From Prolixibacteraceae bacterium (lineage in GTDB: Bacteria > Bacteroidota > Bacteroidia > Bacteroidales > Prolixibacteraceae), in the NCBI GenBank assembly GCA_018648265.1, contig JABGRN010000019.1:1-64000 (forward strand): a stretch of 64,000 bases of DNA, given 5' to 3'. A model generated the notes under the pieces. That model was given only the letters and a program-made list of their open reading frames with translations, was not told where the DNA came from and did no database searches. A program made the translations under genes and the position numbers. Shown here in pieces: positions 1 through 64,000 of this stretch (position 1 is its first letter; every line of letters starts with the position of its first letter).

Positions 1-29
1 TAAAACTTCTCTGACCACGTTCAAAGAAC

Positions 30-194
30 GTGGGTTTTCACATTGAACTAAAAAGCGACAATAAATTCTTTGTTATGGCTGCCAGTTTAGCTCAACGTGC
101 CGTGGATTACGTGCTGGAACATCAGCAGAAACCGGTTGCACCTGCGGAAATCAATAACGAAAAAGAAGCCATTCCGGTTTCCTTCTCTTTTTAA
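30..194 (+). CDS. C-terminal end of an unidentified protein, or a small GTG-started ORF
   Basis: The frame is open from 15 to a TAA at 192-194, after a TGA at 12-14. It reads as a plausible protein tail containing MAASLAQRAVDYVLEH and ending in IPVSFSF. A GTG at 30 or an ATG at 75 could start it. Alternatively, it is the end of a longer gene whose upstream part lies outside the window or is frameshifted. It stops 10 bases before the methylase-like gene, so the two probably belong to one mobile-element operon. I do not recognise the family. Confidence 0.25.
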   Translation: MGFHIELKSDNKFFVMAASLAQRAVDYVLEHQQKPVAPAEINNEKEAIPVSFSF

Positions 195-204
195 AAGAAG
201 GGTT

Positions 205-846
205 ATGAAAAAAATACAAAAATTTGAATATCTAATCAACCGAATTGCACTCCGATATGGGGTGCATACGGTTTCTCCTGATTTCCTGACCCTGCTCATT
301 TGTGCTTTCTCACATGGTAGGATGGAAGATAAATACCTGGATACCATTCGTAAATATGAAAAGCCGGAAGCTTATCTGATTTCTGAAGCATTGGCTGCCC
401 TTGTTATTGAGATGACAGGCGATGGAACCGGGTTGGTAGATGTGCTGGGCGATTATTTTCAACAACATTTGAGCTTCGGCAAGAACGGCCAGTTTTTTAC
501 CCCACAACCCATTTGCGATATGATGGCAAGGATGCAAAATGCGACTCAACCAACGAAACGCATTGCCGACCCTGCTTGTAGTAGCGGACGAATGTTAATG
601 GCAATGGCAAAAGTCAATAGATTTTCTACTTTCTATGGGGCAGATGTGGATCCAAATTGTGCTAAAATGGCTGTAATAAATCTATGCCTAAACGGGATGT
701 TTGGTGAAATTGCCTGGATGAACAGCTTAACCAATGATTTTTATGCTGCATGGGAAATATTCCCAACAGTGAAAGGCGTTCCATGTATCCGGCAAATTTC
801 CGAAAAAGAGAGCTACATACATTTGAAATTTCCGGAGAAAAAATAG
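205..846 (+). CDS. N-6 adenine DNA methylase-like protein of a mobile element
   Basis: This 213-residue protein resembles the short N-6 DNA methylase-like proteins carried by Bacteroidota conjugative elements. The start at the ATG at 205 (MKKIQKFEYL) is chosen because the in-frame codons upstream look non-coding and overlap the previous reading frame. The middle holds a HsdM-type SAM-binding signature, DPACSSGRMLMAM, preceded by GQFFTPQPICDMMARM, which is typical of type I/IIG methylases ahead of motif I. The catalytic NPPY/F motif expected after motif I is not seen; the region reads NSLTNDFYAAWEI. The protein may therefore bind SAM or DNA without methylating, or may be a decayed or specialised derivative. 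A strong terminator-like stem follows at 956-989. The mobile-element setting is inferred from the family and from the small neighbours. Confidence 0.7.
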   Translation: MKKIQKFEYLINRIALRYGVHTVSPDFLTLLICAFSHGRMEDKYLDTIRKYEKPEAYLISEALAALVIEMTGDGTGLVDVLGDYFQQHLSFGKNGQFFTPQPICDMMARMQNATQPTKRIADPACSSGRMLMAMAKVNRFSTFYGADVDPNCAKMAVINLCLNGMFGEIAWMNSLTNDFYAAWEIFPTVKGVPCIRQISEKESYIHLKFPEKK

Positions 847-915
847 GAAACTAAAGTAATTAGGAGGGAGCAATTGATATTTGAATTCTGAATTTATTTT
901 CATAACTTGTACGTG

Positions 916-935
916 CAATGCCATTCCTGGCATTG
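916..935. terminator. 8-bp hairpin downstream of the methylase-like gene
   Basis: A perfect 8-bp stem (CAATGCCA and TGGCATTG) encloses a 4-base loop. It lies 70 bases after the methylase-like stop codon and has no T-tract. It may be a transcript-end or processing hairpin. Confidence 0.4.
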
Positions 936-955
936 TGTGTTTGGGGGTTAACATT

Positions 956-989
956 AAAGGGTGGTTATTGAACTGCCCTTTTTCTTTTT
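956..989 (+). terminator. Rho-independent terminator
   Basis: An 11-bp stem (AAAGGGTGGTT with AACTGCCCTTT, two G-U wobbles) with a 4-base loop at 967-970 is followed by TTCTTTTTC. The 847-1139 interval holds this element, the 916-935 hairpin and a 7-bp stem at 1096-1117, and I see no credible gene in it. Confidence 0.7.
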
Positions 990-1095
990 CTGAGAAGGAA
1001 ACCACTCCAAATTCCGTTACAAAGATATTGATCGCCCGTCAGAACCAGGCAAGGCCAAGCCCTTCGGGTTCGGTCAGCTTTCCTTTTTTTCAATT

Positions 1096-1117
1096 GTCCC
1101 CCTGTTTTTAGGGGGAC
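1096..1117. repeat. Short inverted repeat (GTCCCCC/GGGGGAC)
   Basis: A perfect 7-bp stem with an 8-base loop lies just upstream of the small ORF at 1140. Its role is unknown; it could influence translation initiation there. Confidence 0.4.
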
Positions 1118-1139
1118 GAGCGAAGCGGAGGGGGTCTGT

Positions 1140-1268
1140 ATGCACACCAGGAAACCAGACATTCAGCCTTGCACTTATCTGCCGCGGCTCAATGGTGTTG
1201 GTACCGTAATTTTAACCGGTGTGCCAGATACCAAAATAAATCCCAAGGGCATGGGTAAAACATTATGA
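1140..1268 (+). CDS. Small hypothetical ORF translationally coupled to the next gene
   Basis: A 42-residue ORF begins at the ATG at 1140, a few bases after a purine-rich GGAGGGGG that could serve as a ribosome binding site. Its TGA overlaps the ATG of the next gene (ATGA at 1265-1268), which is the usual sign of translational coupling. The C-terminal half (GVGTVILTGVPDTKINPKG) reads like real protein sequence. There is no recognisable domain. It could instead be a chance ORF or the tail of a decayed gene; the stop-start overlap is the main support. Confidence 0.4.
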   Translation: MHTRKPDIQPCTYLPRLNGVGTVILTGVPDTKINPKGMGKTL

Positions 1269-1621
1269 CAACAGCAACTGCGAAAAAAACAAACGGCAAA
1301 GCTGAAAGTGCAAAATTGGAAGTAGTAAAATCGGAACTTAAAAACGAGAATCCGATTATCAGTTTGGAAAAACGCATCCAGAAAGTGCAGAACCTGACCA
1401 TTGTGATTGAGAAGTGGCGGAAGCTTAACGATGCAAAACAGAACCTGAACGAGTTTCAGTTGGGCAACGATGGGTTGAGTGCCACAATTGCCCTGAGAGA
1501 TGCCGCAGGCCGAGAGTTTAAAACCAGCCACAACATTGTGGTAACAACGGTTTTAGAAACTGTGCAAAATGTGCTCGATGAAAAGATTACCGAAGTGGAA
1601 GCACAAATTAACTTCGAATAG
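1265..1621 (+). CDS. Conserved small protein of Bacteroidota mobile elements, function unknown
   Basis: This 118-residue soluble protein has a lysine- and alanine-rich N-terminus (MTTATAKKTNGKAESAK) and then an alpha-helical segment with coiled-coil character (ISLEKRIQKVQNLTIVIEKW). The C-terminal half resembles small accessory proteins found beside DNA methylase-like and mobilisation genes in Bacteroidota integrative elements. No enzymatic motif, signal peptide or membrane segment is visible. The start is fixed by the four-base overlap with the preceding small ORF. A clear intrinsic terminator lies just after the stop (1628-1649), so this is the last gene of the left-hand operon. The family resemblance is from memory and would need a profile search. 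Confidence 0.65.
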   Translation: MTTATAKKTNGKAESAKLEVVKSELKNENPIISLEKRIQKVQNLTIVIEKWRKLNDAKQNLNEFQLGNDGLSATIALRDAAGREFKTSHNIVVTTVLETVQNVLDEKITEVEAQINFE

Positions 1622-1627
1622 AAAGAG

Positions 1628-1649
1628 AAGGGGCGGAAGCCCCTTTTTT
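1628..1649 (+). terminator. Rho-independent terminator after the mobile-element operon
   Basis: A GC-rich stem (AGGGGC and GCCCCT) with a GGAA tetraloop is followed by a run of T. It ends the left-hand operon before the convergent HTCS gene. Confidence 0.85.
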
Positions 1650-1823
1650 GGTCTTTACGCCGTAATATTCCTATAAATTGGTACGTAGACAATTTACTTA
1701 TACTATGGAAGTAAGTATAAGGTGATATTTATTTGGCTTTACTTTTATTTAAAGAAATTCTTAAAAACTTCAATTGAAATCTGAGATTATGATTGTATTA
1801 ACGACTATGATCGTTTGTATTTT

Positions 1824-4800
1824 CTATTTCTCAAACTCACTCGGACTAACCCCAAACGCCTTTTTAAAACATTTTCGGAAATACTTTGGGTCGTTAAAAC
1901 CAACAGCATATGCAACTTCAGAAATCATTAGTTTTTTTTGTCGAAGCAGTTGAGTCGCTCGTTTCATTCGGAATGAACGAATAAATTCATTGGGTGTCAT
2001 TCCGGTTAAGGCTTTTAATTTTCTGTATAAATGAACAGTACTTAAATTGGTTTCAGAAGCTAGTTTTTCCACACTAAATTCAGGTTCAGAAATATTTTCT
2101 TCAATAACTTCACCAACCTTCGTCATAAATTTTTCATCAATCGAAATCACTTCAACTTCTTTAGGTTCGGGCATTTTTACCCCGGCATATTTCTGATGTA
2201 GTTTTGTACGGTTTTCAATAATATTTTTAACAACCAGCTGCAATTGTTCCACATTGAACGGTTTGGAAATGTAATAATCTGCACCAGTTTCAAGCCCTTC
2301 AATTTCACTGTCTCTGGTATTTTTAGCAGTTAACATAATTATCGGAATGTGATTCGAACTCAAATTCTTTTTAACACTTTTTGTAAATTCCAATCCGTCC
2401 ATTTCTGGCATCATTACATCTGTTATTATGAGATCCGGACCATTTCTGTGTACTTTTTCCAATCCCTCTCGTCCGTTTGAAGCCAATAAGATATTGTATT
2501 TTTTGTTGAATATTTCAGCAAGGAAATTTCGTAAATCATTATAATCTTCAACAATCAGAATCGTAATTTTTTTTGATGAAATGGGTTGGTCATCGCCCGA
2601 ATCTTCACTGTCGGGAAGAAGGGGGAGTGGCAGACTATTTACAGTTTCAACATAATCTTTTTCAGCAGTAACTTTTTGTGTGATTTCTTCCTCGGTGAAA
2701 AAATTTTCCAAAGCAGGCAGCCAAACATAAAACATGCTACCAACTCCCACTTCACTTTCCAACTGAATAAAACCACGGTGCAGTTCAACCATTTTTTTTG
2801 TAAACGATAAACCAATTCCTGTTCCACCAACATTTAGTTTTCCTGAATCGATTTGAGCGAAACGGTCAAAAATGTATTGTTTATTATCTTCACTGATACC
2901 TTTTCCTGTATCTTCAACAACTAAACAAAAATAATCTTCTTTCGATTCATTTGTTACATTTGACAGAAAATCAATTTCACCTTTGTTTTTTAACGACACT
3001 TTTATGGTTCCACCTACTGGTGTAAATTTAAATGCGTTTGATAGTAAATTGTAGTAAATCTTTTCCACCTTATCTTGATCGTACCAGTAATGAACCGAAT
3101 CATGATCTGATTCAAACGAAAAGTCGAGGTTTTTTTGACTAGCAAAATCCTGAAAATTATCAGAAAGATTTCGAAGTTGTTCACCAATGTCGGAATAACT
3201 CACATGTAATTTCATTTTGTTTTTTTCGGCTTTCCTAAAATCCAGCAGCTGCTCAACAAGTTTTGAAAGTATTGAAACGCTACGGTTCATCATATTTAAA
3301 TAATTCTCTTTTTGTGTTTCCGGTAGTTTGCCTTTGCTGTTAATTAATTTTTGTAGTGGCCCGGAAATCAATGTTAGTGGTGTTCGAAATTCGTGCGAAA
3401 TATTTGTGAAAAACTGTAATTTAAACTGGTCAATCTCAACCTGACATTTATGTTCTTCTTTTTCTTTAGCTAATTCGCGCTTAATACGAATTCTTGCTTT
3501 CATTTGCTCTCTTATAAAATATACAATGGTTAGTATTACCAAAACATATAATAGTATGGCGAGGTTAGTTTTTGCCAGGGGTGGTGAAATTTTGAATTCA
3601 ATTGTTTTTTCGTTGTCGCCCCATTCTCCATTAATATTCGATGCTTTTATCCTGAATTTGTATTTGCCTCTTTTTAGTCCTGTATAGATAACCATTCTGT
3701 TGTTGTACGGGGCATAATTCCAGTCTTTATCTGCACCTTCCAGTTTGTATGCAAATTCAATTTTTTCCGGGTAAACGTATTCAATGGCCGTAAAATCGAA
3801 GTTTATCACATTTTCGTTATGTTTTAGTTCAATTTTCGGAGAAAGATTCAACGATTTATTAAAAAGCACCCTGTCACCCACTTCTTCTCCGGGATAAATA
3901 TTTTGACTGTTAATTTTAATTCCTGTAAAATAAACTTTTGGGAACTCACTTTTCTTTAAAATTTTCTCAGGATTAAAAACACTGACACCTGAATTACCAC
4001 CAAACATTAATTCGTTCCTTGAATTCCGAATGCACGATGACAAATTAAAAATATCTCCTTGTAGCCCGTCTTTTTTATAATAATTCCTGAATTTGTTATC
4101 CTCCGGATTAAAACTGGACAATCCGTTTTGTGTGCTAATCCAAATAGTTCCAGACATGTCCTCCTGAATTCCTTTAATTACATTATCAGCCAATCCGTCG
4201 GATTTAAAAAAGGATTGAAATTCTCTGGTCTGTTTATTAAATAAATTTAAACCTTCCTGAGTTCCTACCCATAATCTTCCTTTCGAATCTTCAAAAATTG
4301 TATTTACAAGGTCGTTGCTAATACTATTTTTATCATCTGGATTATGTGTATGATGAATAAATTGGGCATTTTGTAAATTGGTATTTTCTTTTAATACTAA
4401 TTGGTCTAAACCGCCGCCCCACGAACAAATCCATAAATTTTGATCATCATCTTCGTAAACTGCACGGATAAAATTGAAACTAAGCGAAGTTTCAACTTGC
4501 GAATTATTTTTGAAATGATAAAATTTGTTTTCGTTCCAATCGTATTTATCTAACCCATCGTATGTAGCAATCCAAATTCCCGATTCATCTTTTGCCGGAA
4601 AAATAAACCAAATATTGGCATCAGAAATACTATTTGGATTCTGAGAATCATGTTTGAAACTTTGAAACTGATCAGTTTTTGGGTTGTACATATTCACCCC
4701 TTTTGTTGTCCCGATCCAAAGTTGTCCGAGATAGTCGAAACAGGTAGATTCAACAATATCGCTGCATAACGAAGCAGAATTATTTGGATCGTGGTAAAAT

Positions 4801-6077
4801 GCCTCAAAACTTGCAGTTGTAGGATCATACTTGTTCAATCCACCACCAAAAGTTCCGAACCAAAACTTTCCATCTGGACTTTCCGAAATTGCTTTTATTA
4901 CATTGTTTGATAAACTATTAGAATTATTTGGAATGTGCTGGAGATGTGTAAAAATCTGTGTTCCGGGATTTACACGGTCGATACCTGTCTCTCTTGCAGC
5001 AATCCACAGAAGTCCATCATCGGTAGAATTCACTGAAAACAGATGGTTTCTGCTAATTGATTGATCATTGTAAACATCATGCTGATATTTTTTGAAAGTT
5101 TCTTCTCGAGGATTGAAAAGGAAAAGACCTCCTCCAAATGTTCCAATCCAAATTTGTCCATTTCCATCTTCAACAATGGAATAAATGTTTTCTTCCGAAA
5201 ACCAATTTTCAGCATCTCTTTTGGGGAGATAATGTTTAAAAGTAATTTCCGACTGTTTTGTATCAATAATAGTAAAACCATTGTCACTTCCAACCAAAAT
5301 ATTACCCTGATTATCTTCTTCAATAGTGAAAATTACCGATTCTCCAAATTCGGAGTTGTCAGGTCTTTTAGAAGAAATATGCTGGAATTTGAAAGTGCCG
5401 TAATTTTTATCTTCTGCAGACAATAAACTTAGTCCGCCCCCTTCAGTACCAATCCATAAATTATCGTTACTATCAGAAAACAGGCAAAATATTCGGTTAT
5501 TACTTAGCGTTGATGAATCTGTGTATTCAGAATAGAATCGTTGAAATGAGGGTTGTTCGTTTTCCCAACTGGTTAATTTATTTAGTCCGTAAAAAGTGCC
5601 AATCCAAAGACTTCCATTTTTATCTTCTGTAATTGCAGAAATGGTATTATTAGAAAGACTGCCCGGATTGTCTGCTTCGCTTAAAAAATGAACAAGTAGC
5701 TCATCGACAGGGTTATAAAGGTTTAATCCTTTATCTGTGCCAATCCATATTCGTCTGGATTTATCTTCAAACAAAGATTTAATTACTCCATTGCTTAAAG
5801 TATTTTTTTGTTCATCTCCGTAATTATATGTTTTAATTTGAAATCCGTCATATTTATTCAGACCTGCGTCAGTACCAAACCACATAAATCCCTGGTGGTC
5901 TTTTAAAATAATACTTGTAACATTCGAGCTTAATCCCTGTTCGGCTGTTAAATGTTTAAATTTTAACTCAGCCTCAGCTTTTCCCCAAAATGGTTTCTGA
6001 CCAAACGAATTAATTTGGAATAAAAAGCAGATTGGGAGTATTAACAATAGAAAACGATTTGCGAAATTTAAATTCAT
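1824..6077 (-). CDS. Hybrid two-component system regulator (HTCS) of the polysaccharide utilization locus
   Basis: This 1417-residue one-protein signalling system senses a glycan fragment in the periplasm and activates the locus. The start at 6077 gives a signal peptide (MNLNFANRFLLLILPICFLF); the 40 in-frame codons upstream look non-coding. Residues about 35-705 carry some fourteen Reg_prop repeats (GLNKYDGF, GLNLYNP, GLNLFNKQT and others), enough for two seven-bladed propellers. A Y_Y_Y domain follows (about 755-830), then one transmembrane helix (about 835-853) and a histidine kinase with SHEFRTPLT (His895). The ATPase has DTGKGIS and GGTGIGLSF. A receiver domain has phospho-acceptor Asp1220 in ITDVMMPEMDG, and an AraC-type HTH occupies about 1320-1417. 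All catalytic boxes are intact. It is divergent from susC, the classic regulator position. It is the only intact regulator in the window. Confidence 0.97.
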   Translation of the reverse strand: MNLNFANRFLLLILPICFLFQINSFGQKPFWGKAEAELKFKHLTAEQGLSSNVTSIILKDHQGFMWFGTDAGLNKYDGFQIKTYNYGDEQKNTLSNGVIKSLFEDKSRRIWIGTDKGLNLYNPVDELLVHFLSEADNPGSLSNNTISAITEDKNGSLWIGTFYGLNKLTSWENEQPSFQRFYSEYTDSSTLSNNRIFCLFSDSNDNLWIGTEGGGLSLLSAEDKNYGTFKFQHISSKRPDNSEFGESVIFTIEEDNQGNILVGSDNGFTIIDTKQSEITFKHYLPKRDAENWFSEENIYSIVEDGNGQIWIGTFGGGLFLFNPREETFKKYQHDVYNDQSISRNHLFSVNSTDDGLLWIAARETGIDRVNPGTQIFTHLQHIPNNSNSLSNNVIKAISESPDGKFWFGTFGGGLNKYDPTTASFEAFYHDPNNSASLCSDIVESTCFDYLGQLWIGTTKGVNMYNPKTDQFQSFKHDSQNPNSISDANIWFIFPAKDESGIWIATYDGLDKYDWNENKFYHFKNNSQVETSLSFNFIRAVYEDDDQNLWICSWGGGLDQLVLKENTNLQNAQFIHHTHNPDDKNSISNDLVNTIFEDSKGRLWVGTQEGLNLFNKQTREFQSFFKSDGLADNVIKGIQEDMSGTIWISTQNGLSSFNPEDNKFRNYYKKDGLQGDIFNLSSCIRNSRNELMFGGNSGVSVFNPEKILKKSEFPKVYFTGIKINSQNIYPGEEVGDRVLFNKSLNLSPKIELKHNENVINFDFTAIEYVYPEKIEFAYKLEGADKDWNYAPYNNRMVIYTGLKRGKYKFRIKASNINGEWGDNEKTIEFKISPPLAKTNLAILLYVLVILTIVYFIREQMKARIRIKRELAKEKEEHKCQVEIDQFKLQFFTNISHEFRTPLTLISGPLQKLINSKGKLPETQKENYLNMMNRSVSILSKLVEQLLDFRKAEKNKMKLHVSYSDIGEQLRNLSDNFQDFASQKNLDFSFESDHDSVHYWYDQDKVEKIYYNLLSNAFKFTPVGGTIKVSLKNKGEIDFLSNVTNESKEDYFCLVVEDTGKGISEDNKQYIFDRFAQIDSGKLNVGGTGIGLSFTKKMVELHRGFIQLESEVGVGSMFYVWLPALENFFTEEEITQKVTAEKDYVETVNSLPLPLLPDSEDSGDDQPISSKKITILIVEDYNDLRNFLAEIFNKKYNILLASNGREGLEKVHRNGPDLIITDVMMPEMDGLEFTKSVKKNLSSNHIPIIMLTAKNTRDSEIEGLETGADYYISKPFNVEQLQLVVKNIIENRTKLHQKYAGVKMPEPKEVEVISIDEKFMTKVGEVIEENISEPEFSVEKLASETNLSTVHLYRKLKALTGMTPNEFIRSFRMKRATQLLRQKKLMISEVAYAVGFNDPKYFRKCFKKAFGVSPSEFEK

Positions 6078-6318
6078 AAAAACAGGACCTTTTTCACGGA
6101 TTGATATAGAACTATAAATTAAACACTTTTTAACTTCATTTAGATTGACTGAACCTAAATGTAAGAAAATTACCCCACTTTGGAAAGAAATGTGCATTTT
6201 TCCGTTGGATTTGCCCCCTTACAGAAAGATATCTGCACCCAATAGATTTTTACATCAAAGTACTTTTAACCATCGAAAAATTTAATTGAAAATCTAACAA
6301 GTGTAAAAATCATTATTT
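6078..6318. promoter_or_regulatory. Divergent intergenic region between HTCS and susC
   Basis: These 241 bases must hold the susC promoter, the HTCS promoter and presumably the HTCS binding site. A near match to the Bacteroidota -7 element (TACTTTTA) lies at 6261-6268, but no convincing -33 element is at the expected spacing. I could not pick out a direct-repeat operator by eye. Confidence 0.4.
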
Positions 6319-9300
6319 ATGAGAAACTACAAAAAAGACAAATTTCTATTTGGAAGAATGTTCTCAGGTAGTTTGGGAATTTTTCTTTCGATGCTGTGTT
6401 TGGTACTATTCCAAACAACCGGATTTGCACAAACAAAGACAGTAAATGGTACTGTTACTACTGATTCCGGAGAGTCACTGCCCGGTGTTTCTATTGTTAT
6501 TAAAGGAACAACACAGGGAACCACTACCAATATGGATGGTGAGTTTCAAATTGGCGTTAATGAAAACAATGTATTAGTGTTTTCATTTATAGGTTTTGAA
6601 TTACAGGAAGTTCCCGTTGCAGGACAAACGACAATTAATGTTGTTTTGCAACAGGACATTGAATCTATTGAGGAGGTTGTTGTTACTGGTTATTCAACTC
6701 AGTCAAAAGTAACTGTTACTACTTCAATTGTAACAGTGGATGCTGAACCTCTTCAAAACATTCCTGCGGGGGGTAATGCAGCAAATGCTCTTATTGGAAA
6801 GGTATCAGGTGTTTCAGTCATTCAAAGTGACGGGCGTTCGGGTTCAGCACCTGCTATTCAGATCAGGGGTGGTACAACACCAGGGTTTGGTGGCGATAGT
6901 CCATTGTATATTGTTGACGGATTCGTACAGGATGATTTGGGTTCCATTGACATGAACGATGTAGAAGAATTTACCATTTTAAAAGATGCAGCGTCTGCTG
7001 CTATTTATGGAGCGGAGGCAGCCAATGGTGTAATCATTGTTAAAACCAGGCGAGGGAAAAAAGGTAAATTTAATGTTCAATTTAAGTATTCCAAGGAATT
7101 TCAGAATATTGACAGGCATAAGCAAGAAACCCTGACTTTTGAAGAAGAGTTGTATTACGCAAGAATGTCGTACTTAAATTATGAACGCAGTATCGGTTAT
7201 CAGTTTGTTGATGGAAGAGCCCATTGGTGGTCTGCTGTTCAGAAATTTAGTCCGGAACAGCCTGGGTATATTGAAAACGCTGCTTCAACAGTATACTGGT
7301 TAGATGACGTCCTCCAATATGGTGGTGGAAGTTTGCCTGATGGATATTATCAAACAACTGACCCTGTAACCGGCAGGCAACTTGCTTATATTGCAACTGA
7401 CTGGCAAGATAAAACTCTTACGAGTGGTGACGCTGACAGTTATTTTTTAAATTTGAGTGGTGGTACCGATAAAGCTACTTATAGTATATCCGGGAGTTAT
7501 CTCGATGTTAACGGGGTTGGTGTATTTAATGACTACTTAAGGTATTATTTGAATGGAAACGCAGAATTTCAGTTATCTGACAAAGTAAAGTCCGGGATTA
7601 GTTTTAATTATGGTATTGAAGATGAAAACGGCGGAGAAGGTAATAGCTGGTACGAGAGGTCTGGAAGGCAAGCATCAACAGTAAGGTATTATAATGATGA
7701 TGGTACCCCTGCTCCAAACTTTAAAAACAGTGGTAAATATAATCCTGAATATTATGAAGATAATCTTCTAAGGGAGCGGATTAATACAGATATGAAATTA
7801 AGGGCTTTCATGGAATGGGAAATTATTGATGGCTTAAAATTCAAACCCTCTGTACAATTGAGACAAGAATCAGCTAATTACTTATCTTTTATTTATGAAA
7901 ACTTAATACAAGGTTCAAAGCGTAGTCAATCAGGATGGATGACTAATGAACTTAATACTCAGTTTGAAGCTCTTTTAACGTATGATAAAACATTCAATGA
8001 TTTTCATAACCTGAGTTTATTAGGAGGTACATCATTCAGAAATGGATATGCATACGTTATGTCATCATCAACTTTTGGAGCGTCAACAGATTTAATCCCA
8101 ACGATTATTTCTTCTCTCCCTGCGGAAAATTCAACGACTTATACCACGTATGGAAAAACTGCCATACAAAGTTGGTTTGGGCGTTTACGTTATGACTATG
8201 ATAAACGTTACCTTTTTAATGCCTCACTTAGGTATGACGGGCATTATAAGTTTACCGAAGACAATAAATTTGGATTTTTCCCAGGAGTTTCGGCTGGCTG
8301 GAATATTGACAAAGAAGGTTTTTGGAGTGGTATGGACATGTCAAGCTGGTTTAAAAAAGCAAAACTTACTGCTTCATATGGAGAAGCTGGAAAATCCAAA
8401 AATTTGAGTATTAATGATACCAATGGTGCCTATTCTACAAATACCTATGCCGGAGTAGGAGGTATTTATCAATCGACCTTACAAAACACCTCTTTAGTTT
8501 GGGAAACAACCAGAGAAATGGGAACCAAGCTTGAAATGGGATTTCTTGAAGATAATAGATTAAATGCTTCTATTGAATATTACGATAAGGCATCTGTTAA
8601 CAGATTATATTCAGAACCATTGCCTTCTTTTACAGGATTTAGCGGAATCAGGACTAATATTGGGACTTTTGCTAGTAAAGGCCTTGAAATAGTTATTGAT
8701 GCAAAAATTGTAAATACTGATAAATTATCATGGAATGCATCAGCATTTTATAATGATTTTTTAAGTCAAAAAACCACAAAATTACCTGAAAATGGTACCG
8801 AGAGCAATCGTATAAGTGGTTACTTTGTTACCAATCCTGATGATCCGACCGGAGATCCTATTCTTGTGGGAGGTTATGCTGAAGGAGAACGCTGGGGCGC
8901 TGTTTATGGCTATGTAAATGAAGGTGTAATACAAAACTGGGATGAAGCAGATGCTTATAACGCAACTCACTACGATGAAATTTCAGCATCTTCGGCAAAT
9001 AAAAGGCAAATTAAAAAACCCGGTGATTATGCATGGGCTGATTTAAACGGTGATGGATTGGTTAATTCTTATGACCGGGAGTTTAAAGGTTGGGCAACAC
9101 CTGATAAAAGGTTTGGTACGACCAATAGATTTCATTACAAATCGGGTAGTTTTGGCGATTTTATGTTTTCATTTACACTGGAAGCTATGACAGGAGCTAT
9201 TTCTGATGACTGGCATGGTATGAGGATGATAGCTCAGGCACAAGGAGCGGACAGGCCTGGTTTAACTGTTAGAGAATCATGGCTCGAAGAAGGAGATAAT

Positions 9301-9606
9301 AATTTCTCAATGTATGCCTGGGCAAACCGGCATGCGGCATGGAATTATGAAAGAAATAGTGAACCCTTTATGCAATCAACAGATTACCTGGCTCTAAGAA
9401 ATATAGAATTTAAATATACACTTCCAAAGGCTTGGGCTAATAAAATCGGACTTGCAGATTTTAGTGCATTTGCTTCAGCAACTAATGTAGGGTATTTAAC
9501 AAATTACAAAGGTCCGGACCCTTCTCAGACAGATGCCGCAGATAAGCTTAGAACTGTCCCACCGGCACCACTGATTATGAACTTTGGAATAGATGTTAAA
9601 TTTTAA
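6319..9606 (+). CDS. susC: SusC/RagA-family TonB-dependent outer membrane transporter
   Basis: This 1095-residue outer membrane importer moves glycan oligomers into the periplasm using TonB energy. After a signal peptide (residues 1-38) comes a carboxypeptidase-D-regulatory-like domain (about 39-110; GTVTTDSGESLPGVSIV). A TonB-box-like stretch SIEEVVVTGY lies at 116-125. The plug domain follows (IRGGTTPGFGGDSPLYIVDG, DAASAAIYG) and then a long beta-barrel ending in an aromatic residue (FGIDVKF), as expected for outer membrane insertion. Length and architecture are normal for SusC. It lies 11 bases before the susD partner and runs opposite to the HTCS gene that probably activates it. The substrate is not readable from the sequence; the neighbours point to sialylated or sulfated glycans. 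Confidence 0.97.
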   Translation: MRNYKKDKFLFGRMFSGSLGIFLSMLCLVLFQTTGFAQTKTVNGTVTTDSGESLPGVSIVIKGTTQGTTTNMDGEFQIGVNENNVLVFSFIGFELQEVPVAGQTTINVVLQQDIESIEEVVVTGYSTQSKVTVTTSIVTVDAEPLQNIPAGGNAANALIGKVSGVSVIQSDGRSGSAPAIQIRGGTTPGFGGDSPLYIVDGFVQDDLGSIDMNDVEEFTILKDAASAAIYGAEAANGVIIVKTRRGKKGKFNVQFKYSKEFQNIDRHKQETLTFEEELYYARMSYLNYERSIGYQFVDGRAHWWSAVQKFSPEQPGYIENAASTVYWLDDVLQYGGGSLPDGYYQTTDPVTGRQLAYIATDWQDKTLTSGDADSYFLNLSGGTDKATYSISGSYLDVNGVGVFNDYLRYYLNGNAEFQLSDKVKSGISFNYGIEDENGGEGNSWYERSGRQASTVRYYNDDGTPAPNFKNSGKYNPEYYEDNLLRERINTDMKLRAFMEWEIIDGLKFKPSVQLRQESANYLSFIYENLIQGSKRSQSGWMTNELNTQFEALLTYDKTFNDFHNLSLLGGTSFRNGYAYVMSSSTFGASTDLIPTIISSLPAENSTTYTTYGKTAIQSWFGRLRYDYDKRYLFNASLRYDGHYKFTEDNKFGFFPGVSAGWNIDKEGFWSGMDMSSWFKKAKLTASYGEAGKSKNLSINDTNGAYSTNTYAGVGGIYQSTLQNTSLVWETTREMGTKLEMGFLEDNRLNASIEYYDKASVNRLYSEPLPSFTGFSGIRTNIGTFASKGLEIVIDAKIVNTDKLSWNASAFYNDFLSQKTTKLPENGTESNRISGYFVTNPDDPTGDPILVGGYAEGERWGAVYGYVNEGVIQNWDEADAYNATHYDEISASSANKRQIKKPGDYAWADLNGDGLVNSYDREFKGWATPDKRFGTTNRFHYKSGSFGDFMFSFTLEAMTGAISDDWHGMRMIAQAQGADRPGLTVRESWLEEGDNNFSMYAWANRHAAWNYERNSEPFMQSTDYLALRNIEFKYTLPKAWANKIGLADFSAFASATNVGYLTNYKGPDPSQTDAADKLRTVPPAPLIMNFGIDVKF

Positions 9607-9617
9607 AATAAAGCAAT

Positions 9618-11183
9618 ATGAAAAAAATACTTAATATATTTAAACTACTTGTACTAAGCACCATACTTTTAGTCGGGTGTGTGGACCATTTAGATGTGGA
9701 CACGTACAATAACATTACCGGAGCCAGTTTTTGGAAAGTGCCCGGTGATGCTGTAGCCTATGCGAACGGCATACAGGCAAGACTTATGTCGACATTGGAT
9801 GGTAATGATAATTATGTTGGTATTACCGATGCCAGGACTGATGCGTTCAGACCAGGTGGTTTGGGACCACGGTTTACAGGGCACATCCAACTTCATACAC
9901 AAACTACGACTCTCGGAGGAGGAAACTGGAGTGGGTATTACAACTTACTTCACCATTGCAACTTATTGTTTGTTAAAATTGAAGAAATAGAATTTGATGA
10001 TGCTGCGGAAAAAGATGCAGCTCTTGCAGTAGCATATTTCACCAGGGCTTTTATCTATTTTGATTTGGTAAGAATTTATGGAGATGTACCTTTGGTATTG
10101 GAACCAACCCTTGGTAAGCCCGAACTGGAGAATTATTACGCGCGTACTTCCAAAGATGAAGTATTAGCACAAGTTAAAGCAGATGTTGATAAGGCTATTT
10201 CGTTGTTCCCTTCAGGTATTGCAGATAAAAATTTTATTAGTAAACCTGCAGCTTTAGCATTAAAAGCAGAAGTTTACATGTGGACAGCCAGAGCATATTC
10301 TACCTCTGCAGTTGTTGCCGATTTAGACGTTGCCATTGCATCTATTGATGCTATTCCTGGTGCAAGTGGCGGTAGTGTATCCTTTGTTACTTCAGATTGG
10401 AAGTCAATTTTTAAAAGGCAAGCAAATGACTGCCCTGAATATATTTGGGCAAATTATTTCGATTATTTAGTAGGTCCAAAAAACAATCTTCACGATGCTA
10501 TAACCCTTCGAATAGATAATGTTCCTATAGAAATGCAAGGTACTTTCCCTATTGCAGTTACCGATGAAGGACTTAACAGGATTGAAATTGGAAGTAATAT
10601 GAATACCATTTTCAGAAAGTATGAGACCATCGAAGCACATGATAATCCATTCGACAAAACCGATGATGCAGGACCTTTTTATGACAAAAGGGATTTAAGG
10701 TACATTAATTCAATGGTTGACACTAATGGAGATGGCTCCACAAATGTGTGCATTAAATTCCCCGGAATATTGGTTACTACGGATAACCGCAGGTATTGGG
10801 ACAATGACCTGCCAATCTATAGATGGACAGGAATGCTTTTATTAAAGGCAGAAGCATTACTTGCAAAAGGCCAAACAAGTGCTGTTGTTGACATCTTAAA
10901 CATGACCAGAACCAGAGCCGGATTAGCAAATTATTCAGGCGCAACTGATTTTAATACGCTGGAAAATGAACTTCTGGACGAAGTTGCAAGGGAAATGCTT
11001 GCAGAAAATCAAAGATGGTGGGGTTTAATCAGAGCTCATAAAGTAGGTCAAAATGTGCCAAGGTTTATGGCAAACAGAGGCGATGATTCTACCGATGCAA
11101 ATATTTGGAATTTTTACTACTGGCCAATTGCTGAAAGTGTGAAAATTAAAAATGACAAACTTGTTCAATCACCTGGATATTAA
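9618..11183 (+). CDS. susD: SusD/RagB-family surface glycan-binding lipoprotein
   Basis: This 521-residue lid protein pairs with SusC and captures glycan at the cell surface. A lipoprotein signal ends at Cys21 (LSTILLVGC). The N-terminal region with the TPR-like helical core (AVAYFTRAFIYFDLVRIYGDVP) and the C-terminal NMTRTRAGL and REMLAENQRWWGLIR segments are hallmarks of RagB/SusD. The C-terminus near YYWPIAESVKIKN is typical of the family. It sits in one transcription unit with susC and the small lipoprotein at 11199. Confidence 0.97.
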   Translation: MKKILNIFKLLVLSTILLVGCVDHLDVDTYNNITGASFWKVPGDAVAYANGIQARLMSTLDGNDNYVGITDARTDAFRPGGLGPRFTGHIQLHTQTTTLGGGNWSGYYNLLHHCNLLFVKIEEIEFDDAAEKDAALAVAYFTRAFIYFDLVRIYGDVPLVLEPTLGKPELENYYARTSKDEVLAQVKADVDKAISLFPSGIADKNFISKPAALALKAEVYMWTARAYSTSAVVADLDVAIASIDAIPGASGGSVSFVTSDWKSIFKRQANDCPEYIWANYFDYLVGPKNNLHDAITLRIDNVPIEMQGTFPIAVTDEGLNRIEIGSNMNTIFRKYETIEAHDNPFDKTDDAGPFYDKRDLRYINSMVDTNGDGSTNVCIKFPGILVTTDNRRYWDNDLPIYRWTGMLLLKAEALLAKGQTSAVVDILNMTRTRAGLANYSGATDFNTLENELLDEVAREMLAENQRWWGLIRAHKVGQNVPRFMANRGDDSTDANIWNFYYWPIAESVKIKNDKLVQSPGY

Positions 11184-11198
11184 TAAATTTAAAATAAA

Positions 11199-11609
11199 AT
11201 GATTATGAGAAAGATTATAATAGCTATATTTTCGGTGTTTATTTTATCATTTGTTGCTTGTGATAAAGACTATGTAACCGAAGAAATTGCTTCAAATAGT
11301 GATGCAAGAATAATCCGTGTATCTATAGATGTTCGGGATGTAGAATATGACGCACAAAGGACTTTTTATAACCATGATGCCAAAGAAGTAATAGTGCAGG
11401 TTCTTCCAGGTAAGGATTGGACAACTTTTAAAGTATTTGTATCTCCAGTTCTTTTTGCAACCATGAGTCCTTTTGCAGGAATCACAGAAGATTGGTCTTC
11501 CGGCTCAAAGACTTATACCATAAAGTCAGGAGACGGTTCAACTTCCAATACTTATACAGTAAAAATTGTAGAAGTTACCGCTTTTGGGAATAACCACCCA
11601 TGGGGATAA
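11199..11609 (+). CDS. Small lipoprotein in the SusE/F position
   Basis: This 136-residue protein has a lipoprotein signal ending at Cys21 (FILSFVAC). The mature part is a predicted beta-rich domain with KTYTIKSGDGSTSNTYTVKI near the end. This resembles the immunoglobulin-like domains of small surface lipoproteins encoded after susD, such as the DUF5018-like group. It follows susD by 15 bases and is followed by a terminator, so it closes the susCD operon. It probably contributes to surface glycan binding, by position only. The start could be the ATG at 11199 or the one at 11205. Confidence 0.7.
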   Translation: MIMRKIIIAIFSVFILSFVACDKDYVTEEIASNSDARIIRVSIDVRDVEYDAQRTFYNHDAKEVIVQVLPGKDWTTFKVFVSPVLFATMSPFAGITEDWSSGSKTYTIKSGDGSTSNTYTVKIVEVTAFGNNHPWG

Positions 11610-11642
11610 TATTCTACGGTTAAAGTGATATACATTAGTTTA

Positions 11643-11674
11643 AAACAGGAGATTACGAAAGTTCTCTCCTGTTT
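11643..11674 (+). terminator. Terminator-like hairpin after the susCD operon
   Basis: A 10-bp inverted repeat (AAACAGGAGA and TCTCCTGTTT) with a 12-base loop lies 34 bases after the last operon gene. A -7-like TAACTTTG overlaps its 3' edge (11674-11681) and could start the next unit, but no -33 element is evident. Confidence 0.6.
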
Positions 11675-11846
11675 AACTTTGTAGTACTAAGATAAAATTT
11701 ATTGACATAGGGAATGAGGATACTTTTAATCCTATTTCGTATTTTACAGAATAATTACAAGGGGCAATAATGCTTCCAAAAACCAACTAATTCATAAAAT
11801 TCGAAATTTTATTCATATATTATAAGTTTAATATAAACAGTATAAT

Positions 11847-12362
11847 ATGAAAAACTTCGCACTACTATTTGCATTTATTTTATTATTAATGTCGTGCTCA
11901 CAAAACAAAACTGCATTTATTGATGTGGGAATTATAATGAAAGAGTATGAAGGATTAAAAGCTTTGGATAAAGAAATAAAAGATGAACAAGATAAATTAA
12001 GGAAAGAGATAGAAAGCTTAATTGAGCCATACCAGGTAAAAGTAGATGCATATTATATAAACATTGGAAAAATGTCGGCTGCTAACAAGACTGCAACTGA
12101 ACAGGCTCTACAACAAGAACAGAAAGCAATTGAAGCTCAACAGGAAAAATTCATACAACAGTTTGAAAAACTAAGGCTGGATGGTCTTGAAATTATAAAT
12201 AAAGAGATAGCCGAATTCGTTGAGGGTTATGCGAAATCAAAAGGACTTAATATGGTTTTTGCAACTGCTGGTACCGAAACGGTAATTTATGGAGATGATA
12301 AACTGGATATTACCCAGGAGGTGTTGACTGAATTAAACAGGTTATTTGAAGAAGAAAGATAA
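11847..12362 (+). CDS. OmpH/Skp-family lipoprotein
   Basis: This 171-residue protein has a lipoprotein signal ending at Cys17 (ILLLMSC). It then has the OmpH pattern: a short strand (TAFIDVGIIMKEYEGLKAL), a long lysine/glutamate/glutamine-rich coiled coil (about residues 45-120) and a C-terminal strand-forming segment (GLNMVFATAGTETVIYG). Skp/OmpH proteins are periplasmic holdase chaperones for outer membrane proteins. A lipid anchor is unusual for classic Skp but occurs in Bacteroidota paralogues. Its place just before giant beta-propeller surface proteins suggests, without proof, a role in their folding or secretion. Confidence 0.8.
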   Translation: MKNFALLFAFILLLMSCSQNKTAFIDVGIIMKEYEGLKALDKEIKDEQDKLRKEIESLIEPYQVKVDAYYINIGKMSAANKTATEQALQQEQKAIEAQQEKFIQQFEKLRLDGLEIINKEIAEFVEGYAKSKGLNMVFATAGTETVIYGDDKLDITQEVLTELNRLFEEER

Positions 12363-12493
12363 TATTGCAGTTCTTTTCCAATTTACAGTTTTTGAATGTA
12401 TGCATCTTAAGGTACCATACTCCAGGTGCACATAACGTTTTTGATAATAACTGGCATCTTCTTTCATGTTATTCACATCAAAAAATAGTAGCT

Positions 12494-15400
12494 ATGGGTA
12501 CATCTAAATATATAATTCTATTGTTGTTTATTTTGAATTTGTCGTGTTCAAATAATAACAACAAACCTACTCCATCCAATGAGAAAAAGGAAAAAGAGTA
12601 TTTCCTTAATCTCATTGATCCCCGGAATACCAACCTTTATTTTACCAATAAGGTATTAGAAACCGAAGAACAAAACTACGTGACCTATGAATCAATGTAC
12701 AATGGAAGTGGAGTTGCAATTGGAGACATTAATAATGATGGGCTACCTGATATTTTTCTTGGGGGAAATTCGGTTTTTGATAAATTATACCTGAATAAAG
12801 GGGATTTAAAATTTGAAGATATCAGTAAAAATTCTGGTATCAGTGGAATTCATACCGGTTGGACCACAGGAATAAACATGGTAGATATCAATTCTGATGG
12901 TTTTCTGGATATATATGTTTGCAGGGGTGGTCCATTAAAAAATGAGTCTGATAGGAAGAATAAGTTATTTATTAATAACGGCGACCTGACTTTTAAAGAA
13001 TCCGCGAAAGAATATGGCCTTGACAATACCTCCCACTCTATTCAAACCGCTTTTTTCGATTACGACCTGGATGGTGATTTAGATATGTATTTAATGAATC
13101 AGCCACCCCCAAGTCATCACCTGAAGGAAATTAGGTATAAAAAGTTGCGTGCCGATATTCAAAGCGGCAAGCTAAAGACAGATAATTTTTATGAAAATAT
13201 AGGAAACAAATTTGTAGAAAAATCAGCAAAAGCAGGATTGACAAATTTTGGATACCGACTGGGAATTGCCGTTGGAGATATAAATCAGGATGGTTATCCG
13301 GATTTATATATTTGTGGCGATTATGATGATCCCGACCTTTTATATATAAATAATGGAAATAAAAGTTTCACAAACACCATATACGATCAAATAGGCCATA
13401 TTTCTTTAAGTAGCATGGGAACTGAAATGTCGGATATCAACAACGATGGTTTATTGGATATTTTCGTGGTTGAAATGGCAATGGACGATCATATCCGATC
13501 CAAAGTGGAGATGCTACCCATGAATACATCAAGATTTCGTGGCCTGGTAAAATATGGGTTTCATTACCAATACATGCAAAATACGTTGCAATTAAACAAT
13601 GGCAATGGCACTTTTAGCGAAATAGGACAACTTGCCGGAATAGCAAAATCGGACTGGAGCTGGGCACCTCTGTCTTTCGATATTGATAATGATGGAATGA
13701 AAGATTTGTTCATTTCAAATGGCGTTAAACGTCAGTTTATGTTTGGGGATTTTACAGAGTCAATGCAAAAAAAATCAAAGGAATTAAACAGGGATTTAAA
13801 TATTTCTGAAATTAACGAATTATCCATAACAGGAGTAACTCCCAATAATGTCTACCAATATTTAGGTAACTATAAATATAAAAAGAGTTCAGCCCTTTGG
13901 ATGGATGAATTTAATTTTAACTCAAACGGCATAGCGTATGGCGACCTCGATAATGATGGAGATTTGGACCTTGTCACCAACAATATGGATGATAATGTTT
14001 CATTATATGAAAGTAAATCGGCAAATGGTTTAGGTGGCAATTACATAAAATTCAACTTAACTGGTCCGGAAAAAAACAGGTTTGCAATCGGATCTAAAAT
14101 AAAAATTAAAAAGGGAAGTGAAACTCTTTATCAGGAACTACACAACGCAAAGGGATATTTATCGTCCGTGGACCATTCTTTAATTTTTGGATTAGGAGAA
14201 ATGGACACTGTTCCGAAAACCGAAATTATTTGGCCCGATGGAAAATCAACTTTTATTGAGAATCTTCCAGCCAACAATATGTATTCTTTTAGTTACGATG
14301 AAGTAATCAAAACTAAAAATTCAGACAACGTTACAGTTGAGCCTTCTTTCAGGCAAATAACTTCCAATGAAATTGGGATTACCTACCAACACACAGAAAA
14401 TTCGTTTGACGATTTTGAAAATCAGATTCTTTTGCCCTATAGCCAATCTCATAATGGTCCGTTTATTTCAAAGGCTGATGCAAATAACGATGGGCTGGAA
14501 GATTTTTTTGTTGGCGGAGCTGCAAATCAAAGTGGTGAACTTTATATCCAAAATTCTTCAGGGAAATTCAACAAACAAAACGGGCCTTGGAGTAATGATA
14601 ATTTTTATGAAGACCTGGAATCCTTGTTTTTTGATTTTGATAATGATGGTGACCAGGATTTATATGTGGTTAGTGGCGGCAGTGAATTCCCGGCCGGCAA
14701 CGAAATGTTTCAGGACAGATTGTATGCTAATGATGGGAAAGGCTATTTTAGTAAAACAACAAATGCATTGCCTCCCATTTTTACAAGCGGGCAAAGTGTA
14801 AAAGTTAATGATATTGATAAAGATGGTGATCTGGATATTTTTATTGGTGGAAGAATTGTTCCCGATAAATATCCATATAGCCCTAATTCACATATATTGC
14901 TAAATGAAGAAGGGAAATTTATAGATGTTACCAGCAAGAATGCTCCTGATTTAGAGCAAATTGGAATGGTTACAGACGCAATTTTTATGGATTACGACCA
15001 GGATGGGGATGATGATTTAATAACTGTTGGAGAATGGACTTCCATTCAATTCCTGGAAAATAAAAATGGGGTATTCGAAAAGATTTCTGTTTCGGGTCTG
15101 GAAAATTCTGTAGGACTTTGGTTTAGCATTGCAGCCAATGATTTTGATAATGATGGAGACTTGGATTTATTCGCCGGAAATTTAGGATTAAATTCTAAAT
15201 ATCACGTAGGCAATGGAAAATCCTTTCATATTTATTGCGATGATTTTGACCAATCGGGAACTTTTGATGTTGTACTTTCCAATTCATACAAAAACGAACT
15301 TGTCCCCGTAAGAGGCCGTGAATGCTCTTCTCAACAAATGCCTTTTATCGTTGAAAAATTTCCTAGTTTTCAATCTTTTGCAGAAGCTAGTCTTATTGAT

Positions 15401-15811
15401 ATATATGGCAAGGAAGAATTAGATAGTGCACTTCATTACGAAGCTGACTTATTGGAAAGTGTATTTATAGAGAATCAAGGTAATGGTAAATTTGAAATTA
15501 AAAAATTGCCAATTGAAGCTCAATTTTCTCCAATTCAAGACTTTGAATTTTTAGATATTGATAAAGATGGGGTAAATGAAATCTTATCAGTTGGCAACAT
15601 TTATAATACAGAGGTTGAAACCTCCAGATTAGATGCGTCCTATGGATGCGTCCTTAAATACGGGGAAGATAAATTTTCTATCATAAACTCAAAATTATCC
15701 GGGCTTAGCAGCAAGGGTGATGCCAGAGATATTTGTGTAATAAAAAAAGGAAATAATCTGCTATTATTGGTAGCCCGTAACAATGAGGCACTAAATATTT
15801 TTGAATTATAA
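12494..15811 (+). CDS. VCBS/FG-GAP repeat and ASPIC/UnbV domain surface lipoprotein
   Basis: This 1105-residue protein is predicted to be exported and lipid-anchored. The chosen start is the ATG at 12494, which gives a signal ending LFILNLSC; the 43 in-frame codons upstream lack coding character. It carries at least twelve calcium-loop repeats of the DxNxDGxxD type (DINNDGLPDIFLGG, DFDNDGDLDLFAGN, DIDKDGDLDIFIGG), which build integrin-like beta-propellers. Between two repeat blocks lies an ASPIC/UnbV-type domain around IIWPDGKSTFIENLP. Such CRTAC1-like proteins commonly accompany SusCD genes in Bacteroidota, and their biochemical role is not settled. It runs in the same direction as the OmpH-like gene, 131 bases away, and is followed at 1-base spacing by a broken relative. 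Confidence 0.88.
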   Translation: MGTSKYIILLLFILNLSCSNNNNKPTPSNEKKEKEYFLNLIDPRNTNLYFTNKVLETEEQNYVTYESMYNGSGVAIGDINNDGLPDIFLGGNSVFDKLYLNKGDLKFEDISKNSGISGIHTGWTTGINMVDINSDGFLDIYVCRGGPLKNESDRKNKLFINNGDLTFKESAKEYGLDNTSHSIQTAFFDYDLDGDLDMYLMNQPPPSHHLKEIRYKKLRADIQSGKLKTDNFYENIGNKFVEKSAKAGLTNFGYRLGIAVGDINQDGYPDLYICGDYDDPDLLYINNGNKSFTNTIYDQIGHISLSSMGTEMSDINNDGLLDIFVVEMAMDDHIRSKVEMLPMNTSRFRGLVKYGFHYQYMQNTLQLNNGNGTFSEIGQLAGIAKSDWSWAPLSFDIDNDGMKDLFISNGVKRQFMFGDFTESMQKKSKELNRDLNISEINELSITGVTPNNVYQYLGNYKYKKSSALWMDEFNFNSNGIAYGDLDNDGDLDLVTNNMDDNVSLYESKSANGLGGNYIKFNLTGPEKNRFAIGSKIKIKKGSETLYQELHNAKGYLSSVDHSLIFGLGEMDTVPKTEIIWPDGKSTFIENLPANNMYSFSYDEVIKTKNSDNVTVEPSFRQITSNEIGITYQHTENSFDDFENQILLPYSQSHNGPFISKADANNDGLEDFFVGGAANQSGELYIQNSSGKFNKQNGPWSNDNFYEDLESLFFDFDNDGDQDLYVVSGGSEFPAGNEMFQDRLYANDGKGYFSKTTNALPPIFTSGQSVKVNDIDKDGDLDIFIGGRIVPDKYPYSPNSHILLNEEGKFIDVTSKNAPDLEQIGMVTDAIFMDYDQDGDDDLITVGEWTSIQFLENKNGVFEKISVSGLENSVGLWFSIAANDFDNDGDLDLFAGNLGLNSKYHVGNGKSFHIYCDDFDQSGTFDVVLSNSYKNELVPVRGRECSSQQMPFIVEKFPSFQSFAEASLIDIYGKEELDSALHYEADLLESVFIENQGNGKFEIKKLPIEAQFSPIQDFEFLDIDKDGVNEILSVGNIYNTEVETSRLDASYGCVLKYGEDKFSIINSKLSGLSSKGDARDICVIKKGNNLLLLVARNNEALNIFEL

Positions 15812-15812
15812 G

Positions 15813-16093
15813 ATGAATAATATGAAAAAGGAGTTAATATATTTCTGTTCCTGGTTTTTATGCATGTTATTTCCTGTTATTCTGAATGCACATGAATATA
15901 AAGCTACTTTTACAGATGTAGCCCAACAAGCCGGGTTGATTTCCGGTATACATTTGGTGATTATACCTATGAGAATATTCAGGAAAGTAAGGGTTCCGAG
16001 ATAACAGTATTGGACTTCAACGGTGACCATCACCTTGATTTATATATCCTGAATGGGACTTACATTAAAGGCATATATGATATTGAAGGATAA
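15813..16093 (+). pseudogene. Frameshifted and truncated UnbV/VCBS-type gene
   Basis: The first frame starts at the ATG at 15813 (or 15822), with a signal peptide (MKKELIYFCSWFLCMLFPV) and the typical opening of a CRTAC1-like protein (FTDVAQQAGL). At about 15951-15957 the homologous reading moves into another frame that continues with GDYTYENIQESKGSEITVLD and a calcium-loop-like DFNGDHHLDLYILNGTY. It stops at 16091-16093. A single missing T in the TTT run near 15953 would explain the shift. Even after correction the protein would be only about 93 residues, against hundreds for intact relatives, so it is also truncated. It is a remnant between two intact paralogues, probably left by recombination. 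Confidence 0.75.
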
Positions 16094-16165
16094 GTGTTTA
16101 AAGGTACTCACAAAGTTTTTATAATAAATTTATAAAAAGATCTATAACATTTTTAGATTACTGCT

Positions 16166-19100
16166 ATGAAAATTACACATGCTTTTTTATTATTGGGACT
16201 CTATTCCTTCCTTCTAATTAGTTGCGGAAATATTCAAAATAAAAGCAAGCAAAAAGCATTGGATATGATAACAATCAGAACCCTTGGTCTTGCATATCTT
16301 GAAGAGAACAAACTGGAAGAGGCAGAAGCAGAGTTTCTTAAGCTTATCGATATTGCACCAAAAGAAAAACTTGGTTATGCTAATTTAGGACTAGTTTACT
16401 TGAGAATGGGTAAATATCAGGAAGCAGAAGAACGGATTAGAAAAGCTATTAGAATTGAGCCTAAAGATCCAGATATCAGGTTAATTTTGGCTAAAGTGCA
16501 TCAAATGAACAGTGATAGGGAAAGTTCTATTTCAGAACTTAAAGAATCACTTCGAATTTCCCCGGGGCATATAAAAACATTGTATAATCTTTCTGAGCTT
16601 TATTCAACAGAATCAGATGAAGAATCGCAAAAACAGGGGGAAGAGTACACTGTGAAAGTTGTTGAAAATGCACCTGATAATATAGTGCCACGCCTTAATT
16701 TAATCGAAATTCTGATTCGAAAGGGTAATTCTGATCAGGCATTGGAGCAGATAGAAGAAATAAGCAAACTATTTCCTGAATTTCCGAAAGAAGCAATTGA
16801 GTATTACGACAATACACTCAGAGCTCTGCAATTATCAGACAATGATAAGGCAATTACCTCATTCAGAATATTTCATAATTATTTAAAGGTTACGTCTCCT
16901 TATCAGTCTGGCATTCTCGAATTGAAGGGACCAGGAGGCTCCCTGATCGGATTCCCCGTGATTACTTTTGATCAACAAACTTCCTCTCAATTTAATGAAT
17001 GGGAGTCGGTTCTTGATGCCATCAAATTTACTGATATTACTACCTCTTCAGGTTTGGATATAATTCCTTCATCAAAAACTGGAGAAAATGTTGCACATGT
17101 TACCGTATGCGACTATGACGGAGATGGAGATATGGATATTTATGCGGGTAGTTTTGATTCTCAATCCGCAACTTATGAACATTTTTTATTCAGAAATGAT
17201 ATGGGGAAATTTGTGGATGTTTCAAATGAAGCCGGTATTCGACATTCAGGGATTGAATCCTCTGCTATTTTTGCTGATTATGATAACGATGGATATATTG
17301 ACCTGTATATTTCAAAAGAGGGATTAAATATCTTATATAAAAATGCAGGTGACGGTACTTTTAGTAATGTTACCAATGATGCAAAACTTGATATCGAAAC
17401 GGAAGGTATTATGTCTTTGTTTTTTGATTTAGACCACGATGGAGACCTGGATTTATTTGAAGCTACTTCTTCGTCAAATGTGCTTTTTCGGAATAATTCG
17501 GATGGATCATTTTTGGAGAAAACTGAGAAAATGAACTTAGATGGAGGAAATTCCTTAACAAGAGATGCAGCATTTGGCGATTTTGATAATGATGGTGATA
17601 TTGACCTTTTTATTGTTAATGAAAATTCAAGCAACATTTTTTATTCAAATCAGAGACAAGGGGTTTTTAAGGATAAAACCAGTGAGTTTAATTTGAAGCC
17701 GGGAGGCTCAAGTGCAGTAACCGTTGGTGACTATGATAATGATGGATTTTTAGACATTTTTGTCACTTCATTTAATGGTGGAGGTCATATTTTATACAAT
17801 AATCAAGGTAACGGTAAATTTGAAAAAGCTGATAAATCAGAAGAAATTTTCCTTATTCTTCAAAACTTGAAAGGGTATGACACCTCATTTTTAGATTTCG
17901 ATAATGATGGATTCCTTGATCTTTTTGTAGTTGGAGAATCAACAAAAAAAGAGGGTAAGGGGGTATTTTTATTTCATAACGAAGGAGATGGGAATTTTAA
18001 TGATGTTTCAGATTTATTACCGCAAGATTTAAAATCAGGAAAGCAAATTGCAATTCTTGATTATAATGAGGATGGTGATGAAGATATTGTTGTTGCGGGA
18101 TTGAATGGTGGGGTTCGTTTGTTGCGGAATGATGGTGGAAACATAAATCATTTCGTTAATATGAAATTGGTGGGATTGCGTACAGGCAGTGCAAAAAATA
18201 ACTTTTTTGGTATTGGTGCAAAAGTAGAAATCAGGGCAGGAGACTTGTATCAAACAAAAGTTGTAAACGAACCCAATATTCATTTTGGAATTGGTTTCCG
18301 CGAAAAGGCTGACGTGATACGCATTACATGGACAAATGGAGTCCCACAAAATATATTTTTCCCCGTTTCCGATCAGGACCTCATTGAGAAACAAATACTA
18401 AAAGGATCATGCCCATTTTTATATACATGGAATGGGGAAGAATATGTCTTTGTAAAAGATATAATGTGGAGGAGCGCTCTCGGAATGCCGCTTGGTATTA
18501 TGGGAGGCACCACAACCTATGGTTTCGCTGATGCATCAGATGATTATATTAAAATACCAGGTGAAAATCTGAAAGAAAAAAACGGATTCTACTCCATTCA
18601 AATAACATCGGAATTATGGGAAACCATTTATTTTGATAAAGTCAGATTAATGGCCGTTGACCATCCTGATTCAATAGAAGTTTTTGTTGATGAAGAATTT
18701 TCACCTCCTCCTTTCCCCGAATATAAAATTTACACTGTTAACGGTAAACAGGTTCCTGTTTCAGCAGTTGACCATAATGGAACAGACATACTTCCTCTGA
18801 TTTTGGAAAAAGATGATAAGTATATCGCCAATTTTCAGTTGGAAAAATATCAGGGCATAACTGAAATGAAAGACCTGATTCTGGATTTTGGGAAGGTAAA
18901 TCCGTTAGAAGACTTTTATCTGTTTCTAACAGGTTGGATCTTCCCCACAGATGCTAGTATAAATGTTGCACTTTCACAATCGTCTTCCATAAATGTTGCT
19001 TCGCCTTCAATAGAAGTAATCAATAAAAATGGCCATTGGGAAACTGTTGTTGATCGGTTTGGATTCCCCATGGGAAAAGATAAAACAGTAATAGTCAACT

Positions 19101-19711
19101 TAACAGGTAAGTTTCTTTCCGACGACCATCGCATTCGTATTCGTACAAATATGGAATTGTACTGGAATCAAATCTTCTATTCACCGTGTAATTCCACAGC
19201 TCCCATTAAATCAACCGAAATGAAACCTGTTTATGCTGATATCCATTACAGAGGATTTTCCCGTAGTTTCAGAAAAGGAGGAAGGTATGGACCTCATTGG
19301 TTCGATTATTCAGATGTTTCGAAGGAGCCTAAATGGATCGACCTTGAGGGAGATTATACCCGATATGGAGATGTACTGCCTCTTCTTACTGAAGCTGATG
19401 ATAAATACATTATCTCCAATGCAGGTGATGAAACATCTATTAAATTTGATGCAAATACATTGTCGGATTTGCCAAAAGGTTGGAAAAGGGATTTTATGAT
19501 CCAAAGTGTAGGTTGGGTAAAAGATGGGGACCTTAATACTGCATCGGGTAAAACAGTATTACCTCTTCCTTTTCACGGAATGGTCAACTATCCTCCAGGA
19601 ATTAAAGATCCTTATCCGTCAGACTCTGCACATCATATTTATTATCATAATTATAACACAAGAAAGGTTACAACAGAAAAACATTTAAGCGTAATTAAGG
19701 ACATTAATTAG
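16166..19711 (+). CDS. TPR, VCBS and ASPIC/UnbV domain lipoprotein with a large C-terminal module
   Basis: This 1181-residue predicted lipoprotein has its lipobox at LLISC. Residues about 35-230 are tetratricopeptide repeats (LGLAYLEENKLEEAEAEF, ANLGLVYLRMGKYQEAEE). Residues about 300-670 are integrin-like VCBS repeats (DYDGDGDMDIYAG, DFDNDGDIDLFIVN). An ASPIC/UnbV domain follows (FFGIGAKVEIRAGDLYQ and VIRITWTNGVPQN). The last 430 residues form a separate module beginning CPFLYTWNGEEYVFVKDI. It also occurs in other TPR-VCBS proteins as I recall, but I know no function for it. It is the last gene of the 11847-19711 group and is followed by about 790 bases without an intact gene. It probably has a protein or glycan interaction role at the cell surface. 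Confidence 0.88.
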   Translation: MKITHAFLLLGLYSFLLISCGNIQNKSKQKALDMITIRTLGLAYLEENKLEEAEAEFLKLIDIAPKEKLGYANLGLVYLRMGKYQEAEERIRKAIRIEPKDPDIRLILAKVHQMNSDRESSISELKESLRISPGHIKTLYNLSELYSTESDEESQKQGEEYTVKVVENAPDNIVPRLNLIEILIRKGNSDQALEQIEEISKLFPEFPKEAIEYYDNTLRALQLSDNDKAITSFRIFHNYLKVTSPYQSGILELKGPGGSLIGFPVITFDQQTSSQFNEWESVLDAIKFTDITTSSGLDIIPSSKTGENVAHVTVCDYDGDGDMDIYAGSFDSQSATYEHFLFRNDMGKFVDVSNEAGIRHSGIESSAIFADYDNDGYIDLYISKEGLNILYKNAGDGTFSNVTNDAKLDIETEGIMSLFFDLDHDGDLDLFEATSSSNVLFRNNSDGSFLEKTEKMNLDGGNSLTRDAAFGDFDNDGDIDLFIVNENSSNIFYSNQRQGVFKDKTSEFNLKPGGSSAVTVGDYDNDGFLDIFVTSFNGGGHILYNNQGNGKFEKADKSEEIFLILQNLKGYDTSFLDFDNDGFLDLFVVGESTKKEGKGVFLFHNEGDGNFNDVSDLLPQDLKSGKQIAILDYNEDGDEDIVVAGLNGGVRLLRNDGGNINHFVNMKLVGLRTGSAKNNFFGIGAKVEIRAGDLYQTKVVNEPNIHFGIGFREKADVIRITWTNGVPQNIFFPVSDQDLIEKQILKGSCPFLYTWNGEEYVFVKDIMWRSALGMPLGIMGGTTTYGFADASDDYIKIPGENLKEKNGFYSIQITSELWETIYFDKVRLMAVDHPDSIEVFVDEEFSPPPFPEYKIYTVNGKQVPVSAVDHNGTDILPLILEKDDKYIANFQLEKYQGITEMKDLILDFGKVNPLEDFYLFLTGWIFPTDASINVALSQSSSINVASPSIEVINKNGHWETVVDRFGFPMGKDKTVIVNLTGKFLSDDHRIRIRTNMELYWNQIFYSPCNSTAPIKSTEMKPVYADIHYRGFSRSFRKGGRYGPHWFDYSDVSKEPKWIDLEGDYTRYGDVLPLLTEADDKYIISNAGDETSIKFDANTLSDLPKGWKRDFMIQSVGWVKDGDLNTASGKTVLPLPFHGMVNYPPGIKDPYPSDSAHHIYYHNYNTRKVTTEKHLSVIKDIN

Positions 19712-19788
19712 GGATGTGGAAGATTTGAGATATTTTACCACCTGAGTTTCTTTGTTACGATATAGTAAATTACAATAAATTTTACTAT

Positions 19789-20004
19789 TTAGCCAATTGG
19801 GAAATATTTCATTCGATATTCTTTTGATGTCATTTTGGTATATTTCTTAAAAGCCCTGTAAAAGCGGATGATATCGTCATAACCAGTCGCAAAACCAACT
19901 TCCTGTATACTTATATTTCGTTCACCTAAAAACTGGCATACTTTATCCATTTTTATCTTTAGTACATATTTCCCTGGGAAAATTCCCAGTTCTTGTTTAA
20001 ATAT
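19789..20004 (-). pseudogene. Remnant of an AraC-family transcriptional regulator
   Basis: The minus strand encodes a 71-residue stretch matching the C-terminal two-helix-turn-helix domain of AraC regulators. It runs IFKQELGIFPGKYVLKIKMD, then a helix, then EVGFATGYDDIIRFYRAF, then KMTSKEYRMKYFPIG and a stop at 19789-19791. Directly upstream in the same frame is a TAA (20002-20004), and beyond it QGSHFR, where an intact protein would read like SHFSRIFKQELG. Further stops follow. The gene has lost its N-terminal domain and carries nonsense changes, so it is a decayed regulator. It sits just before the first esterase/sialidase/sulfatase run and may once have controlled it. Confidence 0.75.
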
Positions 20005-20497
20005 TTATCGGAAATGACTCCCCTGTTTTTACGATCTTATTCATAGAACGGGTAATTTAAAATACTATAAACGACACAACTTCTATACAATAAAATAACA
20101 ACTTTTATTAATGGTCTAATTCAACTACTTATTATAAGAAAGAAATTTACCCCTATTATGTATGATTATTACTTTAATATCCAATCCTGTACTAATTGGT
20201 GAAAGATTATTGCACCATCTAAGTTGACTTTTTATATTAATTTTAATTATTCATAAATTAAATTTTTGATGACTTTGATCTACTATTTTCATAGATTAGT
20301 TTTAGTTTGGTTAGTTAGAAATTTCAGGGAGCAATGGCTCCCTGATTTTCTATAATGCATATTGTTCAATTATTTAACTTTGTAAATTTCGATTATGAAA
20401 CGTCAATGATTTTAGAATTATTAAACACAAAAAATAATGATTATAAAATCATGGTAAGTTCCATACGTTGCAATTAAAAATATAAAATTATAAACGG
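20005..20497 (+). promoter_or_regulatory. AT-rich leader and probable promoter region of the first sialidase/sulfatase run
   Basis: No gene is visible here. A perfect -7 element of Bacteroidota type (TAACTTTG) lies at 20375-20382, about 115 bases upstream of the SGNH gene start. The -33 region is not convincing. The hairpin at 20325-20344 lies just upstream of it. Confidence 0.4.
20325..20344 (+). terminator. Hairpin with T-rich tail
   Basis: A perfect 8-bp stem (CAGGGAGC and GCTCCCTG) with an AATG loop is followed by ATTTTCT. It probably ends any transcription coming through the decayed regulator region before the new promoter. Confidence 0.6.
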
Positions 20498-21610
20498 ATG
20501 AAATGGAAATTAATAATTAGCATTCTTTTAGTTAGTTTCTTATTTAGCTGTAAAAACCAAATCGAGGTTCTACTTCAAAAAGAGGAAAAATCTATTTCTG
20601 TTGAACCGACAGAATTTGAATTTTCTGAAATTGCCTCGGGAACAATTCATTTCGAGTATTGCATTGAATCAGGGTTTATGGGGGAGTTGGTTTTACAAAA
20701 TCAAGATGAAATCGTTTTCGAATATCAAATCAACACCAATATAAAACTTTATCCCATAAATAATGAAATAGCAAAATGGCAACAAATTTCTGTTTCCTGG
20801 AATTTAGAGAGCTCAAGTTTATCTGTTTTTATTAATGAACAACTTCAAACGACCCGATTAGTTAATTCAGAAAAAATTACTTCAATTAATAAACTCATCA
20901 TTAAGCCGCGAAAAAGTGATAGTAAAAATAAAATTAGAATTCGAAATGTAACATACACCGGGGAAAATTATCAACTACCAGAACGATTGAAGATAGTTGC
21001 TTTTGGCAATTCTACAACAGCATTTCGAAATACAATTACAGGTGTTTATTCCCAACGACTTTCCGAACTTTTGTTAGAAGAAGGAATTCCAAATGTGGTT
21101 TTTAATGAAGGGATTGGAGGGAGTCATACCGGCTATTTGAGTGACAATAATCGCCATCGGGTTAAACACGCCCTTGACCGCTTGGAGTCACATGTTTTGG
21201 TTCATCAGCCAGACATTACCATTATTTGTTTTGGTATTAACGACAGTTGGTTTGATGGTAATAATGATAAACCGAGAATCCCGATATTTGAATTTGAAAA
21301 AAATCTAAAATATATAATGGATACCCTTCAGAAAGCGGGAAGTCAAATAATACTTATGACTCCAAATGCATTAGGGAAAAGACATGAAAAATGGCGCTAT
21401 GATAATACAGAAAAGTATGTAGAAATTATTAGGAAATTAGCTGTTGAAAATGAAATAGCATTAATTGACCAGTGGCAGATTTTTGAAGAATATGTAATTT
21501 CAGGGAAAGATATAGACGGTTTTCTTCTTGATGGGACTCACCCAAATGATAAATGGCATGAAGAATTAGCAGAACTTCTTGCGGAAAAAATAAAATCAAT
21601 TACAAAATAA
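20498..21610 (+). CDS. SGNH/GDSL-type esterase lipoprotein with N-terminal beta-sandwich
   Basis: This 370-residue predicted lipoprotein has its lipobox cysteine at position 18 (LVSFLFSC). Residues about 35-158 form a concanavalin/LamG-like beta domain (WQQISVSWNLESSSLSVFIN) resembling the C-terminal domains of the two BNR proteins at 35278 and 37163. Residues 165-370 are an SGNH hydrolase. Block I is FGNST with nucleophile Ser172 (GNS instead of GDS). A glycine-rich block II (GIGGSH) follows, then block III GIND with Asn248, and block V DGTHPND with Asp345 and His348. Such enzymes commonly remove acetyl groups from glycans. Next to sialidases, O-deacetylation of sialic acid is a reasonable inference. 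It is the first gene of the 20498-39885 run, 6 bases before the next gene. Confidence 0.85.
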   Translation: MKWKLIISILLVSFLFSCKNQIEVLLQKEEKSISVEPTEFEFSEIASGTIHFEYCIESGFMGELVLQNQDEIVFEYQINTNIKLYPINNEIAKWQQISVSWNLESSSLSVFINEQLQTTRLVNSEKITSINKLIIKPRKSDSKNKIRIRNVTYTGENYQLPERLKIVAFGNSTTAFRNTITGVYSQRLSELLLEEGIPNVVFNEGIGGSHTGYLSDNNRHRVKHALDRLESHVLVHQPDITIICFGINDSWFDGNNDKPRIPIFEFEKNLKYIMDTLQKAGSQIILMTPNALGKRHEKWRYDNTEKYVEIIRKLAVENEIALIDQWQIFEEYVISGKDIDGFLLDGTHPNDKWHEELAELLAEKIKSITK

Positions 21611-21616
21611 GAGATA

Positions 21617-24424
21617 ATGAAAAGAGACATTATAATATTTTTGATTTTATATTTGTTTTGCTCTGCTAGAGTTTCAGCACAATTCGAATCTCTGGAGCAA
21701 AATTCCAAAGTTGAAAAACCTTTTTTTTATTCGAAAATAATTTTCGACCCACTAAACGATGGAATGGGATACCACAATTATCGGATTCCTTCTTTGCTGG
21801 TAACGCAAAAAGGAACCATTTTGGCTGTTATGGAAGGTCGTGAAGACATGAACCACGACCATGCTAAAAACGATATTGTACTTAAACGAAGTACCAACAA
21901 TGGTGAAACCTGGAGCAAGCCAACGATAATTCAGGAAGCCGGTGATAATGTGGTAATGAACCCGGTTATGGTTCAGGCTTTGGATGGAACTATTATTCTT
22001 ACTTACATTTATTTCCCCAGGAAACTACACAGTGGCGATGGTTCACACGGTGTAAAACAAGTTGATACAGGATTAAAAGGAGATAAAATTGAACGGCTTT
22101 TTGTGATAAAAAGCACCGACGAAGGTTTAAATTGGTCGGAGCCTCAGGAAATTACAGTGGTCTCAAAAAGCAGTAAAAATACCATTGTATCAATTTGCGG
22201 TCCCGGCGTTGGAATAACGCTTACAAGGGGCAAATACAAGGGCAGGGTAATCATTCCCATGTCAGAATCGTTTCAGAAAAAAGGAAAAAGACATGATACT
22301 AATTATGCTTTGTATTCCGATGACAATGGAAAATCGTGGAAACATGGTAAATTTTTTCCACCAACTACAGATGGCAACTTTGGTGGAAACGAAATTCAAA
22401 TGATACAACTGGAAGGTGGAAAAGTATTGGCATCAGTTCGTTCAAAAGGATTTCGATTAATTACAAATTCAGATGACGGCGGTAAAACCTGGTCGCCTTT
22501 GAAAGTACAAAATGATTTGGTGGATACAGGTTGTATGTCGCCGCTGCTTCGTTACCAATGGAAAACGGATAAAGAACCCGGAGTTTTGATACACATTGGA
22601 GTTACCGGGCGCCCTGATGGAAGAAAAAGAGGAAAATCAATTATTGCCTTAAGTTATGACGATGGTGAGAATTGGTCTGTTCAACGACCTTTATACAATA
22701 ACAACTTCGATTATTCGTCACTGGCAATTCTTCCTGATGGTTCAATTGGAATGTTAGCCGAGTATGATTTTAACGGTGAAAGAGCTGATATAAGATTTGC
22801 CAAATTTAATTTGGATTGGATAAAATCTAACAAGAATAAACTCACGGTTTCAAAAAAGGTAGTTCAGCCCAATGTTTTTTTTAAAACGCATCCAAAGCAT
22901 GTTATTCCAGCAAACATGGTTATTCAAAAGTTTGAAGTTGAATTGGAAGCCAATCTAACAACAGGAAACAAAGACATTTCTTTTCAATATGAATTAGTTG
23001 AAAAACAGGGCGAGGCAAAGTTGCTAAATACAGAGAACCTCAATAAATTTTCTTCTTCAAATCAAAACACATTTTTAGCGGATTGGTATGGGCAAAATAT
23101 TGTTAAAGTAACAGCCAAAAACAATGCAGACAAAATTGTAGCAATAAAACTCGATACCATTTTTGTTCATTTTTCGCACACACAATTGGCTGGTGGAGAT
23201 ATTAGCAAACTGGATAAAACTTACAAAGGAAAAGAATACATCACCGGAAAAATTGAGGATGGTAAGTTGGTTTATCCTGGCATGCGATTTTTACCAACTG
23301 ATATTTCAAAAGGAGATACATTGTATGAAGGAACAAAATACGGTGCTTACGAAACCAAAGAACCTCGGTTGCTTGCTTTAAAAGATGGAACTTTAATTGC
23401 GTCGTACCATTTTCAGGTAAAAGGAAAAAACGATGCACCGCCAGGACTTACAGTGGTTTTAACCAGAAGTGTTGATGGTGGCAAAACATGGATAGACGAC
23501 CAAATTTTAATGCAAGATGTAAATGGCGTGGTGGCATACACGTCAATGGTTGAGTGGAAAGATGAGGTTCAATGTTACTTTTCTGGAGGACACCGTACCC
23601 ATCAACATGCAAATGCATATCAGGGTGTTTATCGGACTACTAGCAAAGATAAAGGTAAAACATGGAGTCCTCCTGAATTAATGAAGGAAATGACTGAATT
23701 GGTTACTCATGGTTCCGATACCATTTCTCCCAGTCAGTCACCTTCAACTAATGCTCTTTTTATTGTTGATATGGAATGGAAAGGTCAAAAAGGAGATGCC
23801 ATTTTAGTTCCGTTTTATGTAGACCCGGTTCATTTTCTGATTTCATTGGACGGAGGTGAATCATGGGATGTTTTTTATGATGTAGAAGATTATCCGGAAT
23901 ATATGGGAGAACTGAATGAAATATCGTGGGCACTGCTGGACAACAAAACTATTTATGTCGTTTCCAGAAGACAAAGTAGAATAGGGTATAAAAATGAAAT
24001 GATTTTTGACTTGGAAGGCAATCCATCCTTTTTAGCACAAACCCGTAAAAATCATAAAGCACGCCGATGTCATCAGGGAGCAGTGAAAATCACTTCAGGA
24101 AAATACAAAGGAAGAGTTGCGGTGGCAAGTAATTTCAGCGGAGACCGTGAAGAAGCAACCATTGCAATTTCCAAAACACCAAAAGCAGAAAAATTTAAAA
24201 CTAAATTTTTGACAACCAATGCTGCCTGGGGATATTGTCATATCGATTGGAATTCAAAACGAAATGGATTTGTACTAATCGGAGAATCAGAACCCTTTGA
24301 TGAAAACGAACAGGTAGTTCCAATGGACGGAGGCCCGGACAGAAATGAACGATTTTCTATCGAATGTTTTACATTTAGTCCGCAGTTTTATGAAACTTTG
24401 GTTGATGCTGATATTCATAAATAA
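21617..24424 (+). CDS. Two-propeller sialidase-family protein (GH33-like)
   Basis: This 935-residue exported protein (signal peptide to about residue 22) carries two sialidase-type beta-propellers. The first, residues about 40-410, has the first active-site arginine in YRIPSL (Arg56), Asp-boxes (STNNGETW, SDDNGKSW, SDDGGKTW, SYDDGENW) and a glutamate in NEIQMIQL. It also has arginines in VRSKG and GRKRGKS and a tyrosine in FDYSSL, so a full GH33-like set. The second, residues about 570-935, also keeps candidates for every key position: EPRLLAL, NEISWAL, VVSRRQ, GDREEATIAIS and AWGYCHIDW. An immunoglobulin-like linker (about 430-530) separates them. Both domains may be active. The predicted reaction is release of terminal sialic acid or a modified form. 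Confidence 0.85.
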   Translation: MKRDIIIFLILYLFCSARVSAQFESLEQNSKVEKPFFYSKIIFDPLNDGMGYHNYRIPSLLVTQKGTILAVMEGREDMNHDHAKNDIVLKRSTNNGETWSKPTIIQEAGDNVVMNPVMVQALDGTIILTYIYFPRKLHSGDGSHGVKQVDTGLKGDKIERLFVIKSTDEGLNWSEPQEITVVSKSSKNTIVSICGPGVGITLTRGKYKGRVIIPMSESFQKKGKRHDTNYALYSDDNGKSWKHGKFFPPTTDGNFGGNEIQMIQLEGGKVLASVRSKGFRLITNSDDGGKTWSPLKVQNDLVDTGCMSPLLRYQWKTDKEPGVLIHIGVTGRPDGRKRGKSIIALSYDDGENWSVQRPLYNNNFDYSSLAILPDGSIGMLAEYDFNGERADIRFAKFNLDWIKSNKNKLTVSKKVVQPNVFFKTHPKHVIPANMVIQKFEVELEANLTTGNKDISFQYELVEKQGEAKLLNTENLNKFSSSNQNTFLADWYGQNIVKVTAKNNADKIVAIKLDTIFVHFSHTQLAGGDISKLDKTYKGKEYITGKIEDGKLVYPGMRFLPTDISKGDTLYEGTKYGAYETKEPRLLALKDGTLIASYHFQVKGKNDAPPGLTVVLTRSVDGGKTWIDDQILMQDVNGVVAYTSMVEWKDEVQCYFSGGHRTHQHANAYQGVYRTTSKDKGKTWSPPELMKEMTELVTHGSDTISPSQSPSTNALFIVDMEWKGQKGDAILVPFYVDPVHFLISLDGGESWDVFYDVEDYPEYMGELNEISWALLDNKTIYVVSRRQSRIGYKNEMIFDLEGNPSFLAQTRKNHKARRCHQGAVKITSGKYKGRVAVASNFSGDREEATIAISKTPKAEKFKTKFLTTNAAWGYCHIDWNSKRNGFVLIGESEPFDENEQVVPMDGGPDRNERFSIECFTFSPQFYETLVDADIHK

Positions 24425-24483
24425 AGATTAGTGAAATGTTTCTTTTACGTATTTTTAGGAAATGTATTTAGGTGAATTTCATA

Positions 24484-25932
24484 ATGAAAAATTTAGAATT
24501 TATATTATCATTCTTCTTCCTTATTGCAATTTTTACCCATTGTACAAGCGAAGAAATTTACAAACAGCCAAATGTCATCATGATTTCCGTTGACGACATG
24601 AACGACTGGGTATCATGTCTCAACGATTTTCAAATGGTAGAAACACTCAATATGGACAGACTGGCAGAAATGGGTACGCTTTTTACCAATGCCTATTGTG
24701 CAGCACCACTTTGCAATCCTTCACGAACTGCAATTTTTACGGGAATGAGCCCGGCAAGGACAGGGATTGTAAATAATGCCCGTGATGAATCGGGAGCATG
24801 GAAATTACGTTGGCCCGAATTAAATACCATGCCTTTGTGGTTCAAAAAAAATGGATACACGGTAGTTGGCGGTGGAAAAACTTATCATGAAACTGTACCT
24901 GAATTATTTAATCCGCTTCACCAGTGGGATGAATATTTTCCGCTTGAAATTGAAAAGTTTAAACAAAAACCACATCTCGAAAAATTAGGAATAAAAGACA
25001 GGGAATGGTTTTCTGATATGCCTTCGCACCCTAACGGAAGCTGGGATTGGGGGCCATTTTTTTGCGAAGATTTTGATATGGGTGATGGAAAAACAACAAA
25101 GTGGGCAATGGATTTTTTGAGTAAGAATCATGATAAACCGTTTTTTTTAGCGCTCGGATTATTTCATCCACATCTGCCATTTTACGCCCCAAAAAAATAT
25201 TTTGATGCACTCCCTATGGATAGTGTAAAATTGCCAGAGGCTCCTGATTGGGATTTGGATGACTTACCCGAAGGTGCCAAAAAATTTATGCGGGCAGGTA
25301 ACGACAAAGGTTTTAAAATGGTCGCTGAAAGTGGTGAACTGAAAAATGCCATTCGCGCTTATCTGGCTTCCATTGCTTATGTTGATGCACTGGTTGGATA
25401 TTTACTCGAATCACTTGAAAATAGTAAATATGCTGAAAATACAATCATAATTTTCTGGAGCGATCACGGTTATCAGTTTGGGGAAAAAGAGCGGTTTTCA
25501 AAACGGTCGCTTTGGAGAAGGTCGTCGCGGGTTTTGTTTACCGTTAAAGCCCCTGGAATAACAAAACCTGAAATGATTTGTAAGCAGCCGGTTAGTTTAT
25601 TAGATATTTATCCTACACTGTTGGAATTGTGTAACCTACCTCAACCCGGTCATGAGTTGGATGGAATTTCATTGATACCTCAATTGGAAGATAATGAGAA
25701 AAAAAGGCGTCCTGCAGTTATCACCCATGAAATTGGTAATAACTCAGTTTGCGATGAGCATTGGACTTACATTCAGTATAAAGATGGTGGAGAAGAATTA
25801 TATGACCGGGATGTAGATTTAAATGAATGGAAAAATCTTGCTAAAGATTCTAAATACAAGGGCGTAATTAGTGAATTGAAAAAATGGACTCCTGAAAATC
25901 AGGGAATAAATTTGAAACCTGTTGACAAATAA
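24484..25932 (+). CDS. S1 formylglycine sulfatase, iduronate-2-sulfatase-like
   Basis: This 482-residue predicted lipoprotein (lipobox ending at Cys20, AIFTHC) starts at the ATG at 24484; a GTG four codons upstream is less likely. It belongs to the S1 sulfatase family. The metal-binding aspartates are in SVDDMNDW (Asp37 and Asp38). The active-site consensus CNPSRTAIFTG places the cysteine that becomes formylglycine at residue 77. The VDDMNDWVSCL opening resembles iduronate-2-sulfatase-like enzymes. A second metal site is suggested by WSDHGYQFGEK. The actual sulfate ester cannot be read from sequence. It is followed at 6 bases by a paralogue of the same subtype. A formylglycine-generating enzyme must be encoded elsewhere. 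Confidence 0.92.
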   Translation: MKNLEFILSFFFLIAIFTHCTSEEIYKQPNVIMISVDDMNDWVSCLNDFQMVETLNMDRLAEMGTLFTNAYCAAPLCNPSRTAIFTGMSPARTGIVNNARDESGAWKLRWPELNTMPLWFKKNGYTVVGGGKTYHETVPELFNPLHQWDEYFPLEIEKFKQKPHLEKLGIKDREWFSDMPSHPNGSWDWGPFFCEDFDMGDGKTTKWAMDFLSKNHDKPFFLALGLFHPHLPFYAPKKYFDALPMDSVKLPEAPDWDLDDLPEGAKKFMRAGNDKGFKMVAESGELKNAIRAYLASIAYVDALVGYLLESLENSKYAENTIIIFWSDHGYQFGEKERFSKRSLWRRSSRVLFTVKAPGITKPEMICKQPVSLLDIYPTLLELCNLPQPGHELDGISLIPQLEDNEKKRRPAVITHEIGNNSVCDEHWTYIQYKDGGEELYDRDVDLNEWKNLAKDSKYKGVISELKKWTPENQGINLKPVDK

Positions 25933-25938
25933 ATAGTA

Positions 25939-27597
25939 ATGAAAAATATATTTCAAATAGTAGTAATCTTTATGATTGCCTTTTCGAATGTAAGTTTGGC
26001 ACAAAACGAATCGCCAAATATTCTTTTTATAGGTGTTGATGACATGGCAGATTGGGTGGGGTGCATGGACGGATATCCTGGTAAAGTGCATACTCCAAAC
26101 ATCGATCGCTTGGCAAACCGCGGAATTCTTTTTACCAATGCACATTGTACTTCACCAATTTGTGGTCCTTCAAGAGCGGCTATTTTAACAGGGTTGCGAC
26201 CCGAAACAAGCGGAGTTTATCACAACCTTGGTCATTACAATGATTATACCGATGCAGTTGGTTTTCCGCTTTATTTCAGACAGAATGGCTACACGTCGCT
26301 TGGGGCAGGTAAAATAAACCACGGTTACGGTCGTGAGATTTATGAAAATTGGGATGATTATGGCCCCGATACAAAGCACATTGGAGGCCCTGTGAATGAA
26401 GAGGAGATGAGTATCGAGGGAATGGATCCCACGAAATACATCAAACGTTTCGATGTAAACCTACCTCAAAATCCGGGAGCTTTGGTTGACCGTCCTTTTA
26501 ACAAATATTCAACATGGGATTATTGTGCATTCGATATTCCAGACAGTGAAATGCCCGATGGAAAAATTGCGCTTTGGGGAGTTGATCAGTTGCAAAAAAA
26601 ACACAACAAACCATTTTTAATCGCCTGTGGTTTTTACCGCCCGCACCAACCTTTTTATGTGCCAAAAAAATATTTCGATATGTATGATTTGGATGAGGTT
26701 GTTTTGCCGGAAACCATTGCCGGAGACATGTTTGACATCCCAACTCCGGGGATCAACCTGGCGCATGGTGCCTGGTCATCGGGTAAACACGAGACTTGCA
26801 TAAAGTACAACCAATGGAAACCATTGATTCGTGGTTATCTGGCAGCCATTTCGTTTGCCGACGCGCAGGTGGGAAAATTGGTGGATGCATTGGATTACGG
26901 CCAAAATGCTGAAAATACATGGATTGTTTTATTTAGCGACCACGGCTGGCATTTGGGAGAAAAAGAACATTGGGGGAAACACACACCCTGGCGAAATTCA
27001 ACGCGTGTTCCGTTTATTATTGTTCCCCCCCAAGGGAAAACAATAGGAGATTTTAATCCAGGCACAAAGTGTAACCAGCCTGTTAATTTGGTTGATATTT
27101 ACCCCACTTTGGTGGAAATGGCGAACTTTCCTCAAAAAGAAGGTTTATCGGGAAAAAGTTTAATTCCTTTGATTGAAAATCCTAACGCAGATTGGGATGA
27201 AGCAACCGTTACGACCATTGCCCATGGTAATCATGCCATTCATACTGAAAAATGGAGTTACATTCATTATTACGATGGTTCGGAGGAGTTGTATAATATT
27301 GAAGACGACCCTGAAGAGTGGGTGAATCTTGCAAATGTTCCGGAGCACAAACCATTAATTGAAAAACTAAAAAAATACATCCCCGAAGACAGGTACAAAC
27401 AATTTGTTCGGTACAACAATTGGAAAGTATGTTTTCTTCATTCGGGAGAAATGGAATTGTATGAAGTTACCGAAGGGGCTGGAATTGCGGAGCAGGTAAA
27501 TGTTGCAGAATCAAATTCTGACGTAGTTTATTTTATTCAGGATTATATGAAAAGAAACAATGTTTCAGCTACATTTTATAATATTGAAATAGAATAA
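25939..27597 (+). CDS. S1 formylglycine sulfatase, iduronate-2-sulfatase-like
   Basis: This 552-residue exported sulfatase has a Sec signal peptide (FMIAFSNVSLAQ) rather than a lipobox, so it is probably periplasmic. Metal ligands lie in VDDMADWVG. The modification motif CGPSRAAILTG has the formylglycine cysteine at residue 75. The later site FSDHGWHLGEKEHW and the LVDIYPTLVEM signature fit the family. It shares subtype with its upstream neighbour but is about 70 residues longer, with a C-terminal extension of unknown role (from YVRYNNWKVCFLHSG). The tail resembles no domain I know. The pair probably removes sulfate from related positions or linkages. Confidence 0.92.
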   Translation: MKNIFQIVVIFMIAFSNVSLAQNESPNILFIGVDDMADWVGCMDGYPGKVHTPNIDRLANRGILFTNAHCTSPICGPSRAAILTGLRPETSGVYHNLGHYNDYTDAVGFPLYFRQNGYTSLGAGKINHGYGREIYENWDDYGPDTKHIGGPVNEEEMSIEGMDPTKYIKRFDVNLPQNPGALVDRPFNKYSTWDYCAFDIPDSEMPDGKIALWGVDQLQKKHNKPFLIACGFYRPHQPFYVPKKYFDMYDLDEVVLPETIAGDMFDIPTPGINLAHGAWSSGKHETCIKYNQWKPLIRGYLAAISFADAQVGKLVDALDYGQNAENTWIVLFSDHGWHLGEKEHWGKHTPWRNSTRVPFIIVPPQGKTIGDFNPGTKCNQPVNLVDIYPTLVEMANFPQKEGLSGKSLIPLIENPNADWDEATVTTIAHGNHAIHTEKWSYIHYYDGSEELYNIEDDPEEWVNLANVPEHKPLIEKLKKYIPEDRYKQFVRYNNWKVCFLHSGEMELYEVTEGAGIAEQVNVAESNSDVVYFIQDYMKRNNVSATFYNIEIE

Positions 27598-27646
27598 AAC
27601 TGATTTTACTCAAATGTCAATTTAAACACAAATAAAAACTGATAAA

Positions 27647-30007
27647 ATGACGATAAGAAAATTTGCAATCTTAATACTAATATCTCTTTTTTATTCCGGT
27701 TCCGGGTGGGCCCAAAACGCAAAATTAGAAACCACTCCGGTATTTAGTTTCGATACGGATGGCGCCGACGGAGAAGGTTACGGTTACCGGATTCCATCGC
27801 TGGTAACTACAAATGGCGGAACAGTACTTGCTTTTTCCGAACGCCGTGTAGGGTTACACGATCACGCTCAAAATGACATTGTGCTTCGCCGCTCAAATGA
27901 TAACGGTCAATCGTGGAGTGATATTCAGGTCATAGCCGACCATGGAAAAAAATCGTTGAACGACCCATTGGCAGTAGTTCTGGAAAACGGGCGGATTTTG
28001 CTCATGTTTCAGGAATTTCCGTATGGAGTTCATGCACGAAACTCTGGGTGGATTCAAATGGCCGACAGAGGATACGATGGTCCGCGTAACACAAAAACAT
28101 ATATTACTTATTCCGATGATGACGGCAATTCATGGGCTGATCTAAAAGAAATAACCAAATCAATCCGACCAAACGAACGGATTTCTGCGGGAAGTCCCGG
28201 GATTGGGATTCAGCTAAAAAAAGGAGAATTTAAAGGACGTATTATATTGCCTTTTTATTTCACACGAAAGTTAAATGAAGACGACCGTAACTGGACAAAT
28301 GCCGTGGCATGGAGCGATGACAATGGCGAAACGTGGCAAATCAGCAACGACATTCCCCACCATGGTCATACCGGTTTTGGAAATGAATCTCAGGTGGTGG
28401 AAAAGGCAGATGGAAGTATTTTGTTTGTTTCTAGAAATCAGGGAGGATTTCATAAAAAAGTGGCAACAAGTAACGATGGTGGCAGAAACTGGACCAATAT
28501 GCAATTGGATTTCGAATTGCCCGGAACAGCATGCCAGTTATCCGTTTTACGTTACAGTTTTCCGGAGGATGGCGAAAGTATGATTCTCCAAACAGCACCT
28601 TCAAATAAATATGGACGAAACAAGGGAAGCGTAAAAATAAGCATTGATGAAGGTGAAACATGGAAATATTCACGAGAGATAACTCCGGATTTCTTTGCCT
28701 ATTCATGTTTGACAAAACTGGCAAATGGGAAAGTGGGACTTCTGTATGAATCAAAAAGATACAGAGAAATAAGTTTTGTTACTTTTTCTACCGACTGGAT
28801 AAAAGAGGGTGATGCTGATGATAACACCGAATCGTATTTGTCAATCCCAATGATAGATTTAAATGAAAAGGACAAAATGCATGTGCTTGTTGACAAAGAA
28901 GAAGGACAATATTTGGGTCACCCTACAACCGTTTTATTGGAAGATGGTGAAACGATTTTAACCACTTATCCCAAAGGACATGGACGCGGTGCAATCGTTT
29001 ATAAAAAAAGTAAAGATGGTGGATTAAGCTGGAGCGAAAGATTACCCACACCAACATCGTGGTCAACTTCAAAAGAAGTTCCAACACTTTTTCCAATGGT
29101 TGATAAATATGGAAAAAAACGACTGATTATGTTCTCAGGATTGTATCCGGCACGGATGGCAGTTTCGGAAGACAATGGCAAAACCTGGAGCGAGCTTGAA
29201 CAAATTGGCGATTGGGGCGGAATTGTTGTTATGGGATGTATGATTCCGTTGAAAACGGGAAAAGGGCACTACATGAGTTTCTTCCACGATGATATTCGTT
29301 TTTTTACAAAAGATGGAATTGAACGGAGCAAAAAAGATCGTGCTAATTACAACAGCAAAATGATGACGTTGTATAAATCGATTACAACAGATGGTGGTTT
29401 AACCTGGTCCTTCCCCGAAGAAATTTATCAGTCGCGCGAAATTCATGTTTGCGAGCCGGGTGTAATTCGTTCTCCCGATGGAAATCAAATTGCGGTATTA
29501 CTTCGCGAGAATTCCCGAAGAGACAATTCACAGATTATTTTTTCAAACGATGAAGGGAAAACATGGACCAATCCACGTCCGCTTCCCAATGAATTGACCG
29601 GCGACCGGCATGTACTAAAATATGCGCCGGATGGAAGATTGTTTGTCTCTTTTCGGGATAGAAGCCAAGGTGAAATTCATAAAAAGCTAATTGAAAAAGC
29701 AAAAGAAAAGAAGGAGACAAATTACAGTGTAATTGCTGAAGAAACAGGTTTTGGCAGTCCGACCGAAGGTGATTGGGTTGGCTGGGTTGGAACTTATGAT
29801 GACTTGGTTAACAGAGGAAAAGGTCAATACCGAATCCGCTTAAAAGACAATACAAAAGGATGGGATACAACGTATCCGGGTGTAGAAGTTTTACCCGATG
29901 GAACTTTTGTAGTAACCACTTACGGACATTGGAATAAAGGCGAAGAACCATACATTTTAAGCACCCGTTTTAAATTAGAGGAATTGGATAAAATGCTAGA
30001 AAACTAA
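27647..30007 (+). CDS. GH33-like sialidase with a second, divergent propeller
   Basis: This 786-residue exported protein has a signal peptide through about residue 23. Residues about 30-390 are a canonical sialidase propeller: YRIPSL (Arg48), a conserved HDHAQNDIVLRRS loop, glutamate in NESQVVE, arginine in SRNQGG, arginine in GRNKGSVKIS, tyrosine in FAYSCL and several Asp-boxes (SNDNGQSW, SDDDGNSW, SDDNGETW). Residues about 410-786 form another BNR-repeat region (SKDGGLSW, SEDNGKTW, SNDEGKTW). It lacks the YRIP arginine (GHPTTVLL instead) but keeps CEPGVI and LLRENSR. The second half may be a different hydrolase of the same fold or a binding module. It sits between pairs of sulfatases. Confidence 0.85.
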   Translation: MTIRKFAILILISLFYSGSGWAQNAKLETTPVFSFDTDGADGEGYGYRIPSLVTTNGGTVLAFSERRVGLHDHAQNDIVLRRSNDNGQSWSDIQVIADHGKKSLNDPLAVVLENGRILLMFQEFPYGVHARNSGWIQMADRGYDGPRNTKTYITYSDDDGNSWADLKEITKSIRPNERISAGSPGIGIQLKKGEFKGRIILPFYFTRKLNEDDRNWTNAVAWSDDNGETWQISNDIPHHGHTGFGNESQVVEKADGSILFVSRNQGGFHKKVATSNDGGRNWTNMQLDFELPGTACQLSVLRYSFPEDGESMILQTAPSNKYGRNKGSVKISIDEGETWKYSREITPDFFAYSCLTKLANGKVGLLYESKRYREISFVTFSTDWIKEGDADDNTESYLSIPMIDLNEKDKMHVLVDKEEGQYLGHPTTVLLEDGETILTTYPKGHGRGAIVYKKSKDGGLSWSERLPTPTSWSTSKEVPTLFPMVDKYGKKRLIMFSGLYPARMAVSEDNGKTWSELEQIGDWGGIVVMGCMIPLKTGKGHYMSFFHDDIRFFTKDGIERSKKDRANYNSKMMTLYKSITTDGGLTWSFPEEIYQSREIHVCEPGVIRSPDGNQIAVLLRENSRRDNSQIIFSNDEGKTWTNPRPLPNELTGDRHVLKYAPDGRLFVSFRDRSQGEIHKKLIEKAKEKKETNYSVIAEETGFGSPTEGDWVGWVGTYDDLVNRGKGQYRIRLKDNTKGWDTTYPGVEVLPDGTFVVTTYGHWNKGEEPYILSTRFKLEELDKMLEN

Positions 30008-30021
30008 AAATAAACTACCGG

Positions 30022-30067
30022 CATTTCCTCCCCGTCATCCTGAGCGAAGTCGAAGGAAGGGGAGGTG
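30022..30067. repeat. REP-like repeat element
   Basis: This intergenic stretch contains CCTGAGCGAAGTCGAAGG inside a larger inverted repeat (CCTCCCC and GGGGAGG). The core is a widespread interspersed palindromic repeat type in Bacteroidota and other bacteria. Diverged relatives occur near 40995-41020 and 41039-41064. Confidence 0.55.
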
Positions 30068-30087
30068 CCAAAGCCGAAGGGGTAAAT

Positions 30088-31632
30088 ATGAAATATATAT
30101 ATCAAATATTTTGGTTAATTGTTGCAATCGTTTTTTGTTCTTGCGAAAGAAATAGCGACAAATCTCCACCCAATATCGTCATCTTCCTCGCCGACGATTT
30201 AGGTTACGCCGATGTTTCCTGGAACAATCCAAATGCTTACACCGAAACACCAAACCTCAATAATTTAGCTGAAAGTGGTGCCGTATTTACCGATTGCTAT
30301 TCTGCATCATCCATGTGTTCACCTTCCAGGGCGGGGTTGTTAACCGGTCGTGTTCCGGCTAGAATCGGAGTTCACGACTGGATAAAAGAAATCTACAAAA
30401 AGCCATATAGTAATATTCATTTACCATCGGACGAAGTAACTTTTGCAGAGTTGTTAAAACAAAAAAGTTACCAAACTGCTGTTATTGGAAAATGGCATTT
30501 AAACAATGAATTCAATTCTGGGAATCAATCTGACCCTGACAATCAGGGATTCGACCACTGGTTTTGTGCACCGGTTCAGGCAAATCCAACGCATAAAAAT
30601 CCAATTAATTTTTACGATAATGGAGTTGCAGTGGGTAAAATTGGAACCGATGAGGAACCTGTTTTTTCAAGTCAGGTTGTGGCAAATAAAACCATCAACT
30701 GGTTAAATTCCATTGAAAAAGATTCTCCTTTTTTATTGTACGTGCCGTTTCATGAGCCGCATGTGGTTTGCGATGCCACTGAAGAGATAAAACAGAAATA
30801 TCTGACACGGATAAAAAGTGGTGAAATTCCCTTGAAAAAAGGTACAGGCGAAAACGGTTTGGGGCAAGCTGAATATTACGGTTGTATAGAAAATATGGAT
30901 GCAGCCATAGGACGAATTTTGGATAAACTGAAAGCCGATGGATTAATGAAAAATACGCTGGTGATTTTTACATCCGATAATGGGCCGGATTCTAATCGTA
31001 AGTATCGTGGACGATTACAGTCGGTAGGTGAAACCGGTGAACTGAGGGGCAGAAAAAGGTGGATTTTGGAAGGAGGAATTCGGCAGGCAACTATCATGTT
31101 TTGGAACGGTGTAATCCAACCCCAAAGCAAAATCGAAGCTCCAGTTGGGCATGTGGATTTTTTACCAACCATTTGCGAACTAGCCAACATTCAAATTCCA
31201 AATAAGCGAACAATTGACGGCGTATCATTAGCTCCACTTTTTTATAACCAACCGTTTTCACGCAAAGAGAATCCTTTGCACTGGCATTTTCATGCGCCAA
31301 GAGGTGGACCACAGTCTGTACTTAGAAACGATAATTGGGTTATTGCAGCTAACTGGGACAAAAAATTTTCTGCTGGAAGATTTGATACGCTTGCCATCAA
31401 CAAAATAAAAAATGCAAATCTGGTGGATTTTAAATTATACGATATAAAAAAGGATGCCGGACAAAATACCGATATAAAAGAAAGTTATCCTGAAATTTTT
31501 TCAGCACTGAAAAAACAGTTGATTAATATCCATTCTGATGTAAAAAATGATTGCCCGGATAGCCGGCAATTTCAATGGAATGAAAGTTTACAGGAAATAG
31601 TTGATACGAAGTATAAATATATAAAAGAATAA
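30088..31632 (+). CDS. S1 formylglycine sulfatase, arylsulfatase A-like
   Basis: This 514-residue predicted lipoprotein (signal ending VFCSC, acceptor Cys19 most likely) is an S1 sulfatase. Metal-binding residues are in LADDLGYADVSW. CSPSRAGLLTG carries the formylglycine cysteine at residue 77. GKWHLN supplies the usual lysine/histidine pair of the sulfate pocket, and TSDNGPD the second metal ligands. The GYADVSW opening is closer to arylsulfatase A-like enzymes than the iduronate-2-sulfatase-like pair upstream, so a different ester is likely. It is separated from the preceding sialidase by a REP-like element. Confidence 0.92.
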   Translation: MKYIYQIFWLIVAIVFCSCERNSDKSPPNIVIFLADDLGYADVSWNNPNAYTETPNLNNLAESGAVFTDCYSASSMCSPSRAGLLTGRVPARIGVHDWIKEIYKKPYSNIHLPSDEVTFAELLKQKSYQTAVIGKWHLNNEFNSGNQSDPDNQGFDHWFCAPVQANPTHKNPINFYDNGVAVGKIGTDEEPVFSSQVVANKTINWLNSIEKDSPFLLYVPFHEPHVVCDATEEIKQKYLTRIKSGEIPLKKGTGENGLGQAEYYGCIENMDAAIGRILDKLKADGLMKNTLVIFTSDNGPDSNRKYRGRLQSVGETGELRGRKRWILEGGIRQATIMFWNGVIQPQSKIEAPVGHVDFLPTICELANIQIPNKRTIDGVSLAPLFYNQPFSRKENPLHWHFHAPRGGPQSVLRNDNWVIAANWDKKFSAGRFDTLAINKIKNANLVDFKLYDIKKDAGQNTDIKESYPEIFSALKKQLINIHSDVKNDCPDSRQFQWNESLQEIVDTKYKYIKE

Positions 31633-31673
31633 CCACCGGCCTGTTTTCAGGGGAGAGGGGTTTAAAATGATTA

Positions 31674-33188
31674 ATGATGATAAAACTAAAAACCATTGCG
31701 GTAATTTTTGGAACCGTTTTCTTATTTCTCTATTGTACAACAAAAGAACCTCAAACACCTGAAAAGCCAAATATCCTTTTAATCGTTTCCGAAGATAACG
31801 GCCCCGATTTAGGCTGTTATGGAAATACACATGTTTACACACCAAATCTCGACCGGCTGGCTGCTGAAGGTGTTCAGTTTAATAATGCTTTTGTAACGTA
31901 CTCCGTTTGCAGCCCATCGCGCGGAACAATTTTTACAGGATTGTATCCACACCAGAACGGGCAAATTGGTTTGGCAACACACAAATACAGAATGTACGAA
32001 GGCATTAAAACTTTGCCGAAATATTTAAGGGAAGTGGGCTATTTTTCCGGTTGTATTGGCAAAGTTCATGTAAATCCAGAGTCTGAAATTCCCTGGGATT
32101 ATCGTCCGGGAGGATTGTTGAATGGTTCAAATTTTGGTAAAAAAAGTTTACCGGAATATGCAACAAAAGCAATGGAGTTTGTACGTCAGTCGGCTGAGAA
32201 ACCATTTTTTCTAATGGTGAATTTTCCAGATGCGCATTTTCCTGTTCAATATGATGTGGAAGGACTTCCAACCAAAGAACTGGAGCCGGGAGATGTAGAC
32301 GGTCCACTGGATTATGTTGGGGCCAATTCGGAATATTTGCGCGAATATACAGCCAATTATTTCAATTGTATGAACCGTTTGGATGAATCAGTGGGCATGT
32401 TGCTCGACAGTTTGAAAAAATCAGATAAAGCAGATAATACAATTATAATTTATCTGGGCGATCATGGTGCACAATTCTCACGCGGAAAGTGCAGCAATTA
32501 TGAAGCGGCGTTAAAAATTCCGTTTATAATGCACTGGCCAAATCATATTAAGTCCGACATTCAAAAAGAAGAATTGATTTCTACCATTGATTTACTGCCC
32601 ACAATTCTCGATTTGGCAGGAGCAGAGAAACCTGAATTTATGCAGGGAAAAAGTTTAATGGCTTTGGCAAAAAACAAAGAAACGGAGTGGGCTGAATATG
32701 TTTTTGCAGGAGGAACAGGAAGTGCTCCATTTTTCTACTATCCAAGAAGAAGTGTACGCGATAAACAGTTTAAACTTATTTATAACGTCAATTACCAGGA
32801 AGAAAATCCACATGTTGGATTTTACAATGGCAGACAAGGGCATTTTGTGGCTGGCACAAACCTGGAGGAAACAACAGCCCTGGATACAGATATGGCCGAA
32901 GTTTATAGAATCTGGCGTAACCCACCTCAATATGAATTGTATGATTTAATAAACGATCCTCTGGAATTTAAAAATCTATCGGATAATGCAGAATTTAGTG
33001 AAGAGCTGGAGCGTTTGAAAAAAGTTTTAAAACTGTGGCAGATCGAAACCAACGATCCATTTAACGATCCGGTAAAACATCAACGCTATAATCAGGACAT
33101 AAAAGATATTGCAGAAAAATACGAAGGAACCAGTTATAGAAACGACCCTGATTTTAAGTGGAAGTATGTGGACTATTTTCAGGATTAA
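31674..33188 (+). CDS. S1 formylglycine sulfatase, N-sulfoglucosamine sulfohydrolase-like
   Basis: This 504-residue predicted lipoprotein (FLFLYC, Cys21) can start at either of two adjacent ATG codons. The motif IVSEDNGPDLGCYG is characteristic of the heparan N-sulfatase (sulfamidase)-like group, where SEDN replaces the usual DD pair. The formylglycine motif CSPSRGTIFTG has its cysteine at residue 79, and the second metal site is YLGDHGAQFSRGK. Group members include N-sulfatases and some O-sulfatases, so substrate cannot be fixed. An N-sulfatase would be notable here because it implies an amino sugar with N-linked sulfate. The next gene begins 32 bases later. Confidence 0.9.
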   Translation: MMIKLKTIAVIFGTVFLFLYCTTKEPQTPEKPNILLIVSEDNGPDLGCYGNTHVYTPNLDRLAAEGVQFNNAFVTYSVCSPSRGTIFTGLYPHQNGQIGLATHKYRMYEGIKTLPKYLREVGYFSGCIGKVHVNPESEIPWDYRPGGLLNGSNFGKKSLPEYATKAMEFVRQSAEKPFFLMVNFPDAHFPVQYDVEGLPTKELEPGDVDGPLDYVGANSEYLREYTANYFNCMNRLDESVGMLLDSLKKSDKADNTIIIYLGDHGAQFSRGKCSNYEAALKIPFIMHWPNHIKSDIQKEELISTIDLLPTILDLAGAEKPEFMQGKSLMALAKNKETEWAEYVFAGGTGSAPFFYYPRRSVRDKQFKLIYNVNYQEENPHVGFYNGRQGHFVAGTNLEETTALDTDMAEVYRIWRNPPQYELYDLINDPLEFKNLSDNAEFSEELERLKKVLKLWQIETNDPFNDPVKHQRYNQDIKDIAEKYEGTSYRNDPDFKWKYVDYFQD

Positions 33189-33220
33189 ACATTGTGACAC
33201 TAAAAATAATTAAAATAGAG

Positions 33221-35269
33221 ATGAATAAACTACTAATCATTGTAGCACTTGTTCTAACAATTGCAAGTTGCAATAAATCAGAAAATCCAACCATTGCAAC
33301 ACTTGGTTTTGAGAACTGCGAACCGGGTGATGTAACTGAAATAAATGAAAACGGGATTCAGGCTTTGGCGGCTCCAGGTAATATTCGGATTTACCCTAAA
33401 AAAGGGAAAACAACACCAAATAGTTTGCACATTGTAGGTGGAGAAAATAAAACATTAGAGCTAATTAACACAACAGGGAAGACAGCAAAATACCTTAGCT
33501 TTTTTGCAGAAAGCTGGACTTCTAAACCTCCTTTTCAATTTAAGGTTGAGGTATTTGATGGTGTAAACTGGCGTAAGTTATACAACGGAGACGAGGATGT
33601 AAAAACGGGTAACTTTTCTAAAGAGGTTTTTGTAACCTTACCCGATACCAAAGCACAACGCATAAGGCTCACGTCTACTTCAGCCGAATCCGGCGGCGTA
33701 TTAATTGATGATATTACCTTCTTTTCAGACGAAGATATGGTAATTGATTCGGTTTCTGCACCTTATCGTGTATATCCTGTTTTAAAAGGAAAATCAATCA
33801 ACCCGGTTCTAAATATTCAGGTTTATTCTTCAGGCTTTTCCAATGCTCAAAAATTGGAAGAGATAACATTAAATACATTAGAAAATGACTTTTCAGGAAC
33901 AATTAAAAATGTTGAAGTTTTTTACACCGGGAAAAATCCACAGCTTATTCGTCCTGTTTCGTTTGGGGCCAAAAAAAGCAATGGAAAAACTTTATCATTC
34001 AACGGCAGCCAGGAACTCACTCACGGAGTTAATCATTTTTTTGTAAGTTGTGAATTAGAGGAGAATGCAGAGATAAATTCCAATGTTTCTGTTCAATGTC
34101 TTTCCGTGAAAATTAATGGGAAAGAATATCCTGTAAAAGCAGGGGTGGCCGCTCAAAACTATTTGGGAATTGCACTTCGCCAACATAACGACGATGATGT
34201 GGATACTTATCGTATTCCGGGCCTGGCAACAACAAATAAAGGAACACTCATTGGGGTTTATGATATTCGTTACAATAGTGGTGTTGATCTTCAGGAAGAT
34301 GTAGATGTGGGCATGCACCGCAGTACCGATAGTGGAAAAACCTGGGAACCCATGAAAGTGATTATGGATATGAAGGAGTGGGGTGGTTTGCCAAACGACC
34401 AAAATGGTATTGGCGACCCTTCGGTTTTGGTTGACCGCGAAACCAACACAATTTGGGTAGCAGCGGTATGGGCTTATGGTCATCCTGGCCAACGCAATTG
34501 GTGGGCTTCCCGCCCCGGACTTGAGCCAAAAACTACCAGCCAGTTTGTTTTGGTGAAGTCGGAAGACGACGGTGTAACCTGGTCGGAGCCAATAAACATT
34601 ACCAAACAAATTAAACAGCCTGAGTGGTATTTATTGTTGCAAGGCCCCGGAAAAGGAATCACTTTAAAAGATGGAACGCTGGTTTTTCCTGCTCAGTTTA
34701 AAGACAAAAATGACATGCCGCATTCTACCATTATCAGTAGTAAAGACCATGGCAAAAACTGGACAATTGGCACAGGTGCAAAATCAAACACAACCGAAGC
34801 GCAGGTGATAGAATTAAACGATGGTGGCTTGATGTTAAACATGCGCGACAACCGCAATGGTTCCGATAAATCGGAAACCAACGGACGTGCTGTGGCAGTT
34901 ACTTATGACATGGGGAAAACATGGAAGACTCATTCCACTTCAAACGGAGCTTTGCAAGAACCGACTTGTATGGCAAGTCTTATAAAAGAAGAGTTTATTG
35001 TTGATGGCGAAAAGAAAATATTGGTGTTGTTTAGTAATCCAAACTCAAAATTTGGTCGCCACCACATGACCATAAAAGTAAGTTTAGACGATGGCGAAAC
35101 CTGGCCTGAAAAACATCAGTTATTAATTGATTTCGGCGGTGGCCGAGGATATTCATGTATGACAAAAGTAGATGATAAACACGTTGGAATCCTTTATGAA
35201 GGAAGTCAGGCTGACTTGATTTTTCAAGTATTTTCTGTTGATGATATATTAAAAGGAAATTTAAAATAA
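33221..35269 (+). CDS. nanH: GH33 exo-alpha-sialidase with N-terminal carbohydrate-binding region
   Basis: This 682-residue predicted lipoprotein (lipobox at Cys17, VLTIASC) starts at the ATG at 33221. It hydrolyses terminal sialic acid. Residues about 20-160 are a beta-sandwich and residues about 175-310 match the sialidase N-terminal region known from Bacteroides NanH. The catalytic propeller has Arg331 in YRIPGL, the YDIRYNSGVDLQEDVDVG loop with the acid/base aspartate, Glu526 in TEAQVIEL, Arg542 in MRDNRN, Arg613 in GRHHMTIKVS and Tyr644 in GYSCM. Asp-boxes include STDSGKTW, SEDDGVTW and SLDDGETW. Every catalytic residue is present, making this the most confident true sialidase in the window. 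Confidence 0.93.
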   Translation: MNKLLIIVALVLTIASCNKSENPTIATLGFENCEPGDVTEINENGIQALAAPGNIRIYPKKGKTTPNSLHIVGGENKTLELINTTGKTAKYLSFFAESWTSKPPFQFKVEVFDGVNWRKLYNGDEDVKTGNFSKEVFVTLPDTKAQRIRLTSTSAESGGVLIDDITFFSDEDMVIDSVSAPYRVYPVLKGKSINPVLNIQVYSSGFSNAQKLEEITLNTLENDFSGTIKNVEVFYTGKNPQLIRPVSFGAKKSNGKTLSFNGSQELTHGVNHFFVSCELEENAEINSNVSVQCLSVKINGKEYPVKAGVAAQNYLGIALRQHNDDDVDTYRIPGLATTNKGTLIGVYDIRYNSGVDLQEDVDVGMHRSTDSGKTWEPMKVIMDMKEWGGLPNDQNGIGDPSVLVDRETNTIWVAAVWAYGHPGQRNWWASRPGLEPKTTSQFVLVKSEDDGVTWSEPINITKQIKQPEWYLLLQGPGKGITLKDGTLVFPAQFKDKNDMPHSTIISSKDHGKNWTIGTGAKSNTTEAQVIELNDGGLMLNMRDNRNGSDKSETNGRAVAVTYDMGKTWKTHSTSNGALQEPTCMASLIKEEFIVDGEKKILVLFSNPNSKFGRHHMTIKVSLDDGETWPEKHQLLIDFGGGRGYSCMTKVDDKHVGILYEGSQADLIFQVFSVDDILKGNLK

Positions 35270-35277
35270 TTTTAAAA

Positions 35278-37041
35278 ATGCGGTTTATTTGTTTGATACT
35301 ATTCGTTTTTCTTTCAGTTGTGATTTTTGCTCAACACAATGTTGTTTTATCTGCATTTGGCAATAGAAGTCTGGATGAAATTGAAAATGCCAAACCACCG
35401 GTTTATCTTGGCGAACCCTCTTCCAACGAAGGCACAAATTTGCTGAATGACATTGACGGATCAATAAAATTTATTTACCGTCAGGGCGATTGGGATCATG
35501 GGGGTTTTAGTGATGAAGTCTATTTTAAAACGACTACAGATGAAGGGCAGACGTGGACAGAACCTCAAATTTTAGGGAATACCGGCCCGGGCAAACAATG
35601 TTTTGCCACCATCAATCCGGTTACCGGCGAAGTAATTATCTTTTTTATTCATTCAGAAAAAGGCCAAAAAGGCAACTATCGTTATGTACGTTCCGAAAAG
35701 GGAAGAACAGATTGGACCTACAACCATCATTTTGATTCGGTTCGTTTTGGTGGAATGGGATATGGAAATTGCCTTTGGATAGATATGCCCGATAAGAAAA
35801 AACGTGTGCTCTGTGGTGTGCATGGAAACAATGCCGGTGCCGGTTGTTATTTTAGCGACGATGATGGACGAACCTGGAAACCGTCGAACCGGGCAAAAGT
35901 ACCCAACTTAATCCCAAATATTTGGCAAACCGGTTCGGTTGAGCCTTCGTTTATAGAATTAAATGATGGCCGAATCTGGATGTTAATGCGCAACTCCAAC
36001 GACCATTTGTGGGAAAGCTTTTCTGAAGATAAAGGAGAAACGTGGAGCGAAGCCGTACCGACCCAATTTAAGTGTGGCCCAAATTCGTGGGTAACTACCA
36101 AACGGCTTTCAACGGGAGAAATTTTGTTGGTGTGGAATAATGCAATGAGCATGCACCCTTCGGTAACTCAGGATAAATGGAGCTTCACCAATCGCGATGT
36201 AATTCATGTAGCCATTTCGTCTGACGAGGGTAAAACCTGGCATGGCTTTCGCGAATTATGGCTCGATGAAATGCGCGATTCTTCGCAATTTGTAAATCAC
36301 CCGGGCGACAAAGGGCAAAACGAATCGAAAGTTGCTGAAACACCCGAAGGAAATATTTTAGTTGCCTGTGGACAAGCTCCGGGGCACCGTGCATTTCTTT
36401 TGCTGGATCCGAACTGGATTTATCAAAAATCAGCATCCGAAGATTTTTCCAATGGATTGGATTATTGGAGTTCCCATAAATTATTGGTTCGTTCGCCTAT
36501 TTATTCCCGATGGTATCATTACAGATATAACCGAAAAAAAGGGGCTGAGTTAATTCCTCATCCAACAAATCCAGAGAAACAAGTGCTAAAGATTCGTAGA
36601 GAGGCAGACTCAACCGTTTACAGTCAGCGCGATTGCGCCGTTTGGAATTTTCCATCGGGCAGAGCAGGAACTTTCGAAACAAAAATCTATCTGAATAAAA
36701 AGTTCCGGGGTGGAATGATTGTTTTAACCGACCGCTGGTATCAACCTACTGATACGCAGGGGGAAGAAATGGCTATGTTTTCGTTGGATATTCCTGCAGG
36801 TGGAGGAGTTGAAAAAGAATTTGTTCTGGAAAAAGAGAAGTGGTATACAGTAACTTTTAGTTGGAATTTGGAAACAGAAAACAGTTGCGAAGTTGAAATT
36901 GATGGAAAAAAGCTATCATCAAAGTTGCCCTTGCTAAATCCAAATGAAAATGGAATTTCGTATGTGCGGTTTCGCTCATCATCTGTTTGGCCCGATAACG
37001 AGGGATTTTTGATTGAGTCGGTGAAGGCGGAAGTGAAATGA
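35278..37041 (+). CDS. BNR-repeat sialidase-superfamily protein with C-terminal beta-sandwich
   Basis: This 587-residue exported protein (signal to about residue 18) starts 8 bases after nanH. Residues about 35-385 form a sialidase-fold propeller with Asp-boxes (TTDEGQTW, SDDDGRTW, SEDKGETW, SSDEGKTW). It has glutamate in VEPSFIEL and arginine in LMRNSNDH. The YRIP arginine of GH33 is missing, the position reading SSNEGTNLLN. Residues about 400-587 form a LamG-like domain (WYTVTFSWNLE, CEVEIDGKKL) shared with the next gene. Probably it is a hydrolase of another sialidase-fold family or an inactive binder. Activity is unassigned. Confidence 0.75.
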   Translation: MRFICLILFVFLSVVIFAQHNVVLSAFGNRSLDEIENAKPPVYLGEPSSNEGTNLLNDIDGSIKFIYRQGDWDHGGFSDEVYFKTTTDEGQTWTEPQILGNTGPGKQCFATINPVTGEVIIFFIHSEKGQKGNYRYVRSEKGRTDWTYNHHFDSVRFGGMGYGNCLWIDMPDKKKRVLCGVHGNNAGAGCYFSDDDGRTWKPSNRAKVPNLIPNIWQTGSVEPSFIELNDGRIWMLMRNSNDHLWESFSEDKGETWSEAVPTQFKCGPNSWVTTKRLSTGEILLVWNNAMSMHPSVTQDKWSFTNRDVIHVAISSDEGKTWHGFRELWLDEMRDSSQFVNHPGDKGQNESKVAETPEGNILVACGQAPGHRAFLLLDPNWIYQKSASEDFSNGLDYWSSHKLLVRSPIYSRWYHYRYNRKKGAELIPHPTNPEKQVLKIRREADSTVYSQRDCAVWNFPSGRAGTFETKIYLNKKFRGGMIVLTDRWYQPTDTQGEEMAMFSLDIPAGGGVEKEFVLEKEKWYTVTFSWNLETENSCEVEIDGKKLSSKLPLLNPNENGISYVRFRSSSVWPDNEGFLIESVKAEVK

Positions 37042-37162
37042 AACTTCAATTTTATGATAAAAGGAATGCATTGGAACTTTCGTGAAATGATTAGGCTGAA
37101 AATTTAGGATAGTACTGCAGGAAGAATTAGAAAGTATAAAAATTACAAATTTTAGAATTACA

Positions 37163-38887
37163 ATGAATACCATTATTCGATTAGTTATTATGGCTGTTTT
37201 TGTTCTGAATATTTTTGGTGCTGGCAAAATTTATGCTCAGCAGAAGAAAGATAGTTTAAAATTTGAAAATTACGATTTAAAAGAGTTTTATGGACCGGGG
37301 AAAGGTGATGGGGCATTGGTATTCCTTGGCGAATCACCAATGAACGAAGCTACAGTTCAGGTTTTTCCGGATGGAAAAATAAAAGTGTACCATGCACCTG
37401 ACCGGTATAGCAATAAAGTAATGTCGATGGAATCGGAGGATGGAGGTTTTACCTGGAGCCAATCCAAGGTGATTTTCGAAGATTCCATTATCTGGCAATA
37501 TCCGCGCCGCACACTTATCGATCAGAAAGGAAACATTCATCTGCTGGTTTTTCAGGAACCTAACCTTGATGTTTATCATACGGCAACTTCGGATGGTGGT
37601 GAAACATGGAAGCCATTGCAAAAGATAGCAGATGGCAGAATTGGGGCAATCCGTGGATTTATTCAAACAAATAGTGGAAGGTTAATCTTTGGTTACCACC
37701 GCCACAAATGGGAACGTAAACCACCCTATGGGGGTTGTTATATCTCCTTTGTTTATTCCGATGACAATGGAAAAACCTGGACAGATACCAAATCGCAAAT
37801 TGTGGCACCCGTTTTTGAAAACTATAACGGCAATAATTATGGAGCAGTGGAACCTAATCTGGTGCAGTTGAGTGATGGACGTCTCTGGATGGTTTGCCGG
37901 ACACAGAATGGTTGGCAATATCAATCATTCTCTGACGATGAAGGTGAAAGATGGTCAAAAGGGGAACCTTCTATTTTCCATAGTTCAAATTCGCCGGCTG
38001 ATTTATTGAAATTGCCTGACGGAAGAATTGCTATAACCTGGTGCAATACCGGGGATACCGATTTGAAAACCTTTGGACGGATTTATACCCACCGCGATGT
38101 GTTGCACATGGCTATTTCAGATAATGACGGAAAATCCTGGAAAGGTTTCAGGGAGGTTTTTAGAATCCCATCCAGAAACGATCAGAACGATATGCCGGGA
38201 GGAGATTCGGGGGTCGCTTATCCCAACACTGCTTTCACCAAAGATGGTAAAATCATTTTGGTAACCGGACAGGGCGAACATGGCGGGGGTAAAGCAATGT
38301 TTCGAATATCCCCGGAATGGCTTACCGAAACCAGTCAGGAAGATGATTTTGCCAATGGACTGGAAAAGTGGTCGTGTTACACTTTCAAAGAGTTATCTAA
38401 AAAACCCGGTCGTATGTTAGGGCCTGAACTTTTACAGGCTGAAGGAGCCAAAGGAGGAAAAATACTGCATGTACGAAAAGCTGATTCAGCAATATTTGGA
38501 GATGGAGCGGTGTGGAATTTCCCAATGGGACGTAAAGGTGAACTTACAATGAAAGTGAAAATTCCCAAAGGTTCGGCAGGGACAGCCATTTCCTTAAGCG
38601 ATCACCACCGTCATCCCAATGACCCGGATGGAGAGCAAAAGGCCATGTTTACAATTGATAGCAGAGAGTTTGGAAATGCTCAGTGGCAAACTGTAACTTT
38701 AAAATGGAACCTGGAAAAGCAAAATTGTGATTTGTTAATTGATGAAAAACTGAACTCTAAAATAAGTTTGAAAAACAGGACCGAATCAGGAATTTCCTAT
38801 CTGCGTTTTCGTTCTCTGGCAGATAAAAATGCCATTGATAATGAAGGAATTCTGATTGATTGGGTGAAAGTAATGGTTGAAAATTAA
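37163..38887 (+). CDS. BNR-repeat sialidase-superfamily protein, tandem paralogue
   Basis: This 574-residue exported protein has the same architecture as the gene before it, from which it is separated by 121 bases. It has a signal peptide (residues 1-25), a propeller (SEDGGFTW, SDDNGKTW, SDDEGERW, SDNDGKSW) and a C-terminal LamG-like domain (WQTVTLKWNLEKQNCDLLID). Conserved points with the paralogue include the YLGES/YLGEP start, the VEPN glutamate (AVEPNLVQL), arginine in VCRTQNGWQYQSF and a GQG-H segment (TGQGEHGGGKAMF). It also lacks the YRIP arginine (MNEATVQVFP instead). The pair is a tandem duplication that has diverged substantially. Confidence 0.75.
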   Translation: MNTIIRLVIMAVFVLNIFGAGKIYAQQKKDSLKFENYDLKEFYGPGKGDGALVFLGESPMNEATVQVFPDGKIKVYHAPDRYSNKVMSMESEDGGFTWSQSKVIFEDSIIWQYPRRTLIDQKGNIHLLVFQEPNLDVYHTATSDGGETWKPLQKIADGRIGAIRGFIQTNSGRLIFGYHRHKWERKPPYGGCYISFVYSDDNGKTWTDTKSQIVAPVFENYNGNNYGAVEPNLVQLSDGRLWMVCRTQNGWQYQSFSDDEGERWSKGEPSIFHSSNSPADLLKLPDGRIAITWCNTGDTDLKTFGRIYTHRDVLHMAISDNDGKSWKGFREVFRIPSRNDQNDMPGGDSGVAYPNTAFTKDGKIILVTGQGEHGGGKAMFRISPEWLTETSQEDDFANGLEKWSCYTFKELSKKPGRMLGPELLQAEGAKGGKILHVRKADSAIFGDGAVWNFPMGRKGELTMKVKIPKGSAGTAISLSDHHRHPNDPDGEQKAMFTIDSREFGNAQWQTVTLKWNLEKQNCDLLIDEKLNSKISLKNRTESGISYLRFRSLADKNAIDNEGILIDWVKVMVEN

Positions 38888-38898
38888 ATGGTTTAAAA

Positions 38899-39885
38899 AT
38901 GATAGGAGTAGGGATAATTGGTGCCGGTGCATTTGCGCATAAACATGCAGCTGCAATTTTGCAAAATAAAACTACAACTCTGGTTGCTGCAAGTCGCAGA
39001 AATAAGGCAGAGTTAGAAAAGTTTACCGCATGCTACAACATAAAAGGCTATACAAATTATGTGGATCTTTTAAACGATAAATCAATACAAGCCGTATTAA
39101 TTGCAACACCGCATCATCTGCATCACCAGGTTACAGAAGAGGCAGCTAAAGCCGGGAAACATATTCTTTTGGAAAAACCCATGGGGCATAATTTAGAAGT
39201 TTGTAATCAAATTCTCGATTCGGTAAAGAAGTATAATTCAGAGCTGATGGTGGCACATATTAGTCGTTTTATCCCCGCATTTAGTAAAGCAAAAAAAATG
39301 CTTGATGAAGGAATCATTGGCGATTTAGTGTATGCCCAGGCTCACATTGCCAGAAAATGGAATACACCTAATCGCCGACCCTGGCATATGGAACAAAACC
39401 AGGGAGGTGGCATGCTAATGACGGTCGGAATTCATTACCTCGATTTGTTAACCTGGATAATTGGAGAAAATGTTAAAAGCGTAAAAGCTTCAATTTCAAA
39501 TCCATTTTTAGGAAAGAATGTGGATGATGCTGCACTTTTGTTTTTAACCTACAAAAATGGAATGAATGCCCTTCTAACCTGTTCAGGATTTGATTGTGGA
39601 GGACCAATTTTTGAAGTAATAATTACCGGCACAAAAGGAATGATAAAAGCAGATATGTTTAAAGGAGTTTGGCTAGGACAAAACGATGAATGGAAAAAAA
39701 TTAAAGAACCGGAATCAGGTGATCCGGAGGCAGAAGCATTAATTTGTGAATGGAGTGATTTTATTGGAAATATTATGGACAAAAAACCAAGTTCAATACC
39801 GGGAGAATATGGCCGGCACATGATTGAAGTAATTGAAGCAGCACAAATTTCCTCTCAATCTGGGAAAGAGGTTCATTTGAAATAA
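38899..39885 (+). CDS. Gfo/Idh/MocA-family NAD(P)-dependent oxidoreductase
   Basis: This 328-residue cytoplasmic enzyme (no signal) has a Rossmann nucleotide-binding start (GVGIIGAGAFAHKHAAAI). The family-defining EKP motif is in HILLEKPMGHN, and the catalytic GIHYLDLL segment follows in the alpha/beta domain. Members oxidise or reduce hydroxyls of sugars and cyclitols, or cleave glycosidic bonds by an NAD-dependent redox mechanism. Here it is the last gene of the rightward run, 11 bases after a BNR protein. It may act on an unusual released sugar or sialic acid derivative. Its stop is immediately followed by the stop of the convergent dioxygenase gene. Confidence 0.9.
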   Translation: MIGVGIIGAGAFAHKHAAAILQNKTTTLVAASRRNKAELEKFTACYNIKGYTNYVDLLNDKSIQAVLIATPHHLHHQVTEEAAKAGKHILLEKPMGHNLEVCNQILDSVKKYNSELMVAHISRFIPAFSKAKKMLDEGIIGDLVYAQAHIARKWNTPNRRPWHMEQNQGGGMLMTVGIHYLDLLTWIIGENVKSVKASISNPFLGKNVDDAALLFLTYKNGMNALLTCSGFDCGGPIFEVIITGTKGMIKADMFKGVWLGQNDEWKKIKEPESGDPEAEALICEWSDFIGNIMDKKPSSIPGEYGRHMIEVIEAAQISSQSGKEVHLK

Positions 39886-40635
39886 TTATATTTTCCCCTG
39901 TTTTTTTAATTCAGAATCAAGTTGTTTTTTATATTCTGCATGAGCCTCATTATCAATTTTTACATCATCGCGGTAAAATATAAAACCTATGCTTTCCCGG
40001 GTTCTGTTACTTTTATTTGCGTTCGCTCTATGAATGGTGAGACTATGATGCACCAGAATATCGCCCGGCTTTGCTATCATTTGTATTTCGGCCTTGTCAT
40101 CTTTTTCAGACCAATCGGTAATGCTCTGCGAAAATCCTAACAACGATGTTCGTCCGTGATTGCGCATCCCCCATTTATGAGATCTTGGAATGTAGCAAAC
40201 AGCACCATTTTCGGCATCCGCAACGCCCAACGATAGCCACATTGTTAATGCTTCTTGTGGCTTTATTTTAAAATAATACCCATCCTGATGAGCAGGTGTT
40301 TCTTTTCCTATTTTAGGGATTTTATTAAAATACTGCATGTTTTTAAGAATGGCGTTCCCGCCCAGTAAAAGCGATGCAAGTTTTGACATCTTTTCTGATT
40401 CAGCCAATTTTCTATAATACACATCAAATTCATCCAGATGTTGAACTTGTTTTAAGGTTTCCAAATCTGTTTTATCTTCATAATATACTTCACTTTCTAC
40501 AATAGTTGGTACCACCGTGGTCGTAAAACGATTTGTATTAGCAATCAATTCACTCAATTCGTTAGCATCTAAAAAACTTTCTATGGCTATGTATCCCTGT
40601 TCATCGTAAATGCTTTTTAGTTTTGATTCCTGCAT
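39886..40635 (-). CDS. Phytanoyl-CoA dioxygenase (PhyH)-like Fe(II)/2-oxoglutarate oxygenase
   Basis: This 249-residue cytoplasmic protein starts at the ATG at 40635; 44 further in-frame codons upstream do not look coding. The iron site is visible as HQDGYYFK (His-x-Asp) and SLTIHRANAN (distal His), followed by NRTRES with the 2-oxoglutarate-binding arginine. SYIP-like CYIPRSHKWG fits PhyH enzymes. These hydroxylate or oxidatively demethylate small molecules. It lies on the opposite strand to the degradation genes, its stop abutting the oxidoreductase stop with no spacer. It must therefore have its own promoter within 40636-40800. Its substrate is unknown; a role on a modified sugar is inferred only from location. 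Confidence 0.85.
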   Translation of the reverse strand: MQESKLKSIYDEQGYIAIESFLDANELSELIANTNRFTTTVVPTIVESEVYYEDKTDLETLKQVQHLDEFDVYYRKLAESEKMSKLASLLLGGNAILKNMQYFNKIPKIGKETPAHQDGYYFKIKPQEALTMWLSLGVADAENGAVCYIPRSHKWGMRNHGRTSLLGFSQSITDWSEKDDKAEIQMIAKPGDILVHHSLTIHRANANKSNRTRESIGFIFYRDDVKIDNEAHAEYKKQLDSELKKQGKI

Positions 40636-41507
40636 ATTAAATTTATTTTGTGATTTTGTAAATTCAAATATCACTCCCTTAAACATGAAAGAAAACAGAA
40701 TGTTGATGTATTTTTCGAAATGAAAGATTTGTACCTCTATTGTGATATTTTCGTAACCTAATGCCATTTTGGATATACCCTTGGCAGAGCCAGGGAGTAT
40801 TATGTCAACTTTGTTTTGACAAAGAAACCGAAAATAGAATTTTCAATTTTTCAACATACTGTCCTGAGTGATCAGGACATTTCTCCTGAATTTCAGGGGA
40901 GAATTTATGGAACCCCAAGGCAGAGCCTTGATGAATCCTTTAGATTGAATCAGTGAGACTATGATTTTGGTTTTCAGAATCATATAGCCGAACTGATCCC
41001 GAGTGATAGTTGAGGGATCTCATGGGTTTTATTCCCTTCATCTTGGAGCGAATTTGAATAGCATTCCGCTGAGATACCACGTTAGCTTGCTGCGAGGAGT
41101 TTCATTAGTTATTTTATACTGGAAACGATTCGTTGAGGATTATTGTTTATAATCTGTTTGGATAAATAGGGGTTGACCAGTTAATAGAAAGATTCGGTTC
41201 GGAAGTAAAATCCCGTACACTTAAGTCCAGAATATATTTGTAATCCATTTAGGGAGATTTATTCATATTGAACAGTAAATTGGTGATAAATAAATATTGA
41301 ACGGATATCCTAAGCTGGCAAATTTTAAAACATTGGTAACAATGTACGTTGTTCAATAGAAATATTAGCCCAATTTGTAGTATTTGTCACCCTTCCATAC
41401 CTTGAAATAAAAGTAATTTTGTAAGGGTGATGGAGAATAAGGAGTTTCAAATTATTAGAGTTTAATTCATAAAACGACCATGAATTTTAGTATGTTAAAA
41501 TATATAA
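40636..41507. other. Noncoding region with degenerate palindromic repeats
   Basis: No intact gene is seen. It holds a perfect 8-bp hairpin (TGTCCTGA/TCAGGACA, 40860-40879), an adjacent interrupted palindrome (TTCTCCTGA with its complement, 40881-40903) and CAAGGC/GCCTTG near 40915. Two diverged copies of the REP-like element seen at 30022 lie at 40995-41020 and 41039-41064. An 8-bp inverted repeat (TCACCCTT/AAGGGTGA, 41387-41430) brackets a -7-like TAATTTTG (41414-41421). The left part must contain the dioxygenase promoter. Confidence 0.5.
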
Positions 41508-41798
41508 ACAAACATATTATCAGCCAGCTGGCGGACAGGGGGAAACCAGGAAGGAACGCTTACCATAGATGAAAGTACCGTTGCTTTTAAAATGAAAGCC
41601 GATAGTATTTACAAAAAACCATGGTTTAGCTATTCTACAATGGTAAAATCTGAAGTTGGAAAAATCAGCATATCAAAACAAGGTCTTAAAACTGTTTTTA
41701 TGGATGGGATAAACCTTTATCGCGGGATAAATATGGGCCCCAATCATCATCGTGAAGGACTGAAATTGCACTATGTGAGATTCATTAAAGTTGAATAA
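41508..41798 (+). pseudogene. Orphan C-terminal gene fragment
   Basis: The frame is open from 41508 and, from about 41541, reads as a plausible beta-rich C-terminal domain (GTLTIDESTVAFKMKADS, KISISKQGLKTVFMDGINL, LKLHYVRFIKVE) ending at 41798. An ATG exists at 41592, but the sequence before it is protein-like too, so that is not a natural start. At the 5' junction lies the 10-bp palindrome GCCAGCTGGC (41523-41532) followed by GGACAGGGGG, a REP-type sequence. The rest of the gene is missing, so this is probably the tail of an exported enzyme deleted by recombination. I could not identify the family. Confidence 0.55.
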
Positions 41799-41816
41799 TA
41801 AAATAAATAATAAAAT

Positions 41817-42971
41817 ATGAAAAATTTAAGAAGTTTATCATTATTGATTTTTTTTCTGACTTGTAACATAAGCGGGCATGCACAAGAATCACACGATAAT
41901 TCTACGGAGCTTTTTTCTGAAGGATTGGCTGGAGTTAAGGAATACCGGATACCCTCTTTGACTGCCACTCCAAATGGTACACTTATAGCGATGGTTGATG
42001 CAAGAATAGACCGAAAGGGAGATATTCCAAACAATGTTGACATTGCAATAAGACGATCAACAGACTGCGGCGAAACCTGGGGAGAAGTTCAGATAATTGC
42101 AAATTATGGTAGACCTGAAGGATATGAAGTTTTCTGGGGAGCGGCTGATGCTGCAATGGTTTACGATAAACAAACATCAACACTTTGGTGTATTTATACC
42201 ATGGGGCAGGGTGTTGGTATCCGCCAGTCACAACCTGGTTTTGATGGTCATACTTGTCAAATTCATGCTATATTCTCCAAAGATGAAGGACTAACCTGGT
42301 CTGAACCAGTGGATATTACCAAAGGGTGTAAAATTCCTACTATGAAATTTTTTGGAACTGCTCCCGGAGTTGGTATTCAAACCAAAGATGGAGAATTGGT
42401 ATTTTGCATTTATACAACAGATGAGAACAATGGCGCTGTAATGACTCCCTATTTAATTGTTAGTAACGATAACGGAAAATCATGGAGTTTATCAGAAACA
42501 TGGGCAGATATAAAAACATCTGTAACTGAAACTCAGATTGTAGAATTGAACGATGGAACGTGGATGGTGAATTCAAGAAACCATTTTGGGAAACAACGCA
42601 GACTTATTTCTTTCAGTAAGGATAAAGGGAAAACATGGTCGGAAATTAGTTTCGATAATGAATTAATTTGTCCAACCTGTATGGCGAGTTTAATCTCAGT
42701 TCCCCACCCAACAAAGAAGAAAAAAAAGTTGTTGGTATTTGCCAATCCTGCCAATGAAAAAGGGAGAGAAGACGGGACTGTTCGAATAAGTGATGATAAT
42801 GGCAAAACCTGGCTTTGGTCGAAACTGGTAAAAGAGGGAGCTTATGGATATTCCTGCCTCACACAAATGGCCGAAGGTAATATCGGACTCTTTTATGAGG
42901 GCGGAAATAGTAAATTGTTTTTTGCTAAACTAACAATGGAATACCTGACGGATGGAAAATATAAAAAGTAG
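41817..42971 (+). CDS. GH33 exo-alpha-sialidase
   Basis: This compact 384-residue sialidase has a signal peptide (residues 1-22). The catalytic set is complete: Arg44 in YRIPSL, the MVDARIDRKGDIPNNVDIA loop with the acid/base aspartate, glutamate in TETQIVEL, arginine in NSRNHFG, arginine in KGREDGTVRIS, and tyrosine in YGYSCL. Asp-boxes include STDCGETW, SKDEGLTW, SNDNGKSW, SKDKGKTW and SDDNGKTW. It has no extra domains, so it is the minimal catalytic propeller. It opens the second degradation run and is followed 7 bases later by a frameshifted sulfatase. The paralogue at 44877 is arranged the same way. Confidence 0.92.
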   Translation: MKNLRSLSLLIFFLTCNISGHAQESHDNSTELFSEGLAGVKEYRIPSLTATPNGTLIAMVDARIDRKGDIPNNVDIAIRRSTDCGETWGEVQIIANYGRPEGYEVFWGAADAAMVYDKQTSTLWCIYTMGQGVGIRQSQPGFDGHTCQIHAIFSKDEGLTWSEPVDITKGCKIPTMKFFGTAPGVGIQTKDGELVFCIYTTDENNGAVMTPYLIVSNDNGKSWSLSETWADIKTSVTETQIVELNDGTWMVNSRNHFGKQRRLISFSKDKGKTWSEISFDNELICPTCMASLISVPHPTKKKKKLLVFANPANEKGREDGTVRISDDNGKTWLWSKLVKEGAYGYSCLTQMAEGNIGLFYEGGNSKLFFAKLTMEYLTDGKYKK

Positions 42972-42978
42972 AAAAGGG

Positions 42979-44752
42979 ATGACTGCCAAAATAATATTTA
43001 TTTTATTCGTAGTATGTTTGGTCGGGTGCTCGTCACCTTCAACAATCAATAATACCCAAACAAAACCGAACATTATTGTTGTTATGGTGGATGATATGGG
43101 ATTCTCCGATATCGGTTGTTATGGAGGAGAAATTGAGACTCCAAATCTCGATAAATTAGCCTCTGAAGGTTTACGGTTCTCAAGCTTTTATAACTGCTCC
43201 AGGTGCTGCCCGACACGGGCAAGTCTGCTCACAGGACTCTATCCACATAAGACAGGCATTGGTTTTATGACAGCGGTTGATAATGGTAAACCGGGATACC
43301 GTGCCGACCTTAACAATAATTGCGTTACCATTGCAGAGGTTTTGAAATCGGGAGGATATTCCACTTATATGGCCGGGAAATGGCATGTTAGTCGTAATTT
43401 TGAAGAAGATAAAAGCAAACACAACTGGCCAAAACAGCGAGGCTTTGATAAGTTCTACGGAACTATAATTGCTGCCGGAAGCCAGTGGGATCCTTTAACA
43501 TTGGTTGAAGGCAATAATTATATTGAACCGGAAACAGAAGATTTCTACTATACGGAGGCAATTACCGACAAAGCAATTCAATATATTGAAGGACATGATA
43601 GTGAAGAAAAACCATTTTTCCTTTATGTGGCACATACAGCGCCTCACTGGCCCTTACATGCGCGTGATTCACTGATTCAAAAATATCGTGGTCGATTTGC
43701 TGCCGGTTGGGATACATTGCGTGAACAACGTTGGAAAAGACTCAAAAAGCAAGGGATATTAAATGAAACAACCAATCTCTCAAAGCGAGATCCAGCTGTT
43801 CCTTCCTGGGAAAGTATAGAACAAAAAAACTGGGAACAGAGTCGGTTTGAGGTTTTTGCGGCTATGATTGACCATGTAGATCAAGGTGTCGGAAGAATTG
43901 TTGATTTGTTGGAGACAAAAGGAATAATAGATAATACGCTCATTCTATTTTTATCTGATAACGGGGGCGATATGCTTGAACATCCCGATGGATATATTGG
44001 GGCTACAGGTAAACCGTGGGCTTACATGCGTTATGTCCCTTTATTTACACGGGATGGACGACCTGTTATTGCAGGAGATATCCCTGGCATCAAACTGGGA
44101 GCTGACAATACTTATGGGGGGGTATGGAACGAAATGGGCCATGCTCAGTAATACTCCGTTACGCAAATTCAAAAAGTATACTTATGAAGGTGGAATTGCG
44201 ACTCCGCTAATTGCATTTTGGCCTCAGGGTATTAAAGCCCGCAATGAACTTCGCCATCAACCGGCACATGTAATTGATATAATGGCAACCTGCCTTGAGG
44301 TGTCAGGCATTGATTATCCTGATTTTTTTAAAGAGAATGAGATCAAACCTTTAGACGGGAAAAGCCTGGTGTCCATGTTTCGGAAAGATACTACGCTCCA
44401 CGATGCCCTTTTTTGGGAGCATCATGGGAATAAAGGTATTCGTAAAGGAAAGTGGAAATTAGTATCAAGTTATGATCATAAATGGGAACTTTACGATCTT
44501 GAAAAAGATCGCTCAGAAACCACCGATTGTGCAGAGGAACATCCGGAAATAGTAAATCAGCTTGCTTTGCTTTACGATGACTGGGCAGGCAAAAGCGATG
44601 TATTGCCAAGAGATGAGCTTCAGGTAAAAGAAATTCCCGGGCAGGAAAATCCACTTATTCGGTCTGACACGGAAATGGACGTGTATTTAAAAACCGTAAA
44701 TAAAGAGTTGAAAAAACGTGGGTTAAAAATTCTCAATAATCCTGATAAGTAA
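42979..44752 (+). pseudogene. S1 formylglycine sulfatase with a +1 frameshift in a G7 tract
   Basis: The first part starts at the ATG at 42979 with a lipobox (FVVCLVGC, Cys17), metal site MVDDMGFSD, and CCPTRASLLTG with formylglycine cysteine 76. It reads normally to a G7 tract at 44116-44122 and then runs into a stop at 44149-44151. One base out of frame, the conserved sulfatase sequence continues perfectly: YGTKWAMLSNTPLRKFK, YTYEGGIATPLIAFWP, HVIDIMATCLEVSGIDYP, to a stop at 44750-44752. Removing one G restores a full-length enzyme of about 590 residues. The possible causes are a real slipped-strand mutation, phase variation or a sequencing error. The remainder has no other damage, which suggests a recent event or an error. 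Confidence 0.85.
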
Positions 44753-44795
44753 GGCTGGATTTGATAAAATGTAAATGCCCGAATGAACGGATCTT

Positions 44796-44815
44796 AAGGA
44801 GTCATTTATCTCCTT
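44796..44815 (+). terminator. Weak hairpin between sulfatase and sialidase
   Basis: A 6-bp stem (AAGGAG and CTCCTT) with an 8-base loop is followed by TCTTT. It lies in the 124-base gap before the next sialidase and may be an attenuator or partial terminator. Confidence 0.35.
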
Positions 44816-44876
44816 TCTTTGGTGAAAAAGAATATTTATAGCTCAATTAAAATGGAGCAAAACAATACTATAAGTG

Positions 44877-46004
44877 ATGAAGAATTATAACAGAAAAGTC
44901 TTATTTGTTTTTTTAGCACTGGTTTTCGTTACTATCTATGCTAATGCTCAGGATAACATTCAGGTAAGCGAACCTCAGGTAATTTACAAAAGTGGCGACG
45001 ATGGAATAGCAGAATTTAGAATTCCATCCATGATTACAACAAAAAAAGGAACAGTTCTAGCCGTTTGTGATGGAAGAGTTGATCGCGCTGGAGATGTTCC
45101 TAATAATATTGATTTGGTTTTGCGCCGGCTTAAAAAAGGAAGTAATGAATGGTCTCCATTAACCAGGATCGTAAATTTTGCCGGGAAACATGGTGCAGCT
45201 GATCCAAGTCTTGTGCAAGACCATTCAACCGGACGAATTTTTCTTTTTTATGGATTTTGCCCAGGAAGAAACAATATTACGGAAGGGGCAAACAGGGAAC
45301 GCAGACATTTGATGCTGCAGTACGTTTACAGCGATGATGAGGGTGAAAACTGGTCAAATCCCATACATATAGATTATGCCATAAGAGAAGATGGATGGCA
45401 AAGTATCTGGTCCTCACCGGGGCGTGGAATTCAGTTGAAAAACGGAAGGTTAGTTATTCCTTGCACTGTTAATAAATTGACCAAAGTAATGTCAACTATT
45501 TTGGTTTTTTCCGACGATCATGGTGAAACCTGGGACCAAATTGAAGTGGCAGAAAACATTAATGAAGCAACGTTGGCTGAACTGGCCAATGGAGATTTAA
45601 TGATAAATGCCCGGAATCAATTGGAAGATCGCAAATGCAGGGCAATAACAAGCTCTAAAGATGGTGGTAAAACCTGGTGCCAGCCTGTTGTGGATAGAAA
45701 TTTACCCGACCCAAATTGTCAAGGATCATTCATTCGTAATGTTTTTAAAGTAGGGAAAGAGAAAAAAGATCTTTTAATTCTCTCTAATAATGCCACAAAC
45801 GACGGACGGAAAAACATGACCATTAAATTAAGCGATGATAACGGGCAAACATGGAACTACGAAAAGTTAATTCACGAGGGACCTTCCGCCTATTCTTGTT
45901 TAACCATTATGCCCAATGGGAATATAGGATTACTCTATGAGAGTGGTGAAAAATCCCCTTATGAAACCGTCACATTCGTTGAAATTGAAATTGTAAATTA
46001 TTAA
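44877..46004 (+). CDS. GH33 exo-alpha-sialidase
   Basis: This 375-residue exported sialidase starts at the ATG at 44877 (a GTG sits one codon earlier) and has a signal peptide (residues 1-25, VFVTIYANAQ). The first arginine is Arg48 in a FRIPSM variant of the YRIP motif. The other residues follow: the CDGRVDRAGDVPNNIDLVL loop, glutamate in NEATLAEL, arginine in NARNQLE, arginine in GRKNMTIKLS, and tyrosine in SAYSCL. Asp-boxes include SDDEGENW, SDDHGETW, SKDGGKTW and SDDNGQTW. It resembles the 41817 sialidase in size and layout and may be a duplication of it. A sulfatase starts 9 bases downstream. Confidence 0.92.
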   Translation: MKNYNRKVLFVFLALVFVTIYANAQDNIQVSEPQVIYKSGDDGIAEFRIPSMITTKKGTVLAVCDGRVDRAGDVPNNIDLVLRRLKKGSNEWSPLTRIVNFAGKHGAADPSLVQDHSTGRIFLFYGFCPGRNNITEGANRERRHLMLQYVYSDDEGENWSNPIHIDYAIREDGWQSIWSSPGRGIQLKNGRLVIPCTVNKLTKVMSTILVFSDDHGETWDQIEVAENINEATLAELANGDLMINARNQLEDRKCRAITSSKDGGKTWCQPVVDRNLPDPNCQGSFIRNVFKVGKEKKDLLILSNNATNDGRKNMTIKLSDDNGQTWNYEKLIHEGPSAYSCLTIMPNGNIGLLYESGEKSPYETVTFVEIEIVNY

Positions 46005-46013
46005 TTCATAATT

Positions 46014-47567
46014 ATGATAAAAAAAATTAACTGGCAGATTTTATTCGTAAATGTAGCTGTTGCGCTGAATAGTGCTTGTTCAAGTAATGTTTCAAACGAA
46101 AAAACAGAACGCCCAAATATTGTCTTCATAATGGTTGATGATTTGGGATGGAGCGACCTTTCGTATAATGGAAGTAAAGTTTACGATTCTCCTAATGTTG
46201 ACAGATTATCTCAACAGGGAATGACATTCTCAAATTTTTACTCAGCGGGTCCGGTTTGTTCGCCAACCCGGGTATCAATATTGTCTGGTAAGTATCCGGT
46301 TCGAACAGGAATTACTACGTATTTATTAGCTCCGGAGCTCGACCCTAAACATATCGCAAGCCATTTTCCACTGGAAGAAATTACCTTTGCAGAGGCATTA
46401 AAAGAGTACAATTACAAAACCGGTTATTTTGGAAAATGGCATCTGGGTTATGCCAAAGAGCACTGGGCAGCAAACCAAGGTTTTGATGTGGCTATTGGTG
46501 GAATGGATTTGGATTGGGCATGGAAAATTGCCCATCCGGAAGTTGAGGCTCCTGATGTGGACAGAGGCAGAGGTCATAAACGATTTTTTAGTCCGCACCA
46601 CCTTACTTTTATGGAAGATGGATCTGAAGGTGAGTACTTAACCGAACGTCTGACAAATGAAACCATTAAGTTTATTACTGAAAACAAAGATGAACCATTT
46701 TTTGCATATCTTTCATTCCATACTGTACATACGCCATTACAGGCAAAAGAAGAGGTAGTTGAAAGATACACCAATAAAATTCATGAAATGGGATTGGATA
46801 CTATGATTGAAACGAATACCGAAGAGAAAACCCATCAGAATAACCCAAATTATGCGGCAATGGTGTACCACATGGATGAGAATGTGGGACGGGTTATGGA
46901 TTGTTTAAAAGAGTTGAATCTGGAAGAGAATACGATTCTTATTTTTACCTCTGACAATGGCGGAAAAGGAAGTGTAACTTCAAATTTACCATTGAAAGGA
47001 ATGAAGCACAATTTGGATGAAGGTGGTATTCGCGTACCAACCATTGTTCAGTGGAAAGGAAAAATTGAAAGTGGTTCGGTTTGTAATGAAACGTTGATTT
47101 CCAACGATTTTTATCCAACCTTCCTTGATTTGGCAAATGCACCATTGAGACCTGAACAACACCTGGATGGAATTAGTTTTAAGGATATTCTGTTGGGAAC
47201 AAAAACGAAAACTGACAGAGATGCTATTTACTTTCATTATCCACATAGCCGTATGGAAGGAGCTGTTATTATGGGAGATTACAAACTGCTCTATTATTAC
47301 AAAACCGGCGAAACAAAATTGTATAATTTGAAGGACGACATTGGTGAATTGAACGACTTGAGTCAGATAGAAAAAGAAAAAGCAGCAGAGATGCTTCAAA
47401 TGTTGAAAGCATGGTTAAAGGAGGTTAATGCTAATTTTCCTGAAGGATTTATTGACTCCCGGAACGGTTTCAATTTTATATCCGGAAGATTGGCATGCAC
47501 CGGGCCAGCAAAGTATACAACCGGAAAAAATATTAAAGATTGTGGTGAAAGCAGCAATCACCGGTAA
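46014..47567 (+). CDS. S1 formylglycine sulfatase
   Basis: This 517-residue predicted lipoprotein (ALNSAC, Cys22) has metal ligands in MVDDLGWSDLSY. The formylglycine motif CSPTRVSILSG has its cysteine at residue 82, and GKWHLGY and TSDNGGK complete the active site. The GWSDLSYNGSKVYDSPN opening is typical of a broad arylsulfatase group acting on many glycan sulfates. Toward the C-terminus the LYNLKDDIGELNDLSQ segment is normal for the family. It lies between a sialidase and a URO-D-like gene. Substrate is unassigned. Confidence 0.92.
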   Translation: MIKKINWQILFVNVAVALNSACSSNVSNEKTERPNIVFIMVDDLGWSDLSYNGSKVYDSPNVDRLSQQGMTFSNFYSAGPVCSPTRVSILSGKYPVRTGITTYLLAPELDPKHIASHFPLEEITFAEALKEYNYKTGYFGKWHLGYAKEHWAANQGFDVAIGGMDLDWAWKIAHPEVEAPDVDRGRGHKRFFSPHHLTFMEDGSEGEYLTERLTNETIKFITENKDEPFFAYLSFHTVHTPLQAKEEVVERYTNKIHEMGLDTMIETNTEEKTHQNNPNYAAMVYHMDENVGRVMDCLKELNLEENTILIFTSDNGGKGSVTSNLPLKGMKHNLDEGGIRVPTIVQWKGKIESGSVCNETLISNDFYPTFLDLANAPLRPEQHLDGISFKDILLGTKTKTDRDAIYFHYPHSRMEGAVIMGDYKLLYYYKTGETKLYNLKDDIGELNDLSQIEKEKAAEMLQMLKAWLKEVNANFPEGFIDSRNGFNFISGRLACTGPAKYTTGKNIKDCGESSNHR

Positions 47568-47614
47568 AGATTAAAATATGGTATTTATTATCAATGTATT
47601 ATAATTGAATTATT

Positions 47615-48679
47615 ATGACACCAAAAGGAAGAGTTTTAAAAGCACTAAATCACGAAGAACCAGACCGGGTTCCTTTTATGTACCGAGATGTTCCGGAAGT
47701 TCGTGAGCGGCTAAAAAAAGATTTGGGAGTGAACACTGATGATGAATTGTTCGAAAAACTGGATATTGATTTTCGCTGGGTGGGACCTGACTATGTTGGC
47801 CCGGAATTAGAATTGGATAATGGACACAAACGCGATCTGTGGGGAGTGGAATGGAAATATACCAAATTTAGTGATGGAGCAGGTTATTGGAATGAAGTTG
47901 ACCACCCGTTAAAAGATGTTCAAACTATTGAAGAATTGGAAAATTATAACTGGCCACAACTGGATTGGTACGATTTCTCGAAACTGGAAGAGCAGTGCGA
48001 CAAATACAAAGACTACGCAATTATGACGGCTCCGGGAATTGCTTCTCCTGGAATATTTCAATCGCCGGTTCAGCCGCTTTTAGGTGTTGAACGCAGTTTG
48101 ATGGAAGCTTACATGAATCCCGAATTCCTAAAAAAACTAATCGATAAAATCCTTGATTTTCAACTTCCTTTTATTGAAAAAATGTTGAAGTCTGCCAATG
48201 GTAAAATCGATTTTTTCCGTTTGGGCGATGACTTTGGAACACAGTCGGGTTTATTAATGGATATTGGCATGTGGGAAGAATTCATACAACCGGCATTTAA
48301 AAAAATGAATGAAGTGGCTCAAAAATATGATGCGCATTATTATCAGCATTCCTGTGGCAGCATTCGTGATTTAATTCCTTCGTTTATTAATACCGGAGTG
48401 GAGGTTTTAGACCCCATTCAAGTAAAAGCTAATGGAATGGTTCCATTAGAATTAAAAGCAGAATTTGGAGACAAGCTTTGTTTTTCGGGTGGTATTGATG
48501 AACAGGATTTACTACCTCACGGAACTCCTGATGAAGTTAAAAACGAGGTTAAAAAACTGCTCGATGACATGGCTCGTGGCGGCGGCATTTTTATGGGGCC
48601 AACCCACAATTTTCAGGATGATATTCCAACAGCAAACATTTTGGCCATGTACGAAGCCGGAAAAGCCTGGAGATATTAA
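47615..48679 (+). CDS. Uroporphyrinogen decarboxylase (URO-D)-family protein
   Basis: This 354-residue cytoplasmic protein (no signal) has the (alpha/beta)8-barrel family features: an N-terminal RVLKALNHEEPDRVPF, the FRLGDDFGTQSGLLM segment, YYQHSCGSIRDLIPSFINTG with conserved His and Cys, and a C-terminal GGGIFMGPTHNFQDDIP. This resembles the URO-D-like and corrinoid/CoM methyltransferase branch (MtaA/CmuA relatives) more than haem-pathway HemE, which starts differently. Proteins of this branch often occur in catabolic gene clusters with unknown substrates. Placed between two sulfatases, it may process a released sugar substituent such as a methyl group. No corrinoid protein is encoded nearby, so that is speculative. 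Confidence 0.85.
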   Translation: MTPKGRVLKALNHEEPDRVPFMYRDVPEVRERLKKDLGVNTDDELFEKLDIDFRWVGPDYVGPELELDNGHKRDLWGVEWKYTKFSDGAGYWNEVDHPLKDVQTIEELENYNWPQLDWYDFSKLEEQCDKYKDYAIMTAPGIASPGIFQSPVQPLLGVERSLMEAYMNPEFLKKLIDKILDFQLPFIEKMLKSANGKIDFFRLGDDFGTQSGLLMDIGMWEEFIQPAFKKMNEVAQKYDAHYYQHSCGSIRDLIPSFINTGVEVLDPIQVKANGMVPLELKAEFGDKLCFSGGIDEQDLLPHGTPDEVKNEVKKLLDDMARGGGIFMGPTHNFQDDIPTANILAMYEAGKAWRY

Positions 48680-48746
48680 AATATTCTCCTGATTTGTAAG
48701 ATTCGTTACCCATGAAATTTCATATTTTGTGTCTATTTTGTATTAA

Positions 48747-50129
48747 ATGAAGAGGATTATTTATATAACCATTTTTCTGTTTTTTGTTTTAGGATGTTCA
48801 AAACAAAAAAGCAACCAAAATTTCCCCAACATCATCCTGGTTACGGCTGACGACCTCGGCTACGGCGATGTAGCATGTTACGGTAATCCAACCGTATTAA
48901 CACCTCATTTAGATGAAATGGCAAATGCCGGAATCCGTTTCGAACGATTTTATTCTACTGCTCCGGTTTGTTCTCCAACGCGTGGAAGTTGTTTGACTGG
49001 TCGTCATCCGTATCGATACAACATGCCGTGGGCAGGAAGATATGGTTTGCCAAAAGAAGAGATAACCATTGCCGAAGCATTAAAAACCAAAGGATACTCA
49101 ACCAGGCATTTTGGGAAATGGCACGTTGGCGGATTAAGTAAAATCATTAATCAAAGCGAATTTCCGGGAGGTCCATCTCCATATTCCCCTCCATGGGAAA
49201 ATGGTTTCTATGAGTGTTTTTCTACCGAATCAATGATGCCAACTTACAATCCGTACTATCAGGTCGGTGGTGAATTTGGAACCGAAGATTATAGATTTGT
49301 TCAGAATGAACCAGTTGAAAAAGGGCAAAAAACAGGAGGTTTTCGTTGGGGAGATTTTTATTGGATTGGAGAGGATAAATACGTGGAAGTTATGCCTGAA
49401 GGTGACGATTCTAAAATAATAATGAACAAGGCACTCGATTTTATTGAAAGAAAATCGACTGAAAAAAGTCCGTTTTTAAGTGTTATTTGGTTTCATACAC
49501 CACATACTCCTGTTGTTGCCGGGAACGAGCAACGAGCAAAATATCCCGATTTGGATATACCTCAACAACATTGGTTTGGAGCTATTTCAGCAATGGACGA
49601 GCAAATTGGAGTGCTGAGAGAAAAACTACGAAAACTTCAAATCGAAGACAATACAATTGTTTGGTTTTGCAGCGACAATGGTCCCTCTTATATTCATAAT
49701 TACAATTCTTCAGGTAGATTGCGTGGGAAAAAAGCAGAACTATATGAAGGAGGAGTTCGAGTGCCGGCAATACTTGAGTGGCCTTCAAAAATTACAAATC
49801 CATTTATTTCTCAATTGCCGGTTTCAACCAGTGATTTTTATCCTTCGATACTTGCAATTTGTGGAATTGAAATGGAAAATCAACCCATTCTGGATGGAGT
49901 AAATGTAATGGAATCAATTCTTACGAAAAAGGAAAAACGAGAAACTCCGATTTTATTTCAATCTCCGGTTCCAAACCGATTGAAAAAACAGGAAACGGAA
50001 GATGTTGAGCAATTTTCAATAGTGGATAATAATTACAAACTAATCAGTATTGACGGAGGAAAATCATTTCAATTATACGATTTGAATGATGACCCAACTG
50101 AAAGCATAGACATTGTAGAAAAAAAATAG
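48747..50129 (+). CDS. S1 formylglycine sulfatase
   Basis: This 460-residue predicted lipoprotein (FFVLGC, Cys17) has metal ligands in TADDLGYGDV. The formylglycine motif CSPTRGSCLTG has its cysteine at residue 75, and GKWHVGG and CSDNGPSY complete the site. A stretch after the motif, HPYRYNMPWAGRYGLPKEE, and the insertion around FYECFSTESMMPTYNP distinguish it from the other sulfatases here, so it may have a different specificity. The C-terminus is short (LYDLNDDPTESIDIVEKK). It lies between the two URO-D-like genes. Confidence 0.92.
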   Translation: MKRIIYITIFLFFVLGCSKQKSNQNFPNIILVTADDLGYGDVACYGNPTVLTPHLDEMANAGIRFERFYSTAPVCSPTRGSCLTGRHPYRYNMPWAGRYGLPKEEITIAEALKTKGYSTRHFGKWHVGGLSKIINQSEFPGGPSPYSPPWENGFYECFSTESMMPTYNPYYQVGGEFGTEDYRFVQNEPVEKGQKTGGFRWGDFYWIGEDKYVEVMPEGDDSKIIMNKALDFIERKSTEKSPFLSVIWFHTPHTPVVAGNEQRAKYPDLDIPQQHWFGAISAMDEQIGVLREKLRKLQIEDNTIVWFCSDNGPSYIHNYNSSGRLRGKKAELYEGGVRVPAILEWPSKITNPFISQLPVSTSDFYPSILAICGIEMENQPILDGVNVMESILTKKEKRETPILFQSPVPNRLKKQETEDVEQFSIVDNNYKLISIDGGKSFQLYDLNDDPTESIDIVEKK

Positions 50130-50220
50130 AGATTGCAGAAAAGATGAATACAAAACTAAGGGAGTGGCAAAGCTCTTGTGAAAGAAGTGCCACAGGATTT
50201 GATTATTGAGAATGACGATT

Positions 50221-51255
50221 ATGAATAACATACGAAAACCAAATAAACAGCGAATATTTGACGCAATTAACCATGTGGAAACAGGGGAAATACCGATTTT
50301 AGAGATCGATCCGGATATGTCATTGGTGAACCAAATCTTAAAGAAAAAGCTTCCAATGCACCTCCATTCATTTGAATTGGAGGTAGAAGATAATATTGAG
50401 CTCAATAAAAGAATGGGCAACGACCTTACTTTTTTTGGTCATGTTTGGCGTGTAGGTAGAAAGGAATTTTCAGATGATGACGGACGAATTCATTATATCG
50501 ACGGAACAATAAAAACGAGAGAACAGTTAAAAGATGTTTGGTTTCCTTCGCTCGACAAACTTGAAAAACGTCTTGAAGACCATTGCAAGAAAGTGGATGG
50601 AACCGGGATGGGAATCTTATGTAAAGCGCAGACACCTGCCTTTACCACTATGAGTGCAATGGGTTATAGTGATTTCCTTTTGAATACTATAATGGATCCC
50701 GATTTTACTTATGACTTTATAAATATGATTCATGAGTATTGCATGAAAGAGTTGGAAGTATTTCTTAAGTATCCCATTGATATAGTGCAAGTTTCCAGTG
50801 GTCTGGTAACCAATACAGGACCAATGGTAAGCTACAAAGACCTGGAGCCGTTGGAATTTAAATTTATTGAAGAGGAGATGCAGCTGGTAAAATCGATGGG
50901 TAAAAAGGTACATTTTCATATTGATGGGAGAGTGGATGATATGATTCCCCGGTTTTTGGAGATGGGAACTGATATTTTGAATCCCATTGACCTATGCGCC
51001 GGGAATCAGGATGTTTTTGCCATAAAAGAGAAATATGGTAGTCAAATCACCATCTCAGGAAATATTGATATTGAAGCTGTATTAAAAGACGGAACACCTG
51101 AACAAGTCAAGGAAAATGTGACGATGCATATTGACAAATTGAAAAAAGGCGGTGGTTATATTGTTTCTTCTTGTCACAACCTGCATGAACTTGTACCAGT
51201 TGAAAATTTTTACGCAATGCGGGATACAGTTTTAAATTATAAAAATGAGCCATAA
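50221..51255 (+). CDS. Second uroporphyrinogen decarboxylase-family protein
   Basis: This protein of about 344 residues uses the ATG at 50221 (MNNIRKPNKQRIFDAIN); ATG 50212 is an alternative. It is cytoplasmic. Family features are the RIFDAINHVETGEIPI start, the VHFHIDGRVDDMIPRF segment (the equivalent of HSCG in the other copy, here with Asp-Gly) and the GGGYIVSSCHNLHELVP C-terminal motif. It is clearly diverged from the 47615 protein, especially at the putative metal-binding region, so the two probably do different steps. Its last 11 bases overlap the start of the sialate esterase gene, which implies translational coupling and a shared role. Confidence 0.82.
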   Translation: MNNIRKPNKQRIFDAINHVETGEIPILEIDPDMSLVNQILKKKLPMHLHSFELEVEDNIELNKRMGNDLTFFGHVWRVGRKEFSDDDGRIHYIDGTIKTREQLKDVWFPSLDKLEKRLEDHCKKVDGTGMGILCKAQTPAFTTMSAMGYSDFLLNTIMDPDFTYDFINMIHEYCMKELEVFLKYPIDIVQVSSGLVTNTGPMVSYKDLEPLEFKFIEEEMQLVKSMGKKVHFHIDGRVDDMIPRFLEMGTDILNPIDLCAGNQDVFAIKEKYGSQITISGNIDIEAVLKDGTPEQVKENVTMHIDKLKKGGGYIVSSCHNLHELVPVENFYAMRDTVLNYKNEP

Positions 51256-53341
51256 AGCAAAAACATACATTTTATTTCTGGTTGCGTTCCTATTGGCATC
51301 TACTGTTTATAGTCAAGCGTCTGTTAAAATCAGGATTGCCTGTGTTGGAAATTCAGTAACATTTGGAGCTGGCATTGAAAATTGCGATGTAAATAGCTAC
51401 CCGGCTCAATTGCAAAAAATGTTGGGTGAAAAATATGAGGTCGCCAATTTTGGAAAAAGTGGCGCAACGCTGTTAACCAAAGGTCATCGCCCTTATATTA
51501 AGCAAAAAGAATTTCAGGAGGCATTAAAATTTAGCCCACAAATTGTAATTATTCATTTGGGATTAAACGATACCGACCCACGAAACTGGCCAAATTACCG
51601 CGACGATTTTGTTAGTGATTTTTCGGCATTAATAGATTCGTTTCGAATGCTGCCGACAAAATCAAAAGTTTGGATTTGTAAAATGACACCGATTTTTCAT
51701 GGTCACCCAAGGTTTAAATCTGGAACACGCGGTTGGTTTTGGCAAATTCAGGAAAAAATAGAGGTTGTTGCAAATGGGAAAAACACAGAATTGATTGATT
51801 TGCACACTCCGTTATATTCAAGGCCTGATTTGTTTCCAGACAATCTTCATCCAAATAGAGAAGGAGCACTGATACTTGCAAAAACCGTCTATTCCGAAAT
51901 AACTGGTGATTTTGGTGGGCTTCAAATTCCGGATGGTTTTAATGGTAATATGGTTTTACAGCGTGGAGTTGCAATTCCTGTTTATGGCAATGCAAATTCC
52001 GGCGATAAAATAACTATCGATTTTGATGGTGACATCCAAACAGCAACAACTGATAAACATGGAAATTGGAAAGTTGAATTTCCTGCTAAACTTGCAGGTG
52101 GTCCATATTCAATAAAAATAGAAAACAGAGATTCATCGATAACGATTGAAAATATTCTTGTTGGAGATTTGTGGCTTTGTTCCGGACAGTCGAATATGTC
52201 TTTTGCACTTAAATCAACAGCTCACGCCAAAGAAGAAATTCCTAAAGCCAACTATCCTGAAATTCGGCTTTACAATATGAAAACTGTTGCCTGGGGGAGT
52301 AATTATAAATGGTCAAAAGAGGAGCTTCAAAAAACAAATAACCTTGAATTTTTCTCTGGTAAATGGGAAACTTGTACGCCTGAAACGGCAAACGATTTTT
52401 CAGCAATTGCTTATCATTTTGGACGAAAACTTTACGAGAAGACTGGTGTGCCAATTGGCTTAATTCACAATTCAAAAGGTGGTTCACCAACCGAATCATG
52501 GATTGACCGCAAAACTTTAGAATTTCATCCTCAATTGGTTGATGTTTTAATTAATTGGGAAAAGAACGATTTTGTACCGGCATTTTGCAAAGAGCGGGCT
52601 GCCTTTAATATTCAGGAATCAAAAAATCCGAAACAGAGGCATCCTTTTCATCCGGCCTATTTATATGAAGCAGGTATTGAACCGTTAAAGGGAATGCCAA
52701 TAAAAGGAGTAATCTGGTATCAGGGCGAATCAAACGCGCATAATGTAGAATTTCACGAGCAACTATTTCCTGTATTAATTAAAAGTTGGCGGCATATTTG
52801 GGGTGAAAACTTACCCTTCTATTTTGTGCAATTATCAAGTATTAATCGTCCCAGTTGGAGTCATTTTCGCGATTCTCAGCGCCGGTTAGCCTTACAAATT
52901 CCAAATTGTGAAATGGCTGTTTCAAGCGATCTGGGGCATCCTACTAATGTTCATCCAAAACAGAAAAAGGAAGTTGGTGAAAGATTGGCTTTGGTTGCCT
53001 TGAATCAGTTATACAACAAAAATATTCCGTGTCAAGGACCAAAAGTTAAAGCGATTAAATTCAGTAATTATAAAATAATAATTGAATACACTTTTGCAGA
53101 GGGATTGAAAACCAGCAATGGAAAGTCGCTTCGTTCTTTTGAAGTGGCAGGTGAAAATGAGTTATATAAACCGGCTAAAACAAAAATAATTGAAAATAGA
53201 ATTGAAATTTGGTCAGAAGAGGTTCCAATTCCAAAATATTTTCGATATGGATATCAACCATATACCGATGCAAATTTAGTTAACGAAACTGGACTACCCG
53301 CATCAACTTATACTACAGAATTTGAAAAAATGGATTTTTAG
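51245..53341 (+). CDS. nanS: Two-domain sialate O-acetylesterase (SGNH plus SIAE domains)
   Basis: This 698-residue exported esterase has a signal peptide (residues 1-23). Residues about 28-215 form an SGNH domain: GNSVTFG with Ser37, GLNDTDPR with the block III asparagine, and DNLHPNREG with the His/Asp pair. Residues about 225-690 are a sialate O-acetylesterase domain: CSGQSNM with Ser316, IWYQGESNA, and a histidine-containing LGHPTNVHP. This two-catalytic-domain layout matches the NanS esterase of Tannerella and Bacteroides, which removes O-acetyl groups from sialic acids to let sialidases work. It overlaps the URO-D-like gene by 11 bases and leads into the lyase and transporter genes. Confidence 0.9.
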   Translation: MSHKAKTYILFLVAFLLASTVYSQASVKIRIACVGNSVTFGAGIENCDVNSYPAQLQKMLGEKYEVANFGKSGATLLTKGHRPYIKQKEFQEALKFSPQIVIIHLGLNDTDPRNWPNYRDDFVSDFSALIDSFRMLPTKSKVWICKMTPIFHGHPRFKSGTRGWFWQIQEKIEVVANGKNTELIDLHTPLYSRPDLFPDNLHPNREGALILAKTVYSEITGDFGGLQIPDGFNGNMVLQRGVAIPVYGNANSGDKITIDFDGDIQTATTDKHGNWKVEFPAKLAGGPYSIKIENRDSSITIENILVGDLWLCSGQSNMSFALKSTAHAKEEIPKANYPEIRLYNMKTVAWGSNYKWSKEELQKTNNLEFFSGKWETCTPETANDFSAIAYHFGRKLYEKTGVPIGLIHNSKGGSPTESWIDRKTLEFHPQLVDVLINWEKNDFVPAFCKERAAFNIQESKNPKQRHPFHPAYLYEAGIEPLKGMPIKGVIWYQGESNAHNVEFHEQLFPVLIKSWRHIWGENLPFYFVQLSSINRPSWSHFRDSQRRLALQIPNCEMAVSSDLGHPTNVHPKQKKEVGERLALVALNQLYNKNIPCQGPKVKAIKFSNYKIIIEYTFAEGLKTSNGKSLRSFEVAGENELYKPAKTKIIENRIEIWSEEVPIPKYFRYGYQPYTDANLVNETGLPASTYTTEFEKMDF

Positions 53342-53475
53342 ATGTTGAGATTCAAGATAGAAAGATTAAAAATAATAATATATAAATGATTTAATAATTA
53401 GGAAGATGAAACATATGGTTAGCACGGATTTACTTCCGACTTCCATCTTCGGTTTTCCGACTTATCTTTAAAAGA

Positions 53476-54387
53476 ATGAAAAAAATTAACGGATACGTTG
53501 CAGCACCTTTTACCCCAATGAAAGAGAATGGGGATATTAACCTGGATTTTATTCCGGAATATGCTGATTTTTTAATTAGGAATGGACTGGATGGAGCTTT
53601 TATATGCGGCAGCTCTGGTGAAGGAGCATTACTTACCCGCGAAGAGAGAATGGCAGTTGCCGAAGCATGGGTTGACGCTGCCGGGGATAATTTAAAAGTT
53701 ATTGTGCACACTGGTGGAACCAATTTGACAGATCAAAAAACGCTGGCACAACATACACAAAAAATTGGTGCTTTTGGAGTAGCTGCTATGGCCCCCGCAT
53801 TTTTACCTCCACGCCGGAATGAAGAATTTGTTGCTTATTGTAAAGAAATAGCTTCTGCTGCTCCTGAGTTATCATTCTATTACTATCACATTCCACCGCT
53901 TAATGGTTTCAATATGTCTGTTGTTGAACTGTTGAAAGCTGTAGATAAAGAGATTCCAAATTTTGTAGGGGTGAAATACACACATGATAATTTATACGAA
54001 TTTGATCAGTGTAAATATGTGGCCAACGGAAAATTCGAAATGCTTCACGGACTTGATGAGACTTACCTTTCTGCACTGGCATATGGCTTTTCTGGCGGGG
54101 TTGGGGGTACATACAATCACTGTTTTTCCTTGTTTCGGGAAATGAAAGAAGCCTATGCTGCAGGCGACCATATCAAGTGCCGGGAATTACAACATAAGTC
54201 CCATCTTTTTATTAATGTATTGGGAATGTTCCGTGGAAACATAGTATGCGGTAAGCGGATTATGAAGTTTATGGGTATTGACTGCGGACCCAACAGGTTA
54301 CCTCTTCAAACTATCTCAGTTCAGGAAGAAATTTCAATGAAAAAAGAATTGGAAACCATCGGATTTTTTGATTACTGTAATAAATAA
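53476..54387 (+). CDS. nanA: N-acetylneuraminate lyase (dihydrodipicolinate synthase family)
   Basis: This 303-residue cytoplasmic aldolase splits N-acetylneuraminate into ManNAc and pyruvate. The substrate carboxylate-binding GSSGEG lies at 45-50. The catalytic tyrosine in YYYHIPP (Tyr137) and the Schiff-base lysine in VGVKYTH (Lys167) are at the positions seen in E. coli lyase. GLDETYLSALAYG and GGVGGTYN are typical of the lyase rather than of dihydrodipicolinate synthase. The family contains related 2-keto-3-deoxy sugar aldolases, so activity on other sialic acids is possible. It sits between the sialate esterase and the transporter fusion, which supports the assignment. Confidence 0.92.
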   Translation: MKKINGYVAAPFTPMKENGDINLDFIPEYADFLIRNGLDGAFICGSSGEGALLTREERMAVAEAWVDAAGDNLKVIVHTGGTNLTDQKTLAQHTQKIGAFGVAAMAPAFLPPRRNEEFVAYCKEIASAAPELSFYYYHIPPLNGFNMSVVELLKAVDKEIPNFVGVKYTHDNLYEFDQCKYVANGKFEMLHGLDETYLSALAYGFSGGVGGTYNHCFSLFREMKEAYAAGDHIKCRELQHKSHLFINVLGMFRGNIVCGKRIMKFMGIDCGPNRLPLQTISVQEEISMKKELETIGFFDYCNK

Positions 54388-54409
54388 TATTCCCAATAAA
54401 TTTACGACC

Positions 54410-57091
54410 ATGAACTTAAGACTCCGTTTTTTTATACTGATTTTTACACTTCCTTTTTTAGGATTTACGCAATCGGATTACCAAAATAATTTCACATGGC
54501 AAGAGAGTGTAGAAATACCTCCACCGGCTGGCGCTGAAAAACAGCATGGACTTGCATCGCCTTTTGTTGGAACTTCTGGCGACGTGGTGATTGTAGCTGG
54601 CGGCTGCAATTTTCCAAATGTTCCGGTGGTTGATGGAGGTACAAAAAAGTATTACAACGATGCTTTCGTTTTGGTTGAAGCAGAAGGAAAACCGCGCTGG
54701 CTGTTCGGAATGAAAATTCCGAATGAAACTGCGTATGGAGCTTCGGTAAATGTTCTGGATGGTTTGTTATGTATTGGTGGAAGTAACAACGATGAAATTT
54801 TCAACACTGTTTATCTTTTAAAGTGGAACAAAAAGAAATCTGAATTGGAGATTGAAAATTGGCCGGAGCTACCTTTCCCTGTTACTCAAATGGGGGCAAC
54901 ATTGGTCGATAATATTGTTTATGTAGTAGGCGGAAAAACCGATGGAAAATTAGCAAACACATTTCTGTCGCTAGATATTTCCAAAAGAGGAACGGATGAA
55001 TTTCAATGGAATGTATTAGATGATTTTCCGGGTGTGGCACGATTGCAGCCGGTTGTTGTAACTCAAAATGCTGCGGAAGAAAAGCACCTTTTCCTTTTTA
55101 GTGGCTCTAGTTTTCCGGATAACCAGGCCGAACCGAGTATTACTACCGATGGATTGGAGTACAACCCAAAATTAAATGAATGGACAAAAATTGCTAAAAT
55201 TGACCCCAACGGTTATCAACCTTTTTCGTTACACGGAGCAAGTGGTTTACCTTTAGGAATGAACCATGTATTGTTTGTTGGAGGTGTTAATTATGACAAA
55301 TTTTATGATGCCTGGAAACAAGAACGTATAGGAAAATTGGCGATAGAAATTGGCGATACGGCAGCAGTTCATCAATTTAAAACCTGGGAAAAAGAGTACT
55401 TATCGCACGAACCGGTCTGGTATAAATTTAACAAAGAGGTTTTGGTTTATCATACGCTTACCAATAGTTGGACAGTAGGCGATGAGTATCCATTTGTTGC
55501 ACCCGCAGGGGCAAAAATGGTTGCGTGGAAAGATGGCTGGTTGGTAATTAACGGTGAGACCATGCCTGGCGTTCGTTCTGCAAAAGTATATTATGGTGAA
55601 TTAAAAGCAAATCCGAAATTTGGCTGGTTAAATTGGTTGCTGTTAATATCATATTTAGGGGGAATGCTTTATCTCGGGTATTTCTTTATGAAACGTGAAA
55701 ACGGCACCGAAGATTTTTTCAAAGGTGGAGGTCGAATTCCTTGGTGGGCAGCCGGAATGAGTATTTTCGCAACGATGTTAAGTGCCATCACTTTTATGGC
55801 AATTCCGGCAAAAGCATTTGCCACCGACTGGAAATATTTTCCAATGGCTATTGCTATATTAATAATGGCTTTTCCAGTAGTAAAATACTATTTGCCATTT
55901 TTCCGGAGATTGAACGTAACAACTGCTTACGAATATCTCGAAAGACGATTCAATTACACCACACGGTTTTTAGCAAGTTTTCTCTTTATTATTTTTATGA
56001 TTGCCAGAATGGCGTTGGTGTTGTTTTTACCATCGCTGGCATTAACTACAGTAACCGGAATTGATATTTACACTTGTATTGTATTGATGGGAGTGATAAC
56101 CATCATTTATTGTACAATGGGCGGGGTAGAAGCTGTTGTTTGGGGCGATGTTATCCAGGGATTTGTATTACTTAGTGGAGCAGTAGTGGCAGTATTTTTT
56201 CTGATTTCAGGAACCGAAGGAGGAATGGGAAAATTGATAGATATTTCTATGGATAATCATAAGTTTACCATGTTCGATTTTGCATTGAGCTGGAAAAGTG
56301 CCACAATTTGGGTAATCCTTTTAGGCGGATTAGCCAACAACCTGATTTCTTATAGTGCCGACCAGACTGTAATTCAACGGTATTTAACAACAAAAGATGA
56401 AAAATCAGCTGCAAAAGGAATTATATTGAATGGAGTTTTAGCTGTGATTGTTTCTGTGATTTTTTATTTTATAGGAACAGCATTGTATGTCTATTATAAA
56501 ACACAACCCGAAGAGTTGAATTTTGTAATGCAAAATACAGATTCCATTTTCCCCCATTTTATTATGTCAAAAATGCCTATTGGGGTAGCAGGATTGCTAA
56601 TCGCAGCAATTTTCTCTGCAACTATGTCAACGGTTTCATCTAATGTAAACTCCTTATCAACGGCATTTACTTCTGACTTCTACTGTCACTTTTTCCCGGA
56701 TTCAACCGATAAAAATCAATTGTCGGTAGCACGTTGGTCAGGAATTGTTTTTGGAGGAATTGGAGTTGGTTTTGCATTGTTAATGGCAACATTAAATATT
56801 CTGTCGTTATTCGATTATTTCAACTATATTTTGGGATTACTGGCAAGCGGATTGGGTGCATTGTTTCTTATGGGAATTTTCTTTCCACGAATTAACGGAG
56901 AAAGTGCACTGATTGGATTTGTTCTTGGAACCGGATTCTTATTTTTAGTGAAAGCGCAAACCGATATTTCATTCTTATTATTTGGTTTTATAGGGATGGC
57001 TGCAACTCTGTTTTTTGGATTAATATTTAGCTTCTTCTTTAAAAATGAAAAGGAAATTAAAGGTTTAACCTGGAAGACCATTGAAAAATAA
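54410..57091 (+). CDS. Fusion of a kelch mutarotase (NanM-like) and a sodium/solute symporter
   Basis: The chosen start is the ATG at 54410, giving an 893-residue protein with a signal-like N-terminus (LRFFILIFTLPFLGFTQ). Residues about 30-380 are a kelch-type propeller of the sialic acid mutarotase kind (VIVAGGCNFPNVPV, LCIGGSNNDEIF, VVGGKTDGKL, NHVLFVGGVNYDKFYDA, DGWLVINGETMPGVRS). Residues about 403-893 are a sodium/solute symporter with some 13 hydrophobic helices (FKGGGRIPWWAAGMSIFATM, ADQTVIQRYLTTKDEKSAAK). The periplasmic propeller would convert the alpha anomer released by sialidases and hand it to the symporter. It replaces the MFS-type NanT found in several characterised Bacteroides loci. 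Confidence 0.9.
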   Translation: MNLRLRFFILIFTLPFLGFTQSDYQNNFTWQESVEIPPPAGAEKQHGLASPFVGTSGDVVIVAGGCNFPNVPVVDGGTKKYYNDAFVLVEAEGKPRWLFGMKIPNETAYGASVNVLDGLLCIGGSNNDEIFNTVYLLKWNKKKSELEIENWPELPFPVTQMGATLVDNIVYVVGGKTDGKLANTFLSLDISKRGTDEFQWNVLDDFPGVARLQPVVVTQNAAEEKHLFLFSGSSFPDNQAEPSITTDGLEYNPKLNEWTKIAKIDPNGYQPFSLHGASGLPLGMNHVLFVGGVNYDKFYDAWKQERIGKLAIEIGDTAAVHQFKTWEKEYLSHEPVWYKFNKEVLVYHTLTNSWTVGDEYPFVAPAGAKMVAWKDGWLVINGETMPGVRSAKVYYGELKANPKFGWLNWLLLISYLGGMLYLGYFFMKRENGTEDFFKGGGRIPWWAAGMSIFATMLSAITFMAIPAKAFATDWKYFPMAIAILIMAFPVVKYYLPFFRRLNVTTAYEYLERRFNYTTRFLASFLFIIFMIARMALVLFLPSLALTTVTGIDIYTCIVLMGVITIIYCTMGGVEAVVWGDVIQGFVLLSGAVVAVFFLISGTEGGMGKLIDISMDNHKFTMFDFALSWKSATIWVILLGGLANNLISYSADQTVIQRYLTTKDEKSAAKGIILNGVLAVIVSVIFYFIGTALYVYYKTQPEELNFVMQNTDSIFPHFIMSKMPIGVAGLLIAAIFSATMSTVSSNVNSLSTAFTSDFYCHFFPDSTDKNQLSVARWSGIVFGGIGVGFALLMATLNILSLFDYFNYILGLLASGLGALFLMGIFFPRINGESALIGFVLGTGFLFLVKAQTDISFLLFGFIGMAATLFFGLIFSFFFKNEKEIKGLTWKTIEK

Positions 57092-57108
57092 ACAGAATTA
57101 GAATTATT

Positions 57109-58287
57109 ATGAATAAACAAACCATACAGAATTACCTGGAAACCTACAAAAAAGGTCTCCTCGAAAATATCATTCCATTTTGGACAAAACACTCTATTGA
57201 CTGGGAAGATGGCGGTTTTAACTTTTGTCTTGACCGTGATGGAACGGTTATCGACACCGACAAAGGAGTTTGGCAAACCGGTCGTTTTACATGGATGATT
57301 TTGACTTTGTACAACGAGGTGGAACAAAAAGAGGAGTGGCTAAAAATTGGAAAGCACGGCATCGATTTCCTCGAAAAACATTGTTACGATGAAAACGGTA
57401 AAATGTATTTTATTGTGGATAAACAAGGGGAGCCAATTCGTATGCGGAGGTATGTTTTTTCAGAATCTTTTGCAGCAATTGCCTACGCAGCTTACTATAA
57501 GGCAACTGGAATTGAAGAATACAAAGAAAAGGCAAAAGAGGCTTTTGATACTTTTTTGCGATACAATACAACACCTGGTTTAATTGCACCTAAATTCACC
57601 GATAACCGTAAAATGCGTGGGATGGGTGGACCGATGATAGGAATTGTTACTGCTCAGGAACTACGTAAAAATCTGAACGACAATTCTTACACAACTCAAA
57701 TTACTGAATGGATAAATGAAATTCAGAAGTATTTTCTCAATCATGAATATAAAGCTGTAATGGAAGCAGTTGGTCTCAATGGCGAACTCGTTGATCATTT
57801 TGATGGGCGAACTTTAAATCCCGGACATGCCATTGAAGGTGCATGGTTTATTTTGCAAGAGGCAAAACTTAGAAATAACAACCCCGAATTAATTAAACTC
57901 GGCACAACCATGCTCGATTGGATGTGGGAAATTGGTTGGGACAAAGAATACGGTGGAATGCTTTACTTCAAAGATGTAAAAGGCTTGCCCATTCAGGAAT
58001 ATTGGCACGACATGAAATTCTGGTGGCCACATAACGAAACAGTAATTGCCACTTTAATGGCCTACGAACTAACCGGCGACAAAAAATACGCCGAAATGCA
58101 TAAGCAAGTTCACGATTGGACATTCAAACATTTTCCCGACCAAGAACATGGCGAATGGTACGGCTACCTCCACCGCGACGGACGAATTTCAGTTCCACTA
58201 AAAGGAAACATCTGGAAAGGGCCTTTTCATATTCCTAGAATGTATTTAATGGCTTGGAAGAGTTGTGAGCGGATGTCTCTAATGTAA
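57109..58287 (+). CDS. nanE: N-acylglucosamine 2-epimerase (AGE/renin-binding-protein type)
   Basis: This 392-residue cytoplasmic (alpha/alpha)6-barrel enzyme interconverts ManNAc and GlcNAc. Family features are GVWQTGRFTWMI, RRYVFSESFAAIAYAAYY, the catalytic histidines in NPGHAIEGAW and WWPHNETV, and the C-terminal LKGNIWKGPFHIPRMY. The length is normal. In Bacteroides and Tannerella, this unphosphorylated epimerase follows the lyase and feeds GlcNAc to a ROK kinase; no such kinase is in the window. It is 17 bases after the transporter fusion and closes the sialic acid module. A 1486-base stretch without protein genes follows. Confidence 0.92.
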   Translation: MNKQTIQNYLETYKKGLLENIIPFWTKHSIDWEDGGFNFCLDRDGTVIDTDKGVWQTGRFTWMILTLYNEVEQKEEWLKIGKHGIDFLEKHCYDENGKMYFIVDKQGEPIRMRRYVFSESFAAIAYAAYYKATGIEEYKEKAKEAFDTFLRYNTTPGLIAPKFTDNRKMRGMGGPMIGIVTAQELRKNLNDNSYTTQITEWINEIQKYFLNHEYKAVMEAVGLNGELVDHFDGRTLNPGHAIEGAWFILQEAKLRNNNPELIKLGTTMLDWMWEIGWDKEYGGMLYFKDVKGLPIQEYWHDMKFWWPHNETVIATLMAYELTGDKKYAEMHKQVHDWTFKHFPDQEHGEWYGYLHRDGRISVPLKGNIWKGPFHIPRMYLMAWKSCERMSLM

Positions 58288-59149
58288 TCCGATTCACTTT
58301 ATTTTATAAAGGAGGAGTTGACTATTACTAACTTATACATTGCATAAGTATTGATTGTTATATTCATTGCACTCATAATAATTTAAGACTACGCTTGAAT
58401 AGCTATATTTTTCAAACTACTTCGAACTTTCAGTATTTTTTGCCCGCTTATACTTGTGTCAAAAGTGTAAGCAATGGAAATTTGTTATTTGCTGGTAATT
58501 AGTGCTTTGTGTTAATTGTCTGGAATTTTGCTAACTTCAACTTGTACTTATATTTGTAACTGGAGAAAAGTGTAAGTTTATATTAATGTCAGATTAAGAT
58601 TAATAATCTGCAAAAATTAAAACATGGCAAGAATGTTTTTGAGAGCTTGATACTCTGGCAATGGTTATGATATTTGAAGCTTGGAGGGAGTGGATAAAAG
58701 AATAAATGTTAATATTTGAGGGTTAAATATTGTTTCAATGGGGAGTCACTGGATTCCTTCGGAGTAATTGTTATTTACGCTTAGTTAACTATAAATGGAC
58801 TGTCCACAAATAGATATTAATGAATTAAAGAGGTTCTCCTTTTTGCTAATCAAATCTCTATTATCTCTTTAAAACTCTCTTTAAATAAATATAACACACT
58901 GAATATCAGTACGTTATTTATTTATTGAGCTCCCCAGGTAGGGGATTTTATAAATAAAAATATATTTTATGGTTTCATAATTGAAATTGATAAGCATCCA
59001 CATAAGCAGATACTTTTTTATAAAATAATTTTGCTTATTTTTAGGGAACAACAACATCCAAAGAAGCGCAGTTGTTTAGGAATAGTTTATGACTATTTTT
59101 CACTCCTAATCTACCCTATTCATTATCAGCCCTTTGCCTATTAATATTG
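58288..59149. other. AT-rich noncoding region between the sialic acid locus and the tRNA fragment
   Basis: No intact gene is visible on either strand. It contains an 11-base direct repeat (AAAAGTGTAAG) at 58461-58471 and 58566-58576, and a small hairpin (TCCCC/GGGGA, 58931-58945) followed by TTTTA. If the tRNA fragment is an attachment site, this is the inner end of the integrated element. Confidence 0.5.
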
Positions 59150-59206
59150 CTAGTTTCAGGGACTAGTGTCAGCAATGGCGTGCAGGTTCGAGTCCTGTTC
59201 TGGGCA
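59150..59206 (+). tRNA. 3' half of tRNA-Leu(CAG), probable attachment site remnant
   Basis: The sequence folds as the 3' half of a leucine tRNA. The anticodon stem is CTAGT/ACTAG with loop TTCAGGG (anticodon CAG at 59157-59159). A long variable arm follows (59167-59181). The T-arm is GCAGG-TTCGAGT-CCTGT (59182-59198). The acceptor 3' strand is TCTGGGC (59199-59205), with discriminator A at 59206; CCA is not encoded. The matching 5' acceptor GCCCAGA and the D-arm are absent upstream. It is therefore not a functional gene, and such fragments are typical of attachment sites left by tyrosine-recombinase integration into tRNA genes. Confidence 0.8.
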
Positions 59207-59773
59207 CAGTTAATCCGCTGTAAACATTTAATTTACAGTGGATTTTTACTGTAAACTCCAAATACAAATTTGTCCGGCTTTTAATGGATAAATAATACCA
59301 ATTGTTCTTCAAAATGCCGCATAGCAAATTTTGAAGTTTCAATAACCTGTCACGAATCTATTTCGGGAGTTAATGCCGATAATACAAAAAAGAAGCAAAC
59401 TGAACAAAGTAAAAATTTGCGACATTTTGTTGGCAAAAAGCCAATATACAAACTGTATTGAACATTTAAACACTGATATTTGAACATCATATATTAATAG
59501 CCAAACGGGTTTATGTTTTGAGTTTTTATTATTTGATATTTCATTTTAAACATTGCCGGCTTTACAGACAGGCAAATAGATTAGATTACACCGAATTGGG
59601 TGTATCTACTTAATTGATTACTTTTGCGCCTTCAAAAAAATAGAAAATTAGATTTTTAGATACAAAGGAAAACACAATTTAAAGCGAGTTAATAAAATCC
59701 TAACAAATATATTATGTTTTTATTAACCAAATTCTAAAATTTTTAACCTACTATTTTATTAAAAAGATATAAA
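59207..59773. promoter_or_regulatory. Leader region upstream of prfC with a terminator and a promoter
   Basis: A 7-bp stem (CTGTAAA/TTTACAG, 59218-59238) followed by a T-rich tail is probably the old tRNA terminator. A Bacteroidota-type promoter is visible at 59596-59626: TTG at 59596-59598 and TACTTTTG (TAnnTTTG) at 59619-59626, spaced 20 bases, about 147 bases before the prfC start. A 6-bp hairpin (TACACC/GGTGTA, 59587-59604) overlaps the -33 element. Confidence 0.5.
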
Positions 59774-61348
59774 ATGACTTTTCTGGAAGAGATAAAACGC
59801 CGCCGGACATTTGGAATTGTTAGCCACCCGGATGCAGGGAAAACTACTTTGACCGAAAAACTGCTTCTTTTTGGCGGGGCAATTCGTGTAGCCGGTGCAG
59901 TTAAAAGCAACAAAATTAAAAAAGGGGCCACCTCCGATTTTATGGAAATAGAACGCCAGCGTGGTATTTCGGTGGCAACTTCTGTAATGGGATTCGAATA
60001 CAATGGTTATAAAATAAACATTCTCGACACACCCGGCCACCAGGATTTCCAGGAAGATACATTCAGGACATTAACCGCCGTTGACAGTGTAATTATTGTA
60101 ATCGACGCTGCAAAAGGTGTGGAACCGCAAACCGAAAAACTTATGAATGTTTGCCGGATGCGCAAAACCCCGGTAATTGTTTTTGTAAACAAGATGGACC
60201 GCCCGGCACAGGATCCATTTACTTTAATGGACGAAATTGAGGAACAATTAAAAATTAAAGTACGGCCCTTAAGTTGGCCAATTAACAACGGCCCCGATTT
60301 CAAAGGGGTTTATAACATTTTTAACAAAAGCCTAAAGTTGTTCAACCCAAATATACAGGAAATTGAAGAGAGGGTTAAATTTAATGATATTTCGAATGAA
60401 AAGTTAGAAGATTATATTGGGAAAGATGCCAAAATATTACGCGAAGAATTAGAACTGGTCGAAGGTGTTTATCCTGAATTTGAGTCGGAAGGATATCTGG
60501 CAGGGAATCTGGCACCAGTTTTTTTTGGCAGTGCTTTATACAACTTTGGTGTACAGGAATTACTCGATGCTTTCCTTGAAATAGCCCCCTCACCAAAACC
60601 CAGTTTTACCGAAGAGCGCGTTGTAAGGCCTGATGAAAATGGTGTAACCGGGTTTATTTTTAAAATCCATGCCAATATCGACCCAAACCATCGGAGCCGT
60701 ATTGCATTTGTAAAAATATGCTCAGGTAAATTCGAACGAAATAAGATGTATAAAAATATGCGGTCCGGAAAAAGTATCCGTATTTCGAGCCCAACGGCAT
60801 TTATGGCATCGCAAAAAGAAATTGTGGAAGAAGCTTTCCCTGGCGATATTATTGGTGTACCCGACACAGGAAATTTTATTATTGGAGATACCCTAACCGA
60901 TGGTGAACAAATTCATTTTAAAGGGCTTCCAAGCTTTTCTCCCGAACTTTTCAGATATCTGGAAAACGCTGATCCCATGAAATCGAAACAACTTGCAAAA
61001 GGTATCGATCAATTAATGGATGAAGGGGTGGCACAACTTTTTACCAGCCAATTTAATGGCCGTAAAATTATTGGAACAGTTGGGCAACTTCAGTTTGAAG
61101 TCATACAATATCGTCTTGAACACGAATACAATGCAAAATGTAGGTTCGAGCAACTTCAAATGCACAAAGCTTGCTGGATAAAATCAGATGATCAGAAAAT
61201 GCTCAATGAATTTAAGAAACGTAAATACCAGAAAATGGCGTATGATAAATTTGGAAGGGATGTTTTTATGGCTGACTCAACATTTATTCTTCAAATGGCA
61301 CAAGATGAATTTAAAGATATCCAGTTCCACTTTACTTCAGAATTTTAG
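59774..61348 (+). CDS. prfC: Peptide chain release factor 3
   Basis: This 524-residue translational GTPase recycles RF1/RF2 from the ribosome after termination. The G1 loop is SHPDAGKTT (17-25). The switch region carries [13 protein letters not shown]3 is DTPGHQDF and G4 is NKMD, followed by the RF3-specific domains ([20 protein letters not shown] and [20 protein letters not shown]). Length and domain order are normal. It is a core gene, and its position just beyond the tRNA-Leu fragment supports the idea that the chromosome proper resumes here. Confidence 0.97.
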
Positions 61349-61420
61349 TTGCTAATAACAATAGTTTTCGATGGTTATAAATTAAGGTAGCTATTTTTAC
61401 TTTAATTTATCTGTTCTTTT

Positions 61421-61466
61421 TTTAAGGTAAATTGATAAAACATAAAAAAACAAATCAACCTTAAAA
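61421..61466. terminator. AT-rich inverted repeat after prfC
   Basis: TTAAGG with CCTTAA and, inside them, TTGAT with ATCAA form an interrupted stem about 73-118 bases after the prfC stop. It could terminate prfC or the opposing small gene. The stem GTTCG/CGAAC near 61509-61522 is a second candidate. Confidence 0.4.
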
Positions 61467-61566
61467 GAATCACAAAACAGGGAAGGATCTTTATTAACCA
61501 ACTCTCAGCCCGTTCGGACACGAACCTGAAATTATTATTCTTGACCCTTATTATTAAAAAATAAAA

Positions 61567-61722
61567 TTAATCTTCATCTAAATCGTAAATGTCTTTATCA
61601 CGAGTTACTGGTTTTGCATCTGTACCACCACGAACTTTTAGCATTTCATTTTCACTTAAAACATCAAAACTTAATACACTAAAATTCATTTTTTCGCTGA
61701 TACTTTCCAAATTGCTTTTCAT
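61567..61722 (-). CDS. 51-residue peptide precursor with a double-glycine leader
   Basis: This small minus-strand ORF encodes 51 residues. The first 33 look like a double-glycine export leader: LESISEKMNFSVLSFDVLS, then ENEMLKVRGG ending at Gly32-Gly33, the cleavage site expected for C39-peptidase ABC exporters. The 18-residue core (TDAKPVTRDKDIYDLDED) is strongly acidic and has no cysteine. It starts with ATG at 61722 and ends with TAA at 61567-61569. Leaders of this form are common in Bacteroidota secreted small peptides. No exporter is in view. It is divergent from the TPR-CHAT gene, start codons 131 bases apart, so they may share a control region. It could be a signalling peptide or bacteriocin-like product; this is inference. 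Confidence 0.6.
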   Translation of the reverse strand: MKSNLESISEKMNFSVLSFDVLSENEMLKVRGGTDAKPVTRDKDIYDLDED

Positions 61723-61853
61723 AATAGATAAATTATTTATTAAACTAAAAAATCACACATTCATAATATATATTCCTTAAATCAAAAAAAGGTAACCCCC
61801 CAATTGTAAAAAAAAATAAATTCTTTTAAATTGCCCTAAGTAAATTTAAATCT

Positions 61854-64000
61854 ATGGTTGTGATAAAATGCGGTAAATATTTATTGTATCTGTTATTTTT
61901 TTTAATGCCGAAACTGGTTTTAGCAGAATCCCAAAATTTCAGAACCGATAGTTTAAAAGCAGTGGCACTAAACAGATCGGCATCAAATTTTGGCAGGCAG
62001 GGATTATATTCAGAATCACTCGATTCACTTTTCCTTTCATTAAATATTAGAAAAAGAATTTATAATGAAAATAATTACAAGTCATTTGCAAGCACTTACA
62101 GGTTGATTGGAACCAATTATAAAAATTTGGGCCTTTTCGATTTAGCTATTCAATATTCATTACTTGCAGAACAAGCTTACATTCAAGGTTACGGCGAAAA
62201 TTATTTAAGCACGGCTTATGTTTATCTAAACCTGGGAAATATTTACAGGAGTAAATTAAATAATAATGAAGCCATACAATATTATAATCAGATGGTAAAT
62301 ATTTATAAAAATCAGAAAAAAATAAATATCGAAAATGTTGCCGGGGCATATTATAGTGTGGCCGAAATTTATTATAGAATGAATAAATATAATGAATCGC
62401 TTGAAATTATTGATAAATATTTAAAAAATGCTGACGATGATACAAAAATATTATTTTTCGATTTATCAGGTGCAATCTTTCAAGAGTTGAACCGAAACAA
62501 AGAAGCATCGGAAAGTTATAAAAAAGCAATTCAATACTCTATTAGCCAATACACTGACACCGACTTAGTTGTGGCAATGGAATATTTAAATTTTGCATCA
62601 TTTTTAATTTCTGTCGGCAATAGCGGTGAAGCAATAGAAATGCTTGCAAAAGCATACAACATTATTTACTTAACTGAAAAAACAAAAGGAGAGAACCTCG
62701 CAAATTATTATCAGGTTATGGGAGACTTGCATAAAAATAAACAGGTAGAAACCAAAGAGTTATTTGCTTTTAAAAAACAAAAATATAAAAATCTCCAACA
62801 GGCGTTGGTATATTACAATAAAGCATTGTTTTCGTTAAACTTCCCTGAAAATAACTTGTCCGGCATTAACCTTGATTCTATTAATTGCATTTCTGAAATT
62901 CGGTGTCTCGATCATTTAAAGATAATAGCTGATACTTACATGCAAATTGTTTCGGTTTTTGAAGACAAAAATTCTGGAATTCATAAAAAATCACTTACAA
63001 AAGCACTTGAATATTATAAAATTACTGGCCTGTTTATTCATAAATTAAGAAAAGGTATTTCGGGTGATGAGAGTAAAATACAACTTGCCGAACTCGAACA
63101 ATCAACATTCATAAATATTATTCAAGCTTCGTACAAAGCCTATTTATTAAATGGTGATTTAGAAACTCTGGAACTCGCATTTAATAACGCCGAACGCTTA
63201 AAGGCAAGTGCAATTTTCGATAAACTTTCCGATCAATTGGCAAAAGAAAACAGTTTAATACCCGACAGTTTAAATCGATTGGAACAAACTATTAATTTAC
63301 AAATTGCATCGTACTCGGAAGAACTTTTTTATGAACAGGATGAGGAACAACAGGATCGGGAAACTATTGCAGAATTAGATTCCACACTTTTTCAATTAAA
63401 AAAACAACGGACAGAACTAAACAGTTATCTTGAAAATAATTACAACGATTACTATGAATTAAAATATTCCGATTCTTTTTACAAAATTTCCGAAATTCAA
63501 CAAAAATTAAAAAAGAACGAAGTACTACTGGAATATGTTTTAAACGAAACTGATACATTACCAGAACTTTATACCTTTCTTATTTCTACTAACAAATTGA
63601 GCTTAATAAAACAAGAAGTTGATAATGAATTTTTAGGGGCGATTGACAATGTATTTCATTTTATGTCGGATCCGGGCTACCTGTTTACAAAAAATTCGGA
63701 TTCGAAAAGATATTGTAAGGCTTCTAATCTGCTGCACCAAAAACTCATTTTTCCATTTAAAAATGAGATTAAAGGCAAAAAAATAATTATCGTCCCCGAT
63801 GGAAAACTAAATTACATTTCGTTCGATGCACTTATAGAAAAAATGCCCGATACAACAAAAACCATTAATTTTAAAAATTTGGATTACCTTATAAAGAAAA
63901 ATACGATTAACTATTCCTACTCGGCAAATTTACTTTTTAAATTTAACGATGTAAAACAAAAAACAAAAAACAGTGCTTTGGCTTTTGCACCTATTTATTC
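61854..64000 (+). CDS. TPR-CHAT domain protein (5' part, runs out of the window)
   Basis: The frame is open from the ATG at 61854 to the window end (715 complete codons). A signal peptide (GKYLLYLLFFLMPKLVLA) is followed by many tetratricopeptide repeats (about residues 40-430; YLNLGNIYRSKLNNNEAIQY, VAEIYYRMNKYNESLEI, KASAIFDKL helix). After a helical linker with coiled-coil character comes the start of a CHAT caspase-like domain at about residue 640 (IIIVPDGKLNYISFDALIEK). The catalytic His and Cys lie beyond the window. CHAT proteins are proteases related to separase and caspases. An exported TPR-CHAT protein is a common but poorly understood Bacteroidota type. It is divergent from the double-glycine peptide gene. 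Confidence 0.8.
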   Translation, partial: MVVIKCGKYLLYLLFFLMPKLVLAESQNFRTDSLKAVALNRSASNFGRQGLYSESLDSLFLSLNIRKRIYNENNYKSFASTYRLIGTNYKNLGLFDLAIQYSLLAEQAYIQGYGENYLSTAYVYLNLGNIYRSKLNNNEAIQYYNQMVNIYKNQKKINIENVAGAYYSVAEIYYRMNKYNESLEIIDKYLKNADDDTKILFFDLSGAIFQELNRNKEASESYKKAIQYSISQYTDTDLVVAMEYLNFASFLISVGNSGEAIEMLAKAYNIIYLTEKTKGENLANYYQVMGDLHKNKQVETKELFAFKKQKYKNLQQALVYYNKALFSLNFPENNLSGINLDSINCISEIRCLDHLKIIADTYMQIVSVFEDKNSGIHKKSLTKALEYYKITGLFIHKLRKGISGDESKIQLAELEQSTFINIIQASYKAYLLNGDLETLELAFNNAERLKASAIFDKLSDQLAKENSLIPDSLNRLEQTINLQIASYSEELFYEQDEEQQDRETIAELDSTLFQLKKQRTELNSYLENNYNDYYELKYSDSFYKISEIQQKLKKNEVLLEYVLNETDTLPELYTFLISTNKLSLIKQEVDNEFLGAIDNVFHFMSDPGYLFTKNSDSKRYCKASNLLHQKLIFPFKNEIKGKKIIIVPDGKLNYISFDALIEKMPDTTKTINFKNLDYLIKKNTINYSYSANLLFKFNDVKQKTKNSALAFAPIY

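Follow-up and report, generated by a model that had tools for sequence, protein, structure and literature searches.

The window analysed here, 64,000 nt that make up nearly the whole of a 64,640-bp contig, carries between 20.5 and 58.3 kb a dense cluster of genes for sialidase-fold proteins, S1 sulfatases, esterases and sialic acid catabolism (Table 1). Genes were called from open reading frames and Pfam searches, with NCBIfam supplying additional profiles and PDB searches the closest solved proteins. A sequence-only reading of this DNA had counted seven sialidase-fold genes and seven S1 sulfatases, together with two esterases, a lyase, a mutarotase-symporter fusion and an epimerase, and all of these were recovered, one of the sulfatases being split between frames. 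It had passed over four genes that Pfam identifies, encoding a Gfo/Idh/MocA oxidoreductase, a PhyH dioxygenase and the UroD-superfamily proteins UROD1 and UROD2. Among these four the UroD genes matter most, and as corrinoid-methyltransferase-like genes they are the most unusual part of the locus. Outside the interval lie an HTCS, possibly the regulator of the locus, and a SusC/SusD pair whose position makes it a possible outer-membrane uptake system. Scans of the window with Rfam (gathering threshold) and for tRNAs were both empty. PhyH was considered as an oxidative demethylase and set aside because it lies on the opposite strand and BLAST finds no homologue of it in the orthologous Puteibacter and G661 loci described below.

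Table 1. Features of the window, with the matches that identify them.
Feature	Coordinates	Strand	Evidence
HTCS hybrid two-component regulator	1824..6197	-	47% homologue in Puteibacter locus
SusC/SusD pair	6319..11183	+	
GDSL1, GDSL esterase	20498..21610	+	PF13472, E 1.7e-19
SIA1, GH33-type sialidase domain + second BNR-like half	21617..24424	+	BNR_2 4e-34; 70% to Puteibacter g177569
SULF1, S1 sulfatase, CNPSR	24472..25932	+	PF00884; best solved 6hhm (presumably S1_7); 45% to two G661 genes
SULF2, S1 sulfatase, CGPSR	25939..27597	+	PF00884; 53% to G661
SIA2, GH33-type sialidase + second BNR-like half	27647..30007	+	BNR_2 2e-34, two stretches; catalytic set kept
SULF3, S1 sulfatase, CSPSR	30088..31632	+	PF00884; 60% Puteibacter, 42% G661; best solved 3ed4, E 8e-65
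SULF4, S1 sulfatase, S1_8/SGSH-like	31674..33188	+	Best solved 9bb9 'S1_8A' and 4mhx
SIA3, GH33-type sialidase with BNR_assoc_N	33158..35269	+	PF14873 + BNR_3; catalytic set kept
SIA4, sialidase-fold	35278..37041	+	BNR_2 1e-25; lacks RIP arginine and tyrosine of GH33
SIA5, sialidase-fold	37163..38887	+	Lacks RIP arginine and tyrosine of GH33; two 65% copies in G661 locus
Gfo/Idh/MocA oxidoreductase	38899..39885	+	PF22725/PF01408; 46% homologue in G661 locus
PhyH dioxygenase	39886..40767	-	PF05721
SIA6, GH33-type sialidase	41817..42971	+	BNR_2; catalytic set kept
SULF5, S1 sulfatase, CCPTR, two overlapping frames	42952..44752	+	Best solved for first frame 7all (which we take to be an S1_4 enzyme)
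SIA7, GH33-type sialidase	44874..46004	+	BNR_2 1.9e-36; closest solved are bacterial sialidases; catalytic set kept
SULF6, S1 sulfatase, S1_16-like	46014..47567	+	Best solved 6ust, 9fo1; 72% and 68% to two G661 genes
UROD1, UroD-superfamily, candidate methyltransferase I	47615..48679	+	PF01208; His-Cys-His at metal-ligand columns
SULF7, S1 sulfatase, CSPTR	48747..50129	+	Best solved 6bia, E 9e-51
UROD2, UroD-superfamily, candidate methyltransferase I	50206..51255	+	PF01208; His-Asp-His at metal-ligand columns
GDSL + SASA (sialate O-acetylesterase-like) esterase	51245..53341	+	PF13472, PF03629
NanA, N-acetylneuraminate lyase (DHDPS-family)	53476..54387	+	PF00701; best solved 6arh/5afd NAL; NCBIfam NAL models below cut-off
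NanM mutarotase fused to SSF sodium symporter	54368..57091	+	PF24996 + PF00474; TIGR03548, TIGR00813 above cut-off
AGE, GlcNAc/ManNAc 2-epimerase	57109..58287	+	PF07221; AcylGsamEpipAGE 394 bits, below cut-off 600

The clustering of sialidase-fold genes is not due to chance, since 7 of the 16 genes with BNR_2 matches in the 5.58-Mb genome (our own count from 20 match rows, two of the genes lying below the Pfam cut-off) sit within these 38 kb. The arginine triad, aspartate and tyrosine of GH33 are retained in SIA1, where the set sits intact in the N-terminal domain, and in SIA2, SIA3, SIA6 and SIA7, so that the earlier count of seven stands for the fold and falls to five for intact catalytic residues. 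Sialidases and sulfatases are interleaved as had been described, one for one only loosely. A NAL-type lyase, an epimerase, a transporter and a mutarotase, the genes by which a nan locus is recognised, are all present, and the AGE family acts on N-acyl mannosamine. Together with the five GH33-type sialidases and the SASA domain, NanA, the NanM-SSF fusion and AGE clearly point to sialic acid as the catabolised sugar.

Conservation of the nan part extends beyond this genome. The sequence-only reading had proposed a genome search for sialidase-sulfatase-nanA synteny. The run UROD1-SULF7-UROD2-SASA-nanA-nanM/T-AGE recurs with insertions in Puteibacter (G115) and in part in fragments of G048 and G057. 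The G661 locus has SULF7, UROD2, SASA, nanA, nanM/T and AGE alongside another UroD gene, and no UROD1 orthologue was seen in it. It also contains an HpcH/HpaI aldolase gene, and a YhcH-type gene is present in G048 and Puteibacter. That the GH33-like enzymes instead cleave a non-sialic ulosonic acid of algae (Kdn, Kdo or Dha) is very improbable given the similarity of NanA to N-acetylneuraminate lyases above all others, the NanM fusion, the SASA domain, the N-acyl mannosamine specificity of the AGE family and the YhcH-type gene; the aldolase of G661 speaks for such a substrate. So do the existence of a Kdn-releasing enzyme inactive on Neu5Ac, described in PMC10017367, and the methylated Kdn of lancelet reported in PMC6994554.

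All seven sulfatases combine PF00884 with the formylglycine motif C-x-P-[ST]-R, SULF5 across two frames; its homologue in G661 is uninterrupted at 562 aa. The sulfatases are a conserved part of the system. Types SULF3 and SULF7 are common to the three long loci (the window, Puteibacter L007-L010 and G661), and in Puteibacter, from 171.8 to 218.6 kb, they are the only sulfatases found by BLAST to the window proteins. SULF7 lies within the nan run, between UROD1 and UROD2 in Puteibacter and G048 as well. This conservation fits sulfate on, or next to, sialic acid, as the sequence-only reading had suggested for the locus at large, and makes SULF7, and after it SULF3, the best candidate sialate O-sulfatases, which may themselves act on sulfated sialic acid. 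The suggestion does not carry over to the whole set. By closest solved structures, which stand in for formal SulfAtlas assignment in all our subfamily labels, the relatives of SULF6 (titled S1_16 and GalNAc-6-sulfate sulfatase), SULF4 and SULF5 point to Gal, GalNAc or GlcN sulfates as the targets of some sulfatases. We therefore rejected a role on sialic acid for all seven, because the likenesses of SULF4, SULF6 and presumably SULF5 lie with other classes. At 1e-120, SULF7 occurs in 4 of the 295 genomes of the order, its own included. In G761 its homologue adjoins a SASA homologue; in G547 it adjoins a GH92-like gene (labelled by eye). The stretches retrieved there, 30 kb and 9.6 kb respectively, contain no sialidase gene, so SULF7 is not confined to sialidase loci.

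The absence of backbone enzymes had been an argument for sulfate on the sialic acid or in its direct reach. GH2, GH16, GH20, GH29 and GH95 are indeed absent from the window ORFs searched with Pfam, and outside the window the argument finds no support: the other two long loci both contain GH20, and GH2 occurs beside that of G661, so the system reaches under the cap. These genes, together with four GH20 matches on other contigs of the same genome, are what an ordinary sulfated sialomucin or ganglioside locus would show, in which sialidases uncap, sulfatases desulfate Gal, GalNAc and GlcNAc, and GH20 and GH2 finish the chain, while the UroD genes serve an O-methylated hexose or are unrelated. The resemblance of SULF6 to S1_16 and of SULF5 to 7all, a presumed S1_4 enzyme, agrees with such a locus. 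According to PMC10154612, S1_4 and S1_16 enzymes act on 3S-Gal and on 4S-Gal/GalNAc. Against it, UROD1, UROD2 and SULF7 are embedded in the nan run and do not accompany GH20, and the Puteibacter sialidases are accompanied by SULF3 and SULF7 only. We regard it as a real possibility that falls short of even odds.

Membership of UROD1 and UROD2 in the UroD superfamily is supported by PF01208 and by Foldseek matches of a low-confidence model. Both score far beneath the NCBIfam methyltransferase cut-offs (the best profile for UROD1, mtaA_cmuA, gives 56.5 bits against a cut-off of 235), and a single-sequence PDB search with UROD1 returned only CdmB, at E 0.018. The AlphaFold model of UROD1, built from 5 sequences, has a pLDDT of 60 and matches UroD decarboxylases first; we give this little weight, since Foldseek places the superfamily and cannot separate decarboxylase from methyltransferase. 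At the metal-ligand columns of 24 aligned UroD proteins, a chosen set that leaves out MtaA-like and more distant proteins and so gives no ratio for UroD proteins generally, 23 are not His-Cys-Cys. The alignment shows an invariant His, followed two residues later by Cys or Asp. His-Cys-Cys marks S-methyltransferases, and O-type enzymes replace Cys, according to PMC10418091. The His-Asp-His of UROD2 fits this O-demethylase pattern; the His-Cys-His of UROD1 differs from His-Cys-Cys, and a third-column His, as in both proteins, is not listed for O-demethylases in PMC10418091.

No UROD1 was found beyond its own genome at 1e-60 in 395 genomes of the phylum, and UROD2 is present in only 4 of 140 family genomes. 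A non-exhaustive scan of genome contigs with two peptide patterns gave five UROD1 relatives: four with at least 64% identity (L021, L022, L023 and L024), all accompanied by sialidase-fold or nan genes, and one of 24% from Lachnospiraceae, accompanied by neither. Paralogues of the wider family adjoin GH29, GH78-type, GH95, GH106, GH31 or GH2 genes, and one adjoins folD; neighbours were labelled by BLAST to a reference set, 20 chosen ones by Pfam and the rest by eye. One scoring took at most 6 candidates per genome, which makes its per-genome counts lower bounds.

A candidate corrinoid partner is found in the same cluster in Puteibacter, where the corrinoid gene begins at 203345, a single base past the end of UROD1, and is followed by genes for an MtaA-like protein, CobW and a Met_synt_B12 activation domain. 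The candidate partners are on separate contigs in the genome of the window (G000), where C67 encodes a 67% identical corrinoid protein and a 60% identical MtaA-like protein, and in G661, where C140 carries a corrinoid protein, methyl-THF methyltransferase, MTHFR-like protein, FTHFS, formate transporter and reactivator; the 16 kb retrieved there contain no UroD gene. Across 295 genomes, with kinship ignored throughout, a corrinoid protein occurs in 14 of 18 genomes with a UROD1-family gene (E<=1e-100) and in 30 of 277 others (Fisher p 7e-10; odds ratio 29 at this strict threshold). Without the source genomes G000 and G661 the figures are 12 of 16 against 30 of 277 (p 2e-8; odds ratio 25), and 12 of 16 against 27 of 277 when only stand-alone corrinoid genes are counted. 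The two genes lie within 240 bp of each other in 10 genomes.

This association and adjacency, the folD gene beside one paralogue and the invariant His, which Cys or Asp follows two residues later, all argue against the view that the UroD proteins are not methyltransferases and catalyse some other step of sialic acid or sugar degradation, the Puteibacter corrinoid genes being a methyl-sulfur or -selenium module nearby by chance. We consider that view unlikely, and several observations fit it: the low profile scores; the absence of a corrinoid protein from 13 of 43 UROD-family genomes, including the near-complete G562, G673 and G766; and the spread of the MtaA-like module without UROD2, relatives of the Puteibacter MtaA-like protein occurring in 55 of 140 family genomes and no UROD1/2-type gene lying beside the five corrinoid/MtaA-like modules fetched from them (G048, G062, G097, G106 and G127). 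In PMC10418091, Kountz and Balskus assign related clusters of a corrinoid protein and MtaA-like proteins to methyl-sulfur/selenium metabolism.

The reading we favour, at a probability of roughly one half (about 0.48), is that the locus breaks down echinoderm-like sialoglycans bearing sulfate, O-acetyl and O-methyl groups, with corrinoid-dependent O-demethylation. Sialidases, sulfatases and esterases, probably exported to judge from signal peptides identified by eye, would strip and release heavily decorated sialic acid, with SULF7 and SULF3 perhaps acting on the sulfated sugar itself and SULF6, perhaps also SULF5 and SULF4, probably serving sulfated Gal, GalNAc or HexNAc beneath the cap. The NanM-symporter fusion would equilibrate and then import sialic acid, and NanA and AGE would convert it to GlcNAc. 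UROD1 and UROD2 would be two cytoplasmic methyltransferase I enzymes that hand an O-methyl group to the corrinoid protein encoded behind UROD1 or on another contig. The donor sugar would most likely be an echinoderm-type O-methylated sialic acid, and the methyl would go on to folate or homocysteine. We infer the substrates, the methyl transfer and the order of these steps; gene content, conserved synteny, catalytic motifs and corrinoid co-occurrence were observed directly.

Sulfate and methyl groups are frequent on the sialic acids of echinoderms, which bear 8-O-methyl, 8-O-sulfate and O-acetyl groups, according to PMC6994554. The locus looks equipped for sialic acids that bear sulfate, acetyl and probably methyl groups. 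A microbial enzyme that desulfates sulfated sialic acid was not known to the authors of PMC10017367 (2023). In the open-licence literature, the scope of our search (subscription papers fell outside it), no paper connected corrinoid demethylation with polysaccharides or methylated sugars, and no title among the matches listed concerned bacterial O-demethylation of methylated sialic acid. An E. coli methyl ester case (PMC3658417) concerns a methyl on the carboxylate, different from the O-methyl considered here. The locus supplies concrete candidate genes for both steps, desulfation and O-demethylation of sialic acid, and points to possible B12-dependent removal of methyl groups from sugars. The oxidative P450 route for O-methyl removal needs oxygen. 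With its genes next to those for fucosidases, rhamnosidases and sialidases, the wider UroD branch suggests a testable means by which anaerobes might strip O-methyl groups from glycans. A bolder proposal, which we hold only tentatively, is an anaerobic pathway devoted to echinoderm-type sialic acid, in which SULF7 and/or SULF3 desulfate sialic acid, UROD1 and UROD2 are corrinoid sugar O-demethylases, and each paralogue of a large UroD branch demethylates the sugar (fucose, rhamnose or sialic acid) freed by a neighbouring exo-glycosidase, with a corrinoid and folate route common to all of them.

The locus resembles several known systems in part. A Bacteroides-type nan operon likewise combines lyase, GlcNAc 2-epimerase, mutarotase/symporter, sialidase and sialate O-acetylesterase; beyond these the window carries seven sulfatases, a pair of UroD-family genes and several sialidases, and its NanM is fused to the SSF symporter. 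The PULs for colonic mucin in Bacteroides thetaiotaomicron, with sulfatases of S1_4, S1_11, S1_15, S1_16 and S1_20 as given in PMC10154612, share S1 sulfatases for a host-type glycan and, in the orthologous loci, GH20, whereas the window has no backbone GH, holds nan and UroD genes inside, and encodes SULF3 and SULF7 with distant solved relatives. The corrinoid O-demethylases OdmB, VdmB, MtvB and MtoB (and CdmB, for chloromethane) are like UROD1 and UROD2 in superfamily, in having a corrinoid partner (a candidate one for UROD1 and UROD2) and, in G661, in folate-linked acceptor genes. They act on methoxylated aromatics or haloalkanes as described in PMC13222342, whereas UROD1 and UROD2 stand in a sugar-degradation context and carry His-Cys/Asp-His, and the match of UROD1 to CdmB reaches only E 0.018. 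Finally, the corrinoid, MtaA-like and activation proteins of Puteibacter and C67 resemble in gene content the Type 1 mlp clusters of Kountz and Balskus (PMC10418091), whose Mlps are nearly always His-Cys-Cys as stated there, whereas UROD1 and UROD2 are not and are encoded in sialic acid loci.

The gene run at 20,498-58,287 is genuine, an unusual sialic acid locus that is conserved, and two UroD-superfamily genes within it, UROD1 and UROD2, make it a candidate route for the breakdown of sialic acids bearing sulfate and O-methyl groups. Both were missing from the gene list of the sequence-only reading, which Pfam otherwise bore out (seven sialidase-fold proteins, SIA1 to SIA7; seven S1 sulfatases, SULF1 to SULF7; two esterases; NanA; a NanM-SSF fusion, NANMT; and the epimerase AGE) while adding four genes. 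The contig (C155 of genome G000, 5.58 Mb) measures 64,640 bp, nearly all of it covered by the window. Every annotated gene of the locus except one lies on the plus strand; the opposite-strand PhyH gene interrupts this run, and BLAST found no homologue of it in either of the other long loci, those of Puteibacter and G661. From 44,874 onward the spacing of the listed genes, -20 to 134 bp, resembles that of a single operon. Genes upstream of the locus encode a hybrid two-component regulator, two FG-GAP proteins and a SusC/SusD pair.

Coordinates of the genes added by Pfam and of other features discussed (window positions unless a fetched stretch, L, is named)
Feature	Location	Strand	Basis
SIA4/SIA5	35278-38887		
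Gfo/Idh/MocA	38,899	+	Pfam
PhyH-type Fe/2OG dioxygenase	39,886-40,767	-	Pfam
SULF5	42952-44752		
UroD-family (UROD1)	47,615	+	Pfam
UroD-family (UROD2)	50,206	+	Pfam
Creatininase-family amidohydrolase	L009:9137-9901; L035:6321-7085; L019:11212-11976		
Corrinoid cluster, G661 C140	L061:3511-11704		
1150-aa ORF, G000 C127	L018:30-3482	-	

Puteibacter caeruleilacunae JC036 (G115), of the same family as G000 and placed by NCBI in Prolixibacteraceae, Bacteroidota, carries an orthologous locus (G115:C184, 171.8-218.6 kb), whose genes we named by BLAST to the window proteins and by their domains. It holds a SIA2-like gene, an HTCS homologue (47%), SIA1 (70%), three further sialidase-like genes, GH20, SULF3 (60%) and a YhcH-type gene. 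It also has UROD1 (74%), a corrinoid protein, an MtaA-like protein with a thioredoxin domain, CobW and a Met_synt_B12 activation domain, along with SULF7 (58%), a creatininase-family gene, UROD2 (70%), SASA (the esterase, 57%), NANA (78%), NANMT (68%) and AGE (75%). At ~192-199 kb is a separate opposite-strand run with GH38, MFS and another UroD. A second long locus, G661:C135, from another family, contains SIA7 (48%), two SULF6 (72 and 68%), SULF5 (60%), GH20, two SULF1-like genes, two SIA5 (65% each), SULF2 (53%), SULF3 (42%), SULF7 (62%), Gfo (46%), an HpcH/HpaI aldolase, and SIA2-like and SIA3-like genes; it also has UROD2 (57%), SASA (52%), NANA (55%), NANMT (58%), a further UroD, AGE (62%) and a creatininase-family gene, past which lies GH2 on the opposite strand. 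Fragments from G048 and G057 also retain parts of the same gene run. Taken together, these loci show the cluster to be conserved as a functional unit. The creatininase-family amidohydrolase, which could be an N-deacylase, recurs by the sialidase loci of Puteibacter and G661, and the same type stands beside a SIA3 paralogue on G000 C91.

The placement of sulfate on sialic acid had been argued from missing backbone enzymes. This absence holds for the locus of G000 itself, which has four GH20 matches elsewhere in its genome, the best one, by eye, close to a SusC/SusD-like pair. The argument fails in general, because GH20 is part of the cluster in both other long loci fetched. A sulfated sialic acid system is still a possible reading, with its main argument weakened.

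A MAFFT domain alignment shows the catalytic residues of sialidases retained in SIA1, SIA2, SIA3, SIA6 and SIA7: the RIP arginine, the second and third arginines, the acid/base Asp region, Glu and Tyr. The nearest solved proteins of SIA7 are bacterial sialidases. In SIA4 and SIA5, which have the sialidase fold, the RIP arginine and tyrosine of GH33 are missing; nor are SIA1 and SIA2 canonical in their second halves. The two copies in G661 show that the SIA5 type is conserved. All seven sulfatases carry C-x-P-[ST]-R. SULF5 is split into two overlapping frames, which may reflect a mutation or an assembly error; its G661 homologue is unbroken at 562 aa. The nearest solved sulfatases are 6hhm for SULF1, 3ed4 for SULF3, 9bb9 'S1_8A' and SGSH for SULF4, 7all for SULF5 (first frame as query), 6ust and 9fo1 'S1_16' for SULF6, and, more distantly, 6bia and 3ed4 for SULF7.

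UROD1 and UROD2 would act as methyltransferase I, passing an O-methyl group of sialic acid to a corrinoid protein. By eye, both lack a signal peptide and should therefore be cytoplasmic. Of 140 family genomes, three besides G000 carry UROD2 (1e-30). Scanning genome contigs with the UROD1 alignment and two peptide patterns gave five relatives: one at 98%, on a record that is apparently the G048 contig, near a sialidase-like fragment, SULF7, UROD2 and SASA; one at 76% in a Labilibaculum MAG, adjoining AGE and NANMT; that of Puteibacter; one at 64% in a Prolixibacteraceae MAG, near SusC/SusD-like and three sialidase-fold genes; and one at 24% in Lachnospiraceae, in an unrelated gene setting. All four copies at 64% or above in this pattern-based scan accompany sialidase or nan genes. 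According to PMC10418091, corrinoid demethylases of the O-, S- and halogen-type all belong to the superfamily, the S-type having His-Cys-Cys and the O-type carboxylates or non-coordinating residues in place of one or both Cys. Across 24 chosen UROD1/UROD2-type and related proteins, ligand position 1 is invariably His, position 2 is Cys (18/24) or Asp (6/24, UROD2 included), and position 3 is His in 21; His-Cys-Cys occurs once.

Among 295 genomes of the order, the UROD1 family was matched in 43 (1e-25) and the corrinoid protein in 44 (1e-35), the two together in 30. With UROD at 1e-100, the corrinoid protein was present in 14/18 genomes versus 30/277 others (odds ratio 29, Fisher p 7e-10, kinship not accounted for). 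Omitting the query sources G000 and G661 gave 12/16 versus 30/277 (p 2e-8), and discounting in addition the sole corrinoid match of G551, G641 and G739, which lies within a long frame, 12/16 versus 27/277, both uncorrected for shared ancestry. The four exceptions at 1e-100 comprise three genomes 76-82% complete and one 92%; the 13/43 at 1e-25 include near-complete G562, G673 and G766 (all one family), G736, G666, G738 and G772. In 10 genomes no more than 240 bp separate the corrinoid gene from a UROD-family gene; the UROD E-value is 1e-69 or better in six of them, and MtaA-like proteins may account for the remaining four.

The Puteibacter corrinoid gene starts one base past the end of UROD1. 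On G000 C67 a corrinoid protein (67%) is accompanied by MtaA-like, homocysteine-methyltransferase-like and CobW genes. This MtaA-like module proves little, since it is common alone (55/140 family genomes) and the five fetched (G048, G062, G097, G106, G127) had no UROD1/2-type gene alongside. On G661 C140 there is a corrinoid protein sharing 65% identity with its Puteibacter counterpart. Methyl-THF:corrinoid methyltransferase, FTHFS and a formate transporter score above cut-off there and an AcsV-like reactivator below it; an MTHFR-like gene and a regulator 44% identical to the one adjoining UROD1 in Puteibacter complete the set. The cluster looks like methyl-group oxidation; the fetched part, 16 of 38.6 kb, contains no UroD gene. 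One of the UroD genes of G661 lies between folD and a GH2-like gene.

UroD match rows numbered 10 in G000 and 19 in G661, some being pieces of one gene. We fetched 20 stretches plus G000 C127. Neighbours in G000 were GH29, GH78-type, GH2+SSF+SusC/D-like, MFS and BNR genes; in G661, GH95+sulfatase-like, GH31+SSF-like, GH106, GH2, sulfatase and FGGY-kinase genes; some stretches (e.g., L108, L115) had no such neighbour identified. UroD genes stand beside exo-glycosidases and sugar transporters on G000 C103, C118, C133, C56 and C127 and G661 C2, C156, C191 and C206 (L018, L100-L113); the majority carry both H-x-C/D and a His motif at the C-terminus. They possibly form a family of sugar O-demethylases; such neighbours are to be expected if the role of each UroD is to demethylate the sugar released by the enzymes encoded next to it. 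The ORF on C127 has an N-terminus that looks Cas9-like by eye.

Substrate assignments are inferences throughout. With a probability of about 0.95, the locus serves sialoglycan catabolism. UROD1 and UROD2 are probably corrinoid methyltransferases; placing the methyl group on sialic acid itself is tentative, at slightly under even odds, and the presence of at least one sialate O-sulfatase is a shade more doubtful. These ratings take two points into account: the authors of PMC10017367 knew of no microbial sulfatase acting on sulfated sialic acid, and the sulfatases, SASA and UroD proteins match three decorations of echinoderm-type sialic acids, namely, sulfate, O-acetyl and O-methyl, as described in PMC6994554.
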